A DNA stretch of 64,000 bases, taken from assembly GCF_000633635.1 (NCBI RefSeq), contig NZ_AYPQ01000002.1:175643-239642 (forward strand). The letters are read 5' to 3'. Each line of letters opens with the position of its first letter. Position 1 is the stretch's first letter. The translations under genes were made by a program, and so were the position numbers. Source of the DNA: Enterococcus crotali. Its GTDB lineage: Bacteria > Bacillota > Bacilli > Lactobacillales > Enterococcaceae. The notes beneath the pieces were generated by a model. That model saw only the letters and a program-made list of their open reading frames with translations, did no database searches and was not told the DNA's origin. This document shows, one piece after another, positions 1 through 64,000 of this stretch.

Positions 1-173
1 GCTAATTCTTCAACTGCTTTATCTAAATTTTTTGCGTTTGAAACAGCGTCACCCACACCCATGTTAATAACGATCTTATCAACTTTTGGTGTTTGCATAA
101 CTGAACTATAATTAAATTTTTCCACTAATGCTGGAGTAATTTCTTTAATATATTTTTCTTTCAGGCGGTTCAT
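1..173 (-). CDS. rplE: 50S ribosomal protein L5 (5' part only, runs off the window)
   Basis: The first 57 residues of L5 are visible, beginning [14 protein letters not shown] and continuing through [15 protein letters not shown], which is the conserved L5 N-terminal segment. L5 binds 5S rRNA and the 23S central protuberance. The gene is cut by the left edge of the window. Its ATG lies 26 bp after the rplX stop, with an AGGAGG-type site at about 181-187, so it continues the S10/spc transcript. The identity is firm although only a third of the protein is present. Confidence 0.93.
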
Positions 174-199
174 TTAGTAAGCCCCTCCTTCCTTTTAAT

Positions 200-508
200 C
201 TATTTATCTAAGACTTCACCGGTTTTTTTAGAAACACGGACTTTTTTACCATCGACTTCTTTGTAACCTACACGACCAGCTACACCTGTTCCGTCAATCA
301 CCATTACATTAGAAACATGAATCGGCGCTTCGACTTCTAGGATTCCGCCTTGCGGCGCTGCTTGATTTGGTTTTTGGTGTTTTTTCATGATGTTAACACC
401 TTCAACGATGACTTTGTCTTTTTTAGGAAACGCTGCTAATACAACGCCTTCTTTATTTTTGTCTTTACCAGTGATAATTTTCACTTTATCGCCTTTTTTA
501 ACAAACAT
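200..508 (-). CDS. rplX: 50S ribosomal protein L24
   Basis: A 102-residue L24 with the N-terminal KOW motif ([18 protein letters not shown], residues 4-21), as in bacterial L24. L24 is an assembly-initiating protein that binds the 5' end of 23S rRNA. Length matches the family (about 102-105). It lies between rplN and rplE in the canonical spc order and is preceded by an AGGAGGTGC ribosome binding site. Nothing unusual is seen. Confidence 0.97.
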
Positions 509-542
509 TACTGTTTCGCACCTCCTTTGATACGTGTCCTGA

Positions 543-941
<399 letters not shown>

Positions 942-970
942 TCAATCTATATAGGAAAATCTCGTTTTTA

Positions 971-1237
971 TTAGATAATAACTGCTTCTTCGACTACCTC
1001 TAGTAAACGGAAACGTTTTGTAGCTGATAATGGACGAGTTTCCATGATTCTTACGATGTCTCCAACTTTTGCAGTGTTGTTTTCATCATGAGCTTTGTAT
1101 TTCTTAGAATATTTCATACGTTTACCATAAATAGGATGGTTTTTCTTTGTTTCTACGACAACAGTGATAGTTTTATCCATTTTGTCTGAAACAACACGAC
1201 CTTGGTAAACTTTGCGTTGATTTCTTTCTTCAGTCAT
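971..1237 (-). CDS. rpsQ: 30S ribosomal protein S17
   Basis: An 88-residue S17, [21 protein letters not shown] onward, with an OB-fold; it binds the 5' domain of 16S rRNA. An in-frame start seven codons upstream exists, but the ATG at 1237 is preceded by AAGGAGG at about 1247-1253 with normal spacing and gives the family N-terminus. It lies 23 bp downstream of rpmC in the S10/spc operon. Confidence 0.96.
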
Positions 1238-1260
1238 ACGCGTTTGGCCTCCTTCCACTA

Positions 1261-1449
1261 TTAGTTAGCTTGTTCACGCAATACTGTTTTGATGCGTGCA
1301 ATCGATTGACGTACTTCTTGAATACGTGCAGTGTTTTCTAATTGACCTGTTGCTAGTTGGAATCTAAGATTAAATAATTCTTCTTTGAATTGCTTTTCTT
1401 TTTCAAGCATTTCGGCAGTGGTTAATTCTCTGATTTCTTTAACCTTCAT
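1261..1449 (-). CDS. rpmC: 50S ribosomal protein L29
   Basis: A 62-residue L29 beginning [20 protein letters not shown], with the two-helix hairpin of the family; L29 sits near the peptide exit tunnel and helps dock trigger factor and SRP. The start is placed at 1449 rather than at an upstream in-frame codon, because this gives the conserved N-terminus and family length. The gene starts 11 bp inside the 3' end of rplP in another frame, the usual L16/L29 coupling. Confidence 0.96.
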
Positions 1450-1873
1450 TCGATTCACCACCCATTTCCTCACGTTTTACAATTTTGGTTTTCACCGGTA
1501 ATTTGTGGGATGCAAGACGAAGTGCTTCACGAGCTACTTCTTCAGGTACGCCTGCGATTTCAAACATGATCTTACCACGTTTAACTGGTGATACCCAGCC
1601 TTCAGGTGCGCCTTTACCTTTACCCATACGAACACCGATAGCTTTACTTGTATATGATTTATGAGGGAAAATTTTAATCCATACTTTCCCGCCACGTTTC
1701 ATATAACGAGTCATAGCAATACGGGCAGCTTCGATTTGACGGTTAGTAATCCAGTGAGATTCAGTTGCTTGTAAACCCCATTCACCAAATGCTACTTCTT
1801 TTCCGCCTTTGGCTTCACCACGCATTTTACCTCTAAATTCACGACGGTGTTTCACACGTTTAGGTACTAACAT
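1439..1873 (-). CDS. rplP: 50S ribosomal protein L16
   Basis: A 144-residue L16 beginning [19 protein letters not shown], the normal bacterial start, with the central [15 protein letters not shown] segment that reaches toward the A site and peptidyl transferase centre. Length is typical. It is 2 bp downstream of rpsC and overlaps rpmC by 11 bp, so the three genes are translationally coupled. Confidence 0.98.
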
Positions 1874-1875
1874 GA

Positions 1876-2532
1876 TTATTTCCCTCCTTTCTCAGTGTTT
1901 TTTTTCGTTGGAAGAATTTCTCCACGGTAAATCCACACTTTAACTCCTAATTTTCCGTAAGTTGTGTCTGCTTCTTCCCATGCGTAATCAATATCAGCAC
2001 GCAAAGTGTGAAGTGGAACTGTACCTTCAGAGTAACCTTCTGAACGAGCGATATCAGCACCGTTTAAACGACCTGATACTTGTGTTTTGATACCTTTAGC
2101 GCCTGAACGCATAGTGCGTTGGATCGCTTGTTTTTGAGCACGACGGAAAGCAACACGGTTTTCTAATTGACGTGCGATTCCTTCGCCTACTAATTTTGCA
2201 TCTAAATCTGGTTTTTTGATTTCAATGATGTTGATATGAACTCTTTTACCAGTTAATGAATTTAATGATTTTCTTAGGTTTTCGACTTCAGATCCGCCTT
2301 TACCAATAACCATACCTGGTTTAGCTGTGTGGATTGAAATGTTTACACGATTTGCAGCGCGCTCGATCTCAATTGTAGACACAGCGGCATCAGCAAGTTT
2401 TGTCGCGATAAATTTACGGATTCTTAAATCTTCGTGTAAGAACTCAGCATACTCTTTTTCAGCATACCATTTTGCATCCCAGTCGCGGATGATGCCTACA
2501 CGCATTCCTATTGGATGTACTTTTTGACCCAC
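1876..2532 (-). CDS. rpsC: 30S ribosomal protein S3
   Basis: A 218-residue S3 with an N-terminal domain, a KH type 2 domain ([14 protein letters not shown] at about residues 77-90) and the C-terminal S3 domain. It lies at the mRNA entry channel and has helicase activity. The start codon is GTG (2530-2532), with GAGGAGGGAC as ribosome binding site. An unusually long 110-bp gap separates it from rplV (described separately); the rest of this operon is tightly packed. Confidence 0.98.
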
Positions 2533-2642
2533 TGATTGTCCCTCCTCTTAATCTTTTAAGGTTCGGTTGCCACTATTTCAAAATGCTGATGCATTAAGAA
2601 TAATGGACCTCCTCTTATCAAGTGACATCTGTTTAAAACAGA
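2533..2642 (-). promoter_or_regulatory. structured rplV-rpsC spacer with a possible 12-codon leader ORF
   Basis: The spacer holds a perfect inverted repeat ATCTGTTT/AAACAGAT at 2627-2643, overlapping the rplV stop, and a smaller one, AATGC/GCATT, at 2582-2595. Between them, at about 2608-2613, is a free-standing AGGAGG. On the minus strand it is followed 13 nt later by an ATG opening a 12-codon frame (MHQHFEIVATEP) that ends before the rpsC ribosome binding site. This could be an RNA processing or translational control element, or a decayed gene remnant. The function is inference only. Confidence 0.35.
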
Positions 2643-2990
2643 TTATTTTTCTGATACGACTACTGTAAGATGACTTGTACGTTTGTTAATTGGTGATGCT
2701 GAACCTTTTGCACGAGGACGGAAGCGTTTCATTGTTGGTCCTTCGTTGACAAATGCTTCAGATACTACTAAGTTTTCAACGTCTAAGTCAAAGTTATTTT
2801 CTGCGTTAGCAACTGCTGACATTAAAACTTTTTCAATGATTCCAGCAGATTTGTTTGGCATGAATTTCAAGATAGAAATTGCATCCGCAACGCTTTTACC
2901 TCTGATAAGATCGATTACTAAACGGGCTTTACGAGGTGAAGTGCGAACTGTTTTAGCAGTTGCCTTAGCTGATGTAATTTGTTCTGACAT
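2643..2990 (-). CDS. rplV: 50S ribosomal protein L22
   Basis: A 115-residue L22 ([21 protein letters not shown]) that lines the exit tunnel through its beta-hairpin loop ([17 protein letters not shown] near residues 83-99). Two in-frame ATGs are available. The one at 2990 has 8 nt from GGAGG and the family N-terminus, while the one at 2996 would be only 2 nt away. The tunnel-loop region where macrolide-resistance changes occur looks wild type by eye. Confidence 0.95.
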
Positions 2991-3011
2991 TTGCATTTCC
3001 TCCCCTCAAAA

Positions 3012-3289
3012 TTAACGTCTAGTTTTCTTATCGTCGGCTCCGTGGCCACGATAAGTTCTAGTTGGTGCAAATTCACCTAATTTATGTCCTACCATGTCTT
3101 CTTGGATGTATACAGGAACGTGTTTACGTCCATCATATACGGCAATTGTAAATCCAACAAATGTTGAAAAATTGTAGAACGGCGAGACCAAGTTTTAATT
3201 ACTTTCTTCTTTTCGGCACCTTGTTGAGCTTCTACTTTTTTCATTAAATGCTCATCAGCGAAAGGTCCTTTTTTCAAACTACGACCCAT
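3012..3289 (-). CDS. rpsS: 30S ribosomal protein S19 (frameshifted)
   Basis: Residues 1-41 read as normal S19 ([10 protein letters not shown]...WSRRSTIF), then the frame shifts near 3166. The other frame continues as [20 protein letters not shown], and the gene would end ...[13 protein letters not shown] at 3012. Adding one base (a G on the plus strand next to 3166, restoring Pro) gives the usual 92 residues. S19 is essential and binds the 30S head near S13, so a real truncation is hardly possible. I treat this as a one-base deletion error in the sequence. Confidence 0.93.
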
Positions 3290-3331
3290 GGTGAACCTCC
3301 TCTCAAAATGTACGACACATGGTCAAAAAAA

Positions 3332-4162
3332 TTATTTAGTACGACGACGAACGATAAATTTGTCGGATTTAGCTCTTTTGTTACGAGTTTTCAAGCCGAT
3401 AGCTGGTTGACCCCAAGGTGATACTGGAGCTTTACGTCCGATCGGTTGTTTACCTTCACCACCACCGTGTGGGTGATCGTTCGGGTTCATTACGCTACCA
3501 CGAACTGTTGGGCGTTTACGCATCCAACGAGAGCGGCCAGCTTTACCAATGTTGATTAATTCGTGTTGTTCGTTACCAACAGAACCGATAGTTGCACGGC
3601 AAGTTGCTAAGATCATACGAACTTCACCAGAGTTCAAACGGATCAATACGTATTTGCCTTCTTTACCAAGTACCTGAGCACTTGTTCCAGCAGAACGGAT
3701 CAATTGACCGCCTTTACCAGGTTTCATTTCAATGTTGTGGACAACAGTACCTACTGGAATATTTTCCAATGGTAATGCGTTCCCTACTTTAATATCTGCA
3801 TCAGTACCGGAAACAAGGCGCATGCCTACTTCCAATCCTTTTGGTGCTAGAATGTATGCTTTGATTCCATCTTCGTAATGTACTAACGCGATGTTAGCAG
3901 AACGGTTTGGATCATACTCGATAGTTTTGACAACCGCTACAACGTTATCTTTATTACGTTTGAAGTCGATCATACGGTATTGGCGTTTGTGACCGCCACC
4001 TTGATGACGAACTGTAATACGACCGTTGTTGTTACGACCGGCATGGTTTTTTAATGGCGCCAACAACGATTTTTCAGGTGTTGATGTCGTGATTTCAGCA
4101 AAATCAGATGCTGTCATATTACGACGGCCATTTGTGGTAGGTTTATACTTTTTAATCGCCAC
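3332..4162 (-). CDS. rplB: 50S ribosomal protein L2
   Basis: A 276-residue L2 of full length, with the RNA-binding OB/SH3-like core and the C-terminal [27 protein letters not shown] region. That region holds the conserved His needed near the peptidyl transferase centre. The order rplC-rplD-rplW-rplB-rpsS is canonical. Spacing to rplW is 38 bp. No anomaly. Confidence 0.98.
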
Positions 4163-4200
4163 GTCTTTTTCCCTCCCATTTAATAGTTAACATGGACTGC

Positions 4201-4491
4201 TTATTCAGCAGCATCGAAAATTTGAATTTCTTTTGAATCATCTGTTAATGTCACAACAGCTTTGCGACGTTTTTTTGTGTAACCAGCGTGTTTGCCCATA
4301 CGTTTAAATTTAGGGCGCACGTTAATGATGTTTACGTTTTTAACTTTAACATCAAATGCTGCTACAACAGCTTGTTTTACTAAAGTTTTATTTGCACGAG
4401 TGTCCACTTCGAAAGTGTATTTCTTTTCATCCATAGCAAGCATGGATTTTTCAGTGATCACTGGGCGTTTGATTACGTCTAGTAAGTTCAT
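4201..4491 (-). CDS. rplW: 50S ribosomal protein L23
   Basis: A 96-residue L23 beginning [17 protein letters not shown], the family signature. L23 forms the docking point at the tunnel exit for trigger factor and the signal recognition particle. It overlaps the last base of rplD (stop/start TAATG type), so translation is coupled. Length and sequence are ordinary. Confidence 0.98.
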
Positions 4492-5114
4492 TATGCAAGC
4501 ACCTCCTCAATTTGAGTAAGAGCAGTTTGTGTTGCCAATACTTTAGTATTAGAAACGATATCTAAAACACTTACGTTATCAGAAGTTACTACAGAAACGT
4601 TTGGTAGATTACGTGCAGACAATGCTGCAAAATCATTTCCTGTTTCTAAAACAACTAATACTTTCGCATCAATAGATAAGTTAGTTAAAACTTGTTTGAA
4701 TTCTTTTGTTTTTGGTGCATCAAAGCCTAAAGCTTCAACTGCTACCAAGTTGTTTTCAGCAACTTTATCTGACAATACAGATTTCATTGCTAAACGACGA
4801 ACTTTTTTAGGAAGTTTGTAGCTGTAAGAACGCGGTGTTGGTCCGAAGACTACGCCACCTCCACGCCATTGTGGTGAACGAATTGAACCTTGACGAGCAC
4901 GACCAGTTCCTTTTTGACGCCATGGTTTACGGCCGCCGCCACGAACTTCTCCGCGGTGTTTTACTGAGTGTGTACCTTGTCTTAATGAAGCACGTTGCAT
5001 GATGATTGCATCGTAGACAACTGATTCATTTGGTTCGATTCCGAAAATCTCTTCGTTTAAAGTGATTTCACCATTTTGAGTTCCATCTTGTTTAAATAAT
5101 GCTACATTCGGCAT
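4491..5114 (-). CDS. rplD: 50S ribosomal protein L4
   Basis: A 207-residue L4 with the tunnel loop region [20 protein letters not shown] at about residues 55-74, the site of macrolide/linezolid-type changes, here apparently wild type. In proteobacteria L4 represses the S10 operon by binding its leader. Whether that holds here is unknown, but the operon has a structured leader (see 6103-6268). It is 25 bp downstream of rplC. Confidence 0.98.
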
Positions 5115-5139
5115 TCCTTAGTTCCTCCTTTCCCTACGC

Positions 5140-5769
5140 TTATTTAGCTTTCACAGCTGATTTGATTGTGATTAATGATTTTTTCGCTCCAGGAATGTTA
5201 CCTTTGATCATGATTACATTTCTTTCAGCGTCCACTTTAACAATTTCAAGGTTTTGAATTGTTACGCGGTTGCCACCCATACGGCCAGCAAGTTTTTTAT
5301 TTTTAAATACACGGTTAGGTGCAACTGGACCCATTGACCCAGGACGACGGTGGTAACGTGAACCGTGACTCATTGGTCCGCGGCTTTGTCCGTGACGTTT
5401 GATAACGCCTTGGAATCCTTTACCTTTCGAAGTTCCTGTAACATCAATAATGTCTCCTGCTTGGAAAACATCTACCTTAATTTCTGTACCTACTTCATAT
5501 TCTCCTAGCTCAACATTTTTGAATTCCTTAATGAAGCGCTTAGGAGCCGTGTTTGCTTTTGCAACATGACCTTTCGCAGGTTTGTTCGATAAAACTTCAC
5601 GTTTGTCTTGGTAACCGATTTGGATAGCTTCGTATCCGTCAGTCTCAACAGTTTTTACTTGTAAAACTACGTTTGGCGTAGCTTCAACTACTGTTACTGG
5701 AATTAATTCACCAGACTCAGTAAAGATTTGTGTCATTCCCACTTTTTTTCCTAAGATTCCTTTGGTCAT
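5140..5769 (-). CDS. rplC: 50S ribosomal protein L3
   Basis: A 209-residue L3 beginning [20 protein letters not shown]. It contains the long loop [20 protein letters not shown] (about residues 134-153) that approaches the peptidyl transferase centre and includes the conserved methylated-Gln region in other bacteria. The length is typical. It is the second gene of the S10 operon, 24 bp after rpsJ. Confidence 0.98.
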
Positions 5770-5793
5770 GAGTACACCTCCATCATCTTGATT

Positions 5794-6102
5794 TTATAGT
5801 TTGATTTCAATATTCACACCAGATGGTAAGTCAAGCTTCATTAAAGCATCAACTGTTTTTGGTGTTGGGTTCACAATGTCGATTAGACGTTTGTGCGTAC
5901 GCATTTCGAATTGTTCGCGTGAATCTTTGTATTTATGAGTCGCACGAATAACTGTGTAAAGCGAGCGTTCTGTTGGTAATGGAATTGGTCCTGACACGTC
6001 AGCTCCAGTTCTTTTTGCTGTTTCCACAATTTTATCCGCTGATTGATCTAAAATACGGTGTTCATACGCTTTTAAACGGATACGAATTTTTTGTTTTGCC
6101 AT
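5794..6102 (-). CDS. rpsJ: 30S ribosomal protein S10
   Basis: A 102-residue S10 ([20 protein letters not shown]) and first gene of the operon. S10 also takes part in antitermination as NusE. A longer in-frame reading to 6138 exists, but the ATG at 6102 is preceded by GAAGGAGGGAACA and gives the universal N-terminus. Residues around [17 protein letters not shown] (about 53-69), the loop where tigecycline-related changes occur in enterococci, look wild type. Confidence 0.97.
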
Positions 6103-6268
6103 CTTGTTCCCTCCTTCGCCTATTTTGAAAGTAGACATAGCTCCACGAAAATTTTTCCGTCACGCTCGTTCGTGGCAAAGCGTCCGGGCGTGTCGCAACC
6201 TCTCGTTTCTTAGCCGGTAGATCAAAACCTTGATTTACCAATGCTTTTACACTTCTGTAAATAGCACC
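6103..6268 (-). promoter_or_regulatory. S10 operon leader, candidate autoregulatory RNA
   Basis: About 165 nt lie between the predicted transcription start (near 6268) and rpsJ. On the RNA strand the leader contains complementary blocks: CCACGAA (about 6155-6161 region) against TTCGTGG, and CACGC/GCGTG pairs around 6162-6202. Together they suggest a multi-stem fold just ahead of the rpsJ ribosome binding site. S10-type operons are often feedback-controlled through such leaders. No ligand can be named from sequence. Confidence 0.5.
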
Positions 6269-6274
6269 TTTGTA

Positions 6275-6303
6275 ATTATATTACAGAAACATAGCAATAG
6301 CAA
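6275..6303 (-). promoter_or_regulatory. S10 operon promoter
   Basis: On the minus strand there is TTGCTA (6298-6303), a 17-bp spacer and a perfect TATAAT (6275-6280). This is the only strong sigma-A site upstream of rpsJ. It places the start near 6268. Confidence 0.75.
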
Positions 6304-6597
6304 GGTTTTTTCAGAAAAAACGACTTTTTTACTGTAACCATTTTCTTAAAGTGTAAATTCTCTTTTATTGATTCCTCCAACAAGCGATTTACTCTTTATA
6401 ATAGAAGGAAAATATTTTTATTCACTTTTTTGATTGAGTTAAACTTTACACTTACAAACAAAAAAAGACCGGAACGTACCTTTTTGGGTTACGTTCCAGT
6501 TTCGGAAAATTTGAATAGATAGCGAACACTACGCCAGCTACTTTATATTTCTCAGCGTGCCACTCAAGCTCGCCTTTTAAAAATGAACAAATGAACT
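6304..6597. other. gene-free interval upstream of the S10 operon
   Basis: This AT-rich stretch has no credible coding region. It holds the terminator of the PTS IIB gene (6461-6505) and a widely spaced inverted repeat AAGTGTAAA (6349-6357) / TTTACACTT (6445-6453) of unknown meaning. A lone plus-strand TATAAT at 6397-6402 has no matching -35. I see nothing else. Confidence 0.5.
6461..6505 (-). terminator. rho-independent terminator after the iol operon
   Basis: On the minus strand a GGAACGTA...TACGTTCC hairpin, with flanking pairs, is followed by TCTTTTTTTG. It sits about 95 bp beyond the stop of the PTS IIB gene, closing the inositol operon before the S10 promoter. Confidence 0.8.
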
Positions 6598-6906
6598 CTA
6601 CTGCATATCACTAATGATCTGCTCAACATTCATGTACTGGAAATCCTCTGGTTTTATGAAGACAATTTTCGACGTGCATTTTTGTTGTTCAATAATTTTA
6701 CGGATTTTTTCTTCATGTCGTACAACTTGTGGTGTTAGAAGCAAGACATCATAGTTTTTAAACTCAAGTTTTTCTTGCACACGACTTATTGGGGCATAAT
6801 CAACCGCATAATCCAAACGTCTCTCTCTAAGCGTCTCAAGTATTTTTGATACCAACAAAGATGCACTGATCCCCGCTTCACAAATGATTAATATATTTTT
6901 TTCCAT
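6598..6906 (-). CDS. orphan PTS system IIB component, lactose/cellobiose family
   Basis: A 102-residue protein beginning MEKNILIICEAGISASLL. Cys9 followed by the GISAS loop is the phosphocysteine site and P-loop of cellobiose/lichenan-type IIB proteins, and length and the later VRHEEKIRKIIEQ segment fit that family. It has its own GGAGG site 6 nt before the ATG and is the last gene of the inositol operon, 62 bp after the transporter. No IIA or IIC gene lies next to it. It may phosphorylate a IIC encoded elsewhere or act as a phosphorylation-dependent regulator; both are inference. Confidence 0.82.
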   Translation of the reverse strand: MEKNILIICEAGISASLLVSKILETLRERRLDYAVDYAPISRVQEKLEFKNYDVLLLTPQVVRHEEKIRKIIEQQKCTSKIVFIKPEDFQYMNVEQIISDMQ

Positions 6907-6968
6907 AGCAAACCTCCTGACCTTAATTTCAGTGCCACTTCAAGTAATCTCAGTAGATGCGGCTAGAC

Positions 6969-8570
6969 TTATTGTAAACTTGCAAAGCCTATCGGAGAAA
7001 AAGCGACATATGTTAATATGACAATCAACACTAACACAATAGAAACAACTTTCGTGTATCGCCAAGGTTTAATATCAACTTTCGTATCGAAAGAATCTAA
7101 CACAAACTTTCCGTCCGGTTTCAATTTGGAGATGGCTAACATGATCACTACGTCTAAGAAGAATAGAATACTCAACACATATAAGAAATGAATATCCTTA
7201 AGGAACACTTTTGATAACGCATACAAAACAATATGAATAGCAATTGTAGACTTAGCTGCCACAGCGGTTGCCGTTTTTGAATAAAAAGCAAAAAGGATAA
7301 TTACTAACAGCGGCATATTGTATAAACCGTTAAATTCTTGAACGAATTGATACAATCCTGCTGGAGCAAAGGAAATAAATGGTGCAACAACGACCGAGAT
7401 CACGCCAACTATGACAGTTACGATTTTTCCAGCGCGTGCGATTTGCTTATCGTCTGCTTGTTTATTGATCACTGGTTTGTAAAAATCAAGCGAGAACAGC
7501 GTAGCCGTTGCATTTAAAGCACCAGCAAATGAAGATAAAATTGCGCCAAAGATCACTGCCGCAAAAACACCAAACAACGCTTGTGGCAATACTTCAGTTA
7601 CAAGATATGGATAGGCATTATCGGGATTACTCATCAGTGCATCACCAAAGATATTCCGGGCTACAATTCCTGGAAATACTAAGAATAGCGCGCCAAAAAC
7701 TTTAAAAAGTCCAACAATAAACGTGCCTTTTTGCGCTTCTGCTAGATTTTTTCCAGATAAAGCTTTTTGTACGATCATCTGATTGGTACACCAGAAATAT
7801 AAATTATTAAATAGCATCCCTGTAATCAGTGTCGGCCACGGTACAATCGCTGAATCGATTGCTCCGACAGAATTCAGTAGCCACGGGGTATGATCAACGA
7901 TGTAATCGATCCCGCCAATAAAATGACCATCGCCTAACTTCATGACACCTAAGATCGGAATCAATAAGCCGCAAATCAGCAAGCCGACGCCATAAACAGT
8001 ATCACTATTGGCACTCAATGATAACCCACCGATCAATAGATAGAGAATGCCTACAATACCAATGATTACGGCAACTAAAATAATAGCTACGATCGGTCGA
8101 ACACCTAATAGTTCATCAATATGGAAAATTTTATTAAAAACTAATGAACCTGAATATAAAACAACTGGCAAAAAAGAAATCATGTATGTCACAATAAACA
8201 AAATCGAAATCACTCTTTTAGTCACTGTATCATAACGAATTTCAATAAAATCTGAGACGGTATTGATCCCGTATTTAAAATACTTCGGTAAAAAAATAAC
8301 GGCTAAAGCAACAATCGCAATCGCAGCCGTCACTTCCCAAGCCATCACTTCCATACCTGCATGATAACTCTGACCATTTTGACCAACGATTTGTTCAGTT
8401 GATAAGTTTGTCATGATGATCGAACCTGCGATCGGCAAGGCGGTCAAGCTTCTCCCCCCCATAAAGAAGCCTTCTGAACCTGAAGTATCCACTCCTTTTG
8501 CACGCCGATAAGCAAACAACCAGACACATGCAACAATTACGACAAAACTGACAAGAGAAAATATATTCAT
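6969..8570 (-). CDS. sodium:solute symporter family transporter, probable inositol uptake
   Basis: A 533-residue membrane protein with about 13-14 hydrophobic segments and the SSS/SLC5 pattern, including GGRSLTALPIAGSIIMTNLS near residues 38-57 and the GALNATATLFSLDFYKP region near 350. Family members couple sugar, polyol or sialate import to Na+. It starts 24 bp after the iolE stop with a GGAGCGG site, so it belongs to the iol operon. No MFS IolT-type carrier is present in the window. Inositol as substrate is inferred from context; inosose or a related polyol is possible. Confidence 0.82.
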   Translation of the reverse strand: MNIFSLVSFVVIVACVWLFAYRRAKGVDTSGSEGFFMGGRSLTALPIAGSIIMTNLSTEQIVGQNGQSYHAGMEVMAWEVTAAIAIVALAVIFLPKYFKYGINTVSDFIEIRYDTVTKRVISILFIVTYMISFLPVVLYSGSLVFNKIFHIDELLGVRPIVAIILVAVIIGIVGILYLLIGGLSLSANSDTVYGVGLLICGLLIPILGVMKLGDGHFIGGIDYIVDHTPWLLNSVGAIDSAIVPWPTLITGMLFNNLYFWCTNQMIVQKALSGKNLAEAQKGTFIVGLFKVFGALFLVFPGIVARNIFGDALMSNPDNAYPYLVTEVLPQALFGVFAAVIFGAILSSFAGALNATATLFSLDFYKPVINKQADDKQIARAGKIVTVIVGVISVVVAPFISFAPAGLYQFVQEFNGLYNMPLLVIILFAFYSKTATAVAAKSTIAIHIVLYALSKVFLKDIHFLYVLSILFFLDVVIMLAISKLKPDGKFVLDSFDTKVDIKPWRYTKVVSIVLVLIVILTYVAFSPIGFASLQ

Positions 8571-8594
8571 ATGCTTCCGCTCCTTTTTCGGCTT

Positions 8595-9487
8595 TTAGTT
8601 ATTTGTGATTTCACGAATATATTTTCTCGCCTTCACCGCATATTCAAAAGGATTCGCTTTTGCTGGATCTTGTTCTGCCTCAACGACGATCCACCCTTCA
8701 TACCCACTGTTTTTGATTGCTTCCCAAATCGGCTTGAAATCGATCATTCCGTCACCCGGAACAGTAAATACACCTGCTTTAACTGCATTTAAAAAACTTT
8801 GTTCCGTAGACTTCACTTGTGCAGCTACTTCTTTTCGAATGTCTTTAAAATGGATGTGTTTGATTCGTTCTTGATATGTTTGATAAATAGAAATCGGATC
8901 TTCACCTGAAAAAACTAAGTGTCCGGTATCAAATAACAAAGAGACTTTTTCTGGATCTGTCATTTTCATTAGCTGATCGATTTCTTCTGTTGTCTGCACC
9001 CCAGTCCCCATATGATGATGATAAACGATCGTCATCCCTTTAGCATTTGCTAATTCACCTAAACGTTCTAAGCCAGAAGCTAAATCTTGCCATTCTTGTG
9101 TTGTGAATACAGGTTTTTCTTTAAAAATGGGTATGTCCATCTGCCTTGAATGCTGTGTCCTTGTTCCGAAACGACAATCACCTTTGCCCCCATAGCATGC
9201 AGAAAATTCATATGTTCAATAAAGTCTTGCTCTGTTTTCTCATATGGTTCAGTTGTTAGAAATGCGCTAAACCAAGCACTCGCCACTGATAATCCACGAA
9301 TATCAAGGTACGGACGCAACACATTGGGGTCTTTAGGATACTTATTACCGATTTCTGTACCGACAAAGCCTGCTAAAGCCATTTCACTAATACACTGTTC
9401 AAACGTATTCTCCTTGCCAAGTTCTGGCATATCATCATTAGTCCAGGCAATCGGCGCAATACCAAAACGGATTTTCGATTCACTCAT
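8595..9487 (-). CDS. iolE: inosose dehydratase IolE (frameshifted)
   Basis: Two overlapping frames together give a full IolE of about 297 residues. The N-terminal part (to GHSIQG, residue about 114) matches the start of IolE. The C-terminal part resumes at MDIPIFKEKPVF and carries the xylose-isomerase-like TIM barrel with YHHHMGTG, LLFDTGH and HIHFKDIR metal-site segments. The frame breaks near 9140-9142, and one added base restores it. IolE dehydrates scyllo-inosose to 3D-(3,5/4)-trihydroxycyclohexane-1,2-dione. The break is probably a sequencing error. Confidence 0.9.
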
Positions 9488-9519
9488 TTAAATTTTCTCC
9501 CCTTTCTAAGGAATGTTAC

Positions 9520-10548
9520 TTATTTATTTTCAATGTCAATCAATTCATTTGTCTCAAATGATTTTTTACAAGCTAAAGCAATCTTAGTTGATTGAAGACC
9601 GTCATAAGCTGACACTTCTGGCTGACGTTTTTCCTTGATACAAGCAATAAATTCTTTCGCTTCATTAATAAATGCTTCACGAAATCTTTCTGGAAAATCC
9701 TGTGAGCACGCCCGGACAACACCTTGTTCATTCATTACTGTCACTAGATTTTTCTCTGGTGCCGCTGCCACACGTAACATCCCTTTCGTTCCAATCAATT
9801 CTGTTTCCACATGATAGCCATGGTGACAATTCCTACCTGCGACTAAAATTGCCATGGCTTGATTTTCCAACTGCATCATCGCGGCTCCAGTCTCTAACTC
9901 TCCTACTTCATCTAATTCAGGATAGGCAGCATTTTTCCCAATTGCCCAAACTCTATTAACTTCTTTTTTCATAAACCAACGAACTAAATCGATATCATGG
10001 ATCGACATATCCATGAATATTCCCCCACTGTCACTGGCACCAGCAAATTTGACAAAACTTTCCATGGCAGAACTAGGGTCGATGCTGTAACAACGCATTA
10101 GCGTCAACTCACCTAATGTCCCAGAATCTACTAATTGTTTGGCGTATTGGTAGGAGTCATCATACCGTCGCATAAATCCCAGCATGAAGACTTGATTCGG
10201 ATGATTTTGAATCACTCGCTGCGTTTCTTTTATTTCAGCTAAATCCAATCCGATTGGTTTTTCACTAAAAACATGTTTTCCATTTTCCATCGCTAAGCGA
10301 ATCTGTTCACAATGAAAACCAGAAGGCGAAACAATAAAGACTGCATCAATTGACGGACTTTTTACCATTTCTTCGTATTTTTTATAGGTTTGTTTCACAC
10401 CTAACTCTGTTACTGCATAATCTAGTTCTTCTTGAACAAAACTACAGGCAGCGACTAGTTGACATCCTTGTACATTTTCAGCTAAGTTTTTTGCATGAAC
10501 TTTCCCTAATCGACCTAATCCAACGATTCCTACTTTGATTTTCTCCAT
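9520..10548 (-). CDS. iolG2: Gfo/Idh/MocA oxidoreductase, second inositol dehydrogenase
   Basis: A 342-residue NAD(P)-dependent dehydrogenase with an N-terminal Rossmann fold (GLGRLG, residues 10-15) and the EKP motif with Lys97. The catalytic D-x3-H pair is at Asp180/His184 in the segment GGIFMDMSIHDIDLVRW. In inositol clusters of lactobacilli two such genes, G1 and G2, lie together and differ in preference for myo-, scyllo- or chiro-inositol. It follows iolG1 by 38 bp and has a GGAGG site 6 nt before the ATG. Exact stereochemistry cannot be read from sequence. Confidence 0.87.
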   Translation of the reverse strand: MEKIKVGIVGLGRLGKVHAKNLAENVQGCQLVAACSFVQEELDYAVTELGVKQTYKKYEEMVKSPSIDAVFIVSPSGFHCEQIRLAMENGKHVFSEKPIGLDLAEIKETQRVIQNHPNQVFMLGFMRRYDDSYQYAKQLVDSGTLGELTLMRCYSIDPSSAMESFVKFAGASDSGGIFMDMSIHDIDLVRWFMKKEVNRVWAIGKNAAYPELDEVGELETGAAMMQLENQAMAILVAGRNCHHGYHVETELIGTKGMLRVAAAPEKNLVTVMNEQGVVRACSQDFPERFREAFINEAKEFIACIKEKRQPEVSAYDGLQSTKIALACKKSFETNELIDIENK

Positions 10549-10586
10549 TTTCAGCCTCCCAGTAATTTAGTTATGACATTTCTTTC

Positions 10587-11590
10587 TTATTTATATAGCG
10601 TTGGACAATCAGGCAGTTGAATCAGCGCTCGCTCCCCTGTATCTCTGGCTTGTCCACAAGCATCCATTGTAACTGCAGCAACATAACCGTCCCAAGCAGT
10701 CGGTCCAGTTAAATCGCCAGCTTGAATCGAACGAATCCACAATTCAAATTCATAATCATACGCTTCGATAAAGCGAGTTTGCCAATCTGGCGCGATTTTG
10801 GTATAGTTTTTGCCTTTTGACTTCACATGGGTATACGCTGGATCTTCTAACCCGATTTCACCAGTTTCGCAAACAACCTCACACTTGATATCGTAGCCAA
10901 ATTGACAATTGACAAAGATTTCTAAATCAATATGAATGCCGGATGTTGTTTCTAAAATCAGCATTTGCGGGTCATGTAATTTTTCATGAGTAAAACTCGT
11001 TTGCTTTGGCATGATCATTTGAGCAGAAACATAATCTTCCTGAAGTAACCAGCGTAATGCATCAATTTCGTGGATTCCTGTGTTGATGATTGCCATCGGG
11101 GTATGATAATTTTCGTCTGCTGTCGGATTTCTATGGGCACAATGCAACATCAATGGTTCACCGAACTCTTTCGTTTCGATGGCCTGTTTCAGCTCAATAT
11201 AGCCGCGATCATATCTTCTCATAAAACCAACTTGAACTAATTTCTTCCCTGCAGCCATTTCGGCCTCTACAATTCGTTTGCATCCAGCGCTGTCTGTCGC
11301 TAAAGGTTTTTCACAGAAAACGTATTTGCGGTGCTTGATTGCTTCCAATACATATTTTTCATGCGTTGGATCCCAAGAGGTTACCACTACAATATCAACA
11401 CTTGTAGAAGCAATTAATTCTTCTCCTGTTTCAAAAAAACAGCATCAATTTGATTGGCCAAACGTTGCGCCTGCGCCACATTTATATCCGAAACCGCTGT
11501 AACATAAGCTCCTTGTACTTTTTCATTGATCCGTCTGATATGTTCGATTCCAATTGCGCCTGTTCCGATGACCCCTACTTTTAAATCCAT
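10587..11590 (-). CDS. iolG: myo-inositol 2-dehydrogenase IolG (frameshifted)
   Basis: This protein closely resembles Bacillus subtilis IolG along its length (for example GYDIKCEVV and [13 protein letters not shown]). The frame breaks in a run of seven A on the plus strand (11433-11439); an eighth A restores a 334-residue protein. The start at 11590 is preceded by GGAGG with 7 nt spacing. Lys of EKPLATD is present. The catalytic Asp of B. subtilis IolG (D172 by my recollection) aligns with Asn in [15 protein letters not shown], while His is kept. It oxidises inositol to scyllo-inosose, first step of the pathway. Confidence 0.88.
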
Positions 11591-11730
11591 TGTGTTCCCT
11601 CCATTTTCTATTTTTTCGCAAACCTGTCGAACAAGTTTTGTTACACCCGAAAATGTATTCGCTTTCAATTTCATTCAACTGTTTATCTGCTCTTTTCAAA
11701 AAAAGCAGCTAAACATCACTTTTTAGATTA

Positions 11731-13644
11731 TTAATATTCTTTGGCCGTTTTCAATATCTCTTGGCTACGTTCGTAAGCCGTGTGAACGGCCAAACTTTTC
11801 GAAACCTCTGCTACCCCTACATGCCACCAGCTATCATAGCCATCTGACATCGTTTTTGGCAAAACTTTGATGTCAATCAATGTTGACTTGTCTTGTTTTT
11901 TCGCGTCTTCCAATGCAGCTATAAGTGTTTCTTTAGTATTTGCACGGTAGACTTTAGCACCATAGCCTTCTGCAACTTTGGCATAATCAATTGACATGAT
12001 TTGATCATTGTAGTCTCTGAATTCGCATTTGTAACTATCGCTGCCATTAGCCATTTGTAAATTATTGATACAACCAAACCCTGAATTATCGAATAGCAAG
12101 ATATTGATTTTTTGATGATATTGCAAAGCCGTCACCAACTCTGAGTGAAGCATCAAAAAGCTGCCATCTCCAACCATAGTGTAAACTTCTTGTGACGGGC
12201 TGGCTAATTTCACTCCTAAAGCACCGCCGATTTCATACCCCATACAGGAGTATCCGTATTCTAAATGATACGTATTCGGAACAACTGAATTCCACAATCG
12301 TTGCATATCTCCAGGTAACGAGCCTGCCGCTGCAATAGCGATACTGTCTTTTTCAACGGTGTCATTGATCGTAAGAAAGGCACTTGTTTGAGTAAAGTTT
12401 GTATCTAACGTATCCGCATATTCATTTAAGATATCTTGTGTAAACTGACCTTTGATCTCTGGTGAAAAATTAGTTCTTGAAAATGTCGTCTCACGCAGAC
12501 GTTTTCGTTCGGCTGACCATTCCGTTTTCAAGTGCTGGATCGTGTCACCAAGTGTTGTTTGATACCCGATAAGCATCGGAGTCAGCAGTGTCAAAGTCTC
12601 TTTCGCATCACCAATAAGCTGGAAAGCATCAAATTTATATGCCTGCATTCGATTAACATTGATATTCAAAAATTTTGTTTGCTCATAGTCAAAGGCCGTT
12701 TTAGAAGAGGTCGTAAAATCAGTGTAACGTGTACCGACTCCGATGATTAGGTCAGCTTGCCGAACCGCTTTATTGGCGGCCAGCGTTCCTAAAATACCAG
12801 TCCCTCCTAGGTTATTGTTAAAATCTGCCTCTACCGTTGCTTTCCCAGCAGGCGTTTCAACTAGTGGGATACCACATTGAAAAGATAAGCGCAGTAGTGC
12901 CTCGCGGGCTTCTGAATATTTTGCTCCGCCCCCGACGATTATTACAGGTTTTTTGCTTGCTTTGATTCTTTCGACTGCCCCTTCTAATGCCCGTTGACTC
13001 GGTATTTGTCGATCAACATAATGAACTCTTTTCTTGAAAAATTCTTCATCATAATCATAAGCCTCCGCTTCTGTATCTTGCGCAATGCAAATCGTTGCAG
13101 GTCCACACGTTGCAGGATTTGTCATCACTTCAAATGCTCTAAGCAGGCTGCTCATCAACTGTTCTGGACGTTGAATTCGATCCCAATATTTTGAAACAGA
13201 CTTAAAAGCATCATTTGTCGTTATTGCCGCACTTGTCTCGTGTTCTAATTGTTGCAAGACCGGATCAGGCTGTCGTGTAGCAAAAGTATCTGCCGGCAAT
13301 AGCAACACGGGAATATTATTAGCAAAAGCGGTGGCCGCAGCTGTGATCATATTGGCTGAACCCGGACCTGCTGAAGCAGTCACTGCAAAAATTTTCTGCC
13401 GTAGTTTTTGCCGACTATATGCTATTGCAGCGTGGGTCATCCCTTGTTCATTTTTCCCTTGAAATACTTTTAAATGCCCTGGTTCTTCTTCAAGTGCTTG
13501 GCCAATTCCTAAGACATTTCCATGACCAAACACGGTGAATATCCCTTCAACAAAAGGAAACTCATTTCCATCGATATGAATGTACTGCTGATTTAAAAAT
13601 TTGATCAGCGCTTGGGCTGTGGTCAAGCGAATTCTTTTAACCAT
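11731..13644 (-). CDS. iolD: 3D-(3,5/4)-trihydroxycyclohexane-1,2-dione hydrolase IolD
   Basis: A 637-residue thiamine-diphosphate enzyme with the usual three-domain acetolactate-synthase layout: N-terminal Pyr domain, with the catalytic Glu expected near residues 60-70; central domain around 210-350; C-terminal PP domain with GDGSFLMLHSEL...NNLQ, the ThDP-binding motif at about 490-525. IolD opens the inositol ring to give 5-deoxy-glucuronate. Length equals the family norm. It lies 21 bp after iolC with an AAGGTGGG site. Confidence 0.95.
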   Translation of the reverse strand: MVKRIRLTTAQALIKFLNQQYIHIDGNEFPFVEGIFTVFGHGNVLGIGQALEEEPGHLKVFQGKNEQGMTHAAIAYSRQKLRQKIFAVTASAGPGSANMITAAATAFANNIPVLLLPADTFATRQPDPVLQQLEHETSAAITTNDAFKSVSKYWDRIQRPEQLMSSLLRAFEVMTNPATCGPATICIAQDTEAEAYDYDEEFFKKRVHYVDRQIPSQRALEGAVERIKASKKPVIIVGGGAKYSEAREALLRLSFQCGIPLVETPAGKATVEADFNNNLGGTGILGTLAANKAVRQADLIIGVGTRYTDFTTSSKTAFDYEQTKFLNINVNRMQAYKFDAFQLIGDAKETLTLLTPMLIGYQTTLGDTIQHLKTEWSAERKRLRETTFSRTNFSPEIKGQFTQDILNEYADTLDTNFTQTSAFLTINDTVEKDSIAIAAAGSLPGDMQRLWNSVVPNTYHLEYGYSCMGYEIGGALGVKLASPSQEVYTMVGDGSFLMLHSELVTALQYHQKINILLFDNSGFGCINNLQMANGSDSYKCEFRDYNDQIMSIDYAKVAEGYGAKVYRANTKETLIAALEDAKKQDKSTLIDIKVLPKTMSDGYDSWWHVGVAEVSKSLAVHTAYERSQEILKTAKEY

Positions 13645-13665
13645 TAGTTTCCCACCTTACTTTTT

Positions 13666-14625
13666 TCAAGATCGTTCTGAAATCAATTGCTCTATTTCAC
13701 TTACGGTCGGCATTGCTTCTGAAGAGCTATGCTTACTAACAACAATTGCAGCTGAGGCACTGCCATATTTCAGTGCTGTCTCTATATCTTTTCCTGAGTT
13801 CAATGCATATAAAAATGCGGCTGCATAAGAGTCCCCCGCTCCGAAGGTTTTCAGAACTTTGGTTTTATACGAGCCTGTTTGATAGATTCCGCCGTCTTTT
13901 GTATATGCATACGAACCTTCCACCCCATGTTTAATTACAATCAATTCTGGACGATACTGAAATAAATAATCAATCGTCCGTTGATTGCTTCCACCTTTAC
14001 GTCCTTCCATCTCATCATACTCATCTCTAGTACCGATCACGATATCGGCATTTTCAGCAACAATCGAATAATACACTGCAACTTCTTCTGATGATTGCCA
14101 AGTATACGGCCGATAATCTAATTCAAACGCAACTTTTATTTGATTTTTTCTAGCATAAGAAACTGCTCTTAAAACTGCCTCTCTAGATGGACTTTGCGCC
14201 AGTGCTGTTCCAGAAACTAGTAACAAATCTGTTTGCTTAATATACTCTTCTTCAATTTCCTCAGGCGCCAAGTACAAATCTGCAACTTGATCTCGATACA
14301 TTAAAATACTGCATTCTTCTGGACTTTTGATTTCCGTAAAAGCCAGTCCTGCTTTATGTCCTTTTCGATCGATAAACATCTGACTCGTATCGATTCCAGC
14401 TTCATTCATAAATGCTTCGATAAAGCGACCATGCTGATCGTCAGATATTTTCCCGATAAACCCAACTCTTGCACCTAATTTGGCACTGCCAATGGCGATA
14501 TTCGCAGGAGACCCGCCTACATATTTTTTAAAGGTCATCGTCTCTTCCATCGGTCGATTATACTCAACAGCATTTAAATCGATACACGCTCGACCAAGAG
14601 CGATTATATCAAATTTCTTCGTCAT
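13666..14625 (-). CDS. iolC: 5-dehydro-2-deoxygluconokinase IolC
   Basis: A 319-residue PfkB-family sugar kinase with GGSPANIAIGSAKLG near the N-terminus (substrate site) and TFGAGDSYAAAF near residue 260 (catalytic Asp and anion hole). It phosphorylates 2-deoxy-5-keto-gluconate before aldol cleavage. An in-frame GTG three codons upstream lies inside the ribosome binding site, so I use the ATG at 14625, 8 nt after GGAG. The next enzyme, IolJ aldolase, is not encoded in this window. Confidence 0.94.
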   Translation of the reverse strand: MTKKFDIIALGRACIDLNAVEYNRPMEETMTFKKYVGGSPANIAIGSAKLGARVGFIGKISDDQHGRFIEAFMNEAGIDTSQMFIDRKGHKAGLAFTEIKSPEECSILMYRDQVADLYLAPEEIEEEYIKQTDLLLVSGTALAQSPSREAVLRAVSYARKNQIKVAFELDYRPYTWQSSEEVAVYYSIVAENADIVIGTRDEYDEMEGRKGGSNQRTIDYLFQYRPELIVIKHGVEGSYAYTKDGGIYQTGSYKTKVLKTFGAGDSYAAAFLYALNSGKDIETALKYGSASAAIVVSKHSSSEAMPTVSEIEQLISERS

Positions 14626-14639
14626 CTCTGCCACTCCTT

Positions 14640-15458
14640 CTATTCTCTAGTTAAAATCCATTCATGATCTGGATCATTATGAAACTGCCATTTTCTCGTA
14701 GGTCCAGCCATTACATTTAAATAATAAGAATCATAGCCATCTGGAACCCCCACTGGATGGTAGCCTTTTGGCACAACGACTACATCACCATTTTCAACAG
14801 TCATCGTTTCATCAAGCAAACGATCATCTGTATAAACCCGCTGGAAAACAAATCCCTGTCTAGGATTTAGTTCATGATAATAGGTTTCTTCTAATTTAGA
14901 TTCCATTGGCAAATTATCTTGATCATGCTTATGCGGCGGATAGCTTGACCAATTACCACCGTCGGTAAATACTTCAACAACTAGCAAACGCTCAGCATAC
15001 GGGCTAGTATCCGGTAAAATATTATGCACTAAACGTTTGTTTTGATACTGTCCGCGTTGTTCAATCGTGTTGTCTGACGCTTTGATCAATACGGTAGGAT
15101 TGTTTTTTTCAGAAGGGGCATAACAAAGGACTATACTCGCTTTAGAATTCGCTGTAATTTCAAATGAGTGTTCTCTAGAAATATAAACACTGTCCGTTGG
15201 TATTTTTTCAAAGACACTTTCACGTGCCCCGATTTCATTAAAGGTCTGTTCTCCATCTGTTACTGTTATTTGCCCTGTCAACGCAACAATACAGACCTCC
15301 TTTGTCCCTAAACTTTCCCGATAGGTACTGCCGACAGTCATCTCAAGCACCTTCAGCTCAATATATTGCAAAGCTGTATTTTTTTTATGGATATACTGAA
15401 GCAGTGTGGTTCCTTCATTCAACATTCTTGGAACAGGCTTATAGTTCAAATGTGCCAT
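14640..15458 (-). CDS. iolB: 5-deoxy-glucuronate isomerase IolB
   Basis: A 272-residue bicupin protein of the IolB family. The C-terminal cupin has the metal-site segment YPPHKHDQDNLP and later GYHPVGVPDGYDSYYLN, both typical of IolB. It converts 5-deoxy-glucuronate to 2-deoxy-5-keto-gluconate. It lies 19 bp after the corrected iolA stop and 14 bp before iolC, with an AAGGAA site. Confidence 0.95.
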   Translation of the reverse strand: MAHLNYKPVPRMLNEGTTLLQYIHKKNTALQYIELKVLEMTVGSTYRESLGTKEVCIVALTGQITVTDGEQTFNEIGARESVFEKIPTDSVYISREHSFEITANSKASIVLCYAPSEKNNPTVLIKASDNTIEQRGQYQNKRLVHNILPDTSPYAERLLVVEVFTDGGNWSSYPPHKHDQDNLPMESKLEETYYHELNPRQGFVFQRVYTDDRLLDETMTVENGDVVVVPKGYHPVGVPDGYDSYYLNVMAGPTRKWQFHNDPDHEWILTRE

Positions 15459-15477
15459 GTGTATTCCTTCTTTCCAG

Positions 15478-16937
15478 TTAGATAGTCGCTTTAGGATAAC
15501 GAGCTGTAACTACTTTTTTACGGGTATAAAATTCTACACTATCTTTTCCATTTGCATGAAGGGTGCCATAGAAAGAAGATTTCCACCCAGAAAATGGGAA
15601 AATGCCATCGGCGCTGGTACTCCTAAGTTGATTCCAAGCATCCCTGCATCGATATGTTCTCTAAAGTACCGAATTGCAGAGGCATTATTGGTAAATAAAC
15701 AAGCTCCATTTGCAAACTCAGACTGATTTGCGGTCGCAATTGCTTCTTTTAGATTTTTCACTCGAATAATCGATAATACCGGAGCAAAAATCTCATCTCG
15801 CCAAATCGTCATATCTGTCGTCACACCATCAAAAATCGTCGCTCCTACAAAATAACCATTGTCTGGAATATTTTTTCTACCGTCTACAATGAGCTTCGCG
15901 CCTTCTGCAAGGCCTTTTTCAATATAGTCAAAGGTTCTTTTTTGATTCTCTTCTCGAATAACCGGACCTAAGAAGACACCATCATCCAACCCATTCCCTA
16001 CTTTGATTCCTGCTGATTTTTCCTGTAATTTATCAATAAATTCGTCTGCCACCTCATCCTCAACGGTTACAACCGCACAGGCCATACAGCGTTCGCCAGC
16101 AGAACCAAATGTTGCCGATACAATATTGGTCACAGTATCATCTAAATCTGCATCTTTTAAAACAATTGAGTGATTTTTAGCGCCAGTGAGTGCTTGTACT
16201 CGTTTTAAATATTTGCTCCCTTGAGTATAGACATATTTTCCAACTGGCTCTGACCCAACAAAGGAAATCGCTTTCACTTCTGGGTGTTCTAAAATCCCAT
16301 TAACTACGTCATGTGCTCCGTAGACAATATTAAACACTCCAGCTGGCAAACCGGCTTCTGTAAACAATTCTACCAATCGCTCTGTTAACAAAGGTGTTCT
16401 TTCTGATGGTTTCAAGATAAATGTATTTCCACAAGAAATCGCCATCGGAAACATCCAACATGGAACCATCATTGGAAAATTAAATGGTGTGATTCCTGCC
16501 ACAACACCAATTGGATAACGATAATTAGCTACCTCTACATCTGTGGCAATCGACGCTAAAGAATCCCCCATCATCAAGGTCGGTGTCCCTGCTGCGAATT
16601 CTACATTTTCAATTCCGCGTTGCACTTCTCCTAACGCTTCACTAAGATTTTTCCCATTTTCTAGAGTGATCAATTTAGCTAGTTCCTCTTTATGTCTAAT
16701 CAATAATTGTTGATAGTTAAATAGAATTCTCGCACGCCGCGGTACTGCTACTTCCTTCCATGTTTCAAAAGTTTCTGCCGCACTCTTGACTGCCTCCTCT
16801 AAATCTCCTTTTGTAGACAAGGGAACCTCACACAATAGTTCTTTCGTAGCTGGATTATACACTTTTTCATATGACTGAGTATGACTCTCTACCCATTTTC
16901 CTCCAATATAATTTTTTAATCTCCGTACCTCTGCCAT
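15478..16937 (-). CDS. iolA: (methyl)malonate-semialdehyde dehydrogenase IolA (frameshifted near the C-terminus)
   Basis: An aldehyde dehydrogenase family protein with catalytic Cys in [11 protein letters not shown] (about residue 283-284 region) and the MMSDH start [15 protein letters not shown]. The frame breaks at an AAAA run (15599-15602). With one more A the C-terminus becomes [19 protein letters not shown] and the protein is 486 residues, ending at 15478. IolA turns malonate semialdehyde into acetyl-CoA and CO2. It is first gene of the iol operon, with GGAGG 8 nt before the ATG. Confidence 0.9.
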
Positions 16938-17008
16938 CTATACATCCTCCTTGTTATCTATTTAAAAATCAACACGATGGTAATATCTTGATAATGTTTG
17001 GTTAACTT

Positions 17009-17168
17009 TTGATTACATTGTACAATTACAATTTTAGATAGTCAACCTATTTCTGATAAAAAATCATGTTTTTTTGATCACTTCTTGATTACTTCCTTAT
17101 TCCTCAAAAAAACATACGATGATTTATGGCTCACTAGTAAAGAAAAATGGTTACATGTTGATTACATT
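17009..17168 (+). repeat. direct repeats TTGATTACATT, candidate IolR operators
   Basis: Exact copies of TTGATTACATT stand at 17009-17019 (over the iol start region) and 17158-17168 (over the iolR -35). A shorter copy TTGATTACTT stands at 17085-17094, and GGTTACATG lies just before the last copy. DeoR-family repressors commonly bind direct repeats. The position over both divergent promoters suggests IolR represses iol and itself. Confidence 0.55.
17017..17045 (-). promoter_or_regulatory. iol operon promoter
   Basis: On the minus strand TTGACT (17040-17045), a 17-bp spacer and TACAAT (17017-17022). A TTGATTACATT repeat (17009-17019) overlaps the start site, which fits repression by the divergently encoded IolR. 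Confidence 0.7.
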
Positions 17169-17186
17169 TAGGCCATATGTTATAGT
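17158..17186 (+). promoter_or_regulatory. iolR promoter
   Basis: TTGATT (17158-17163), a 17-bp spacer and TATAGT (17181-17186), 35 bp before the iolR ATG. The -35 is part of a candidate IolR repeat, so autoregulation is likely. Confidence 0.68.
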
Positions 17187-17221
17187 GACTTTAATAACAC
17201 AAAGTGGAAAGGTTAACGCAT

Positions 17222-17977
17222 ATGAAATTACAACGCATTCAGCAAATTGAAAACCACATACAACAACAAGGAAGTATTTCTCTTGATGAGCTTTGCCGCG
17301 TTTTCAATGTTTCTAAAAACACCATTCGTCGCGATATTAATGTGCTAGAAAAAAGAGGAACGTTGAAAAAGGTTTATGGTGGTGTCGTCTACGTAGAGAA
17401 TAATCTGGTTTCTTTTGAAAATCGAAACATTCACAACCAAAAGGAAAAGGAAGCCATCGGAGCACGTGCTGCTCTACTCATCGAAGAAAATGACTTGATT
17501 TATATCGACTCAGGCACAACAACTAGCCAAATATTGAACACTGTCGACCCAGAGCTTCCCTTTACTTTATTGACAAACAATCTTGATATCATCAACTTAG
17601 CCGCAGAAATGAAAAATGTTCAACTCATTCTTATTGGAAATAGCTATAAAAGAAAAACGCGTTCTTTTGTCGGGATCGAAGATGAAGCAGTCGTAACAAG
17701 ATATAATATAAATAAAGCATTCATGGCCGCTACCGGCGTATCGATCACAAGTGGATTAACAAACTCAGATTTAATGGAATACCGCATAAAAAAAATGATC
17801 GTCCAAAGAGCCAAGGACATTTACTTACTGGCTGATAGCTCAAAATTCGATCATTCTACTTTGCTTACTTATTCACCTCTAGAAAGTATCAAGGGAATCG
17901 TTACAACAAGAGAACTTCCACAAACGTATGTAGATTTTTGTGACTTACATGCCATTGAGCTTCTATATAGCAATTAG
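17222..17977 (+). CDS. iolR: DeoR-family repressor IolR
   Basis: A 251-residue DeoR-family regulator. It has an N-terminal helix-turn-helix (about residues 1-57, with NVSKNTIRRDINVLEKRGTL) and a C-terminal sugar-phosphate-binding domain (DSGTTTSQIL near residue 98). In B. subtilis the effector of IolR is 2-deoxy-5-keto-gluconate 6-phosphate. A GTG six codons upstream is in frame, but GGAAAGG precedes the ATG at 17222, which I use. It is divergent from iolA and followed 24 bp later by the decarboxylase gene. Confidence 0.9.
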   Translation: MKLQRIQQIENHIQQQGSISLDELCRVFNVSKNTIRRDINVLEKRGTLKKVYGGVVYVENNLVSFENRNIHNQKEKEAIGARAALLIEENDLIYIDSGTTTSQILNTVDPELPFTLLTNNLDIINLAAEMKNVQLILIGNSYKRKTRSFVGIEDEAVVTRYNINKAFMAATGVSITSGLTNSDLMEYRIKKMIVQRAKDIYLLADSSKFDHSTLLTYSPLESIKGIVTTRELPQTYVDFCDLHAIELLYSN

Positions 17978-18001
17978 CAACATAAAAAAGGAGAGATCTA
18001 T

Positions 18002-18394
18002 TTGCCACTACTAAAATTTGATATGATCGAAGGCCGCAGTAAAGAAGAAATACAGGTGATTCTTGATGTCGCTCATTCTGTAGTTTTAGAGTCTTTTAAA
18101 GTCCCTGCAGGTGATAGATATCAAATCGTCACTCAGCACAAACCGTTTGAAATGATTATGGAAGATACTGGTCTAGGCTTTCAACGCGAGCCTGAAAAAA
18201 TGATTTCACTGACTGTCATCAGCCGTGAACGACCTACAGAACAAAAGAAACTATTTTATCGCTTGCTTGCTGAACAATTAGAAGAATTTTGCACTATTGC
18301 TCCTGAAAATTTGCTCGTTTCATTTGTCATCAATAATGATTCGGATTGGAGTTTCGGGTTTGGAAGAGCACAATTTTTAACAGGAGAACTTTGA
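18002..18394 (+). CDS. iolK: malonate semialdehyde decarboxylase, tautomerase superfamily
   Basis: A 130-codon protein with a TTG start (GGAGAG site at about 17990-17996). After Met removal it begins with Pro1, the tautomerase catalytic base. It resembles the Pseudomonas malonate semialdehyde decarboxylase (129 residues): PLLKFD, IEGR, Asp37, EDTGLG, the Arg-x-Arg pair (Arg74/Arg76 here) and WSFG.GRAQFLTG are all kept. The enzyme yields acetaldehyde and CO2. It shares a transcript with iolR, and lactobacillar iol operons include an iolK gene of this type. It offers a second fate for the product that IolA oxidises. Confidence 0.85.
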   Translation: MPLLKFDMIEGRSKEEIQVILDVAHSVVLESFKVPAGDRYQIVTQHKPFEMIMEDTGLGFQREPEKMISLTVISRERPTEQKKLFYRLLAEQLEEFCTIAPENLLVSFVINNDSDWSFGFGRAQFLTGEL

Positions 18395-18399
18395 ACCTA

Positions 18400-18506
18400 A
18401 AGAGGTTAGTCGGGAAGCGTTTATCACTGAAAAGTTACTTCTGCTCCCACTGTTTATTCGTATTTAAAGCTCGGAACAAAACTAGTTTTTAGTTTTGTTC
18501 CGAGCT
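18400..18506 (+). repeat. short copy A of a dispersed intergenic repeat
   Basis: It opens AAAGAGGTTAG, contains CTTCTGCTCCCACTGTTTATTCG at 18438-18460 as the conserved block, and closes in a hairpin built of GGAACAAAACTA and its complement. The same blocks occur at 54870-55047 and, inverted, at 26699-27030. This copy lacks the long internal arms of the others. Confidence 0.65.
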
Positions 18507-18510
18507 TTTT
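18468..18510 (+). terminator. bidirectional terminator
   Basis: A 17-bp perfect stem AGCTCGGAACAAAACTA / TAGTTTTGTTCCGAGCT with a 5-nt loop, then TTTTTATAA. It ends iolR-iolK and, in the other direction, lies just beyond the DUF2812 gene. Confidence 0.85.
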
Positions 18511-19063
18511 ATAATTGTTCTTCTTTTTTGATGATTTGATTAAGTTTCCAAAAATTTCTTATTTGAGTGCCTACCAAGACCGCCATGATCACTCCATATA
18601 TTGCTAGTAAAACTAAAAAAATAGGACTTCGCTCTTCATTTCTAGATAACAACATCGGAATCAAATAAAATACTGGAAATAGCGCAACAAAGGCAATCGA
18701 GCCTTGAAACTTTACGACCTTTTTCGCCATTTCTGCACGAGATGGCGCATCATTAAAAATCATATTCTCTTCCACTACTTCAGATTTCATTTTCCTAAAA
18801 TAATACCAGTTACCAAACCTATAAAAATATTCCCAGCCACAATCTTCAAATAACTGTAAATATTCTTCAATATCATTAACATCTTGCTTAAAATCTAATT
18901 GATATACATACTCTTCGGGCTCACATTTTTCAAAGAAATAGGTCGGAATGGGCAATTTAAGATCCACCATTTTCCAGCCTTGTTTATGTTGCTCTTGTAA
19001 AAATTTTTCTTCCTCTAAATAATCCGCCAATTCAAAACGTCTTCTTATTTTTTTAGTCTCCAT
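18509..19063 (-). CDS. DUF2812 domain membrane protein
   Basis: A 184-residue protein. The N-terminal half (about 1-105) matches the DUF2812 pattern: FELADYLEEEKFLQEQHKQGW, then FFEKCEPEEYVYQLDF and WEYFYRFGNWYYFRK. Two membrane segments follow at about 118-140 and 148-167. These proteins are usually encoded right after a PadR regulator, as here (11-bp overlap), and are thought to act with it; no biochemical role is known to me. Probably involved in an envelope or peptide stress response, but that is guesswork. Confidence 0.75.
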   Translation of the reverse strand: METKKIRRRFELADYLEEEKFLQEQHKQGWKMVDLKLPIPTYFFEKCEPEEYVYQLDFKQDVNDIEEYLQLFEDCGWEYFYRFGNWYYFRKMKSEVVEENMIFNDAPSRAEMAKKVVKFQGSIAFVALFPVFYLIPMLLSRNEERSPIFLVLLAIYGVIMAVLVGTQIRNFWKLNQIIKKEEQL

Positions 19064-19379
19064 CTACTTTCTCTCCAATACTATTTTTGTACAATCGATT
19101 AATTCTATTGATTTCGTGAATCAGTATTTCCTCTCCCAATTCAGTGATCAGATAACTTTTCCGTCTATTCTCTTCTTTTGTAGCTTGGATCAAACCATCT
19201 TTCTCCATTTTACTAAGGCTGCCATACATCGTACCTGCACTGATAATGATTTCTTGATCGGTTAGTTCTTTCACATACTGAATAATGTTGTAGCCATGAC
19301 GCTCTTCTCTAAGAGCAAATAATATATAAAAGCCGGTTTCCGTCATCGGTATGTAGATTCGTTTTAACTTATCTTCCAT
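19053..19379 (-). CDS. PadR-family transcriptional regulator
   Basis: A 108-residue winged-helix protein of the short PadR subfamily. It shows GFYILFALREERHGYNIIQYVKE (helices 1-2), ISAGTMYGSLSKMEKDGLI (recognition helix and wing, residues about 46-64) and a C-terminal dimerisation helix. It is cotranscribed with the DUF2812 gene, overlapping by 11 bp. Two perfect palindromes overlap its promoter, consistent with tight autorepression, the normal mode for this family. Confidence 0.9.
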   Translation of the reverse strand: MEDKLKRIYIPMTETGFYILFALREERHGYNIIQYVKELTDQEIIISAGTMYGSLSKMEKDGLIQATKEENRRKSYLITELGEEILIHEINRINRLYKNSIGEKVDGD

Positions 19380-19402
19380 TTATTCGTTGCTCCTTCCTAG
19401 TT

Positions 19403-19460
19403 TATATCGAGGTTCGATATATCGTAATTCTATATTATATCGAACCTCGATATAAGTCAA
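19403..19460 (-). promoter_or_regulatory. PadR promoter with two palindromic operators
   Basis: TATATCGA-N3-TCGATATA occurs at 19403-19421 (centre GGT) and again at 19436-19454 (centre ACC). The two are exact reverse complements of each other, with centres 33 bp apart, about three helical turns. On the minus strand TTGACT lies at 19455-19460 and TATAAT at 19434-19439 (15-bp spacer; TAATAT at 19432-19437 would give 17). The operators therefore cover the spacer/-10 and the start region. Confidence 0.75.
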
Positions 19461-19524
19461 GCATCTTTTAACGCTTTTACAAAAGTTCTTTATGCAGTTT
19501 TCAAACTGTCTAGAAAAATTCAAA

Positions 19525-19557
19525 ACAAAAAAAGCCGAAGGGAAATCCCTTCGACTT
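19525..19557 (-). terminator. str operon terminator after tuf
   Basis: On the minus strand GTCGAAGGGATTTCCCTTCGGC forms a hairpin (arms within 19533-19556), followed by TTTTTTTG. It lies about 55 bp beyond the tuf stop. Confidence 0.85.
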
Positions 19558-19610
19558 ACGTCCGAGTACCCCAGCTTTTTACACTGGTTATTGCTATATT
19601 TAAGTGTTAA

Positions 19611-20798
19611 TTATTTAGTGATTTCAGAAACAACGCCTGAACCAACAGTACGTCCGCCTTCACGAATAGAGAAACGAGTTCCGTCTTCGATAGCGATTGG
19701 GTGGATTAATTCAACGTCCATTGCAACGTTATCACCAGGCATTACCATTTCAACGCCTTCTGGTAATTCAACTACACCAGTTACGTCAGTTGTACGGAAG
19801 TAGAACTGAGGACGGTAGTTAGTGAAGAATGGAGTGTGACGTCCGCCTTCTTCTTTTGATAAAACATAAACTTCAGCTTTAAATTTTGTGTGTGGAGTGA
19901 TTGAAGCAGGTTTTGCCAATACTTGTCCACGTTCGATATCTTCACGTGCAACACCACGTAATAAAGCACCGATGTTATCGCCAGCTTCAGCGTAGTCTAA
20001 CAATTTACGGAACATTTCAACACCAGTAACTGTTGTTTTAGCTGTATCTTCTTTAATACCAACGATTTCGATTTCGTCACCAACGCGAACTTCTCCACGT
20101 TCAACACGGCCAGTAGCTACTGTACCACGTCCAGTGATTGAGAATACGTCTTCGACTGGCATCATGAATGGTTTGTCAGTATCACGAGTTGGAGTTGGGA
20201 TGTACTCATCAACTGCAGCCATTAATTCCATGATTTTTTCTTCGTATGAAGCGTCGCCTTCTAATGCTTTCAAAGCAGAACCAGCGATAACAGGAGTGTC
20301 GTCACCTGGGAAGTCATATTCAGATAATAAATCACGAACTTCCATTTCTACTAATTCTAATAATTCTTCGTCATCTACCATATCCATTTTGTTTAAGAAA
20401 ACAACGATGTATGGTACACCAACGTTACGTGATAACAAGATGTGCTCACGAGTTTGAGGCATAGGACCATCAGCAGCAGATACTACTAAGATAGCTCCAT
20501 CCATTTGTGCAGCACCAGTGATCATGTTTTTAACGTAATCCGCGTGTCCTGGGCAATCCACGTGTGCGTAGTGACGAGCATCAGTTTCATACTCGATGTG
20601 AGAAGTGTTGATTGTGATACCACGTTCTTTTTCTTCTGGAGCGTTATCGATATCAGCATAGTTTTGAGCTTCACCGCCACCGTGTTTAGCTAACACAGTT
20701 GCGATTGCAGCAGTTAATGTAGTTTTACCATGGTCAACGTGTCCAATAGTACCAATGTTTACATGGGGTTTAGAACGGTCAAATTTTTCTTTAGCCAT
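19611..20798 (-). CDS. tuf: elongation factor Tu
   Basis: A 395-residue EF-Tu. The G domain shows GHVDHGKT (19-26), the DCPGHADY segment and NKMD, followed by the two beta-barrel domains, ending SEITK. It delivers aminoacyl-tRNA to the ribosome. It is the last gene of the str operon, 141 bp after fusA, a gap long enough for a promoter of its own, though I see no convincing one. Family length and sequence are normal. Confidence 0.98.
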
Positions 20799-20911
20799 TT
20801 TAAATGTTCCTCCTAAAATATATAAATTTTATTTTTATTTGATAGATAGTTTTACAGCTACCTGATCATCTTTTATTATTCTAACTGAAATTCACAGAAA
20901 ATCCTAGTCAT

Positions 20912-20931
20912 AAATAAGTATATACTTATTT
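20912..20931. repeat. perfect 20-bp AT-rich palindrome between fusA and tuf
   Basis: AAATAAGTATATACTTATTT reads the same on both strands and lies 9 bp beyond the fusA stop. There is no T-tract, so it is not a normal terminator. It could be an RNA processing or protein-binding site. Confidence 0.4.
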
Positions 20932-20939
20932 CTTAACTA

Positions 20940-23027
20940 TTAAGCGTTGTTTCCGCCATTTTTCTTGATGATTTCTTCTTGTACAGATTTTGGTACGTCT
21001 TCATAGTGGTCAAATACCATCATAAATGTACCGCGACCTTGTGTTGCTGAACGTAATGTTGTAGCGTAGCCGAACATTTCAGCTAGAGGCACCATTGCGT
21101 TAACGATTTGTGAGTTACCGTGTGCTTCCATTCCTTCAACACGTCCACGACGACTTGTAACGTGTCCCATGATATCACCTAAGTAATCTTCTGGTACAGT
21201 GATCGTTACTTTCATCATTGGTTCTAAGATAACTGGATTAGCTTTCTTAGCAGCCGCACGTAGCGCCATAGAAGCAGCTACACGGAAGGCTGTTTCATTT
21301 GAATCGACATCATGGTATGAACCATCGTAAAGTTTTGCTTTGATATCAACTAATGGATATCCAGCAAGAACACCGTTGTTCATAGATTCTGCCAAGCCTT
21401 TTTCAACCGCTGGGATGTATTCACGTGGAACCACACCACCGACGATGGCATTTTCAAATTCAAAACCTTTTCCTTCTTCGTTTGGTGTAAATTCAACCCA
21501 GACATGTCCGTATTGACCTTTACCACCAGACTGACGTACAAACTTACCTTCTGCCTGAGTTAAAGGCGCACGGAAAGTTTCACGGTATGATACTTGTGGA
21601 GCACCAACGTTAGCTTCAACCTTGAACTCACGTCTCATACGGTCTACTAATACGTCTAAGTGCAATTCACCCATACCAGAGATAACTGTTTCACCAGTTT
21701 CAACGTTTGTTTCAACGCGGAATGATGGATCTTCTTCAGCAAGTTTTTGCAAAGCAATCCCCATTTTATCTTGGTCGGCTTTTGATTTAGGTTCAACAGC
21801 TACTTGGATAACCGGTTCTGGGAACTCGATTGATTCAAGAATAACTGGAGCATCCATCGCACATAAAGTATCACCAGTTGTTGTATCTTTCAATCCAACA
21901 GCGGCAGCGATATCTCCTGAATACACTTTATCGATTTCTTTACGTGTATTCGCGTGCATTTGAAGAATACGACCGATACGTTCTTTTTTGTCTTTAGAAG
22001 CGTTCAATACATATGAACCACTTTCAAGGACACCAGAATAGACACGGAAGAATGTTAGACGACCTACGAATGGGTCAGTCATAACTTTAAATGCTAGTGA
22101 TGCAAAAGGTGCTTCGTCGTCAGCAGGACGAGTTGTTTCTTCGTCTGTTTTAACATCGATTCCTTTGATTGCATCGATATCTAATGGTGATGGCAAATAA
22201 TCAAGAACTGCATCAAGCATTATTTGAACACCTTTATTTTTAAAGGCAGAGCCACACATTACTGGGAAGAATTCAACGTTGATCGTTGCTTGGCGGATAC
22301 CCGCTTTTAATTCTTCGATAGTAATTTCTTCACCATCAAGATATTTCATCATTAGGTCTTCATCAGTTTCAGCAACAGCTTCAACTAATTTTTCACGCCA
22401 TTCAACTGCTTGATCCATGTATTCTTCTGGAATTTCAGTTTCTTGAATGTCAGTACCTAAGTCATTTGTATAAATTTCAGCTTTCATCGTAATTAAATCG
22501 ATGATCCCTGTGAAATTATCTTCTGAACCAATTGGTAATTGGATTGGATGAGCATTTGCTTGTAAACGATCATGTAATGAGTTTACAGAGTATAAGAAAT
22601 CCGCACCGATTTTATCCATTTTATTACAGAAAACAATACGTGGAACTTTATAATCAGTTGCTTGACGCCAAACTGTTTCAGTTTGAGGTTCCACACCTGA
22701 TTGTGAATCAAGAACGGTTACAGCACCATCCAATACACGTAGTGAACGTTGAACTTCAATAGTGAAATCCACGTGTCCTGGTGTATCGATGATATTTACA
22801 CGGTAACCTTTCCACTCTGCAGTTGTTGCAGCAGAAGTGATGGTAATACCACGTTCTTGTTCTTGTTCCATCCAGTCCATTTGTGAAGCACCTTCGTGCG
22901 TTTCACCAATTTTATGGATTTTACCAGTGTAGTATAAAATACGCTCTGTTGTTGTTGTTTTACCCGCATCAACGTGAGCCATAATACCGATATTACGAGT
23001 GTTTTCTAACGAAAATTCTCTTGCCAT
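20940..23027 (-). CDS. fusA: elongation factor G
   Basis: A 695-residue EF-G with GTPase motifs [15 protein letters not shown] (17-31), DTPGHVDF and NKMD (138-141 region), then domains II-V ending NGGNNA. It drives translocation. It is in the classic rpsL-rpsG-fusA-tuf order, 82 bp after rpsG, preceded by a GAGAGGAG site. I see no obvious fusidate-resistance-type disruption, but have not compared residue by residue. Confidence 0.98.
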
Positions 23028-23109
23028 TCTAGGGTGTTCTCCTCTCTTTATTTAAATCGATTGTAAAGTGACTGTCTGTCGTAAAGTTAACTTACATACA
23101 GAGAGGATT

Positions 23110-23580
23110 TTACCAACGATAATGTGCAAACGCACGGTTAGCGTCAGCCATTTTGTGTGTGTCTTCGCGTTTCTTAACAGAAGCACCAGTGTTATTGGCA
23201 GCATCCATGATTTCTTTCGCTAGACGTTGTTCCATTGTATGTTCACCGCGTAGGCGAGCATAGTTAACAACCCAACGCAAGCCTAAAGTTGTACGACGTT
23301 CTGGACGAACTTCAACTGGTACTTGGTAGTTAGAACCCCCAACACGGCGAGCTTTTACTTCTAAGACAGGCATAACGTTTTTCATTGCTTGTTCGAAAAC
23401 TTCCAATGGATCGTTACCTGTAGATTCTTTGATGATATCAAATGAATTATAGATAATATTAGCAGCAATCCCGCGTTTCCCATCAACCATTACACGGTTG
23501 ATCAAGCGAGTTACTAATTTTGAGTTATAAATTGGATCTGGTAAAACATCGCGTTTTGTAACAGGACCTTTACGTGGCAT
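23110..23580 (-). CDS. rpsG: 30S ribosomal protein S7
   Basis: A 156-residue S7 beginning [21 protein letters not shown], the normal Gram-positive form. It contains the 16S-binding region [18 protein letters not shown] and the C-terminal helix ending FAHYRW. It organises the 30S head and is the likely translational regulator of this operon by analogy with E. coli. It follows rpsL by 56 bp with a GGAGG site. Confidence 0.98.
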
Positions 23581-23636
23581 CCGTAACTCCTCCTTCCGAA
23601 AATTCTTTATTATATAATACCTTAGTGATTGTCAAA

Positions 23637-24056
23637 TTATTTAGCTGCTTTAGGCATTTTAGTACCATATTTAGAGCGGCTTTGTTTACGATCAGTAACG
23701 CCGGCTGTATCAAGCGCACCACGTACGATATGATAACGTACTCCTGGTAAGTCTTTTACACGTCCACCGCGTAATAATACCACGCTATGTTCTTGTAAGT
23801 TGTGACCAATACCTGGGATATAAGCTGTTACTTCGATTAAGTTAGACAAACGAACACGGGCATATTTACGTAAAGCTGAGTTCGGTTTTTTAGGTGTCAT
23901 AGTTCCCACACGAGTACAAACCCCACGCTTTTGTGGTGAGTTTACGTTCGTTTGAGATTTCTTAAAGCTATTATATCCTTTGTTCAACGCTGGTGAATTA
24001 GATTTCTCCACCTTTGATTTACGAGGTTTACGTACTAATTGATTAATTGTAGGCAT
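23637..24056 (-). CDS. rpsL: 30S ribosomal protein S12
   Basis: A 139-residue S12 with the decoding-centre loops [17 protein letters not shown] (streptomycin region; the key Lys is present, so wild type) and [16 protein letters not shown]. First gene of the str operon. The ATG is preceded by GGAAGGAGGAAACAAGG. Length is two residues over E. coli-type S12 allowances and ordinary for Enterococcus. Confidence 0.98.
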
Positions 24057-24212
24057 TCCTTGTTTCCTCCTTCCTCATTTCGCATCTAGTCCCACACATC
24101 CAGGTGGTTCTTTTTTAGCGATAAAAAATAATGCAATCTCTGCACTCATTATCAAATATGCTTCGATAGACAGTCAGCACGTCTCCAACGAGAGACCTGT
24201 AGATAAAGCACC
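24057..24212 (-). promoter_or_regulatory. str operon leader
   Basis: About 155 nt of leader RNA precede rpsL. It contains a GTCTC/GAGAC stem (24183-24198 region), a GAGTGCAGAGATTGCATT block at about 24133-24150 able to fold on itself, and a CCAC...GTGG stem near 24090-24107. A regulatory role, such as S7/S12 feedback or attenuation, is inference. No coding region of interest is seen in the 24057-24398 gap. Confidence 0.4.
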
Positions 24213-24218
24213 TTTGAT

Positions 24219-24247
24219 AGCATATCATGCTACTTATGAACTGTCAA
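24219..24247 (-). promoter_or_regulatory. str operon promoter
   Basis: On the minus strand a perfect TTGACA (24242-24247), a 17-bp spacer and TATGCT (24219-24224). Confidence 0.72.
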
Positions 24248-24398
24248 CCACTTCTCTATTTTTTTCTATAATACTCCCTTACTTTTTTTAAAATGTCTGT
24301 TAAAAAAGGGAAGAGGGGATTATTTCTTAATCATTCTATCTTTTTTTTCCATTTAACGGTACAATATCTTTGATTATTTGAAAGGGGCTAACAAGCGA

Positions 24399-25075
24399 AT
24401 GAATCTTAAACAAATGGCAGGAATCGAAGCGGCAAAATATGTAACAGATGGCATGATCGTAGGCTTGGTACAGGATCTACAGCAAAATTTATGGTGGATG
24501 AAATCGGTCGACGTGTAAAAGAAGAAGGATTATCAATCGTTGGTGTAACGACTTCAAAAGAAACTGAACGTCAAGCGCAAGAGCTTGGTATTCCTTTAAA
24601 AGGTATTGATGATGTTCCTTATGTTGATTTAACAATTGACGGAGCAGATGAAATCAGCGAGGATTTCCAAGGAATCAAAGGTGGCGGTGCTGCTTTATTG
24701 TTTGAAAAAATCGTTGCGACGTATTCAAAAAAATGTATCTGGATCGTGGATGAATCAAAACTCGTTAAGAAGCTTGGTCGATTCCCTTTACCAGTTGAAG
24801 TGGTTCCTTATGGTAGCCAACAATTAGTTCGTTCATTTGAAGCGAAAGGTTATGCTCCTGTTTTACGAACAACGCCTGCTGGGGAAACGTTGGTTACAGA
24901 TGGCGGTCACTATATCATCGATCTTCATTTAGAAGAAATCACTGACCCAATCGCTTTCGGTGCGTATTTGGATCAATTAGTAGGTGTAGTTGAACATGGT
25001 TTATTCCTCCAAATCGTCACAACTGTGATTGTTGGTGGAGAGTCTGGTCCTAAAACAATTCACGTTCCCAACTAG
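24399..25075 (+). CDS. rpiA: ribose-5-phosphate isomerase A (frameshifted)
   Basis: It starts [23 protein letters not shown]. The frame breaks at the GG at 24467-24468, where GGG is expected, and continues as [13 protein letters not shown] onward. With one G added, the protein is 225 residues with the substrate loop GLGTGSTA and [10 protein letters not shown] (catalytic Asp region), LPVEVVP and TDGGHYIID, all RpiA hallmarks. It interconverts ribose-5-P and ribulose-5-P, which links well to the nucleoside operon downstream. The break falls in the first 25 codons and is probably a sequence error. Confidence 0.9.
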
Positions 25076-25196
25076 AGAATTATTTGAATAAGATTTGAAA
25101 ATGAAGAGTATCATTAAAAAAAGATAAAAAAACACCTACCATTCCGTTCGTTTATATGCTACATTTTTAGTATCCTATAACTAGAAAGGACGAACG

Positions 25197-25784
25197 ATGA
25201 AAATAATTGGTTATGCACGTACAACAATTACTGATGATGACTTAGATGCTCAAATCAAAGTGCTCTCTGACTATGGCTGCGATGAGATTTATCAGGAATC
25301 TTTCGACATCACACATGACAAGCAGCTCATTTCAGAGCTTGAGACTGTTCTAAGCAGTTTAACCCATGGGGACACTTTAGTTATTTGCCGTTTAAATAGG
25401 CTAGGTCGTTCCACCCGTCAATTGACTGAGCTGACACAAAAATTTAATGGTTCAGGTATTCATCTAGTCAGTCTTGATGAAGAAATCGACACTCGTCATC
25501 CAATGGGAGAAATTTATTTTAAATTAATGAATGGATTAGCTACAATGGAATGCGATTTAATCAAAGAACGTACTTTAATCGGATTAGACAATGCTCGAAA
25601 AAAAGGCAAGATCGGTGGACGTCCTAAAATAGATAAACGAACCATCAAAAAAATTCGCCACCTGTACCACGAAAAAAAAGAAACGATCCAGTTCATCTCT
25701 TCCAAGTGTAACGTTTCTGTGGGAACTTGCTACAAATACATCAACTTGTCTGAAGCGGACGTCGTGAAAATTTCTCAAAAATAG
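25197..25784 (+). CDS. serine-recombinase family protein lacking the catalytic serine
   Basis: A 195-residue resolvase/invertase-type protein: N-terminal catalytic domain (1-135), long E helix and a C-terminal Hin-type helix-turn-helix (about 145-185, GGRPKIDKRTIKKIRHLY...VSVGTCYKYI). The active-site Arg residues of CRLNRLGRSTRQL are kept. However the usual GYARVST is GYARTTIT here, so Thr replaces the nucleophilic Ser. No inverted repeats, att sites or other mobile genes flank it, and it sits alone between rpiA and gpmA. It may be a domesticated DNA-binding protein or regulator. Confidence 0.8.
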   Translation: MKIIGYARTTITDDDLDAQIKVLSDYGCDEIYQESFDITHDKQLISELETVLSSLTHGDTLVICRLNRLGRSTRQLTELTQKFNGSGIHLVSLDEEIDTRHPMGEIYFKLMNGLATMECDLIKERTLIGLDNARKKGKIGGRPKIDKRTIKKIRHLYHEKKETIQFISSKCNVSVGTCYKYINLSEADVVKISQK

Positions 25785-25811
25785 TAAGAATAAACCAGTA
25801 GTGAATATTTA

Positions 25812-25841
25812 GGAGATTACAGGATTTTAGCTGTAGTCTCC
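25812..25841 (+). terminator. candidate terminator after the recombinase-like gene
   Basis: GGAGATTACAG and CTGTAGTCTCC form an 11-bp stem (one G-T pair) with an 8-nt loop, followed by TTATGTGTATT. It has a weak T-tract. Confidence 0.5.
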
Positions 25842-25926
25842 TTATGTGTATTATTCTCCTCTAAATAGTCATCGTTTACCAAAATTTATCGAATCATCAG
25901 TTTCAGTAGTTTTCACTAATTTACAA

Positions 25927-25955
25927 TGGAAATCTATTTTAAAACGGTGTACAAT
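25927..25955 (+). promoter_or_regulatory. gpmA promoter
   Basis: TGGAAA (25927-25932), a 17-bp spacer and TACAAT (25950-25955), about 50 bp before gpmA. Confidence 0.55.
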
Positions 25956-26005
25956 AGAAAAGGAAATGAAAGTTTCAGAAACTACAACTCAAAGGAGAGC
26001 TATAC

Positions 26006-26692
26006 ATGCCAAAATTAGTATTTTCTCGTCATGGACTTAGTGAATGGAATGCGTTGAATCAATTTACCGGTTGGGCTGACGTAGATTTAGCACCACAAGG
26101 TGTTGAAGAAGCAATCGAAGGCGGCCGCAAAATCAAAGAAGCTGGAATTGAATTTGATGTAGCTTATACTTCTGTATTAACTCGTGCGATCAAAACATGT
26201 AACTTACTTTTAGAAAACTCAGATCAATTATGGGTTCCTCAAATCAAATCTTGGCGTTTGAATGAACGTCACTATGGTAAATTACAAGGCTTAAACAAAA
26301 AAGAAACTGCTGAAAAATATGGAGATGACCAAGTTCACATTTGGCGTCGTTCTTACGATACTTTACCTCCATTGATGGAAGCAACAGATGAAGGTTCTGC
26401 CGCTAACGATCGTCGTTATGCTATGTTAGACCAACGTGATATTCCAGGCGGAGAAAACCTAAAAGTTACTCTAGAACGTGCATTGCCATTCTGGCAAGAC
26501 GAAATCGCACCTGCTTTACTAGACAACAAAACTGTTTTAGTAGCAGCTCACGGTAATTCTTTACGTGCCTTAGCAAAACATATCGAAGGTATTTCAGATG
26601 AAGATATCATGGATCTTGAAATCCCAACAGGTCAACCACTTGTTTATGAATTAAACGATGACCTAACAGTAGCTAAAAAATACTACTTATAA
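26006..26692 (+). CDS. gpmA: 2,3-bisphosphoglycerate-dependent phosphoglycerate mutase
   Basis: A 228-residue dPGM. Arg8-His9-Gly10 (SRHGLSEWN) is the phosphohistidine site. [22 protein letters not shown] and the second His in [11 protein letters not shown] complete the active site. It interconverts 3- and 2-phosphoglycerate in glycolysis. AAAGGAGAG lies 8 nt before the ATG. Codon use is that of a highly expressed gene. Monocistronic by layout. Confidence 0.97.
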
Positions 26693-26698
26693 AAAATT

Positions 26699-26739
26699 GA
26701 GCCCGGGACAAAACTAATTTTTAGTTTTGTCCCGGGCTC
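26699..26739. terminator. hairpin after gpmA, possible terminator
   Basis: An 18-bp perfect stem GAGCCCGGGACAAAACTA with its complement around a 5-nt loop. On the plus strand it is followed only by TAAAAC. On the minus strand a T6 run follows, so termination would be better in that direction. It is the closing hairpin of the intergenic repeat at 26699-27030. Confidence 0.6.
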
Positions 26740-27030
26740 TAAAACCGAATAAACGGCGAGAAAAAAGCAGCTCCTTCGGAAATAAGCTGGAATTGCTATG
26801 AAACACAGCGAAGCATGAGCTGATGTAAAACAGTACCTACTTGGTCACAAAAATTTGAAGAGCACCAAGTAGGTACCAATCATCATCAGTTCGTAAAATC
26901 ACTGTGATTCTTGGCAATTTTCGTAAATCCCCTCTTATTGCTGTAAAACACAACGAGGTACGAGTTGATGTTGCACAGTACCTACTTGGTTCTCGGAGCT
27001 AAACACTTTTATCTCGGCCTCTTTTTAGTT
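26699..27030 (-). repeat. inverted copy B of the dispersed repeat, with two inserted 50-bp units
   Basis: This whole 330-bp gene-free gap is repeat sequence. Read on the minus strand it begins AAAAAGAGGCCGAGA and ends with TTTCCGAAGGAGC, CGCCGTTTATTCGG and the GAGCCCGGGACAAAACTA hairpin, matching the copy at 54870-55047. Inside are two copies of a unit starting ACCAAGTAGGTAC and containing ACATCA(A/G)CTC and CG(T/C)TGTGTTT. Within it GTACCTACTTGGT (26833-26845) and its complement (26864-26876) form a perfect 13-bp hairpin. Confidence 0.65.
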
Positions 27031-27360
27031 CTCTAAGTTTTGTTTCAAACGTTCAAGCCAATTGGCGATATTTTCTCGCTGTGTCACAAATTCAAAATCA
27101 GACATATTATATTGAGCATAATATCTTCCACCAACGAAACGCACCATGATCGAAGATCGTACTTCTTCCTCTAAAGCATCTTTTTGTAGCTCTTCACGGT
27201 AAAATATCCAACTTGTCGCCAAAACATCCTTAGAAGCTTGCAAATCATTTTGGATAATTCGGCTAATTGTCTCTATCAAATCCATTTGCTCTATATCTTT
27301 AAAATAAGCATACCAAAGCGTCCGATTTTCGGAATACGTTTCATCAAACAACTGTTTCAT
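27025..27360 (-). CDS. hypothetical protein, 111 residues
   Basis: I do not recognise this protein. It is soluble and acidic, rich in aromatic residues (LWYAYFKD, WIFYREE, RYYAQYN), with no signal peptide or membrane segment. Predicted content is helix-strand-helix, with a C-terminal ANWLERLKQNL helix. The ATG at 27360 follows GGGGAAG. It lies 33 bp after the alcohol dehydrogenase gene on the same strand and is probably cotranscribed. I recall an unknown gene in the same position next to the E. faecalis homologue, which supports it being real. Confidence 0.7.
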   Translation of the reverse strand: MKQLFDETYSENRTLWYAYFKDIEQMDLIETISRIIQNDLQASKDVLATSWIFYREELQKDALEEEVRSSIMVRFVGGRYYAQYNMSDFEFVTQRENIANWLERLKQNLEN

Positions 27361-27393
27361 AGGTACTTCCCCTTTTCAAGTTGCAAATTTTAG

Positions 27394-28584
27394 TTATACA
27401 AAGTTAGATTCTGTTAAACATTCACGATAAATCGCTTCAACATCTGATTCAGCTAATGGAACAAACGCATCCGTTTTGATTGTACTATGAGCAACTGCTT
27501 GTTTCGCCATCTCACCAAATTTTTCCTCATCGATTCCGACAGCCGGCAATGTCATTGGAATATCACAAGCTTTAAAGAAATCGTATGTTGCTTGAATACC
27601 TTTTTTCGCCGCAAGCATCGGATCTGTCTCAGTGATTCCCCAAACATTATGAGCAAACTGCGCAAATCTAGCAACTGTTTGTTCTGAAAGTACATAATTC
27701 ATCCAGCGAGGCGTTAAAATAGCTAACCCAATTCCATGCGTAATATCATAAAATGCACTTAACTCATGCTCCATAGCATGACACGACCAAACACCATGTT
27801 TACCGTTTCGTGTCAAACCGTTTAACGCTAAACTACTTGACCACATCAAGTTCGCGCGAGCATCGTAATTATCAGGTGTTTCTAATGCAATCGGGCAATT
27901 CTTGATTACCGCACGCATCAAGCCTTCTGAAACAAAGTCTTGTACATCAGTTCCTTCCGTTACGTTGAAATAACTTTCAAATAAATGGCTTAATATATCC
28001 GCAGATCCTGCTGCTGTTTGATAAGCTGGCACAGTAAATGTCGTGGTCGGATCTAAAAATGACACTTTTGGCATCATCGCCGGCCCACCAACACCTAATT
28101 TTTGGTTTGTAGCTAAATTGGTGATCACAGCTCCAACATTCATTTCACTACCTGTTGCTGCTAAAGTCAAGATCGTAACAATCGGTAAAGCTGCTCCTGG
28201 AAATCCTTTGCGTTCTGCTATGACTTCCCAAGGGTCCTCATCACTGTAAAAACCTGCTGCGATCACTTTAGAACAATCGATTGTTGATCCACCACCTACA
28301 GCCAAGATGACATCGATCTCATTTTCACGACACAACGCCACACCACGACGAACTGTTTCGATACGAGGATTAGGCTCTACACCGCTCAATTCCACCACTT
28401 TATTTTGATTCTTTCCAAGCAAATCGATCACTTGATCGTACAACCCATTTTTCTTAATACTGCCTCCACCATAAACGAGCAATACATTTTTACCATAAAC
28501 ATCCAGTACATCTGTTAATTCTGTTGCCAAACGGTCTTTCCCGAAACGAATATCTGTCGGTACGTAAAATCTAAAATTATCCAA
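27394..28584 (-). CDS. iron-containing alcohol dehydrogenase, butanol dehydrogenase/YqhD-like
   Basis: A 396-residue group III alcohol dehydrogenase. The N-terminal nucleotide domain has VLLVYGGGSIKKNGLYDQV (about 34-52) and GGGSTIDCSKVIAAG. The C-terminal metal domain has SHLFESYF, HAMEHELSAFYDITHGIGLAIL and the final His ligand region. The pattern is that of NADPH-dependent YqhD/BdhA enzymes that reduce aldehydes. The start is TTG, 8 nt after GGAGG. The physiological substrate is not evident. Confidence 0.9.
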   Translation of the reverse strand: MDNFRFYVPTDIRFGKDRLATELTDVLDVYGKNVLLVYGGGSIKKNGLYDQVIDLLGKNQNKVVELSGVEPNPRIETVRRGVALCRENEIDVILAVGGGSTIDCSKVIAAGFYSDEDPWEVIAERKGFPGAALPIVTILTLAATGSEMNVGAVITNLATNQKLGVGGPAMMPKVSFLDPTTTFTVPAYQTAAGSADILSHLFESYFNVTEGTDVQDFVSEGLMRAVIKNCPIALETPDNYDARANLMWSSSLALNGLTRNGKHGVWSCHAMEHELSAFYDITHGIGLAILTPRWMNYVLSEQTVARFAQFAHNVWGITETDPMLAAKKGIQATYDFFKACDIPMTLPAVGIDEEKFGEMAKQAVAHSTIKTDAFVPLAESDVEAIYRECLTESNFV

Positions 28585-28689
28585 TTTTTCTTCCTCCGTT
28601 CAATTTAGGTTTCTTATTATATGATAGTCTATCAAAAAAGCGTGTCAAGAAAACTGTCCTTTAGTCCCACTCGATTAAATCATAGTATA

Positions 28690-28722
28690 AAAACAGCTCC
28701 GTCTATAAGCAGGAGCTGTTTT
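28690..28722 (-). terminator. terminator of the nucleoside operon after deoD
   Basis: On the minus strand AACAGCTCC and GGAGCTGTT pair around a 12-13-nt loop and are followed by TTTTATAC. It lies about 20 bp after the deoD stop. Confidence 0.8.
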
Positions 28723-28736
28723 AGTAACTATTTTTA

Positions 28737-29444
28737 TTAACTGTTGATTGCTGTTTCAAGACCGACTTCGATCATATCGTTGAATGTCGTTTGACGTTCT
28801 TCGGCAGTTGTTTCTTCGCCTGTTACTAAACTATCGCTAACAGTCATGATCGCCAAAGCTTGCACATCAAATTTAGCTGCTAAATAATATAGCGCTGCCG
28901 CTTCCATCTCGATTGCTAAAACGCCTAATTTTCCTAATTCAAATACACCATCCATGCTATCTTTATAAAAGACATCATCAGATAAGACATTTCCTACATG
29001 AGTCACAAATCCTTTTTCTTTTGCTGTTGTGTAAGATTTCAATAATAAATCAAAATCAGCGATTTGCGGGAAGTCATACTTAGGAAAGTCATTGCGAATC
29101 ATTGACGATGGTGTAGCAGCTGCTTGTGCAATCACTAAATCTCTGACATGCACTTTTTCAGAAATCGATCCGCATGTCCCCACACGAATCAATTTTTTCA
29201 CATCATAAGAGTTGATCAATTCATGGGCATAAATAGTCGCAGAAGGCATCCCCATACCTGTCCCTTGAACAGAGACACGTTCGCCTTTATACGTACCTGT
29301 ATAGCCTAACATTCCTCTGACTTGGTTATAGCATACCGGATTTTCTAAAAATGTTTCAGCGATGTATTTTGCTCGCAGAGGATCTCCCGGTAATAAAATT
29401 TTATCTGCAATTTCACCTGGTTTTGCTTCGATATGAACGCTCAT
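28737..29444 (-). CDS. deoD: purine-nucleoside phosphorylase, DeoD type
   Basis: A 235-residue hexameric-type PNP ([30 protein letters not shown]), with [17 protein letters not shown] (ribose contact Glu) and [10 protein letters not shown] carrying the catalytic Asp. It splits adenosine, inosine and guanosine with phosphate. Last gene of the operon, 26 bp after the second PNP gene, with a GGAG site. Having both PNP classes side by side broadens purine substrates. Confidence 0.96.
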
Positions 29445-29470
29445 ATTTTTTCTCCTTTATAATGACTCTT

Positions 29471-30291
29471 TTATAGTTCAGCTAATGTTGCTTTGATCAA
29501 TTCTTTAAATTGAGCTTTAACCCGCTCTGTTGTTTCAACAACTTCCGCGTGGTTCAGACTGCTTTGCATACCTGCAGCTAAGTTCGTGATACATGAAATC
29601 CCTAAAACCTTCAAACCACTATGTGCTGCAACAATCACTTCTGAGACAGTCGACATCCCAACTGCATCGGCTCCCATCACGCGAGACATACGGATTTCAG
29701 CTGGTGTTTCATACGTCGGACCCGAATACCCCATGTAAACACCTTCTTGCAATGGTACATTTTGTTCTTTTGCCACTTTTTTAGCCACTTCAAAATAAGC
29801 CGGTGTATACGCATGACTCATATCTGGGAAACGAGGACCCATCGCTTCGTCATTTTCACCGATCAATGGATTATCTCCCGTAAGTTGATATGATCTGTGA
29901 TCAACATCAAATTGCCTGGGGTGAAGTTTTCATTTACACCGCCTGCAGCATTTGTGACTATGATTGAATGCGCGTCCATTGCTGCCATTACGCGAACTGG
30001 ATACGTCACTTTTTGCATGGAGTGTCCTTCATAATAATGGAAACGCCCCTGCATCGCTAATACTTTTTTCCCAGAAAGTGTACCATACACTAACTTACCA
30101 GCATGTCCAACAACTGTTGAAACTGCAAAATGAGGCACTTCTGAAAATGGGATCGCAATAGCGTCTTCTACTTCATCTGCCAGCTCACCTAAACCAGAGC
30201 CCAGAATCAAGCCAAAATCGACCTCACCAACGCCTTTTTCTTTTAAAAATGCTGTTGTCTCTTTTAACATTTCACCTAATTTTGTCATCAT
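29471..30291 (-). CDS. punA: purine-nucleoside phosphorylase, trimeric class (frameshifted)
   Basis: The N-terminal frame (LGEMLKETTAFLKEKG, GLILGSGLG, QGRFHYYEGH, VTNAAGGVN) breaks at about 29881 after ITDHIN. The next frame continues TGDNPL..., GPRFPDM, YSGPTYETPAEIRMSR, VIVAAHSGLKVLGIS. Adding one T/A pair gives a 273-residue class II PNP with LTGDNPL at the join. It acts on inosine and guanosine. It lies 8 bp after deoB. The break looks like a sequence error, not decay. Confidence 0.9.
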
Positions 30292-30298
30292 GTCTCTC

Positions 30299-31465
30299 CT
30301 ATACCAGTTTATTTAAAAAGCTTTCGCCATTTTCTGTTTTTGGAACTGCAAAGTTTTCAGCCACAGTTGCTGAGATATCTGCATAATGACCTTGCGGCAA
30401 GCTGCCTTGGCCGTTCATTTTTTTGCTGTAAACTAACAATGGAACATATTCTCTTGTGTGGTCAGTTCCAGGAAAAGTCGGATCATTTCCATGGTCAGCT
30501 GTGATCATCAATAAATCATCATCTTCCATGGCATCGATGATTTCTGGAATTCTTAAATCAAAGGCTTCGATTGCATGGGCATAACCGACTACATCACGAC
30601 GGTGACCATATAACGCGTCAAAATCAACTAAGTTAGTGAAACTTAAACCTTCAAAGTCTCGTTTCATTACCTTAAGTAATTGATCTACACCATCCATATT
30701 ACTCTTCGTCCGAACAGAATCTGTGATTCCTTGACCATTGAAAATATCGTTGATTTTCCCAACTGCAATGACTTCTTTTCCATTTTCTTTCAATGAATCC
30801 AGTACCGTATGACCAAATGGATCTAGCGCATAGTCATGACGGTTGCTTGTTCTAGTAAAGTTGCCTGGTTCACCAACATACGGACGCGCAATGATCCGAC
30901 CGATCATATAGGGTTCATCTTTAGTAATATCACGAACATACTGACAGATACGGTATAATTCTTCCAAAGGAATGATCTCTTCATGAGCTGCAATCTGTAA
31001 TACTGGATCAGCAGATGTATAAACGATCAAGTCGCCTGTTTCCATTTGATGTTGCCCATAATCATCGATCACGGCTGTACCACTGTATGGTTTATTACAA
31101 ACGATCTTACGTCCTGAAAATTCTTCGATTTGTTTTAATAATTCTTCAGGGAAGCCATCAGGAAATACGCGGAAAGGCTTTTGAATATTCAAGCCCATAA
31201 TTTCCCAGTGTCCTGTCATTGTATCTTTCCCTACAGAAACTTCTTCTAATTTTGTTGCATATCCTTTATGATCAGCTACAGCTTCAACATTATGAAGAGG
31301 AGCAATTGTTCCTAGACCTAGATTTTCTAAATTTGGAATCGTCAAACCTGCTTCTTTTGCGATATGACCTAATGTATCACTACCTACATCACCAAATTTT
31401 TCAGCATCAGGCGCTTCCCCGATACCAACTGAATCCATTACAACTAAATGCACACGTTTAAACAT
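30299..31465 (-). CDS. deoB: phosphopentomutase
   Basis: A 388-residue DeoB of the alkaline phosphatase superfamily: [14 protein letters not shown] (metal site near the N-terminus), [13 protein letters not shown] (phosphothreonine region, about 80-92) and TADHGNDPT toward the end. It moves phosphate between C1 and C5 of ribose or deoxyribose, joining the phosphorylases to DeoC and RpiA. I choose the ATG at 31465 because AGAAGG is 6 nt upstream; the ATG at 31471 abuts that site. Confidence 0.95.
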
Positions 31466-31542
31466 AACCATCCTTCTTTCTTTGATTTTGTTTTAAAAGC
31501 TTTACCTGTTCATTCCGTAAAACTAGAGTGATAATTATTTAT

Positions 31543-31586
31543 AAAAAGGGCATGACTTAAGATAACTTCCCATAGCCCGCCCTTTT
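31543..31586 (-). terminator. weak hairpin between nupQ and deoB
   Basis: On the minus strand AAAAGGGC and GCCCTTTTT pair across a loop of about 27 nt, followed by ATAAATAATT. This may partly uncouple deoB-punA-deoD from the transporter genes. Confidence 0.5.
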
Positions 31587-31595
31587 ATACTAACT

Positions 31596-32558
31596 TTATT
31601 TTGATTTGATATAATTTTTCCCAATTGCTTTAGGTCCAGAGGCTTTACCTAAGAAAACGACTAAAACAATAATGGTCAACACATATGGTGCCGCTTGTAG
31701 ATAAACAGCTGGTATTGATGAAATTACTGGAAGACTTGAACCAGCGATACTGATATTTTGTGCAAAACCGAAGAATAACGCTGCCCCCATTGCACCTAAT
31801 GGATTCCATTTACCAAAAATCATCGCTGCCATCGAAATAAATCCTTGTCCAGCAATTGTTGTAACTGCAAAACGCCCAGCAATCGTTTGAGCAAAGACTG
31901 CTCCTCCGATTCCACCTAAAAAGCCAGAAATCAAAACGCCTGCATAACGCATTAGATATACATTGATACCAAGTGTATCCGCTGCTTGAGGGTTTTCACC
32001 TACTGCACGAAGACGTAAACCAAAGCGGGTTTTGAACAATACAAACCACGAAAGAATAGCAACTAAAATTGCCACAAACGCTGGCAATGTTGTTTGTTTG
32101 AAGAATAAATCCCCTAAAATCGGGATATCCTTCAATATTGGAAATGAAAAGTAACCAAATGATTCTGTGATTGTATCTGTTTGGCCTTTTCCATAAATAA
32201 CTTTGATCAAGAAAATACCTAAAGCTGGAGCCATTAGATTGACTACTGTACCACTAATGATATGATCCGCTCTTAAATTGATCGTAGCCACTGCATGAAG
32301 TAGGGAAAATAACATCCCAACTACTCCACCGACTAAACAAGCAAGCCAAGGAGTGGCCGCACCAAAAGTTTCAGCAAAAGTTAAATTAAATACGACTGAA
32401 CTAAAAGCACCCATAACCATGATTCCTTCAAGTCCTACGTTCACAATACCACTACGCTCAGAAAATGTCCCGCCCAAAGCCGTGAAGACCAAAGGAGTGG
32501 AATAAACCAACGTTTGTGTAATAATCGGCGCCAATACAGCGATTAATGCAATATTCAT
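31596..32558 (-). CDS. nupQ: nucleoside ABC transporter permease (NupQ-type)
   Basis: A 320-residue membrane protein of the BPD_transp_2 family with about 8-9 hydrophobic segments and conserved TALGGTFSERSGIVNVGLEGIM near the N-terminus, typical of BMP-system permeases. It shares one base with the nupP stop (TAATG overlap). It forms the second half of the membrane channel that imports (deoxy)nucleosides. Confidence 0.9.
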   Translation of the reverse strand: MNIALIAVLAPIITQTLVYSTPLVFTALGGTFSERSGIVNVGLEGIMVMGAFSSVVFNLTFAETFGAATPWLACLVGGVVGMLFSLLHAVATINLRADHIISGTVVNLMAPALGIFLIKVIYGKGQTDTITESFGYFSFPILKDIPILGDLFFKQTTLPAFVAILVAILSWFVLFKTRFGLRLRAVGENPQAADTLGINVYLMRYAGVLISGFLGGIGGAVFAQTIAGRFAVTTIAGQGFISMAAMIFGKWNPLGAMGAALFFGFAQNISIAGSSLPVISSIPAVYLQAAPYVLTIIVLVVFLGKASGPKAIGKNYIKSK

Positions 32559-33691
32559 TAGATTTTTCCTCCTTCTTGACTGGTCGGATCTGATTTTCCA
32601 ACTAACTCTTCAACTACCGCTACTTCTTTTTTATTGCCAGATGCTTTTGCTAATAAGAAACGAATTAAATAGCTGATTGCCACAAAGAAAATAATTGCCG
32701 CAATAACAACATCCACTAATTCAATTGGCACACCTGCACGAAGCGGCATTCCTTGACCGCCAAGCTTCAGCACGCTAAAGAGAATCGCGGACAGGAATAT
32801 CCCGACCGAGCTACCTGCTCCTAATAAGGAAATCGCCATTCCATCAAATCCAATACTCAAGGAAGAGCCTTGAACAAAGAAGTTTCCAAAGGTTCCTAAT
32901 CCTAGAACCACACCACCAAGACCAGCTAATGTTCCAGAAATCACCATTGACATCACGACCGTTCGTTTGCTGCTCATTCCAGCATACTCCGAGGCGAATG
33001 GATTCAAACCAACTGAACGAATCTCGTAGCCCAATGTTGTCTTCTTCATAAGGAACCAAATTAAAACTAAGAAAATAAGAGCCATAAAAATACCAATATT
33101 CAAACGTGAGCCACTACTCAACTCTTTTAAGAAACCTGTTCGTAAACTAGCATTTTCTCCAATTACTTTTGTAACACCTTTGTTGGTCATTAAATCTTTT
33201 GACATGACATTATTCACAATATGTGTACTTGTATAAAGGAAAACATAGTTCAACATAATCGTAACGATTACTTCACTTGTACCAAAGAATGCACGTAGCA
33301 ATCCTGGAATTGCTGCAGCCAACGCTCCAGCTAAAGCACCTGCAAGTACAGCTACAGGTAACACGACCATACGAGGTGCATCTGGCATAGAAAGTGCTAC
33401 CCAAATACTTGTTACCCAGCCACACAACGCTTGACCTGAAAGACCAATATTAAAGAATCCAGCTGAATTAGCTACAGCAAATCCTAACGCGGTAAAAATC
33501 AACGGTCCTGCTGTTACAAAAATTTCACCGATACTTTTTGGACTTTGAAACGCAGTCTTGAGCATCGCTTGATAGCCAGCAACTGGATCTTGACCTGAAA
33601 TAAGCATAATAATTGCTCCAAGAATAAACCCCATCAATACTGATAATATAGGAACTAAAATATTCCGTAGTTTTTCTGATCGATTATTCAA
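32558..33691 (-). CDS. nupP: nucleoside ABC transporter permease (NupP-type)
   Basis: A 377-residue permease with about ten hydrophobic segments and the family block FTALGFAVANSAGFFNIGLSGQ (about 66-87). It overlaps nupO by 8 bp and nupQ by 1 bp, so the transporter genes are translationally linked. The soluble C-terminal tail (GNKKEVAVVEELVGKS) is typical. Substrate is inferred from the BMP lipoprotein and the salvage genes around it. Confidence 0.9.
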   Translation of the reverse strand: MNNRSEKLRNILVPILSVLMGFILGAIIMLISGQDPVAGYQAMLKTAFQSPKSIGEIFVTAGPLIFTALGFAVANSAGFFNIGLSGQALCGWVTSIWVALSMPDAPRMVVLPVAVLAGALAGALAAAIPGLLRAFFGTSEVIVTIMLNYVFLYTSTHIVNNVMSKDLMTNKGVTKVIGENASLRTGFLKELSSGSRLNIGIFMALIFLVLIWFLMKKTTLGYEIRSVGLNPFASEYAGMSSKRTVVMSMVISGTLAGLGGVVLGLGTFGNFFVQGSSLSIGFDGMAISLLGAGSSVGIFLSAILFSVLKLGGQGMPLRAGVPIELVDVVIAAIIFFVAISYLIRFLLAKASGNKKEVAVVEELVGKSDPTSQEGGKI

Positions 33692-35258
33692 CTACTTCAC
33701 CCGCCTTTTGATTCAATTCGGCCCTAGCTTCTTCTAATGAATAACCAGCCATTAATAATCCTAATTCATTTTCACTTGTTTCTTTTGGATCAACGATTCC
33801 GACGATTTTTCCGGCATGAATAACCGCAATTCGATCAGAAACATTTAAAATTTCATCTAATTCAAAACTAACAACTAATACCGCTTTGTCTTTATCTCGT
33901 TGTTCGATCAAACGTTTATGGATATATTCGATTGCGCCAACATCTAATCCACGAGTTGGTTGAGATACGATTAATAGATCAGGATCACGATCGATTTCTC
34001 GAGCAATGATCGCTTTTTGTTGATTCCCTCCAGATAACGCTTTAGCAGGAACTAATTCATTCACAGTTCGCACATCGTATTCTTCTATTAAACGGCGTGC
34101 GTAAGTATTGATTTGACTATAATTAAGGACACCATTTGTACTTAATGGTTTTTTGTAGTACGTTTGCAACGCAATGTTTTCCGCTAATGTCATATCCAAA
34201 ATCAAGCCATATTTATGACGGTCTTCTGGAACATGTCCAACACCCGCTTCAGTGATCGTCCGAGGATTTTTATTTGTAATTGCTTCTCCTCTAAGTTCAA
34301 CTGATCCACTTTCCGCTTTGCGTAATCCTGTCAACGCTTGGATCAACTCAGTTTGGCCATTGCCATCAATTCCTGCAATCCCGACCACTTCCCCTGCACG
34401 TACATCCAAACTTAAACTTTTAACCGCTTCTAACCCACGACTTTCCTTAACGACTAAGTCTTTAATTGAGAGAACCACTTCTTTAGGTTCAGCCGCTTTC
34501 TTTTCAGTTTTAAATGAAACAGAGCGTCCTACCATCATATCTGCTAATTGTTGCGAAGAAACATCTTTCACATTGACTGTATCGATACTTTGTCCGCGAC
34601 GAATAACCGTACAGCGATCTGCTACCTTTTTGATTTCATCTAATTTATGTGTAATCAAAATGATCGATTTTCCTTCTTGAACAAGTCCGCGCATGATTTC
34701 GATCAACTCATCGATTTCTTGTGGTGTTAAAACTGCTGTCGGTTCATCAAAGATCAACACATCAGCACCACGATACAACGTTTTCAAAATTTCCACTCGT
34801 TGTTGTGCTCCGACTGAGATATCACGAATATAAGCGCTTGGATCTACTGATAAACCATACTGCTCAGAAACGCGTTTGATTTCTGCTGTGGCTTTTTTGC
34901 GATCCAGTACGCCAGCATTCGTTGGTTCACTTCCAAGAATAATATTCTCTGTTACGGTAAAAGCATCTACTAACATAAAGTGCTGATGGACCATCCCTAT
35001 TCCTAAACGATTTGCTGCAGTTGGTCCATTGATCGATACTTTTGAACCATTCATAAAGATTTCACCCGATGTTGGTTCTAATAAACCAGATAAGATATTC
35101 ATCAAGGTAGATTTTCCTGCACCATTTTCTCCAAGCAACGCATGGATTTCTCCAGGCCGGACAGTTAAATTGATATTGTCATTGGCTTTAAACGTCCCAA
35201 ACTGCTTAGTGATATTGCGCATCTCAATTACAAAGTTTTCCTGAGCCACATTTTTCAC
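33684..35258 (-). CDS. nupO: nucleoside ABC transporter ATP-binding protein (NupO-type)
   Basis: A 524-residue duplicated ATPase. The first domain has Walker A GENGAGKST (about 43-51), signature DISVGAQQRVEI and Walker B DVLIFDEPTAVLT. The second has a degenerate Walker A GIDGNGQTE and signature ALSGGNQQKAI. This one-functional, one-degenerate arrangement is normal for sugar/nucleoside importers of this class. The start codon is GTG. It follows the lipoprotein gene after a 178-bp gap with two hairpins. Confidence 0.93.
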   Translation of the reverse strand: MKNVAQENFVIEMRNITKQFGTFKANDNINLTVRPGEIHALLGENGAGKSTLMNILSGLLEPTSGEIFMNGSKVSINGPTAANRLGIGMVHQHFMLVDAFTVTENIILGSEPTNAGVLDRKKATAEIKRVSEQYGLSVDPSAYIRDISVGAQQRVEILKTLYRGADVLIFDEPTAVLTPQEIDELIEIMRGLVQEGKSIILITHKLDEIKKVADRCTVIRRGQSIDTVNVKDVSSQQLADMMVGRSVSFKTEKKAAEPKEVVLSIKDLVVKESRGLEAVKSLSLDVRAGEVVGIAGIDGNGQTELIQALTGLRKAESGSVELRGEAITNKNPRTITEAGVGHVPEDRHKYGLILDMTLAENIALQTYYKKPLSTNGVLNYSQINTYARRLIEEYDVRTVNELVPAKALSGGNQQKAIIAREIDRDPDLLIVSQPTRGLDVGAIEYIHKRLIEQRDKDKAVLVVSFELDEILNVSDRIAVIHAGKIVGIVDPKETSENELGLLMAGYSLEEARAELNQKAGEVVE

Positions 35259-35334
35259 ATCCTAACGATTTAATCACAAAACTTGCATCATCTATTAATA
35301 CGGTACTTCTAAAAAATAAAGTAGCTTTTAGGCT

Positions 35335-35385
35335 CTTAAAGAAAGAAAATGAGTGTTTTTTGATCATTCGTTTTCTTTCTTTAAA
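35335..35385 (-). repeat. hairpin in the bmp-nupO gap
   Basis: CTTAAAGAAAGAAAATGA (35335-35352) pairs with TCATTCGTTTTCTTTCTTTAAAG (35363-35385). It could stabilise or terminate the bmp message together with the hairpin at 35399-35427. Confidence 0.5.
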
Positions 35386-35398
35386 GGCTTAATAAAAT

Positions 35399-35427
35399 CT
35401 TAGCGCTGCTACAAACGCAGCGCTAAG
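35399..35427 (-). terminator. attenuator after the lipoprotein gene
   Basis: A perfect 11-bp stem CTTAGCGCTGC/GCAGCGCTAAG with a 7-nt loop lies 10 bp after the bmp stop, followed on the minus strand by ATTTTATT. It is likely to cut most transcripts so that the binding protein is made in excess over the membrane parts. Confidence 0.65.
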
Positions 35428-35436
35428 CAGAAAAAT

Positions 35437-36534
35437 CTATTCTTTTACGTCTTTTGGTACTTCTGGAACAGTGATTTTTCCAGCGATAATTTCTTCTTTG
35501 GCTTTATCAACCGCTTTTTGTGCTTCTTCTGACAAGTACCCTTTTGTCAAATCAACACCGCCGTCTTTCAACCCATAAACTAAGTGTTCGCCACCAGGGA
35601 ATTTATCTTCTAATGCGCGATTGGAGATATCTTGTACTGCAGCACCTACACCTTTAAGAGTTGATGTTAAAGTGAAGTTATCTTCTTTACCGTCTTTTGT
35701 TTTGTATTTACCTTCTTTGTCTTGGTCGCTATCTACACCAATGACCCAAACTTTGTCTTTTGAACCAGTTTCATTCAAGTCTTTTGCTTCTTGGAAGACA
35801 CCTTGTCCAGTACCACCTGATGCGTGGAAAATAATGTCTGCGCCTTTTTGGTACATAGATGCTGCTAACGCTTTCCCTTTAGCAGGATCTCCAAATGAAG
35901 CAGCATATTCGATTTCAACTTTGATATCTTTGTTCAATTCTTTTGCTGTATCAATAACGCCTTGGTGGAAACCAGCTTCAAAACGGTCGATGACCGCGCC
36001 TTCTTCACCACCGATAAAGCCTACAGTGTTTGTTTTTGTAGTGTGTGCTGCTGCGACACCAGCTAAGTAAGAAGCTTCTTGGTCTTTAAATGTTGCAGAT
36101 ACTACATTATCTTTGCCTTCAATAACACTATCAATGATACCAAATTGTGTATCTGGATTTGCATCTGCTGCCGTACCGATAGAATCTGCTAGTAAGTAGC
36201 CAATACCAAAGACTGTTTTAAATCCGTTAGAAACTGCTGTATCAATATTTGTTACATATTCTGAAGCATCGTTTGATTGAATGTAGTCAAAGCCATCTGC
36301 TCCTTTTTTAAGATCATGTTCTTTCCCCCAAGCTTGTAAACCTTCCCAAGCTGATTGGTTAAATGAACGATCATCTACCCCGCCAATATCAGTAACGATA
36401 ACCACGCTGTGATCAGCGTCCCCACCTGCTGATTTTCCATCTGTTGAATCTTTTTTCCCTCCACCACATGCCGCTAATGCAACTGTCAATGCTAGTGCAG
36501 TCAAGCCAAAACCAAATAATTTTGCTTTTTTCAT
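35437..36534 (-). CDS. BMP-family nucleoside-binding lipoprotein
   Basis: A 365-residue lipoprotein: signal peptide 1-22 with lipobox LAAC (Cys23), then a periplasmic-binding fold with VTDIGGVDDRSFNQSAWEGLQ (about 48-68), the Med/BMP signature, and GVFQEAKDL...VWVIGVDSDQ later. BMP/PnrA proteins bind purine nucleosides or all nucleosides. It is the receptor for NupOPQ and lies between cdd and nupO in a nucleoside operon. The ATG follows a G-rich site. Confidence 0.92.
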   Translation of the reverse strand: MKKAKLFGFGLTALALTVALAACGGGKKDSTDGKSAGGDADHSVVIVTDIGGVDDRSFNQSAWEGLQAWGKEHDLKKGADGFDYIQSNDASEYVTNIDTAVSNGFKTVFGIGYLLADSIGTAADANPDTQFGIIDSVIEGKDNVVSATFKDQEASYLAGVAAAHTTKTNTVGFIGGEEGAVIDRFEAGFHQGVIDTAKELNKDIKVEIEYAASFGDPAKGKALAASMYQKGADIIFHASGGTGQGVFQEAKDLNETGSKDKVWVIGVDSDQDKEGKYKTKDGKEDNFTLTSTLKGVGAAVQDISNRALEDKFPGGEHLVYGLKDGGVDLTKGYLSEEAQKAVDKAKEEIIAGKITVPEVPKDVKE

Positions 36535-36878
36535 CTCTGTAAAGCCCCCTAAAATAGTTTTATATTTTCAACAGCCGGATGACTGAATGAAACAAGATAA
36601 TGGTGAAACAACTCTCTCTTCGGTCGTCGTGTACTTTTCAACATCAAATCACTTTGTTCATTGTGTTTCTAAGCAAAGCGGAATGAACCGCTCGGACCTC
36701 GAACAACCAAAGTAGGTACCTTTTTACATCAACTCTTTTCATTCGTTGTGTATCAAGGCAATTAGGAAAATGATAGAAGAATGTTTTTTATCTTTCTAGC
36801 ATTTTGTCTATTTGTTGAGAGGTTTGGTTCATGTAGCTGGATCTTGCAATGCCACATGTACAGTAGTGTAGCTAGATC
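36535..36878 (+). repeat. cdd-bmp gap with two degenerate units of the 50-bp intergenic repeat
   Basis: This 344-bp gap has no gene. Two units lie in tandem at about 36627-36676 (GTACTTTTCAACATCAAATC...CATTGTGTTTCTAAGCAA) and 36712-36765 (AAGTAGGTACC...ACATCAACTC...CGTTGTGTATCAAGGCAAT). They match the two inverted units at 26806-26990. A short direct repeat TGTAGCTGGATCTT / TGTAGCTAGATCTT follows near 36832-36880. No convincing bmp promoter is visible, though TATAAA occurs on the minus strand at about 36558. Confidence 0.5.
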
Positions 36879-37274
36879 TTATAAATCTTTTTCCGTAAAT
36901 GCATACGGCAATAACTCACCGACAGTCGTCTCTTTCGTTACACCATGTTCACCGACTAAGGTAACTGACATTTCAGGCGCGCAAAATTCAGCCATCACTT
37001 GGCGGCATGCACCGCACGGAGAGATCGGCCCAGGTGTATTTCCTGCAATTACTAGATGTTGGAATTCTCGTTCGCCTTCTGAGACAGCCTTGAAGATTGC
37101 TGTCCGTTCTGCACAATTAGTCAATCCATATGAAGCATTTTCGATATTGACTCCTTGATAAGCTTTTCCCTCTTTGGTAATCAAGCACGCGCCCACTGGG
37201 AAGTGAGAATACGGTACATACGCTTTTGTTAACGCATCATCTGCGATAGCTAACCATTCTTGTTTTGCTGTCAT
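36879..37274 (-). CDS. cdd: cytidine deaminase
   Basis: A 131-residue tetrameric-type cytidine deaminase. Zinc ligands are Cys in NCAERTAIF (with catalytic Glu) and the two Cys of PCGACRQ. FPVGACLITKEGKAYQGVNIENASYG forms the substrate site. I choose the ATG at 37274, which gives the family length; the longer frame to 37373 runs into the end of deoC. It converts cytidine and deoxycytidine to uridines for Pdp. Confidence 0.95.
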   Translation of the reverse strand: MTAKQEWLAIADDALTKAYVPYSHFPVGACLITKEGKAYQGVNIENASYGLTNCAERTAIFKAVSEGEREFQHLVIAGNTPGPISPCGACRQVMAEFCAPEMSVTLVGEHGVTKETTVGELLPYAFTEKDL

Positions 37275-37299
37275 TTGTCCGCCGCTTTCTTCTATTAGA

Positions 37300-37962
37300 T
37301 TAATAGCCTGCTCCAGTTGAGCCTTCCATAATTGCAACCCCAGCACTTGTTCCGATACGTGTCGCTCCTGCATCGATCATTGCTTTAGCTTCTTCTTCAT
37401 TGTGAATACCGCCAGAGGCTTTGACGCCCATATCTGGTCCGACTGTTTCACGCATTAATTTTACATCTGCAACAGTTGCACCGCCTGTTGAAAATCCGGT
37501 TGACGTTTTAACAAAATCCGCACCTGCTTCTTTCGCTAATTCACAAACTTTGACTTTCTCTTCGTCAGTTAATAGCGCTGTCTCGATGATTACTTTGACT
37601 AAAGCTTTTCCTTTCGCTGCATCAACAACGGCTTGAATATCCTTCAAGACTTTTTTATATTGCTTAGATTTAAGCGCGCCAACATTGATGACCATATCGA
37701 CTTCTGTCGCTCCATTGTTGATCGCATCTGTCGCTTCATAGGCTTTTACTTCTGATGTGTTGGCACCTAAAGGAAACCCAATTACCGTACAAACATCAAC
37801 AGATGTTCCTGCTAAGTGTTCTTTTGCTAAAGCAACCCAACATGGATTGATACAAACTGAGAAGAATTCATATTTTTTAGCTTCTTCAATAATTCGTAAA
37901 ACATCCTCTTCCTTTGCATCTGCTTTTAAAATAGTGTGGTCAATCATTTGATTTAATTCCAT
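37300..37962 (-). CDS. deoC: deoxyribose-phosphate aldolase
   Basis: A 220-residue class I aldolase with [13 protein letters not shown], the Schiff-base Lys in [11 protein letters not shown] and the second conserved Lys in MGVKASGGI. The C-terminus ...MEGSTGAGY is short but normal for Gram-positive DeoC. It splits deoxyribose-5-P into acetaldehyde and glyceraldehyde-3-P, and lies between pdp and cdd. Confidence 0.95.
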
Positions 37963-37979
37963 TATTTTTTACACATCCT

Positions 37980-39281
37980 TTATGCTGTTATTATATCATG
38001 AATCAGCTCAGGTTCAGTCCCAGAACTGCCGATTTCGATATTTTTATATAAAAGTTCTTTTACGTTCTCGATTGATTCTGAATTGGCATAAATAGTTAGC
38101 AGCGACTCACCAGATGTTACTGCCATACCGACTTTCTTATGCAACTTGATTCCCACCGCATGATCAACTTCATCTTCTTTTGTTGCCCGCCCTGCACCTA
38201 GCAGCATTGCGGCGATACCAATCTCATTTGCCACGAGTTTTTGAACAACGCCAGACGTTTTAGCTGGTAGCTCTATTTGATATTTTGCTGTTAATAAACG
38301 TTCTGGATGATCGATGATGCTGTCATCTCCACCTTGGTTGCGAATCATTTCTCGGAATTTATCTAATGCTTTGCCTGACTCTAGCGCTTCTTTCAACATC
38401 GCACGCGCTTCGTCTAATGTATCAGCTTTTTTAGCTAAAACGACCATTTGACTTCCTAAGATGTAACACATCTCCATTAAATCTTCCGGTCCTTTTCCTT
38501 GAAGTGTCTCGATTGCTTCAACAACTTCTAAGCTATTTCCAATTGCCTCACCTAAGGGTTGGGACATATCAGAAATCACTGCCATCGTTTGGCGATTCGC
38601 TAAACGTCCGATCCGAACCATTGTTTCAGCTAAACGACGAGCTTCATCGATATTTTTCATAAAAGCCCCTTCACCAGTTGTCACATCTAGTACGATCGCA
38701 TCAGCACCTGCTGCGATTTTTTTGCTCATGATGGAACTTGCGATCAAGGGAATAGAATTAACGGTCGCTGTCACATCACGTAGTGCATATAGTTTTTTAT
38801 CCGCTGGTGCTAAATCACCCGACTGACCAATCACTGCTACATGACTTTCGTTCACTAAACGGATAAATTCTTCATCTGGTATCTCTACATGAAATCCAGG
38901 GATTGCCTCTAATTTATCAAGCGTGCCGCCTGTATAGCCAAGACCTCTACCAGACATTTTAGCGACACTCGCACCCACACTTGCCACAAGGGGAGCTAAG
39001 ATCAAGGTTGTTGTATCACCAACCCCACCCGTAGAATGCTTATCTACTTTAATCCCTTGGATCGAGGAAAGATCGATCATTTCACCCGAATTAGCCATCG
39101 CCAACGTCAATGTGGTAATTTCTTCATCTGTCATATCTTTGTAAAAAACGGTCATTAAAAAGGCGCTCATCTGATAATCTGGAATATCGCCATTTGTATA
39201 ACCCGTAATAATGAATTGGATCTCTTCTTTCGTTAAAACCTGTCCATCACGTTTTTTCTCGATCAAATCTACCATTCTCAT
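37980..39281 (-). CDS. pdp: pyrimidine-nucleoside phosphorylase
   Basis: A 433-residue member of the thymidine/pyrimidine nucleoside phosphorylase family: [20 protein letters not shown], the phosphate-binding [13 protein letters not shown] (about 80-92) and [16 protein letters not shown]. It acts on uridine, thymidine and deoxyuridine. An in-frame start seven codons upstream is rejected because GGAGG lies 9 nt before the ATG at 39281. First gene of the nucleoside operon; promoter and cre-like sites lie upstream. Confidence 0.95.
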
Positions 39282-39315
39282 GCTTTTTTTCCTCCGAATC
39301 AATCCCCAAGGATGT

Positions 39316-39344
39316 ATTATACACTAAAATCATTCAGGTTAAAA
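39316..39344 (-). promoter_or_regulatory. promoter of the nucleoside operon
   Basis: A perfect minus-strand TATAAT (39316-39321) with a poor -35, TTTTAA (39339-39344), at 17 bp. Weak -35 elements are common where an activator or a repressor sets the rate. Confidence 0.6.
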
Positions 39345-39348
39345 CCTT

Positions 39349-39395
39349 TTAGTAAAACAGTTTACTAACGCTTACATATTTTGAAAACGCTTATA
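39349..39395 (-). promoter_or_regulatory. operator cluster: inverted repeat and two cre-like sites
   Basis: TTAGTAAA-N4-TTTACTAA (39349-39368) is a perfect palindrome just upstream of the -35. Minus-strand ATGTAAGCGTTAGTA (39363-39377) and plus-strand TTGAAAACGCTTATA (39381-39395) each fit the CcpA cre consensus WTGNAANCGNWNNCW with one mismatch. They may also be sites for the LacI-family protein encoded next door, since LacI-family operators resemble cre. Confidence 0.6.
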
Positions 39396-39404
39396 ACACG
39401 AACA

Positions 39405-40432
39405 TTAAATCAAATCACCCAGATTGTCAATCGATTTCGTGCTATTTCTCGAAATAAATGTTGTATCGAAAATCTTATTCGGGATTTTCTTATCTGGATC
39501 ATTGATCGATTCTACTAAAAATTGCGCCGCATAAAAACCGATATCAAAGCTTGGCTGATAAACAGTCGTTAGCCCTGGCACTAGATATTCTGAAATTTCC
39601 AATCCATCAAACCCGATAACAGAAATATCATTTGGAATTTTCTTGCCAGACTCTTCAATCGCCTGATAAGCCCCCATCGCCATCTCATCATTTCCACAGA
39701 AAATGGCTGTAATTTGCGGATTCTTCAATACATTTTTGGCCGCCGTATAGCCGCCGCCTAGATTTAAGTCCCCACTGCTCATGTATGCTTCCCTCACTGG
39801 GATTCCATAATCTTTTAGTGCATGCTGATAGGCTGTTACTCTTTCTGTCAGCTGATAATACCCATCATTTTCTGTCAGCATCGCAATGTGTCTATGTCCT
39901 TGCTCAATCAAAAAACAAACGGCTCGGTAAGCGCCTCATATTCTTTCACGATCAAGCGACCATTTTCACGTGGATTGATCCCACGATCGACGAGAATCAC
40001 CGGAACTTTCCGTTTGCTTTTATTCTTCAAAATGTGATCTGATGATAAAATATTTGGTGTTGCAAAAATAATTCCATCCACCGAACGATGGATCAATTCA
40101 GTAACATATTGCGTTGCCTTGTCTTCATCATGCTTAGAATTGCACAACAAAATCATATAACCTAGTGAATTTAAATAGGTTTCTACCCCTTCAATGACTT
40201 TCGCAAAGAAAAAATCTGTCACATCCGGCACGACCATCCCAATCGTTTTTGAGTGACGGGTGATGATGTTAGAGGCAAAATAATCCGGCTTGTAATCAAA
40301 TTCCTCCACTACAGCTAACACTTTGTTTCTCGTTTTCTCACTAAAGCGACTGCCTTTGTTATTGATGATTTGAGATACCGTTGTGACAGAAACACCCGCC
40401 ATATCTGCAATTTCCTTAATAGTCAATTTCAT
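39405..40432 (-). CDS. LacI-family transcriptional regulator (frameshifted)
   Basis: The N-terminal helix-turn-helix (TIKEIADMAGVSVTTVSQIINN, about 3-24) and hinge are followed by a periplasmic-binding-type sugar domain. The frame breaks near 39934-39935, where one G on the coding strand is missing; the restored protein is 342 residues, joining EYEGAYRAVCFLIEQGHRHIAML. It lies 123 bp upstream of pdp on the same strand. Control of the nucleoside operon is plausible from position, but it could act elsewhere. A perfect cre precedes it. Confidence 0.85.
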
Positions 40433-40469
40433 ACTTCATTCTCCCTTTATCGACAAGACCTACCAACCA

Positions 40470-40484
40470 TGTCAACGTTTTCAA
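40470..40484 (-). promoter_or_regulatory. perfect cre-type site upstream of the LacI-family gene
   Basis: Minus-strand TTGAAAACGTTGACA matches WTGNAANCGNWNNCW at every position. It lies about 40 bp before the start codon, so binding of CcpA or of the LacI protein itself would block transcription. Confidence 0.7.
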
Positions 40485-40563
40485 AACACGTCTCGAATGA
40501 ACCTAGTTTATCAGAATTTACTAGAATAAAATAGCTTAAGCAAACATTTTATAAAATTTAGCA

Positions 40564-40603
40564 CAAAAAACAGCCTGTCGATTTTTTTCAACAGACTGCT
40601 TTT
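40564..40603 (-). terminator. terminator after the AmiS/UreI-like gene
   Basis: On the minus strand AGCAGTCTGT and ACAGGCTGTT pair with some G-U pairs around a 13-nt loop, followed by TTTTTTGTG, just beyond the stop at 40607. Confidence 0.75.
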
Positions 40604-40606
40604 ATC

Positions 40607-41092
40607 TTACCAATTGTTCGTCAGCATCAATAGTCCTGGAATCCAACAAGTAACGATTCCTTCAAATATCGCAAAATACAAGACAGGTTTCCCGATTTCC
40701 TTTTTTAGAACATATTCAATAAAGCCAGTCATCCACAAAATCCCCCACGACAGCCAAATCAAAGCAAACCGCCAATCTCCATCCACTGCATAAGAAATAT
40801 ATGCTGCAGGTATGGTATTGATCGCTACAAATAAAGCAAATATCCCATAAATACGCATATCTAAATTAAACACATAAATCAAGCCAACCATCAGATAGGT
40901 AAAGGCAAATAAATATCCTGTACCAGCATCATAATAAGCGCCTCTAAACAAGTAAATCGTATTGATGATAAAAGACAAACTTCCTGTAAGTAAATTAATC
41001 AATCCTGTCGATTTTTTATCCACTCCTGCTAACCCACAATAACCATTGCTGATCAGCGTGATTGCTACAAATAATAATCCGACTCCTAACAA
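40607..41092 (-). CDS. AmiS/UreI-family channel protein
   Basis: A 161-residue protein with six membrane segments and family blocks: NGYCGLAGVDKKSTGLINLLTG (about 16-37), AFTYLMVGLIYVFNLD and WLSWGILWMTGFIEY. Members are urea or short-chain amide channels (UreI, AmiS). The start is TTG, 7 nt after GGAGG. It is monocistronic and no urease, amidase or agmatine gene is nearby. The substrate is therefore unknown; urea, ammonia-related or amide flux are all possible. Confidence 0.82.
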   Translation of the reverse strand: MLGVGLLFVAITLISNGYCGLAGVDKKSTGLINLLTGSLSFIINTIYLFRGAYYDAGTGYLFAFTYLMVGLIYVFNLDMRIYGIFALFVAINTIPAAYISYAVDGDWRFALIWLSWGILWMTGFIEYVLKKEIGKPVLYFAIFEGIVTCWIPGLLMLTNNW

Positions 41093-41198
41093 AATAAACC
41101 CTCCAATAACTAATCAAACAAACTTGTTTTCTACGGGACTATTTTACTTTAATTCGTCTAAAAAAACTACTCCTAATTTCAGTTCACATCTCCTCTTA

Positions 41199-41227
41199 TT
41201 GACAGAGGGCACTCCGCATGTTAAAGT
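41199..41227 (+). promoter_or_regulatory. add promoter
   Basis: A perfect TTGACA (41199-41204), a 17-bp spacer and TAAAGT (41222-41227), about 60 bp before the add start. Confidence 0.65.
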
Positions 41228-41284
41228 CTTCAAAATACTTATCAACGAAACCGATAGCATTAAAAGAAAAGAGAGGAAGATATC

Positions 41285-42298
41285 GTGAAACGAGAGCAAG
41301 TCAAAAAACTAGCAAAAATCGAGCTACATTGTCATTTAGATGGTTCTATACGCCCAGAAACCTTACGGAAAATAGCAGAGCCTCAAAACATCGCTTTACC
41401 CAATGACGACAATCAGCTAAAAGAACTATTAGTTGCGCCTATTGATTGCCAAAACTTAAATGACTACTTAGAACGTTTTGACTTAGTCTTATCCTGCCTA
41501 CAAACCGAAGAAGCTTTAAAAGCCGCAGCACTCGATGTTATTAGTCAAGCAGCTGAAGAGCATATTCAGTACATTGAAGTCCGTTTCGCCCCTTCTCTCC
41601 ATACTGAAAAAGGACTTTCCTTGCCTAAGATAATAAAAGCTGTATTAGCGGGTCTCGAGCAGGGACAACAACTTTACGGTGTAAAAAGCAATGCCTTATT
41701 ATGCGGCATGCGACACGAAGAAACTGTAGCGATCGAAAAAATTGTTCAATTAGCCGAAGAATTCAAAAAAGAGGGTATTGCTGGCTTTGATCTTGCAGGA
41801 AATGAACAAGATTTTCCTCCTTATACTTTTGAAGAAACGTTAGGGCTAGTCAATCAATTATCCATCCCTCTAACACTTCACGCAGGTGAATGCGGGTGTG
41901 GGAAAAATGTAGCTGATGCTATTTATTTAGGTGCTAAACGAATTGGACATGGTATCGCCGTAAAAGATACACCTGAATATTTTTCTTTACTGCGAGAGAA
42001 CAATGTTCTAATTGAAATGTGCCCTACCAGTAATTTCCAAACGAAGACCGTCACTAAATTAGCCGATTATCCATTCCAAACATTTATCGATGCTGGCATC
42101 AACGTCTGTATCAATACTGATAATCGAACGGTTTCTGATACAACCTTAACGGATGAATACATGAAACTTCATGAATGGTATGGCATCACTTATGCAGATA
42201 TGGAGAAATTAAACCACAACGCAGTGAACGGCGCATTTATCCCTGAAAGTGAAAAACAAGTTCTTCATGAACAATTAGCAAACAGCTATCAACTTTAA
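41285..42298 (+). CDS. add: adenosine deaminase
   Basis: A 337-residue zinc hydrolase with a GTG start after GAGGAAG. Active-site segments are IELHCHLDGSIRPET (zinc His pair, residues about 15-17), LTLHAGECG, RIGHGIAV and CINTDNRTVSDT (zinc Asp). It deaminates adenosine and deoxyadenosine to inosines, feeding the two PNPs encoded upstream. It is a separate transcription unit on the opposite strand. Confidence 0.95.
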   Translation: MKREQVKKLAKIELHCHLDGSIRPETLRKIAEPQNIALPNDDNQLKELLVAPIDCQNLNDYLERFDLVLSCLQTEEALKAAALDVISQAAEEHIQYIEVRFAPSLHTEKGLSLPKIIKAVLAGLEQGQQLYGVKSNALLCGMRHEETVAIEKIVQLAEEFKKEGIAGFDLAGNEQDFPPYTFEETLGLVNQLSIPLTLHAGECGCGKNVADAIYLGAKRIGHGIAVKDTPEYFSLLRENNVLIEMCPTSNFQTKTVTKLADYPFQTFIDAGINVCINTDNRTVSDTTLTDEYMKLHEWYGITYADMEKLNHNAVNGAFIPESEKQVLHEQLANSYQL

Positions 42299-42310
42299 TA
42301 TAAACCCATC

Positions 42311-42352
42311 AAAAAGGCAAAATGGCGTTCGAATCGCCCTTTTTGCCTTTTT
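42311..42352. terminator. bidirectional terminator between add and the GH85 gene
   Basis: AAAAAGGCAAAATGGCG and CGCCCTTTTTGCCTTTTT pair around a short loop, with A and T tracts on either side. It serves the convergent genes. Confidence 0.82.
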
Positions 42353-42387
42353 CCATCCTAATTAACTCTGCTACGTTTTAAAATGTA

Positions 42388-45135
42388 CTATTTGATGATG
42401 CCTGTTTGATCGACTCCAATGATCTGCCAATCATAAATTCTAGCTGTCTTGCCATTTTGTTCTGCTTTTTCTAAAGACAGTTTGACATATCTCGCTTCAA
42501 TCAAACCGATTGCATCTTTGCTATTGTTTGCTGTGTTACCTCGATGTTGAACAACCGTTGTCCAATCGCTTCCATCATGGCTCACAGAAATGTCATAATC
42601 TCTTGTATTCCAATCAGAACTTTCACCACCTGCTCCAGCGTGAAAAAGCTCAAATCCAGAAATTGTTTTCTCTGCGCCTAGATCTGCAATCATCCACGGT
42701 TTATCACTACCATTATCGCACCATTTTGTTTTTGGATCTCCATCTAGTGCAAAACGATAACTTTCACGCTCATTCGTGTAGCCGGAACCTTGAGTAGCCG
42801 TTGTCGTCGGTAAAGTCGCTAAGTTTTCTATTTTGATGCCAGCATTTTGATCGTAGACATAGAGATAATTTTCTTTGATAACCTCCGTTTCACCTGAAGT
42901 GTTCACTGCAACTGCTTTAACTGTATAGATGCCAGATTTTGCAAAAGAAAGTGTCACTTCTTCGCCAGAAGCGTTTTGAGGTGTCGCTCCCATCACTTCC
43001 CAATTAACCGTTTCAGTCGATTTAGAAACCTCCGCCGATAAGGTTACTGTTTCACCCACTGACAACAATGTACTACTAGCATTGATCGTTATTTCTGGTT
43101 TTTTCAATGCTTCAAATGTATAAACTGCCGCCGCTCCTTTTCTTTGGTCTTCCCGACCATACTGATCGACTGGTACCACTTGATAGTTAGCCGTGTCACC
43201 TGTTCGCTCTTGATTTAATAGCGTATACGACGTATTTGCTGTTTCACCTTCAAACTGTAGTTGACCAGCAACTTCTCGATAAATACGATAAGATGCAGTG
43301 TTCTTCCCTTTTGTCTGCCAGTTCATTCGAATACTTTCTGTCAGATCGTCCACAATCGTTTTTCCAGAAAACTCAAGATTACTGACAGCGCTGATTGGTG
43401 TTGATTTTTCTTTCCCTATTCTTAATTGACCTAAATAGATAGAAGCTGTTTCAGTTTGAGCATTTTTTATGTTCAAACCAATCGCTGTAATCGTTTGACA
43501 AACTGCCGGCTTAAGTGAATAAGTCGTTTGTATCCAACCATTTTCTAGAGGTTGCTTAGTCCCTTGAATAATCAATGGTTTTTCTTTTCCTTGTAATTCC
43601 AAGATTAATGACATTTCATCTGCACCTTTCGTTATGATCGATGCTGTTTCAGAAGCACTAGCTTTTATTTTGGTAGCGTAAAGCTTGATAAATGTGTTCT
43701 TGTCCGCTGCCATCGGCCCTGTCAATTTGATAGAAGAACCGCCATTAAACACATCTTCATAGCTAACTGCAGCCTTCAACTGGTTGCCCTCTTCATTATC
43801 AATGACCCAGCGATAGGTTGGCATTACGTCTTGAATACTTCGGTTATTAAACGTTCCTTCTTTGACTTTGGTGCCATTTTTATAAAAATCATCGCCATTT
43901 CCCACGTTAAAATTCGTCAAGAACGGCAACTTCGTGATGGGCGTTTTTTCTACATAGTAACGTGAAACACCTTGCCATTCACTGTTAGGAGTTTCTACTG
44001 CACGCGGATCTCCTTGTGGATTTATCCATAGTAATTTTTCATTTTCCCAATACTGATCGATATCATACTGCCCACCATCTCGTAATGTCCAATCTGGACA
44101 ATAAAGACCTAAGGAAACCAACGGATGTCCGTCTTCGCCCAAAATACTGCTTGGTTTACGTCTGGTATTTACACCATTTGCCTGCACATCGATTCCAGCA
44201 AAAAGATCGTAGGGACTACGTTTCAATTGTGTTGCTTTTTCATTCGATGACTGAAGTCCTTGCCAACGGAAATCAATAAACATCTTATCTGAAACACGCT
44301 TTTTCCCCTCTTGAAAATATCCTTGATTCATCTCATTGAGTGCTCCTTGCCACGCTACAGCACCACTTGGAATCATAGAATCATACCAAATAATTTGCTG
44401 ATTCTTTGGTTTTCGCGCTTGTAAATAATTCATAACTTCCTTCATCCCAGCAGCCGTTTGTGCATCAACGTTAGTTTCTTGATTAATGAACCACCCATCA
44501 AAACCATATGCTTGGGACATTTCCAACAATTTATCCGCCATCGGAAATCTTCCTTTTTGGTCCTTTTGAACAAATTGTTCTACCCACTCACTCTTTCCAC
44601 CATACGCTTCTGGCGGAAAAAATACCGTTCCAACTACAGGGACACCATTTCTATGCGCTGAATCAGTGACATCACCACTAGGCGGAACAATGATTCCCTC
44701 ACCTGATGAACCCGCCCACGCAACCAACGTATCTACATATTGCCAATTTGTAAAATTATAGACCGCTTTATCCGTTCCACCTTGTGACGGCGTGCCTTTT
44801 GTATGACGATTCACGATTGCGATCGATAGTACTTTTGCCTCTGTACTTTGGTCTGCATTTGATTTTTTTCCTTGAACTCGAGCGGCTAACGGAACTTTGG
44901 ATACGTTAAACGGTGCATCTGGATCACTTTTAGGACTCCAATTTAACAACGTCTCAGGAAATAAGGCTGTTGATTCCGGCATTTGCTCAAACACGGGAAT
45001 GCCACTTTCCTGATTACTTCCCAATTCAGATGATTCTGCATAGACAGTTGACGTAAGCGTCAGATTCACACCCGTCATGATAGCAAGTGTAGCAGCTGAA
45101 CAATAAAACACACTTCTCCACGTTTTTCTTTTCAC
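42388..45135 (-). CDS. secreted GH85 endo-beta-N-acetylglucosaminidase with F5/8C domain
   Basis: A 915-residue protein with a GTG start 8 nt after GGAGG. The signal peptide spans about 1-33 (cleavage after STVYA). The GH85 catalytic domain covers about 95-420, with GWFINQET where Asn218 and Glu220 are the catalytic pair. Then follow a beta-sandwich region, an Ig/PKD-like domain (about 680-755) and a C-terminal F5/8 type C carbohydrate-binding domain (about 775-910, RFALDGDPKTKWC). No LPXTG or membrane anchor is present, so it is released or held by sugar binding. GH85 enzymes cut the chitobiose core of N-glycans. Confidence 0.92.
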   Translation of the reverse strand: MKRKTWRSVFYCSAATLAIMTGVNLTLTSTVYAESSELGSNQESGIPVFEQMPESTALFPETLLNWSPKSDPDAPFNVSKVPLAARVQGKKSNADQSTEAKVLSIAIVNRHTKGTPSQGGTDKAVYNFTNWQYVDTLVAWAGSSGEGIIVPPSGDVTDSAHRNGVPVVGTVFFPPEAYGGKSEWVEQFVQKDQKGRFPMADKLLEMSQAYGFDGWFINQETNVDAQTAAGMKEVMNYLQARKPKNQQIIWYDSMIPSGAVAWQGALNEMNQGYFQEGKKRVSDKMFIDFRWQGLQSSNEKATQLKRSPYDLFAGIDVQANGVNTRRKPSSILGEDGHPLVSLGLYCPDWTLRDGGQYDIDQYWENEKLLWINPQGDPRAVETPNSEWQGVSRYYVEKTPITKLPFLTNFNVGNGDDFYKNGTKVKEGTFNNRSIQDVMPTYRWVIDNEEGNQLKAAVSYEDVFNGGSSIKLTGPMAADKNTFIKLYATKIKASASETASIITKGADEMSLILELQGKEKPLIIQGTKQPLENGWIQTTYSLKPAVCQTITAIGLNIKNAQTETASIYLGQLRIGKEKSTPISAVSNLEFSGKTIVDDLTESIRMNWQTKGKNTASYRIYREVAGQLQFEGETANTSYTLLNQERTGDTANYQVVPVDQYGREDQRKGAAAVYTFEALKKPEITINASSTLLSVGETVTLSAEVSKSTETVNWEVMGATPQNASGEEVTLSFAKSGIYTVKAVAVNTSGETEVIKENYLYVYDQNAGIKIENLATLPTTTATQGSGYTNERESYRFALDGDPKTKWCDNGSDKPWMIADLGAEKTISGFELFHAGAGGESSDWNTRDYDISVSHDGSDWTTVVQHRGNTANNSKDAIGLIEARYVKLSLEKAEQNGKTARIYDWQIIGVDQTGIIK

Positions 45136-45191
45136 TGAATGAACCTCCTTAAGTTAGTTACCCGATTTCAGTATTATTCATTCTCACACAA

Positions 45192-45256
45192 AATGTTAGC
45201 GCTTTCTTTCTATTTTATAAATAGACAAACTATAGCATTTATATCAAAAAGTATAG
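45192..45256 (-). promoter_or_regulatory. GH85 promoter: cre plus two 21-bp-spaced repeats, candidate YesN sites
   Basis: On the minus strand CTATACTTT (45248-45256) and CTATAGTTT (45227-45235) are direct repeats 21 bp apart. After exactly 24 bp comes GCGC (45199-45202) and TAACAT (-10, 45193-45198). The site at 45193-45207 fits the cre consensus with one mismatch and overlaps the -10. The importer promoter at 62674-62739 has the same spacing throughout. Confidence 0.65.
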
Positions 45257-45275
45257 GTTTATTCATGGTGAATCG

Positions 45276-45323
45276 TTAAAAACAGCTGAAACGTCAAGTT
45301 TTATACTCTCCATCTCAGCTGCC
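45276..45323 (-). terminator. candidate terminator after the GH20 gene
   Basis: On the minus strand CAGCTGA and TCAGCTG pair over a loop of about 25 nt, followed by TTTTTAAC. The stem is short and the confidence modest. Confidence 0.45.
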
Positions 45324-45326
45324 ATA

Positions 45327-46625
45327 TTAATTGATTTTGTAGAAATGAAAAGAAAATCCGTCCATCAATTTTATAAGATCTATTATGATTTCCTCTTCTT
45401 CTTTCGCTTTTGGTTTATCACACCAAACTGCCAGAGCAGCGCCTTTGACTTGTTGCTGTTCAGTTGGGGAAACTAGTTGGTGTGACGCGAATAACTCAGG
45501 TTGCCATTTTTCTTTTATTTTTTTTGCAGTAGGATACGTATACCCAGCATTCTCACCAAGTACGTAATAGAGGTAATTATCATTAAAATTAATGACAGAA
45601 TAGCCTTCGTCCAAAAAGGTTTGAACAGGCGCCATTTCTTTTTGCCATTTCGTCCAATAGGTAATTTCAACATTTTTTGTCAGAATAGAGCGTTGGTTAT
45701 TTCTAAAAAACGCATCATTCCAAACTCTAGGGATAAATCCGTGCTCCTCAACAAAATGAGCGACTGTGTTGACATAGTTTTCAAATTTATAAATGCCATC
45801 GTCTTTCAAGGCTGGATACCGATCCATTTGATCGAATGCCACAAACTCGTCTGCACCGATATGGAAATAGCGACTATCAGAGAACAACTGCAGATACTCT
45901 TGGTATAGCGAGAGTACAAAGGACACCGCTTGTTGATTTGTAATATCTAACGCGGCAGGAACTTTCCCAATGCCCCCTGCTTCCTCTTGTATCAACAATT
46001 GCCAATCTGGATAAGCTTTTAACAAATGTTCCATATGCCCTGGCGTATCAATATCAGGAATTATTTCAATCGATAAGTAGGCTGCGTAACGAATTAATTC
46101 TTTCACCTCGGCAATTGACAGAAATTCATCAGAAACCAGTTCAGGATAGTGTATCGATTCAATTCGAAAACCATTATTTTCAGAAAAATGCAGTTGCAGA
46201 AAGTTACAGCCATACAGAGCCATTTCTTCTAAGATTCGATGTAGTCCTTTCGGCGAAATATACTTCCTGCCAATATCCAACATAACGATTCGTTCTGTTA
46301 CAACCTCGAAAAATTGTCCTGATATGATTTCCGCTCCTGTTTTTAACAATTTCGCTAAATACATAACGCCACGAAACGCAGTCGATCGACTATCCGCCTG
46401 AACCGCGATTTGTTCAGCCGTATCTATTATAAAAGTGTTCTTTGCTTCTGACGAAAAGCTGACGATAACATCAGCCTCCTCAGGTATTTTTACAAAACGG
46501 ATTTTTTTATTTAGTAATCGTAAATATAAATAAGCTATTCTCTGGCGCTCTGCGTCAAAAGCCTGATCCATATAAAAACTGATATTTTGTACATCGAATA
46601 AACGAACTACTTCGACACCTTTCAC
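45327..46625 (-). CDS. GH20 beta-N-acetylhexosaminidase, intracellular
   Basis: A 432-residue protein with no signal peptide. A small N-terminal domain (about 1-110) precedes the TIM barrel with MLDIGRKYIS (115-124), IIPDIDTPGHMEHLL and the catalytic Asp-Glu pair in FHIGADEF (Asp259, Glu260). It removes non-reducing GlcNAc or GalNAc. It starts with GTG overlapping the ROK stop by 3 bp. The pneumococcal N-glycan locus, as I recall it, carries a GH20 in the same position, which suggests trimming of imported glycan fragments. Confidence 0.9.
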   Translation of the reverse strand: MKGVEVVRLFDVQNISFYMDQAFDAERQRIAYLYLRLLNKKIRFVKIPEEADVIVSFSSEAKNTFIIDTAEQIAVQADSRSTAFRGVMYLAKLLKTGAEIISGQFFEVVTERIVMLDIGRKYISPKGLHRILEEMALYGCNFLQLHFSENNGFRIESIHYPELVSDEFLSIAEVKELIRYAAYLSIEIIPDIDTPGHMEHLLKAYPDWQLLIQEEAGGIGKVPAALDITNQQAVSFVLSLYQEYLQLFSDSRYFHIGADEFVAFDQMDRYPALKDDGIYKFENYVNTVAHFVEEHGFIPRVWNDAFFRNNQRSILTKNVEITYWTKWQKEMAPVQTFLDEGYSVINFNDNYLYYVLGENAGYTYPTAKKIKEKWQPELFASHQLVSPTEQQQVKGAALAVWCDKPKAKEEEEIIIDLIKLMDGFSFHFYKIN

Positions 46626-47491
46626 GCCAAACCTCTTTTTTCTTTTGCCAACAACAAGCAGCCCATAGTACCACTGTTATCACCTAAATCACAGCCAACA
46701 ATATACTCATCCAAAGCAGGCAACGAAACATAGCCACCTAATTGTTGTTCTAATGATTCACGAATTTTCGGAAAAAGCTGGGTCTGCTTCATCACTCCGC
46801 CGCCTAAGATGATTTTTTCTGGCGAAAGAACTAATGTATAGTTCATCAAAGCCTGCGCTAGATAAAAAGCTTCAACTGCCCAGACGTCGTGATCCATTTC
46901 CAATAGTTGTCCTTTGACTCCCGTTCTTTTTTCCAATGCAGGTCCAGCAGCTAGCCCTTCTAGACAATTATCATGATAAGGACATACGCACTCCAATGTA
47001 TCATCAGGATAGCGTCGAACAGTGATATGCCCCATCTCCGGATGACTAAACCCTTGCAACACAGCCCCGTTCACAACAGCGCCGCCGCCAATCCCTGTTC
47101 CGACAGTCAGATAGATACAGCTTTGAGTCCCTTTTCCGGCACCCAAGTGAATCTCACCATAAGCAGCTGCATTTACGTCAGTAGTCCAAGCAATCGGAAT
47201 AGCATAGCGTGCTTTTAGCGCTCCTAAAAGATCCATATTTGTCCAGCCTATTTTTGGGGTAGAAGTAATATAACCATACGTACTGGATTTCTGATTAACA
47301 TCGATTGGGCCAAACGAACCTACTCCTAGCGCCTTCAATTGGTAGCTATCAAAAAATTCAAAGACTTGATTTAATGTTTCTTCTGGTAATGTTGTAGGCA
47401 AACTGATTCGTTCAATGATCTGTAAATCTTCATCCGCTACTGCACAGACAAATTTAGTCCCACCAGCTTCGATCGATCCATAATATTCCAT
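46622..47491 (-). CDS. ROK-family sugar kinase, fructokinase/mannokinase-like
   Basis: A 289-residue ROK kinase: N-terminal GSIEAGGTKFVCAV (phosphate loop), TDVNAAAYGE with catalytic Asp, LTVGTGIGGG, and the zinc motif HPEMGH...CVCPYHDNCLEG. The CPYHxxC form is typical of ScrK/GmuE-type enzymes that act on fructose or mannose. The ATG at 47491 follows GAGAAGTG. It sits between GH38 and GH20 genes, so mannose released by the mannosidases is the likely substrate; this is inference. Confidence 0.86.
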   Translation of the reverse strand: MEYYGSIEAGGTKFVCAVADEDLQIIERISLPTTLPEETLNQVFEFFDSYQLKALGVGSFGPIDVNQKSSTYGYITSTPKIGWTNMDLLGALKARYAIPIAWTTDVNAAAYGEIHLGAGKGTQSCIYLTVGTGIGGGAVVNGAVLQGFSHPEMGHITVRRYPDDTLECVCPYHDNCLEGLAAGPALEKRTGVKGQLLEMDHDVWAVEAFYLAQALMNYTLVLSPEKIILGGGVMKQTQLFPKIRESLEQQLGGYVSLPALDEYIVGCDLGDNSGTMGCLLLAKEKRGLA

Positions 47492-47509
47492 CAAAATCAC
47501 TTCTCTTTC

Positions 47510-50199
47510 TTATCGGTCAAATCCAATTGTACGAATTTCATAGGCTTCTAGGTTGTTCGTTACTTTTCCAGGTTGTTTCACTTCTAGTAAGTTTAATAAA
47601 TAAGAATTTGCGCCAGTACTTTTTTCTATCACGACCTCATCTGACTTATCACTCATATTGAACCCTCTCACAACAAGGGCTTGATTCTTCTCACTGTTTT
47701 TCATTGCTGTTACTGCAAATTTGTGCCTTCAATTGTTAAATAGGCATCTTTTGCCTTTAATTGCCCTGCATGATTTGTTGTTTGTTTTACACTAAAAGGA
47801 ATTTGCGCTGCATACGCTCGTTTGTACGTAGCATATCGATCCATTGCTTCCCCATGAAAATCAACGCCATATTTAAACGTGTGCTGTCCGATACACTGCG
47901 CTTCTGGCGTTGGGAAATACCCCCAATCGCCCATTTCACCAACGGCTCTTAAAAGAGTTAGCGCAATCGTGTTTGCTTCTGGTAAAACCTCATATTCATT
48001 TAACCCAAAGTTTGAAACCGTTATCCCAGACTTTTCATCATGGATATTAACAAATGCATGCTGATGCTGAGGATTGGTTGGATTTTCCCAACTTTTACTA
48101 ACTTGATTTGGTCGCGTAACCACTTCATAGATACTATCTGCTTCGTGTGTCTCTGCTTTTATCCCTGTTGGAAATAGCATCCGCAAGCGATGGTCTTTCA
48201 TTTGGTTATTTAAAGCTGTTTCAAAGCTCAATCGAGGAGAATCTTTTTCCATCGTTACTACTGTTTCGATCGTTAATTCTTTCAATTTTGATGAGCGCTT
48301 GGCTTTTCTATAACGAAAATCGACGACAGATTTTTGTTCTTGTTCCAATAAATCTTCCGCAGATTCGGGAATCATCATGCGTTGAATGATCTTGACTTGC
48401 ACCATGAAAGATTCATCTTTCACTATGGAAACTTCTGCTGGAAGCCCGCTAGATAAAAGTGGAGTCGTATCTTCTGGTTGTTTAAAAATATATTCATTTC
48501 CGATATCTCCAGTATTTTCAATCGTCAGTAATTTGTTATATATTCTGCCTGACGTTTTATCCAAGACTTCTAATGTTCCATCACCATTGATCATTACCTT
48601 CAAGCGGCTATTTTCCAACACATCATTTTCTTCATTTACGACCATTGAGTCTGTTTTGCCAACTGGCGTTTTTGTTTCTCGCAATGCAAAAGAGTCCCAC
48701 GAAAAGGCTGGCATGTTATTTATAGGCAGTTCTATTTCCACATATTTAGCCATATATGGTACTCTGAAACGATCTTTCGGCAAATCATAGCCAAAGCTAA
48801 CTTCAGGATTTGAAATCAAGGCTGGTACTACTTGACCTTCAGAATCAATCACTTCAAAAGTTGGAGTTTGACTTTCAGCAAGCTCTGCCCATAATTCATG
48901 AGGTATCCCTTCCTTAAACGGCTTTCTCTCGATTTCTATTTTTATTTTCGTGATTTCTGATTTTTGATACCCCGATGTATTAAATACAACAAATGGATAA
49001 CTTGTGTCGGCAAACTGCTTTGTATCGACTGCTTTAACTAAGTGAGTCAAGGCATCTTCAGCCAAAAATTTCCCGACTTCATTCGCTTTTTCAAACCGCG
49101 GAATCATTTCGCGATGTACTTCGTCGACCGAACAGCCGCAAATGCTATCGTGGGGATGATTTTGTAACAATAATTTCCAAGCGTAATCAAGTTGATCGTG
49201 CGGATAACTTTGTGTTAGTTCATAGGCCATTGCAGCTAATGGTTCTGTCACATTTTCCAGTTGGCGCTCAACAGTGGTATTCCATTGTTTTAAATAAACT
49301 CTTGCTGAAGCCGTATTCGCTAAAGTAAACCAGCCATCCGTCTCTTGGCTCGTCAATTCTCCTTGGACTGTTCCAACTTTGTCTGGTAAATCTTGACGCA
49401 TCTGTTTTAAGTACTCATCAAAATTTGAGTGAATAAATTCATATTCAGGGAATAATTCATTTGCCAAGGCGATTGCTTTGGTAATATCCTTTTGGACTGG
49501 CTGATGATCGACGCCATTCATCATCAATAAATGATCCGTAGAAGCAAATTTTTCAGCTTCAGCTAACTTTTGGTTCCAAAACATTAAAGCCGCTTCTTTT
49601 TCAGCTGGTATTTCATTACCGTTACTGTACCAGTTAGCAAACAACAACCCTAAAATAGTACTACCATCCGGTCCTTGCCACCACATTTCTGAATACTGTG
49701 AGGTATAATTTTCATCCTCTAACACTTCATTGTTAAAGCCAACTGGTTTCACTCCTCGACCAAAAGCCGCTGCGTCTAAATCAGCCTGTTTCATCATTTG
49801 TGGTGTTTGCCCCATGTTACCAAACGTATCTGGGAAATAACCTAGCTTGACTTCCGGTCCCCATTTTTCGCTTTCCTTTTTACCAATCAGCATATTGCGC
49901 ACATTTGATTCAGAGCTGATTAGAAAATCATCTTGCAAGATATAAAATGGTCCGATTCGTAGTTTCCCATCCGTAATTGCTTTTTGAACGGCGGATTTCT
50001 TCTCTGGTCTAACTTGTAAATAATCATCTAAAATAATCGTCTGACCATCCAAATGAAAACTATCGAATGCCGGATCGGTCTCAATCAATTCCAACACGTC
50101 ATCTACCAGCTCAACTAAGCGCATATGGTGTTGTTCATACGGCATGTACCATTCACGATCCCAATGAGAATGAGAAATGATATAGACTTTTTTCTTCAT
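47510..50199 (-). CDS. GH38 alpha-mannosidase (frameshifted near the C-terminus)
   Basis: An intracellular zinc mannosidase. HSHWDREWY (metal His12 and Asp14) opens the protein, GYFPDTFGNMGQ carries the nucleophile Asp124, and NHPHDSICGC supplies the later ligand. The main frame ends at 47710. Restoring one T in a coding-strand T run (plus-strand AAA at 47717-47719) joins EGTNFAVTAMKNSEKN to the following frame. That gives about 896 residues ending at 47510. The ATG at 50199 follows GGAGTG. It belongs to the set that strips alpha-linked mannose. Confidence 0.9.
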
Positions 50200-50223
50200 A
50201 ATTTTACACTCCATCCATTCTTT

Positions 50224-51513
50224 TTATTGTTCAACTCGAATATCAAAATAATCCATTACCAGTTCACAAAACATCATATTAGCCCAAGAGAACCATTCAC
50301 GTGTATAATTTTTCGGATCATCAACATCAAATCCTTCATGCATTAAGTGTGTCCCTCCGTCATTGGCTACTAAAGAATTCAAGATTCGTTCTTTTTCTGA
50401 CTTGTTTTTTGTCGTCATGCCTTCCATCGCCAATGCGATCGGCCAAATATAATTTTCTGGCGTATGAGAACTACCGATTCCTTTAGCGTATTTTCCTTCA
50501 TAAAAATAAGGATTTTCCTTACTTAAAATTGTTTGCCTAGTCGCTTGATATGTGGAGTCCTCAACTGTTGTATAACCTAAATAAGGTGCTGCAAGTAAAT
50601 TAGGAATATTGCTATCATCCATGATGCTGGCGTTGCCTAACCCATCAACCTCATAAGCGTAGATAGCTTTCCCAGATTGATTGTCTGTTTTACCAAATCG
50701 TTGAATCCCAGCATCGATTTCTTTTCTAAGAGAAGCCGCTTGTTCTACGATTTCTGGATCAGGCAGTATCTCAGTAAAAATCTCTTCGATATAGCCTAAA
50801 ATAACTACTGCAAACATATTCGATGGCACTAAATAACCGTAACGGCAAGCGTCATCACTTGGACGAAAGCCAGACCAGGTCATTCCTGTTTTACTGACCT
50901 CACTGCCTCGACCTTCATTTACAAGTGTGTCTTCTAAACGCGTAGTATCGCGTTCGAATGTATAGGCTAAATTTTGGTGTTCTTGTTCTGTTTTAAAAAC
51001 CGTCAAAATCTTTTTCACACCTGCTACAAAATTCTCGTCGAACTGCTTCTGACATCCCGTATTTTTAAATAGCAAGTATGCGAGCTGAACGGGGTAACAG
51101 AGTGAATCTATTTCGTATTTTCGCTCCCAGATCCATGGATTCATCGTCGTGTGATCGGTCTGATGTCCGGCACCATTCGGTTCTTCATTGAATGCATTAG
51201 CATATGGGTCGATCGTGATGTAGAAAAATTGACGTTGGACCAGACCACAAATCATATCTCTCAATTCTTCATCTTCTTTGGCGATAACTAAGTAAGGACG
51301 GACTTGAGCTGTAGAATCTCTCAGCCACATTGCAGGAATATCTCCTGTTAGTAAAAACGTAGTTCCATCCGCTTGCCTTTTAACCGTTGTCGTCAATGTG
51401 TTGGCAAAAGCCGCATTGAAGTTCTCTGCCCAACCAGCATGTTCTTCCCCACACATTTGAGTGATTTTATCCATAAAAGCTTGAACGGAATTTGGTATTT
51501 TTTTATAAGTCAT
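50224..51513 (-). CDS. GH125 exo-alpha-1,6-mannosidase
   Basis: A 429-residue (alpha/alpha)6-barrel protein formerly called DUF1237. Typical blocks are LTGDIPAMWLRDSTAQVRPY (about 55-74), GAGHQTDHTTMNPWIWERKYEIDSLCYP and GMTWSGFRPSDDACRYGYLVPSNMF. It hydrolyses alpha-1,6-linked mannose from N-glycans by inversion. First gene of the leftward mannosidase operon, 24 bp before GH38, with a GGAGG site and a promoter under the 16-bp operator. Confidence 0.92.
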   Translation of the reverse strand: MTYKKIPNSVQAFMDKITQMCGEEHAGWAENFNAAFANTLTTTVKRQADGTTFLLTGDIPAMWLRDSTAQVRPYLVIAKEDEELRDMICGLVQRQFFYITIDPYANAFNEEPNGAGHQTDHTTMNPWIWERKYEIDSLCYPVQLAYLLFKNTGCQKQFDENFVAGVKKILTVFKTEQEHQNLAYTFERDTTRLEDTLVNEGRGSEVSKTGMTWSGFRPSDDACRYGYLVPSNMFAVVILGYIEEIFTEILPDPEIVEQAASLRKEIDAGIQRFGKTDNQSGKAIYAYEVDGLGNASIMDDSNIPNLLAAPYLGYTTVEDSTYQATRQTILSKENPYFYEGKYAKGIGSSHTPENYIWPIALAMEGMTTKNKSEKERILNSLVANDGGTHLMHEGFDVDDPKNYTREWFSWANMMFCELVMDYFDIRVEQ

Positions 51514-51552
51514 ACGTACCTCCTAATAGTTGATATATCATTTAACAACGAA

Positions 51553-51581
51553 AGTATATGCTAATGAAAGCGTTTTGTCTA
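51553..51581 (-). promoter_or_regulatory. GH125-GH38-ROK-GH20 promoter with cre
   Basis: On the minus strand TAGACA (51576-51581), a 17-bp spacer and TATACT (51553-51558). The spacer holds a cre-like site, plus-strand ATGAAAGCGTTTTGT (51564-51578), with one mismatch to consensus. Glucose repression is therefore expected. Confidence 0.72.
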
Positions 51582-51604
51582 CTGTTTTTATTAATATTTT
51601 TAAA

Positions 51605-51633
51605 TTGAACTCTTTTTCTTTCTATGTTAAACT
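51605..51633 (+). promoter_or_regulatory. promoter of the GntR-type regulator and GH92
   Basis: TTGAAC (51605-51610), a 17-bp spacer and TAAACT (51628-51633), directly followed by the right-hand 16-bp operator. Confidence 0.6.
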
Positions 51634-51673
51634 AACAACAATGATATATCATTTAACATTTAGGAGAACAACT

Positions 51674-52708
51674 ATGTCAAAACCATTGTATAAAAAAATA
51701 ACCGATGACTTATTGCAAGCAATCGAAACTGGAAAATTACCAGAAAATGCCCAACTTCCAACAGAAAAGGAACTCTCTCAAACGTATAATGTCAGTCGTA
51801 TCACCTCTAAACGAGCTCTGACAGAACTTGAAAACCAAGGACTGATTTATCGCATTCAAGGAAAAGGCAGCTATGTTCAAAAACGGAAACCAATGAAGAA
51901 AAAAGTATCACGTATTTTATTTTTGATTCCCTTTGTAAATGATCTTTCTCTAGGGAACTTCAATGAGGGATTAGCACCTGTCACAAGTGAACATCATTAT
52001 GAAGTAATCATGTCTTCTTCGGAATTTTTGATCAATAAACAAGCAGCTGATATCATTGAAGACTTTGATGGGATGATCTACTATGCACATAATACTGAAG
52101 ATTTTCTAGATACGTTATTCGAGTTGTCTATTCAGCAATTTCCAGTCATTATCTTAGATAAAAAGATCCACGATCTGCCTTATCCCACTATTCAATCAGA
52201 TAACTTTTCAGGTGGTGCAATGGCGACATCTTATTTAGCAACCCAAGGTCATCAGCGGATTGCTTATATTTTCGGAGAAGAAACACTACCTCAATCTGTA
52301 CGGCAGCGCTATTTAGGCTACATTCATGCGACGAAAGAACAGCACTTATCTTTTCACACCGCTTTAACAGATAAACAAGCGTTTCAAAACTCCGATGTCA
52401 TTGCTTATATTTCAGAAAATGCGATTACTGGTGTTGTCTGCGAAAATGATTTAGTAGCGATTTCTTTAATGAACCAAGCCAAGCGAGCCAACATTGATAT
52501 ACCAACTCAATTATCCATTATCGGATTCGATAATATCCAAGCTGCCTCATTGATCGATCCTTCTTTAACCACGATTGCTCAGGATTTTAAAGGGATGGGC
52601 AAACTTGCAGGTACGATGCTGATAGAATGGATCGAAAAACAAGTGATTCCAGCAGATCAACAAGTTCCAGTAAAACAAATTATTCGACACTCAACAAAGG
52701 AGAATTAA
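51674..52708 (+). CDS. GntR/LacI hybrid regulator (AraR architecture)
   Basis: A 344-residue protein with an N-terminal GntR winged helix (residues about 3-72: LYKKITDDLLQAIETGKLP, PTEKELSQTYNVSRITSKRAL, GKGSYVQ) fused to a LacI-type sugar-binding domain (about 78-340; FDNIQAASLIDPSLTTIAQD). This is the AraR layout. A longer reading to 51530 is rejected because TAGGAGAAC precedes the ATG at 51674. It lies 3 bp ahead of GH92 and divergent from GH125, so it probably represses both with mannose or a mannoside as inducer. Confidence 0.88.
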   Translation: MSKPLYKKITDDLLQAIETGKLPENAQLPTEKELSQTYNVSRITSKRALTELENQGLIYRIQGKGSYVQKRKPMKKKVSRILFLIPFVNDLSLGNFNEGLAPVTSEHHYEVIMSSSEFLINKQAADIIEDFDGMIYYAHNTEDFLDTLFELSIQQFPVIILDKKIHDLPYPTIQSDNFSGGAMATSYLATQGHQRIAYIFGEETLPQSVRQRYLGYIHATKEQHLSFHTALTDKQAFQNSDVIAYISENAITGVVCENDLVAISLMNQAKRANIDIPTQLSIIGFDNIQAASLIDPSLTTIAQDFKGMGKLAGTMLIEWIEKQVIPADQQVPVKQIIRHSTKEN

Positions 52709-52711
52709 TGT

Positions 52712-54853
52712 ATGAAACCAACACTTATCGATACTAGACACGGAACCGATAATCAACATTCTTTTTCAAATGGTAATTGTTTACCCTATACTGGTGTGCC
52801 TTTTGGCATGAATTATTTTGCACCTCAGACAAATGGAGATAACGGTAGTTGGTGGTTCAATCCTCGCGATCGTGTCTTTCAAGGATTTCGTTTGACACAT
52901 CAGCCTAGTCCTTGGATGGGGGATTTTAGTTATTTGGTTATGTTGCCTTTTAACGGCAAACTAAAAGAATCGACTGTCTTTCATGCTCAGTCTTCTTACC
53001 GACCAGATGAAAGCGTTTTTAAACCTAGTTATTTAGAACTGACAGCACAGCGCTATCAACTGACAACTCGTCTGATTCCAAGTATGTATGGTGGTGTCTT
53101 AACAGCAAGTTACACACAAGCAGATGCTGGACTTTTACTTTCACTCCCTGGAAAATATCAACTTACTGTCGAGGATAAACATACCGTTTCCGGCTCTATA
53201 ATAAACTACGCAGGTTGTGAGGATAAGCATTTTTCTTTTTATTTTACATTGCACTTTGACCAAGCTTTAACTTTTGAAAAACCTGTCGAGCAAACAGGCG
53301 AAAATGAGTGTATTACTTTTTCATTTGGGAATATTAAAGAACAAGTAGTCCAGTTTGGTACGTCGTTTATCAGTTTAGAACAAGCGAAGTTAAATTTGTC
53401 TCGTGAAGCTCATTGGCAACCAGCAGACTACCTTGCAAACTCAGAAAAGCAGTGGTCTCATTATCTGAATAAAATCGAGATTCAAGATAAGAACCAGCAG
53501 CGTCGTTCGACCTTTTATCATAATTTATATCGTGCTTTTTTATTCCCGCAAACATTTTATGAAAAAGATGCTAACGACAAAATTATTCATTATGATACGT
53601 TGGCTAAAGAAGTAAAACCAGGATTTCTCTATACAAATAATGGGTTTTGGGATACTTATAAAACGGTGTATCCACTTTATTCATTGATTGCTCAAGAAAA
53701 ATATGCTGAAATGCTGGAAGGTTTTTTAAACAGTTATCGAGAAAGCGGCTATTTGCCTAAATGGCTTTCACCTGATGAACGAGGCTTGATGCCGGGCACG
53801 TTGATCGATGCTGTAGTTGCCGATGCTGCAGTGAAAAATATCCGTCCTGATTTGATGCCTGAATTTTTAAAAGCTATGATCAAAGGCGCAACGATTCAAA
53901 GCGAGAATCCAAATTATGGCAGACAAGGAACCAATGATTATTTAACCTATGGATATGTTCCTGCTAACTATCACGAGTCAGTCAACCATACCTTAGATTA
54001 TTGTTACAGTGACTTTTGTATCAGCCAAGTTGCAAACTCCTTGAAAGAACATAAAATCGCTGAACATTATACAAAACAAGCCAAAAACTATTTAACTATT
54101 TTCGATCCTCATTCTGGCTTTATGCGAGCAAAACAAATAGATGGAACGTTCAAGCAACCATTTAATAGTCATCAATGGGGTGAAGACTACGCTGAAGGTA
54201 GTGCTTGGCAGAGCAGTTTTGCTGTATATCATGATTTTAAAGGCTTGATATCAGCTTATGGTGGACCAGACAACTTCCAAGAAAAATTGATTGATTTATG
54301 TAATCAGGCACCTGTTTTCAATGTGGACGGGTATGGATTTGAAATTCATGAAATGAGTGAAATGGCTGCCACAGAATTTGGGCAATTGGCGATTTCTAAT
54401 CAGCCGAGTTTTCATTTCCCTTATTTATTTAGCTACCTTGGTAAACCGGAATTTGCTCAACCGTTACTTAAACAATTGATGAGTCAAGAATTCAATGATG
54501 GTCCCACTGGTTTTCCAGGTGACGAAGATAATGGAAGCATGGCTAGTTGGTATATTTTTAGTTCATTGGGCTTTTACCCTGTTTGCCCTGGTTCAGGTGA
54601 ATACGTGATTGGCATGCCTTTGTTTGATAAAGCGATTATTCATTTATCTAACGGTGAAACACTGAATATTTCTACTAGTCCAAATCAGGAACAGCAACAA
54701 TTTGTTGATCATATTCGTTACAATGATTCTTTACATGAGGGGCTAGTTTTCACTCATGACAGCTTGATGAATGGTGGTACGATCGACTTTACTTTAGGCA
54801 TCGTGCCTAGACCAAGACAATACAAAGAAGAGCAACTTCCATTTAGTATTTAA
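52712..54853 (+). CDS. GH92 alpha-1,2-mannosidase family protein, intracellular
   Basis: A 713-residue member of GH92 without a signal peptide: DTRHGTDNQHSFSNGNCLPYTG at the N-terminus, FWDTYKTVYPLYSLI in the barrel, FEIHEMSEMAATEFGQ and PGDEDNGSMASWYIFSSLGFYPVCPG at the C-terminal active site. Calcium-dependent exo-alpha-mannosidases of this family remove alpha-1,2-, 1,3- or other mannose. It is cotranscribed with the regulator and ends in a repeat-derived terminator. Confidence 0.92.
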   Translation: MKPTLIDTRHGTDNQHSFSNGNCLPYTGVPFGMNYFAPQTNGDNGSWWFNPRDRVFQGFRLTHQPSPWMGDFSYLVMLPFNGKLKESTVFHAQSSYRPDESVFKPSYLELTAQRYQLTTRLIPSMYGGVLTASYTQADAGLLLSLPGKYQLTVEDKHTVSGSIINYAGCEDKHFSFYFTLHFDQALTFEKPVEQTGENECITFSFGNIKEQVVQFGTSFISLEQAKLNLSREAHWQPADYLANSEKQWSHYLNKIEIQDKNQQRRSTFYHNLYRAFLFPQTFYEKDANDKIIHYDTLAKEVKPGFLYTNNGFWDTYKTVYPLYSLIAQEKYAEMLEGFLNSYRESGYLPKWLSPDERGLMPGTLIDAVVADAAVKNIRPDLMPEFLKAMIKGATIQSENPNYGRQGTNDYLTYGYVPANYHESVNHTLDYCYSDFCISQVANSLKEHKIAEHYTKQAKNYLTIFDPHSGFMRAKQIDGTFKQPFNSHQWGEDYAEGSAWQSSFAVYHDFKGLISAYGGPDNFQEKLIDLCNQAPVFNVDGYGFEIHEMSEMAATEFGQLAISNQPSFHFPYLFSYLGKPEFAQPLLKQLMSQEFNDGPTGFPGDEDNGSMASWYIFSSLGFYPVCPGSGEYVIGMPLFDKAIIHLSNGETLNISTSPNQEQQQFVDHIRYNDSLHEGLVFTHDSLMNGGTIDFTLGIVPRPRQYKEEQLPFSI

Positions 54854-54869
54854 TAACGTTTTATTTACG

Positions 54870-55047
54870 AAAAGAGGTTGGGTCAGAAGTGTTTAACCCC
54901 GAGAAATAAGAAGAGATTCACGAAAATTGCTCTTCAAATTTTTGTGAATCTCTTCTTATTTCCGAAGGGGTTGCTTCTGATCCCACCGTTTATTCGGATT
55001 TAGAGCCCGTAACAAAACTGATTTTTAGTTTTGTCCCGGACTCTTTT
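54870..55047 (+). repeat. full copy C of the dispersed intergenic repeat
   Basis: It opens AAAGAGGTTGGGTCAG. Long inner arms (GAAATAAGAAGAGATTCACG at about 54902-54921 and its near-complement ending TCTTCTTATTTC) fold into a large stem-loop. CCACCGTTTATTCGG and the closing AACAAAACT hairpin follow. Copies A (18400-18506) and B (26699-27030) share the ends. It fills the gap between the convergent GH92 and yesN-type genes. Confidence 0.65.
55012..55047 (+). terminator. terminator after GH92
   Basis: GAGCCCGTAACAAAACT pairs with AGTTTTGTCCCGGACTC (a few mismatches), followed by TTTTTC. It is the closing hairpin of repeat copy C. Confidence 0.75.
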
Positions 55048-55051
55048 TCAC

Positions 55052-56547
55052 CTATTCTTCACCCACTGAGTTATAATGATGTTTGTATTTTTCTCGAAAT
55101 TCTTTTGGGGTTAGATCATTCATCTTTTTAAACAGTTGAGAGAAATATGTGCTGTTGTTAAAGCCTATTTTATCAGCGATTTCATTTACGTTATCGTCCG
55201 TATAGAGTAACAGGTTTTGCGCTTTTTTCATTCGATATTGGTTCAAATATTGTGAAAAACTCTTCTTTGTTTCTTTTTTAAATAGTTGCCCCAAGTACAT
55301 TACATTAAGATGCAACGATTGAGCTACACATTTCAAAGTTAATTCGCTCGTATACTCTGAGCGAATTTTATCAATTACTTTTTGAACATTCTCTGAATAA
55401 TCGTATGCTATTTTCTCCCGGGTGATTTGAGTCACTGTAGTAGACAGAATATCATGTAGTTTATCTGCATTCGATGAGTGATTGATATCATCTAAAACTT
55501 GCTGATACTCCCCTTCATCTAAATGATTAAAACGACGATAGATATCCATAAAAAGCATAAACGTAATATGGCGAACATCTTCTGGCGAGCGCCGATTTTT
55601 TGTGTTTTAGTAAAAATTTCAGCAATCGTAGTCTCGATCGTAGTAAAGTCTCCCACCATCAAGGTTTTGTTAAAATTAATAATATCTGCCGAAAGATCAA
55701 AATCATCTGAAAAAACAGAATATAGCACATTACTGCCACTTGCTTCATAAAACTTATAGCGTTGCAGCGTCTGATTAGCTTTTTCATAACTGTCCGGTAC
55801 ATCTTCCCAATCACTGACCGTCTCACCGACACTTATCAACCAGCTATCGTCTTCATTGACCTGTAAAGGATTTGCAGTTAACAATTGGTTCAATTGATAC
55901 TTACCACCTTTTAATATATGTACAATCAGGCTTTTATCCCCTAGATTCCGAGTAAACAACAACGATTGCTGCTGATTTTCCAGCCAGTCAATGACATTGA
56001 TTTTTTTCTCACGATTTACCTCGATCAATAAAACTGTCCACTCTGACTTTTCTGCCGTATTGACCAATCGATCCAACTCTTCATAACTGTCCTTGTCAAT
56101 TTCACCATTCACCCATTGAGACAATAAAATTTCACTATACAAGCCATTTCTAGTTTCCTGCTGATTACGATCATCCAAACGTTTTCTTGCTTTTTTGACA
56201 CTTTTTAAAAGCTCGATCTTATCGACGGGTTTCATCAAATAATTGATGGCCCCCAATTGCAAACCGCCTTTTAAAAAATCGAATTTTTGATAACCAGAAA
56301 GGATCATAAACTCAAATTCCCTTGCCTCTTTTTGAGCAGCTTCAATGAATTCTAACCCTGTCATTTCCGGCATCGTAATATCAGTGATCACTAGATCAAT
56401 CGCCTCTGTCTCCATCATCGTCAGTGCTTCTTTGGCATTTCTGGCGGTCCCTTTGATGGAAAAACCTTCTGCTTCCCACGAAATAATTTTTTTCAGTCCA
56501 TTTACGATCATATATTCATCATCTACCAGTAAAACATTGTAATTCAT
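55052..56547 (-). CDS. YesN-type response regulator with AraC helix-turn-helix (frameshifted)
   Basis: The receiver domain (residues 1-120; VDDEYMIVNG, phospho-acceptor Asp56 in VITDITMPEM, Lys in MKPVDK) is followed by a linker. The frame breaks near 55577-55584, and the second frame carries the AraC-type DNA-binding domain (ELTLKCVAQSLHLNVMYLGQLFKKE and IGFNNSTYFSQLFKK). Adding one base gives about 498 residues. It pairs with the sensor kinase 107 bp upstream. It is the best candidate for binding the 21-bp-spaced repeats at 45227-45256 and 62708-62739. Confidence 0.88.
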
Positions 56548-56654
56548 TTTATTACTCCTTTACTCTGAGACTACTTGTCACAAAATGATTTTGCAGTGGA
56601 ATACGATGACTTTTTTTAGCGACCTTACCTTGATCTTTTTCTAACTTTAATATT

Positions 56655-58379
56655 TTAAGAGAATGGTGCGTCAAAAGATAGCATAATTGCAATCCCTTTT
56701 GTTTCGTTTGGCGTAATCGTCATCAAAAATGATGATCCAAAGTAAGCGCGCAAACGTTCGTTTACATTTTGCAACCCAATTGAGTCATGCAGTTCAATTT
56801 GATCACTCTGCAATTTTGTTTGAATCAATGCTAGCTTTTGCACTGAGATCCCTTTGCCGTTATCCCGAATCAAGATCTTGACTTGTCCATCAACTAAGCG
56901 CGCTTTCACGCTGATAGCATTGTCATTTCTAGAAAAATCGATACCATGAACAAAATAATTTTCGATCAACGGCTGAATTGAAAATTTCGGTAAAACCAGT
57001 TCCTTCAATGCCTCATCGATCTCAAAGTGATACGCAATTCGATCTGGATACCTCATTTGATATAAATACACATACTTTTCACAAAAACTCAGCTCTTTTT
57101 CCAAGGTTGTGGTCTTAGCCTGATCAGTATTATTCCGAAGTAAGGTGGAAAAGGCGTACACAACATCCGCAAGCTCCTCACTCCCCTCACTTAAGGCGTA
57201 CATGCGAATATACTCTAAAGTGTTATATAAAAAATGCGGACTGATTTGCGACTGTAATGCTCTCATATGTGCATCTTGCTGCTTGATTTCCAGCTTATAA
57301 ATATCGGAAATATACTGCTCAATATTATCCAGCATCGTGTTAATCCCGATTGAGAGCTCTTTTAACTCAAATTGCGTCTCCTGTTCATTGATTCGCGTAT
57401 TCAAGTCTCCTTCAGATACAAGCGCCATCGAATCCATAATAATATCAACTTGCTGAGAATACTTCGTAAAGGTGCGATAAAGTAAATATAACAGCAGTAA
57501 AATCAGCACCAAACCACCCAGCATCAAAATACGCAGTTCAAAAAGAACATGCGTCAGAATTTTCTCTTTGGAGACTGTCACTAAAATATCAAACCCACTT
57601 GTTGTCTGCAGATGTTCCAATATATTGTCTTCCATCAATTTTTGGATCGGCAACGCAGATGTTTCTTTCATTTTTTGTTGAATCAGTTGTTGCTCTATCC
57701 CGTTATTCTTTTCTGTATAGGTCAATAGTTGATACCCTGTGCTGGAAAATACATAAGCAGATAATCCATCGAATGTCGTTAAATGAGTCAAACTATCGAT
57801 TATATCTTTTTGAGAGAACTCAACATAAAAACTTCCTAGAACTTCTAAGGTCACAGGATTCGTGATTGGATAGGCTAAATAAAACTTATTATTCAGACGC
57901 GGTGTCCCATTGATTTTCTTACCACTCTTATCTTCTACACTAGAAAGATAGTAGTCATTATAATTGTTCAAAACAATGATGATCGATTCGATATTATCAT
58001 ACATGGTATAAAAATTTTTTACTTGGCCTGGCAAAAATAAGTAGCTACCACTCTCTAATTGTTGATCAAAAGAATACGTCAAATACTCTGAAATCGACAT
58101 ATCCATATAACGATTTAAATTGTTGATTTTATCTTGATTGTCTCTCAAACTATTCAACATGGTTTTACCTTGTATGTTCTTATCATTGATCGAGCGACTG
58201 ATTGTATCTACAGCCTCTTGAGCGGTGATCTCCCCTCTTCCCATTGACTGCCAATAGGTATTCATACCAATACTGAACATGCCAACCAAAATCAAGGAAA
58301 CAAGGATCAAGGCATAATTTTTCAGCAATCGATTCAGTAACGTTTTTTCATTAAAGGAAGAAGGTTGCTTTTTACGCAT
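56655..58379 (-). CDS. YesM-type sensor histidine kinase
   Basis: A 574-residue membrane kinase: membrane segments at about 18-38 and 278-302 frame an extracellular sensor domain of about 240 residues. A HAMP-like linker follows, then the His_kinase domain with phospho-acceptor His in QSQISPHFLYNTLEY, and the ATPase with IRDNGKGIS. YesM kinases partner AraC-type YesN regulators and typically sense oligosaccharide directly or via a binding protein. It overlaps the DUF624 gene by 8 bp. Confidence 0.92.
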   Translation of the reverse strand: MRKKQPSSFNEKTLLNRLLKNYALILVSLILVGMFSIGMNTYWQSMGRGEITAQEAVDTISRSINDKNIQGKTMLNSLRDNQDKINNLNRYMDMSISEYLTYSFDQQLESGSYLFLPGQVKNFYTMYDNIESIIIVLNNYNDYYLSSVEDKSGKKINGTPRLNNKFYLAYPITNPVTLEVLGSFYVEFSQKDIIDSLTHLTTFDGLSAYVFSSTGYQLLTYTEKNNGIEQQLIQQKMKETSALPIQKLMEDNILEHLQTTSGFDILVTVSKEKILTHVLFELRILMLGGLVLILLLLYLLYRTFTKYSQQVDIIMDSMALVSEGDLNTRINEQETQFELKELSIGINTMLDNIEQYISDIYKLEIKQQDAHMRALQSQISPHFLYNTLEYIRMYALSEGSEELADVVYAFSTLLRNNTDQAKTTTLEKELSFCEKYVYLYQMRYPDRIAYHFEIDEALKELVLPKFSIQPLIENYFVHGIDFSRNDNAISVKARLVDGQVKILIRDNGKGISVQKLALIQTKLQSDQIELHDSIGLQNVNERLRAYFGSSFLMTITPNETKGIAIMLSFDAPFS

Positions 58380-58986
58380 GAAGTTCCAATCGCTGATCGA
58401 TCGTTTGCCGCCATGATTTGGTCGCAGTGAAACTCCAGATTTGAATCATAGAAAAAGTGCCGAATAAAATTAAGCCTTTGAATTTCCACGTGACAAATAA
58501 AATCACACTTACACCAATCGCGATTTTCAATAAATTTGTAAAATTAGATAATGTTGAAATGAATGCTAGCTTCAACAAATTTTTTAACCCGATCTCATAA
58601 TAGCTGTCTAATAATAACGTGTACTGAAAAGTAACCAATGCATAAATCATTGCAAAAACTAAAAGAAAATCGATCATCAAAAAGGACAAGCCTTGGATTT
58701 GAACCGATAAAAACAAATTGTATGCTAAGAGTGCTAACAATAAAATAGTACCGTAAAAAAGCACATTCCCTCTAATAAAATTCTGCTTAAAACGACTCCA
58801 GCCTTCTTTTAACGTGATCTCTTTGTAATTGAATTCGTGACTGATAAATAATTCATTGATCGTTTTCAGAGCTGGACCAATACCAGCTACAAGCAACCCG
58901 CAACAGCTGAATAACCAAAAAAACAAATTTAATTTTACAATGACCCAGATTTTAATGAATAACGTTTCTAATGCTTTTCCAACCAT
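58372..58986 (-). CDS. DUF624 (YesL-like) membrane protein
   Basis: A 204-residue protein with about five membrane segments and the DUF624 opening (FWLFSCCGLLVAGIGPALKTI, about 23-43). YesL-like proteins are regularly encoded with YesMN systems and Lpl/Yte-type ABC importers; their role is not known to me, perhaps assembly or signalling between importer and kinase. It lies between the binding-protein gene and yesM and overlaps the latter. Confidence 0.83.
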   Translation of the reverse strand: MVGKALETLFIKIWVIVKLNLFFWLFSCCGLLVAGIGPALKTINELFISHEFNYKEITLKEGWSRFKQNFIRGNVLFYGTILLLALLAYNLFLSVQIQGLSFLMIDFLLVFAMIYALVTFQYTLLLDSYYEIGLKNLLKLAFISTLSNFTNLLKIAIGVSVILFVTWKFKGLILFGTFSMIQIWSFTATKSWRQTIDQRLELHA

Positions 58987-59102
58987 CTAACTCGCCCTTT
59001 CTTTATCTCTATTAATATAATAAATAACTATTAAGGATATTCCAAATAAAAAAATTGCTGCATAAAATAATACTACGCATTTTAATCCAATTATTTTTTA
59101 AA

Positions 59103-59145
59103 AGAACCAAGCAAAAACGATGCAGCATCGAATCACTTGGTTCCA
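59103..59145 (-). terminator. attenuator after the binding-protein gene
   Basis: On the minus strand GGAACCAAG and CTTGGTTC pair, with an inner CGATGCTGCATCG stem, followed by TTTTAAAAAA. It lies about 15 bp after the binding-protein stop and should lower expression of DUF624-YesM-YesN relative to the importer. Confidence 0.65.
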
Positions 59146-59160
59146 CGGACTATACCTGTT

Positions 59161-60626
59161 TTATTTTTTCAAAAACTCATCGTATTGTTTTTGCATTTCA
59201 GTTAAAACTTTGTCATATCCGGCATTAACAAGTGCTTCTTTTAGTTTAGGAACAGTTTCTTCTGGATCAACGGTTCCCGTATTCAAGCCGTCCAAATATT
59301 GACTCATAACGTTTGCGATATTACTCATTTCTGTTTTTACATTTGACGTCACAAAGTTAAACCCTAAAATCGGAGATGTTTCTGCTTTAGCAATTGATTC
59401 GTCACGCTCTTTGATCATTTCATCCGTAATACTATCTTGTGTGTATAAGATTTTGTTATTTCCGGTATTCCAAGCAGGTAAGTGAGTATTTGGTTTGTAA
59501 CCATCTAACAACTTGATTTTGTCTTCTTTACCAGAAATTTTTTCCCACGCTTCTCCTTCAATACCCCAAACTAAACCATTTAACAACTCTGGATCACTAT
59601 TGATTTGACCTAGCACTTCTACAGCTTTTTCTTTGTTTTTAGACGTATTTGAGACAACAAAGTTAGCCATCCGGGCTTGATCACTTGACTTCAATGGTGT
59701 GGTAAAAGCTTTAGATACTAATTCTTGTCCTGCAGCGTTACTTAAAATCGTATCACCATAATCGTAAGGACCTTGTGTCTCTTGACGAACGAACCAAGTA
59801 TTTCCTTCCAATGGAAACTCTGTATTACTTGTTGCTGCATCTGATGGAATATAGCCTGCTTGATACCATTTATGCATTGTTTTTAGGGAATCCATAAAGT
59901 CTTTGTCTTCGTACTGGTTGATGATTTTTTTCGTATCACCATTTAGACTGACGGCAAACGGATAACCATTCCAATTGGAAAATCATAATCGCCTTGTACT
60001 TTGAATCCTTGACCGATCGCAAAAGCTGCAATATTCGGTTCTTTTTCGTGGAACGTTTTCAACACACTTTCAGCATCCTTATATGTTTTAATGCCATCGA
60101 TCGATAAATTGTACTTATCTAAATACTGTTTGTTGAATGTCAGCACTTGTTGGGAATAAACATTGCCATTCACAGGAAAGGCATATAACTTACCATCTAC
60201 TAAATTCCCTTTGATGTACGCTTCATCTAACTGGTCATAAGCATCTTTAGCAAACTTCGGTGCTAACTCTGTTAAATCAGCATAAGCTCCTTTTTGCGCA
60301 TTTGGCACATAATTATCAGCAAAAGCAATATCATAATTTTCACCTGAAGAGACAATAACACTCATTTTCTTCTCGTAATCGCCCCAGCCAATGTATTGGA
60401 TGTTTAGTTTAGCCCCTGTTTTCTCTTCAATTCTCTTATTGGCAACTTCCATCAACGCATCATAATTCTCAGGTTTATCCCCGATTTGATACATCAGTAA
60501 GGTATTCTCATCTGCCTTTTTACTACTTCCGTCCGTCTTATCCTTACTTCCTCCACCACATGCTGTTAACGCACCTAAAAGAACCACTGCTGCACTTAAA
60601 CCGACTACTTTTTTCCACGTCTTCAT
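59161..60626 (-). CDS. oligosaccharide-binding lipoprotein of an ABC importer (frameshifted)
   Basis: Signal peptide 1-22 with lipobox LTAC (Cys23), then a family 1 extracellular solute-binding fold (EKKMSVIVSSGENYDIAFADNY) and a DUF3502-like C-terminal part. The frame breaks at about 59969-59971. Adding one A on the coding strand restores PIGNGYPFAVSLNGDTKK and a 488-residue protein. LplA/YtcQ-type proteins of this length bind complex glycans. Its setting beside mannosidases suggests released N-glycan as ligand, as described for the pneumococcal NgtS. Confidence 0.88.
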
Positions 60627-60754
60627 TCCTGTTCCTCCTTGTAATTTAAAATAGTAACAACGTTTTGCTTCACTTCACCTTTTACTTTTCAACATCTGTT
60701 CATTTTAGTAAAAGCTTCGTGAGCTAGACAATTGCAAAAGCGTAGCTAGCTTTT

Positions 60755-61684
60755 TTATTCCTTCACTCCGCCAATCGTTAATCCTTTGACAAAATACTTT
60801 TGGAAAAATGGATAACTGATCGCAATCGGTAATGTCGAAATAACCACGATCGCCATTCGAGCAGATTCTCCCGGTATCGCTGCCATCCCGCCAGATAATT
60901 GACTACTAGCTCCAGCGTTTTGAGTCAGGTATTGAATATTATTTTGAATCTTCATCAATAAATATTGCAGTGGAACCAAACTATCTTTTTGAATATATAA
61001 GAGTGCATTAAACCAGTCATTCCAATAGCCTAAGGCCGCAAACAAACTGATCGTTGCAATTCCCGGCACTGCTAACGGTAACACGATTTGAATAAAAATC
61101 CGCATCTCAGAAGCGCCATCGATCCTAGCCGACTCGATAATCGAATCAGACACTGAGCGTTTGAAAAAGGTCCGCATCACAATAATATTAAACGGACTGA
61201 CCGCCATTGGCAAAATCAACGCCCAAATCGTATCTTTTAATTGAAGTAAATTTGTCATCACGATATAGTTTGCGACCATTCCTGGTGAGAATAACATGGT
61301 GATCAAACAAAACACTGTAAAAAAACGACGGAATGGAAAATTAGATCTTGAAATCACATACGCATAAAGTGACGTCGCTGTACTATTGATCAAGGTGCCA
61401 ACTACTGTAACTAACACTGTCACAAATAACGCTTGAAAAATTTTATCCTGCATCTGATCAAATAAATAAGTATAACCGAACAAACTAAATTCCTTAGGCC
61501 AAAAACTATAACCGTTCGCGGCTAATGCTGTTTCATTCGTCAGTGAGATTGCGACAACAAACAAGAACGGCAAAATGCAAGATAGAGCAAAAACAGCGAT
61601 CAAAATATTAAAAAAGAAGTTGACTGGTTTATTAAACGAACGAATTGCTACTTTTGAAACTGGCTTTTTCCTCAATGTTTTCAC
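60755..61684 (-). CDS. carbohydrate ABC transporter permease, YtcP/LplC type
   Basis: A 309-residue permease with six membrane segments and the EAA loop SARIDGASEMRIFIQIVLPLAVPGIATIS (written in part: ARIDGASEMRIF, about 195-206) that docks the ATPase. It forms the channel with the gene at 61691-62637. The operon lacks its own ATP-binding protein, so a shared MsmK-like ATPase encoded elsewhere probably powers it, as is normal for this family. Ends YFVKGLTIGGVKE, the conserved C-terminus. Confidence 0.9.
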   Translation of the reverse strand: MKTLRKKPVSKVAIRSFNKPVNFFFNILIAVFALSCILPFLFVVAISLTNETALAANGYSFWPKEFSLFGYTYLFDQMQDKIFQALFVTVLVTVVGTLINSTATSLYAYVISRSNFPFRRFFTVFCLITMLFSPGMVANYIVMTNLLQLKDTIWALILPMAVSPFNIIVMRTFFKRSVSDSIIESARIDGASEMRIFIQIVLPLAVPGIATISLFAALGYWNDWFNALLYIQKDSLVPLQYLLMKIQNNIQYLTQNAGASSQLSGGMAAIPGESARMAIVVISTLPIAISYPFFQKYFVKGLTIGGVKE

Positions 61685-61690
61685 TCCTCC

Positions 61691-62637
61691 TTAGAATAAT
61701 GCCGAGTCATTGTCGAAGCGACGAACGATCCCGTTTGTAATCATCAATAAGACAAAACCGACTGTTGATTGATACAATCCAGCTGCAGCTGTCATCCCGA
61801 TATCTCCAGTAGCTGTCAAGCCGTTAAAGATATACGTATCTAAAACAGACGTAACCTGATACAACGAACCTGAGTTTCGCGGAACATTATAGAACAAACC
61901 AAAATCCGCTCTAAAAATATTTCCCACAGCTAAAATCGTCAAGATCGTCATTAGAGGTAATAATTGAGGAATTGTAACATTCTTGATTTGCTGCCACTTA
62001 CTTGCACCGTCCACCATCGCAGCCTCATAATAAGTCGATCGATCCCCATAACAGAAGCAAAATAGATGATACTATTATAGCCGATCCCTTTCCACGTCCC
62101 GATAAAGACTAAGATAAACGGCCAATATTTCGCCTCACTATACCAATTGATTGGTGTACCTCCACGACTTGTGATCCACTGATTGAAAATCCCTTTGTCT
62201 GGGCTTAAAAAGGCATACACAAAATACCCAATAATAACCCAAGATAAGAAGTACGGTAAAAGAGACATCGTTTGATAGACTTTTACCAAACGCTTATTCC
62301 GTAATTCACTCATTACGATTGCAAAAAATACAGAAATGACAAGGTTTAATGTAATAAACGTCACGTTGTACAACACTGTATTTTTCGTAATCAAGAAGGC
62401 ATCATTCGAAGAAAACAAAAACTTGAAATTATCCAAACCAACCCAGGGACTCGTTTTCAAACTAGCGATAAACCCATCTGGTGAAATATGAAAATCCTTA
62501 AAAGCGACCACATTGGTCAATACTGGAATGTAAAAGAAAAAAATCATCCAGACCATTGCAGGGATCGCCATCAAGATCAATGCTTTATATCGCCATATAT
62601 TCGTAAAGAAAAGCGAGCTCTTTGATTTTTTCTTCAT
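61691..62637 (-). CDS. carbohydrate ABC transporter permease, LplB type (frameshifted)
   Basis: Six membrane segments are spread over two frames joined near 62034-62036. One extra base restores GIDRTYYEAAMVDGASKWQQ, which is exactly the EAA ATPase-docking loop, and a protein of 315 residues. The ATG at 62637 is preceded by AAAGGAG with 8-nt spacing, so the longer frame to 62658 is rejected. First gene of the importer operon, 6 bp before the second permease. Confidence 0.88.
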
Positions 62638-62673
62638 TTCCCCAACTCCTTTCATCAAATTGTCTACAATAGA

Positions 62674-62739
62674 ATTGTAGCGCTTTCAAATAGAAATAAA
62701 AATAAACAAAATATAGATATTCTTATAGAAAATATAGAT
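62674..62739 (-). promoter_or_regulatory. importer operon promoter: cre plus two 21-bp-spaced repeats, candidate YesN sites
   Basis: On the minus strand CTATATTTT occurs at 62731-62739 region (62729-62739 as ATCTATATTTT) and again at 62708-62718, 21 bp apart. Exactly 24 bp later GCGC (62680-62683) leads into TACAAT (-10, 62674-62679). The -35 position is a poor TTTTTA, as at activator-dependent promoters. Plus-strand TTGTAGCGCTTTCAA (62675-62689) is a cre with one mismatch over the -10 and spacer. Confidence 0.7.
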
Positions 62740-62791
62740 GTTGGGAAAAATACATCAGATAGCTTACTTAACGAAGCACTGTTAATCAGTA

Positions 62792-62800
62792 TGATACAAT
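62792..62800 (+). promoter_or_regulatory. extended -10 promoter of the RidA-like gene
   Basis: TGATACAAT is an extended -10 (TGn plus TACAAT), 30 bp before the start codon; no good -35 is present, as is usual with this promoter type. Confidence 0.5.
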
Positions 62801-62830
62801 GAAGGCATAAAATCGATTGGAGGAACTCCC

Positions 62831-63166
62831 ATGCAAATTTATCAAAACACAAAAATCGCTAGTAACAAGTGCTTGTATATTTCTGGTCAAACACCAAGCA
62901 AAGAGGGACACACACCACAAAGTATTGAAGAACAAACAGAGGTTGTATTGGAAAAAATCACAGCCGCTTTACATGAGCATGATTTAACAGTAGATGATTT
63001 AGTCAAAATCACTATTTATATTACAGACGTTTCTTATTTATTAAGCGTTAGAGGTGTGTTAGCAGATTTTATAGGGGAGTCAAAACCAACCGCTACGTTA
63101 GTCGTTGTTGCAGGGCTGATTGATCCAGATTTTAAAGTGGAAATCGATGGTATTGCCGCATTTTAA
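62831..63166 (+). CDS. RidA/YjgF-family protein lacking the deaminase arginine
   Basis: A 111-residue trimeric-fold protein: SGQTP near the N-terminus, VKITIYITDV and KPTATLVVVAGLIDPDFKVEIDGIA at the end. In imine deaminase RidA the corresponding segment reads PARSxVEVARLP...VEIEAIA, so the catalytic Arg (R105 in E. coli) is Gly here and the Glu is Asp. It is therefore in a Rid subgroup without the classic enamine deaminase site. GGAGGAAC precedes the ATG. It is a single-gene unit between two sugar uptake loci; its function is unknown. Confidence 0.85.
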   Translation: MQIYQNTKIASNKCLYISGQTPSKEGHTPQSIEEQTEVVLEKITAALHEHDLTVDDLVKITIYITDVSYLLSVRGVLADFIGESKPTATLVVVAGLIDPDFKVEIDGIAAF

Positions 63167-63172
63167 GCTTAA

Positions 63173-63223
63173 AAATCAAAGAGAGTAAGTCCCAATGGCA
63201 TTAGGACTTACTCTCTTTGATTT
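63173..63223. terminator. strong bidirectional terminator
   Basis: A perfect 20-bp stem (63173-63192 with 63204-63223) around an 11-nt loop, reading AAATCAAAGAGAGTAAGTCC on one arm. It separates the convergent RidA-like gene and the sugar-binding protein gene. Confidence 0.88.
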
Positions 63224-63235
63224 ATACCGTTTTTA

Positions 63236-64000
63236 CTAATTTGCTTGCATCAATTCTAATGGAGAATCGATTTTACCTTCAACTTTCTTTCCTTCAAAAT
63301 GATCATATGCTGCTTGTAGAGCCAGTTTCCCCATTTCAACGGGTTGTTGCGCAACTGTGGCTGCCATTATTCCGTCTTTCACTGCTTTTACACCATCTTC
63401 ATTGCCATCAAATCCAATAACAAGTACATCCTTTTTACCAGCAGCTTTCAATGCTTCCACAGCACCCAACGCCATTTCATCATTTTGGGCAAACACAGCT
63501 GTAATATCAGAATTGGACTGTAACATATTTTCCATAACACTCAGCCCTTTAGCACGGTCAAAATCAGCTGATTGGCTTTGAACCACTTTCAACTCTTTTT
63601 CAGCAATATTCTCAAATCCCTTTCCACGTTCACGAGTAGCAGAAGCGCCCGGAGTCCCTTCAAGCTGAACAACTTTTGCTCCTTTACCAACTTTTTCCAC
63701 GATGAAGTTCGCTGCCATTTCTCCACCTTTTACATTATCAGATGCAACTAGGGTTAAAATATCGCCCCCATCAGAGTTTCTATCTAGTGCGATCACAGGG
63801 ATGTTCGCTTCATTGGCAGCTTCTACTGCCGGCTGGATCGCTGAAGAATCAACCGGATTAATCAATAGTACATCGACGTTTTGTTGGATCAAATCATCAA
63901 TATCATTACTTTGTTTTGAAGCATCATTTTGAGCATCAGAAACAATTGTTTTCGTTTTATTTTCATTTGCTAATGTCGTGACACCGTCTTTAACTGAAAC
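63236..64000 (-). CDS. rbsB: ribose-type ABC sugar-binding protein (3' part, runs off the window)
   Basis: The C-terminal 254 residues are open to the window edge: DLIQQNVDVLLINPVDSSAI, IPVIALDRNSDGG, VVQLEGTPGASATRERGKGF and FAQNDEMALGAVEALKAAGK. These are the hallmarks of RbsB-like family 4 sugar-binding proteins. Ribose is the most likely ligand, but related members bind galactose, allose or AI-2. The signal peptide and the partner genes lie outside the window, so the name is by best resemblance. Confidence 0.82.
   Translation of the reverse strand, partial: VSVKDGVTTLANENKTKTIVSDAQNDASKQSNDIDDLIQQNVDVLLINPVDSSAIQPAVEAANEANIPVIALDRNSDGGDILTLVASDNVKGGEMAANFIVEKVGKGAKVVQLEGTPGASATRERGKGFENIAEKELKVVQSQSADFDRAKGLSVMENMLQSNSDITAVFAQNDEMALGAVEALKAAGKKDVLVIGFDGNEDGVKAVKDGIMAATVAQQPVEMGKLALQAAYDHFEGKKVEGKIDSPLELMQAN

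Follow-up and report, generated by a model that had tools for sequence, protein, structure and literature searches.

Control of N-glycan utilization by a YesMN-type system is already known in the pneumococcus, where the TCS07 system pairs the AraC-type response regulator RR07 with a YesM-type kinase, HK07. According to the regulon study, overexpression of RR07, the counterpart of YesN, induced NgtP1, NgtP2, NgtS, EndoD and GH125 by 5.3 to 8.5 log2; EndoD is a GH85 enzyme, and the importer was among the induced genes (PMC7075642). A consensus motif for RR07 was not found by the authors of that study (PMC7075642). In a second report, EMSA of pneumococcal RR07 on the strH and gh125 promoters was negative (PMC9603416). 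A third report derives an unvalidated candidate motif, the single element CTWWWWWWAG-N39-60-TSS, from the promoters of endoD (PMC11034029).

The window analysed here is a stretch of 64,000 nt of Enterococcus crotali (GCF_000633635.1, contig NZ_AYPQ01000002.1, positions 175,643-239,642, forward strand). Like TCS07, its locus encoded an AraC-type response regulator, with a receiver and an AraC HTH, adjoining a YesM-type kinase, and relatives of all of the TCS07 targets described (N-glycan importer, GH85, GH20, ROK, GH38, GH125 and GH92; PMC7075642) were found in it, linked or co-occurring. The genes concerned were as follows.

42388..45135, minus strand: GH85 endo-beta-N-acetylglucosaminidase with an F5/8 type C domain (PF03644, E 1.4e-83)
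61691..62658, minus strand: ABC permease, first importer gene, split into 61951-62658 and 61691-62017 (NCBIfam match below the curated cut-offs)
60755..61684, minus strand: second ABC permease, in one frame (match below the curated cut-offs)
59161..60626, minus strand: the importer's putative sugar-binding lipoprotein, in two pieces, 59943-60626 and 59161-59895 (from operon position; no NCBIfam match)
58372..58986, minus strand: putative YesL-type membrane protein, named by its position and present in the operon of relatives (no NCBIfam match)
56655..58379, minus strand: YesM-type sensor histidine kinase (PF06580, E 2.4e-23; PF02518; PF00672)
55052..56547, minus strand: YesN-type response regulator, split into a receiver piece, 55519-56547 (PF00072, E 3.9e-23), and an AraC HTH piece, 55052-55558 (PF12833, E 2.9e-22)
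51530-52708: GntR/LacI-type regulator of the same locus

The GH85 protein is probably secreted, judging from its N-terminus. The YesN-type gene was the last one of the importer operon, as the original prediction had it; it formed one frame in the relative G009, and intact copies were present in relatives.

Inspection of the promoters of the GH85 gene and of the importer operon revealed the following elements, all on the minus strand.

45248..45256, minus strand: half-site 1 of the GH85 promoter, CTATACTTT (read directly from the sequence)
45227..45235, minus strand: half-site 2 of the GH85 promoter, CTATAGTTT, 21 bp from half-site 1 (sequence and genus comparison)
45216..45221, minus strand: presumed weak -35 of the GH85 promoter, TTTATA, directly after half-site 2 and 17 bp from the -10 (sequence)
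45202-45199, minus strand: GCGC of the GH85 promoter (sequence)
45193..45207, minus strand: -10 of the GH85 promoter, TAACAT (45198-45193), overlapped by cre-like AGAAAGCGCTAACAT (sequence)
62729..62737, minus strand: half-site 1 of the importer promoter, CTATATTTT (sequence and genus comparison)
62708..62716, minus strand: half-site 2 of the importer promoter, CTATATTTT, 21 bp from half-site 1 (sequence and genus comparison)
62697..62702, minus strand: presumed weak -35 of the importer promoter, TTTTTA (sequence)
62683-62680, minus strand: GCGC of the importer promoter (sequence)
62674..62688, minus strand: -10 of the importer promoter, TACAAT (62679-62674), overlapped by cre-like TGAAAGCGCTACAAT (sequence and -10 register)

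The predicted arrangement, two direct copies 21 bp apart (N12 between the copies) followed by 24 bp, GCGC and the -10, was exact at both promoters, and the intervening bases differed between them, in agreement with the claim that they are no simple duplication. Class II sites of the AraC family, such as AraC I1-I2, consist of two direct repeats 21 bp apart that lie upstream of or overlap a poor -35. The layout here was the same, with direct repeats in a fixed phase to the promoter and adjoining the -35, whereas the regulator would be a response regulator and the half-site sequence is different. CcpA cre sites are also known over the -10. The cre-like sequences, candidate cre sites by their fit to the cre consensus, placed GAAARCG over the -10 at both promoters, but not at every orthologous promoter: within the genus they were kept, apart from a single AGG variant, and they were absent from several f8/g24 importer promoters.

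In the 3.9 Mb genome, CTATANTTT-N12-CTATANTTT had exactly two matches, one at the promoter of GH85 and the other at that of the importer, so the whole-genome scan proposed with the original prediction returned these two sites alone even when run without the GCGC part. When up to two mismatches were allowed, 21 forward matches (these two and 19 at two mismatches) were obtained versus 26 for the reversed-pattern control. Among the 19 weak matches, which were searched for further regulon members, none had T at positions 11 and 32 plus an in-register -10-like hexamer. A longer pattern, which was not a clean test since its CG was one base off register, gave one new match with three mismatches and four control matches. 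The restriction to two promoters distinguishes E. crotali from the pneumococcus, in which RR07 also induces cytosolic enzymes (PMC7075642); in E. crotali the exact site was found only at the importer and GH85, and the enzyme genes adjoined the GntR-type regulator.

Comparison of 22 genomes of the genus revealed 33 exact pairs and no control pairs, and 32 of the 33 were at a GH85 or importer promoter. The genomes with GH85 and the genomes with the pair were the same 17 of the 22, and the pair was found at both promoters in all 17; the GH85 site carried, in half-site 1, a CTATG variant in two of them (G014 and G019). The 25 bases upstream mostly differed while the pair itself was kept. Scanning of 395 genomes of the order gave 47 forward matches versus one control match, which answers the concern that the motif might be common at unrelated promoters. 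Eighteen of the matches were outside the genus: 13 at the orthologous importer-YesLMN operon, four at GH85 and one unexplained. The pair was thus conserved at orthologous loci in the genus and at importer promoters beyond it, and in further genera and families it stayed with the operon of importer, YesL, YesM and YesN. It also accompanied GH85 where that gene was far away or on a different contig. Among the 47 sites, GCGC was variable (GCGT, ACGT, ACGC and one AGGC also occurred), and the distance to the -10 hexamer was the steadier register.

The rigidity of the spacing was examined in 70 importer upstream regions, of which 68 passed the score cut and 66 reached offset 28. The survey behind this set matched 46 of 48 chosen (non-random) genomes and provided 40 loci from 39 of them; three others were already included, and G148, G191, G207 and G339 were left out. 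A motif-free scan found the 21 bp spacing in 59 of the 70 promoters, with at most six at any other spacing from 12 to 45. The -10 (at least five of six matches) started 28 bp after half-site 2 in 56 of the 66 promoters, and other offsets from 15 to 44 were found in at most seven. The general half-site was CTWTARTTTGT. For GH85, the upstream regions covered were 17 in the genus, 30 outside it (L084-L113) and 20 further ones (L161-L180), from 103 GH85-bearing genomes plus G021. Among the 30, which were the 30 best-scoring matches outside the genus, 17 had spacing 21 and at most three had any other spacing from 14 to 31, while the site was present in only four of the 20 further regions (L169, L172, L174 and L180). 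The Enterococcus-model PWM scan missed degenerate GH85 sites that the motif-free scan recovered; the sites of L111 and L113 were found by the PWM and missed by the motif-free scan. In G339 the site was present at GH85, but the importer homologue was only 40% identical. In 29 named loci (Lactobacillales and one Listeria, partly from the same genomes), spacing 21 was found in 14 and any other in at most two; the copy at the Listeria locus was weak (9/12). Among 51 more distant loci, spacing 21 was found in one and spacing 20 in five.

In all 21 streptococcal loci, the best-scoring place was the importer promoter, although the consensus itself was derived from such promoters. Outside the consensus set, six of 12 streptococcal GH125 promoters passed the same score cut, and the other six scored 18-21, within the range of ten GH92 upstream regions (16-21). 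An in-register sequence resembling half-site 2 was seen in 11 of the 12, but five of these were look-alikes, and the larger count was rejected since only six of the 12 exceeded the GH92 scores. The site was absent from the ten streptococcal GH85 (endoD) promoters scanned, even though RR07 induces endoD in the pneumococcus, which counts against one motif for all RR07 targets. The sequence CTATAATTAG, which forms the second half-site at several importer promoters of streptococci, fits CTWWWWWWAG (PMC11034029) and would lie at about the distance stated for that motif from the expected transcription start. The element described here is a tandem direct repeat of 21 bp with a fixed distance to the -10, whereas the published motif is a single element from endoD (PMC11034029); none of the ten streptococcal GH85 promoters scanned showed the tandem geometry.

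Additionally, in the HTH piece of YesN, residue 87 may be linked to position 3 of the half-site. The table contained 56 loci; those that scored under 21 or lacked a YesN match were dropped, including L243, L247 and L252 (all Met) and the streptococci. Residue 87 was Met in 33 loci, and both halves had A at position 3 in every one of these. In the other 23 loci the residue was Val or Ser, and 15 of them had T at position 3 in at least one half. The Met/Val association (Fisher 3e-8) is inflated by kinship and corresponds to about three changes on the tree, at least two of them forced. The dropped low-score locus L247 had Met, yet T in its poor match. The link is suggestive.

The operator pair proposed for both promoters was supported by its architecture, its uniqueness in the genome, conservation in orthologues, rarity elsewhere, rigid spacing and linkage to the YesLMN operon and GH85. 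Very probably, the two elements represent one and the same operator, recognized by YesN, the AraC-type response regulator whose gene closes the importer operon. They could instead be real operators for another AraC-family protein or for the GntR/LacI-type regulator, since the assignment to YesN comes from sequence comparison and the GntR-type gene sits in the same locus. Such genomes hold several AraC-type regulators. However, the site tracked the YesLMN operon across several families, it was present at five loci (L145, L146, L150, L154 and L155; stretches of about 16 kb only) in which no GntR relative was found, and the GntR region carried its own, different repeated sequence, TGATATATCATTTAACA. 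Tandem 21 bp repeats are typical of the AraC family, and RR07 activates the matching pneumococcal genes (PMC7075642), which makes another regulator rather improbable. It is scarcely credible that the repeats are mere A+T-rich promoter context, similar to an UP element and bound by no specific protein: the region around them, directly upstream of the weak -35, was indeed A+T-rich, but reversed controls of the same composition gave none in 22 genomes and one in 395, and 21 and 28 bp stayed fixed although the spacer letters varied.

The importer site might be functional alone and the GH85 site a relic of copying, to which the CTATG variant in two genus GH85 sites could point. This is very unlikely, since the GH85 site was kept in 17 of 17 genus genomes and in other genera, two of which kept it at a GH85 only 37-38% identical to that of the window and at a different locus, and the spacers of the two promoters differ, therefore recent copying is unlikely. 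A somewhat less remote alternative, still improbable, is that the importer-YesMN operon is decaying in this strain, so that the regulon does not work here while the sites remain, since the permease, the putative binding protein and YesN were each found in two ORFs. In a script comparison with G009, 54 genes of the window were in a single frame and nine were not; the nine included one window-edge and one antisense duplicate, leaving seven split genes. Decay specific to the operon was rejected as the first choice because four of these are elsewhere in the window, and indels of the assembly are the likely cause. The pieces were also still 78-99% identical to their counterparts in other genus genomes.

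If both elements are YesN operators, a phosphorylated YesN dimer would bind the two head-to-tail half-sites, which the 21 bp, two helical turns, would place on one face of the DNA. The downstream protomer would abut the weak -35 at the fixed 28 bp from the -10, in the geometry of a class II AraC activator. We infer that external glycan may be sensed by YesM and that YesN would then activate the importer together with yesLMN, the latter as a positive feedback, and act in trans on GH85, which would free N-glycans outside the cell. The cre over the -10 may let CcpA shut off both promoters in good sugar.

In a wider reading, to which we give slightly better than even chances, the entire Lactobacillales YesN/RR07 clade is defined by this one code, (CTWTARTTTGT)x2 spaced by 21 bp and followed by the -10 after 28 bp, with a weaker copy at one Listeria locus, and membership of the regulon is rewired by moving the module, to GH85 in enterococci and family f8 and to the GH125 operon in streptococci. 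It would then be the missing RR07 site; among the RR07-induced genes, the importer and GH125 would be direct targets, whereas endoD might be an indirect one. We hold this reading no more firmly because only six of the 12 streptococcal GH125 promoters passed and the Listeria copy was weak. A tandem operator of this kind was not described in the titles or abstract openings found, the coverage being mostly outside subscription journals. The tandem site predicts precisely, and in transferable form, which DNA should be tested and which genes are targeted directly, and it suggests that enterococci couple the release of glycans to their import through it.

Read directly from the sequence, the two promoters of the N-glycan locus had the architecture claimed in the original prediction, two direct-repeat half-sites 21 bp apart at a fixed distance from GCGC and a -10 hexamer. 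The features concerned were as follows.

42388-45135, GH85 gene, Pfam match
45256-45193, minus strand, GH85 promoter, CTATACTTT-N12-CTATAGTTT-N24-GCGC-TAACAT, read from the sequence
62737-62674, minus strand, importer promoter, CTATATTTT-N12-CTATATTTT-N24-GCGC-TACAAT, read from the sequence

A scan of the genome (3.9 Mb, 20 contigs), as proposed earlier but for the pair without GCGC, returned the exact pair twice, at these two promoters alone. With up to two mismatches, 21 places were found in the whole genome (these 2 and 19 others) versus 26 with the reversed-pattern control, and none of the 19 carried the full architecture. A palindrome, CTACAATTCTATTGTAG, lay over the importer -10 at 62664-62680, with its outer letters CTACA/TGTAG kept in several, not all, related species; it is possibly a second operator.

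Other Pfam matches in the locus were GH20, ROK, GH38, GH125, GH92, a GntR/LacI-type regulator, a receiver domain, an AraC HTH and a His_kinase protein, and the enzyme set was largely that of the pneumococcal N-glycan pathway. For the permeases, the NCBIfam hits were to transporter models and fell short of the curated cut-offs, and the names "binding protein" and "YesL-type" were taken from operon position. In the region from which GH125 and the GntR/LacI-type gene diverge (51530-51660), TGATATATCATTTAACA occurred twice at a distance of about 110 bp, likely as an operator pair through which the GntR-type regulator controls the genes for cytosolic mannosidases; a cre-like TGAAAGCGTTTT was also present. 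A long inverted repeat at 54900-54965, where the ends of GH92 and yesN converge, is probably a transcription terminator common to both. The ORFs of the permease, the putative binding protein and YesN were split in this strain, and relatives with intact copies were found. Assembly indels are the likelier cause, because four further genes of the window, near 9140, 11430, 29890 and 39930, were also split relative to genome G009, which suggests indel errors across the assembly.

Exact pairs occurred in 17 of 22 Enterococcus genomes (33 pairs, none in the control), the very 17 that carried GH85. Comparison of the loci across related enterococci, as called for earlier, showed that both promoters kept the site in all 17 (a CTATG variant was seen in the GH85 sites of G014 and G019). 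One of the 33 pairs, on contig 34 of G004, had no gene of this system within 11.6 kb and is probably due to chance. The 25 bases 5' of the repeats were for the most part different from species to species; the repeats themselves and the distances were unchanged. T stood at positions 11 and 32, two bases past each 9-mer, in 47 of 47 sites (32 within the genus and 15 beyond it), although the search pattern left both positions unspecified. Four genomes (G002, G005, G015 and G016) had an importer homologue without GH85, and their site was mixed CTTTA/CTATA; in G010, neither an importer match at E 1e-60 nor an exact pair was found. The four genomes with the homologue (loci L214, L215, L216 and L217) carried a different version of the importer permease, 75-77% identical, together with a YesN of the Val type and this mixed site. 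Their permease stood apart from the window's version on the permease tree, which suggests replacement or transfer.

At the level of the order, 395 genomes were scanned for the pair together with CG at the cre position; 47 matches were found in 30 genomes, versus one in the control. Thirteen of the 18 matches outside the genus, including that in G099 from a different family (f8), lay directly upstream of the orthologous importer-YesL-YesM-YesN operon, and four lay upstream of a GH85 gene that was on a different contig or at a distance of about 394 kb; no explanation was found for the last (G189). The GH85 proteins with a site in G132 and G374 were 37-38% identical to that of the window. One locus, L091 (G339), had the tandem site at GH85, yet the importer homologue in the genome was only 40% identical.

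The spacing was also recovered by a motif-free scan for any 12-mer recurring at distance d with at least 10 of 12 equal letters. Among 70 importer upstream regions, 59 scored at d=21, with no more than 6 at each of the other distances between 12 and 45. The best-scoring 30 GH85 genes outside the genus gave 17 at d=21 and at most 3 at other distances (14 to 31). Another 20 GH85 upstream regions came mostly from streptococci and other families; four of these had the site (L169, L172, L174 and L180) and 16 did not. Among 29 named loci (28 from Lactobacillales, one from Listeria fleischmannii), which partly overlap with genomes already counted (G017, G132, G152), 14 scored at d=21 and at most 2 elsewhere; the 14 were from Enterococcus, Streptococcus, Lactococcus and lactobacilli. 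Nine of 12 letters agreed in the Listeria copy, and 8 and 7 in the two Vagococcus loci. The remaining 51 loci, mainly from Paenibacillus, Clostridia and other Bacillota, gave one at d=21 and five at d=20.

A -10-like hexamer (at least 5/6 of TATAAT) started 28 bp past the second half-site in 56 of 66 scored importer promoters, and no other offset between 15 and 44 gave more than 7. The cre over the -10 was missing in several importer promoters of one group (f8/g24). Since the -10 distance was unchanged there, the steady relation of the site is to polymerase and not to cre, as would be expected of an activator.

The general half-site was CTWTARTTTGT, with CTTTA used besides CTATA in other genera. 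In the second piece of YesN, HTH residue 87 was Met in 33 loci, all 33 with A at position 3 of both halves, whereas 23 loci had Val or Ser there, and in 15 of these T stood in at least one half. This column, assigned from equal-length match ranges without a printed alignment (query 58-156 on 1bl0_A chain 13-111), corresponded to residue 42 of MarA, a Trp that contacts DNA. A link between residue 87 and position 3 is only hinted at by these sequences because the Met versus Val/Ser label needs about three changes on the tree.

The f3/g14 genomes were taken as Streptococcus from importer promoters nearly equal to those of streptococcal loci. A consensus derived from such promoters was scored on both strands of 21 streptococcal loci (706,972 bases). 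Scores of at least 23 were found at 27 positions, 21 at the importer (partly by construction) and 6 at the GH125 promoter, which was not in the consensus. The 12 loci with a GH125 start divided into six scoring 23-25 and six scoring 18-21, compared with 16-21 for ten GH92 upstream regions. Five of the lower six (all except S. uberis) had a sequence like the second half-site, and in register with it a -10-like hexamer, but by score these are indistinguishable from background. The site was not found at ten streptococcal GH85 promoters (best score 19); two from another family (f4/g28) had it, with a score of 25. PMC7075642 reports log2 induction on overexpression of RR07, the pneumococcal YesN counterpart, of 5.3 for NgtP1, 6.2 for NgtP2, 6.7 for NgtS, 7.1 for EndoD and 8.5 for GH125. 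The RR07 EMSA was negative on the strH and gh125 promoters (PMC9603416), which speaks against direct RR07 binding at gh125 or against the activity of the protein in the assay.

Beyond the shared operator, the preferred mechanism is inferred from the protein families, the pneumococcal data and the mechanisms of AraC and CcpA. Phospho-YesN would bind the two head-to-tail half-sites on one DNA face, abut the weak -35 and activate transcription. Because the importer operon includes yesLMN, YesN would act in a positive loop, GH85 would respond in trans, and the cre over the -10 would confer catabolite repression. That a YesMN-type system can control the use of N-glycans is already known (PMC7075642), and a candidate single motif, CTWWWWWWAG, has been published (PMC11034029); several importer promoters of streptococci contain CTATAATTAG, which fits this motif. 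No description of the tandem architecture, its -10 register or its enterococcal presence was found in the titles, abstract openings and passages of the literature searched. The tandem site is of real use in that it makes it possible to test where RR07/YesN binds.
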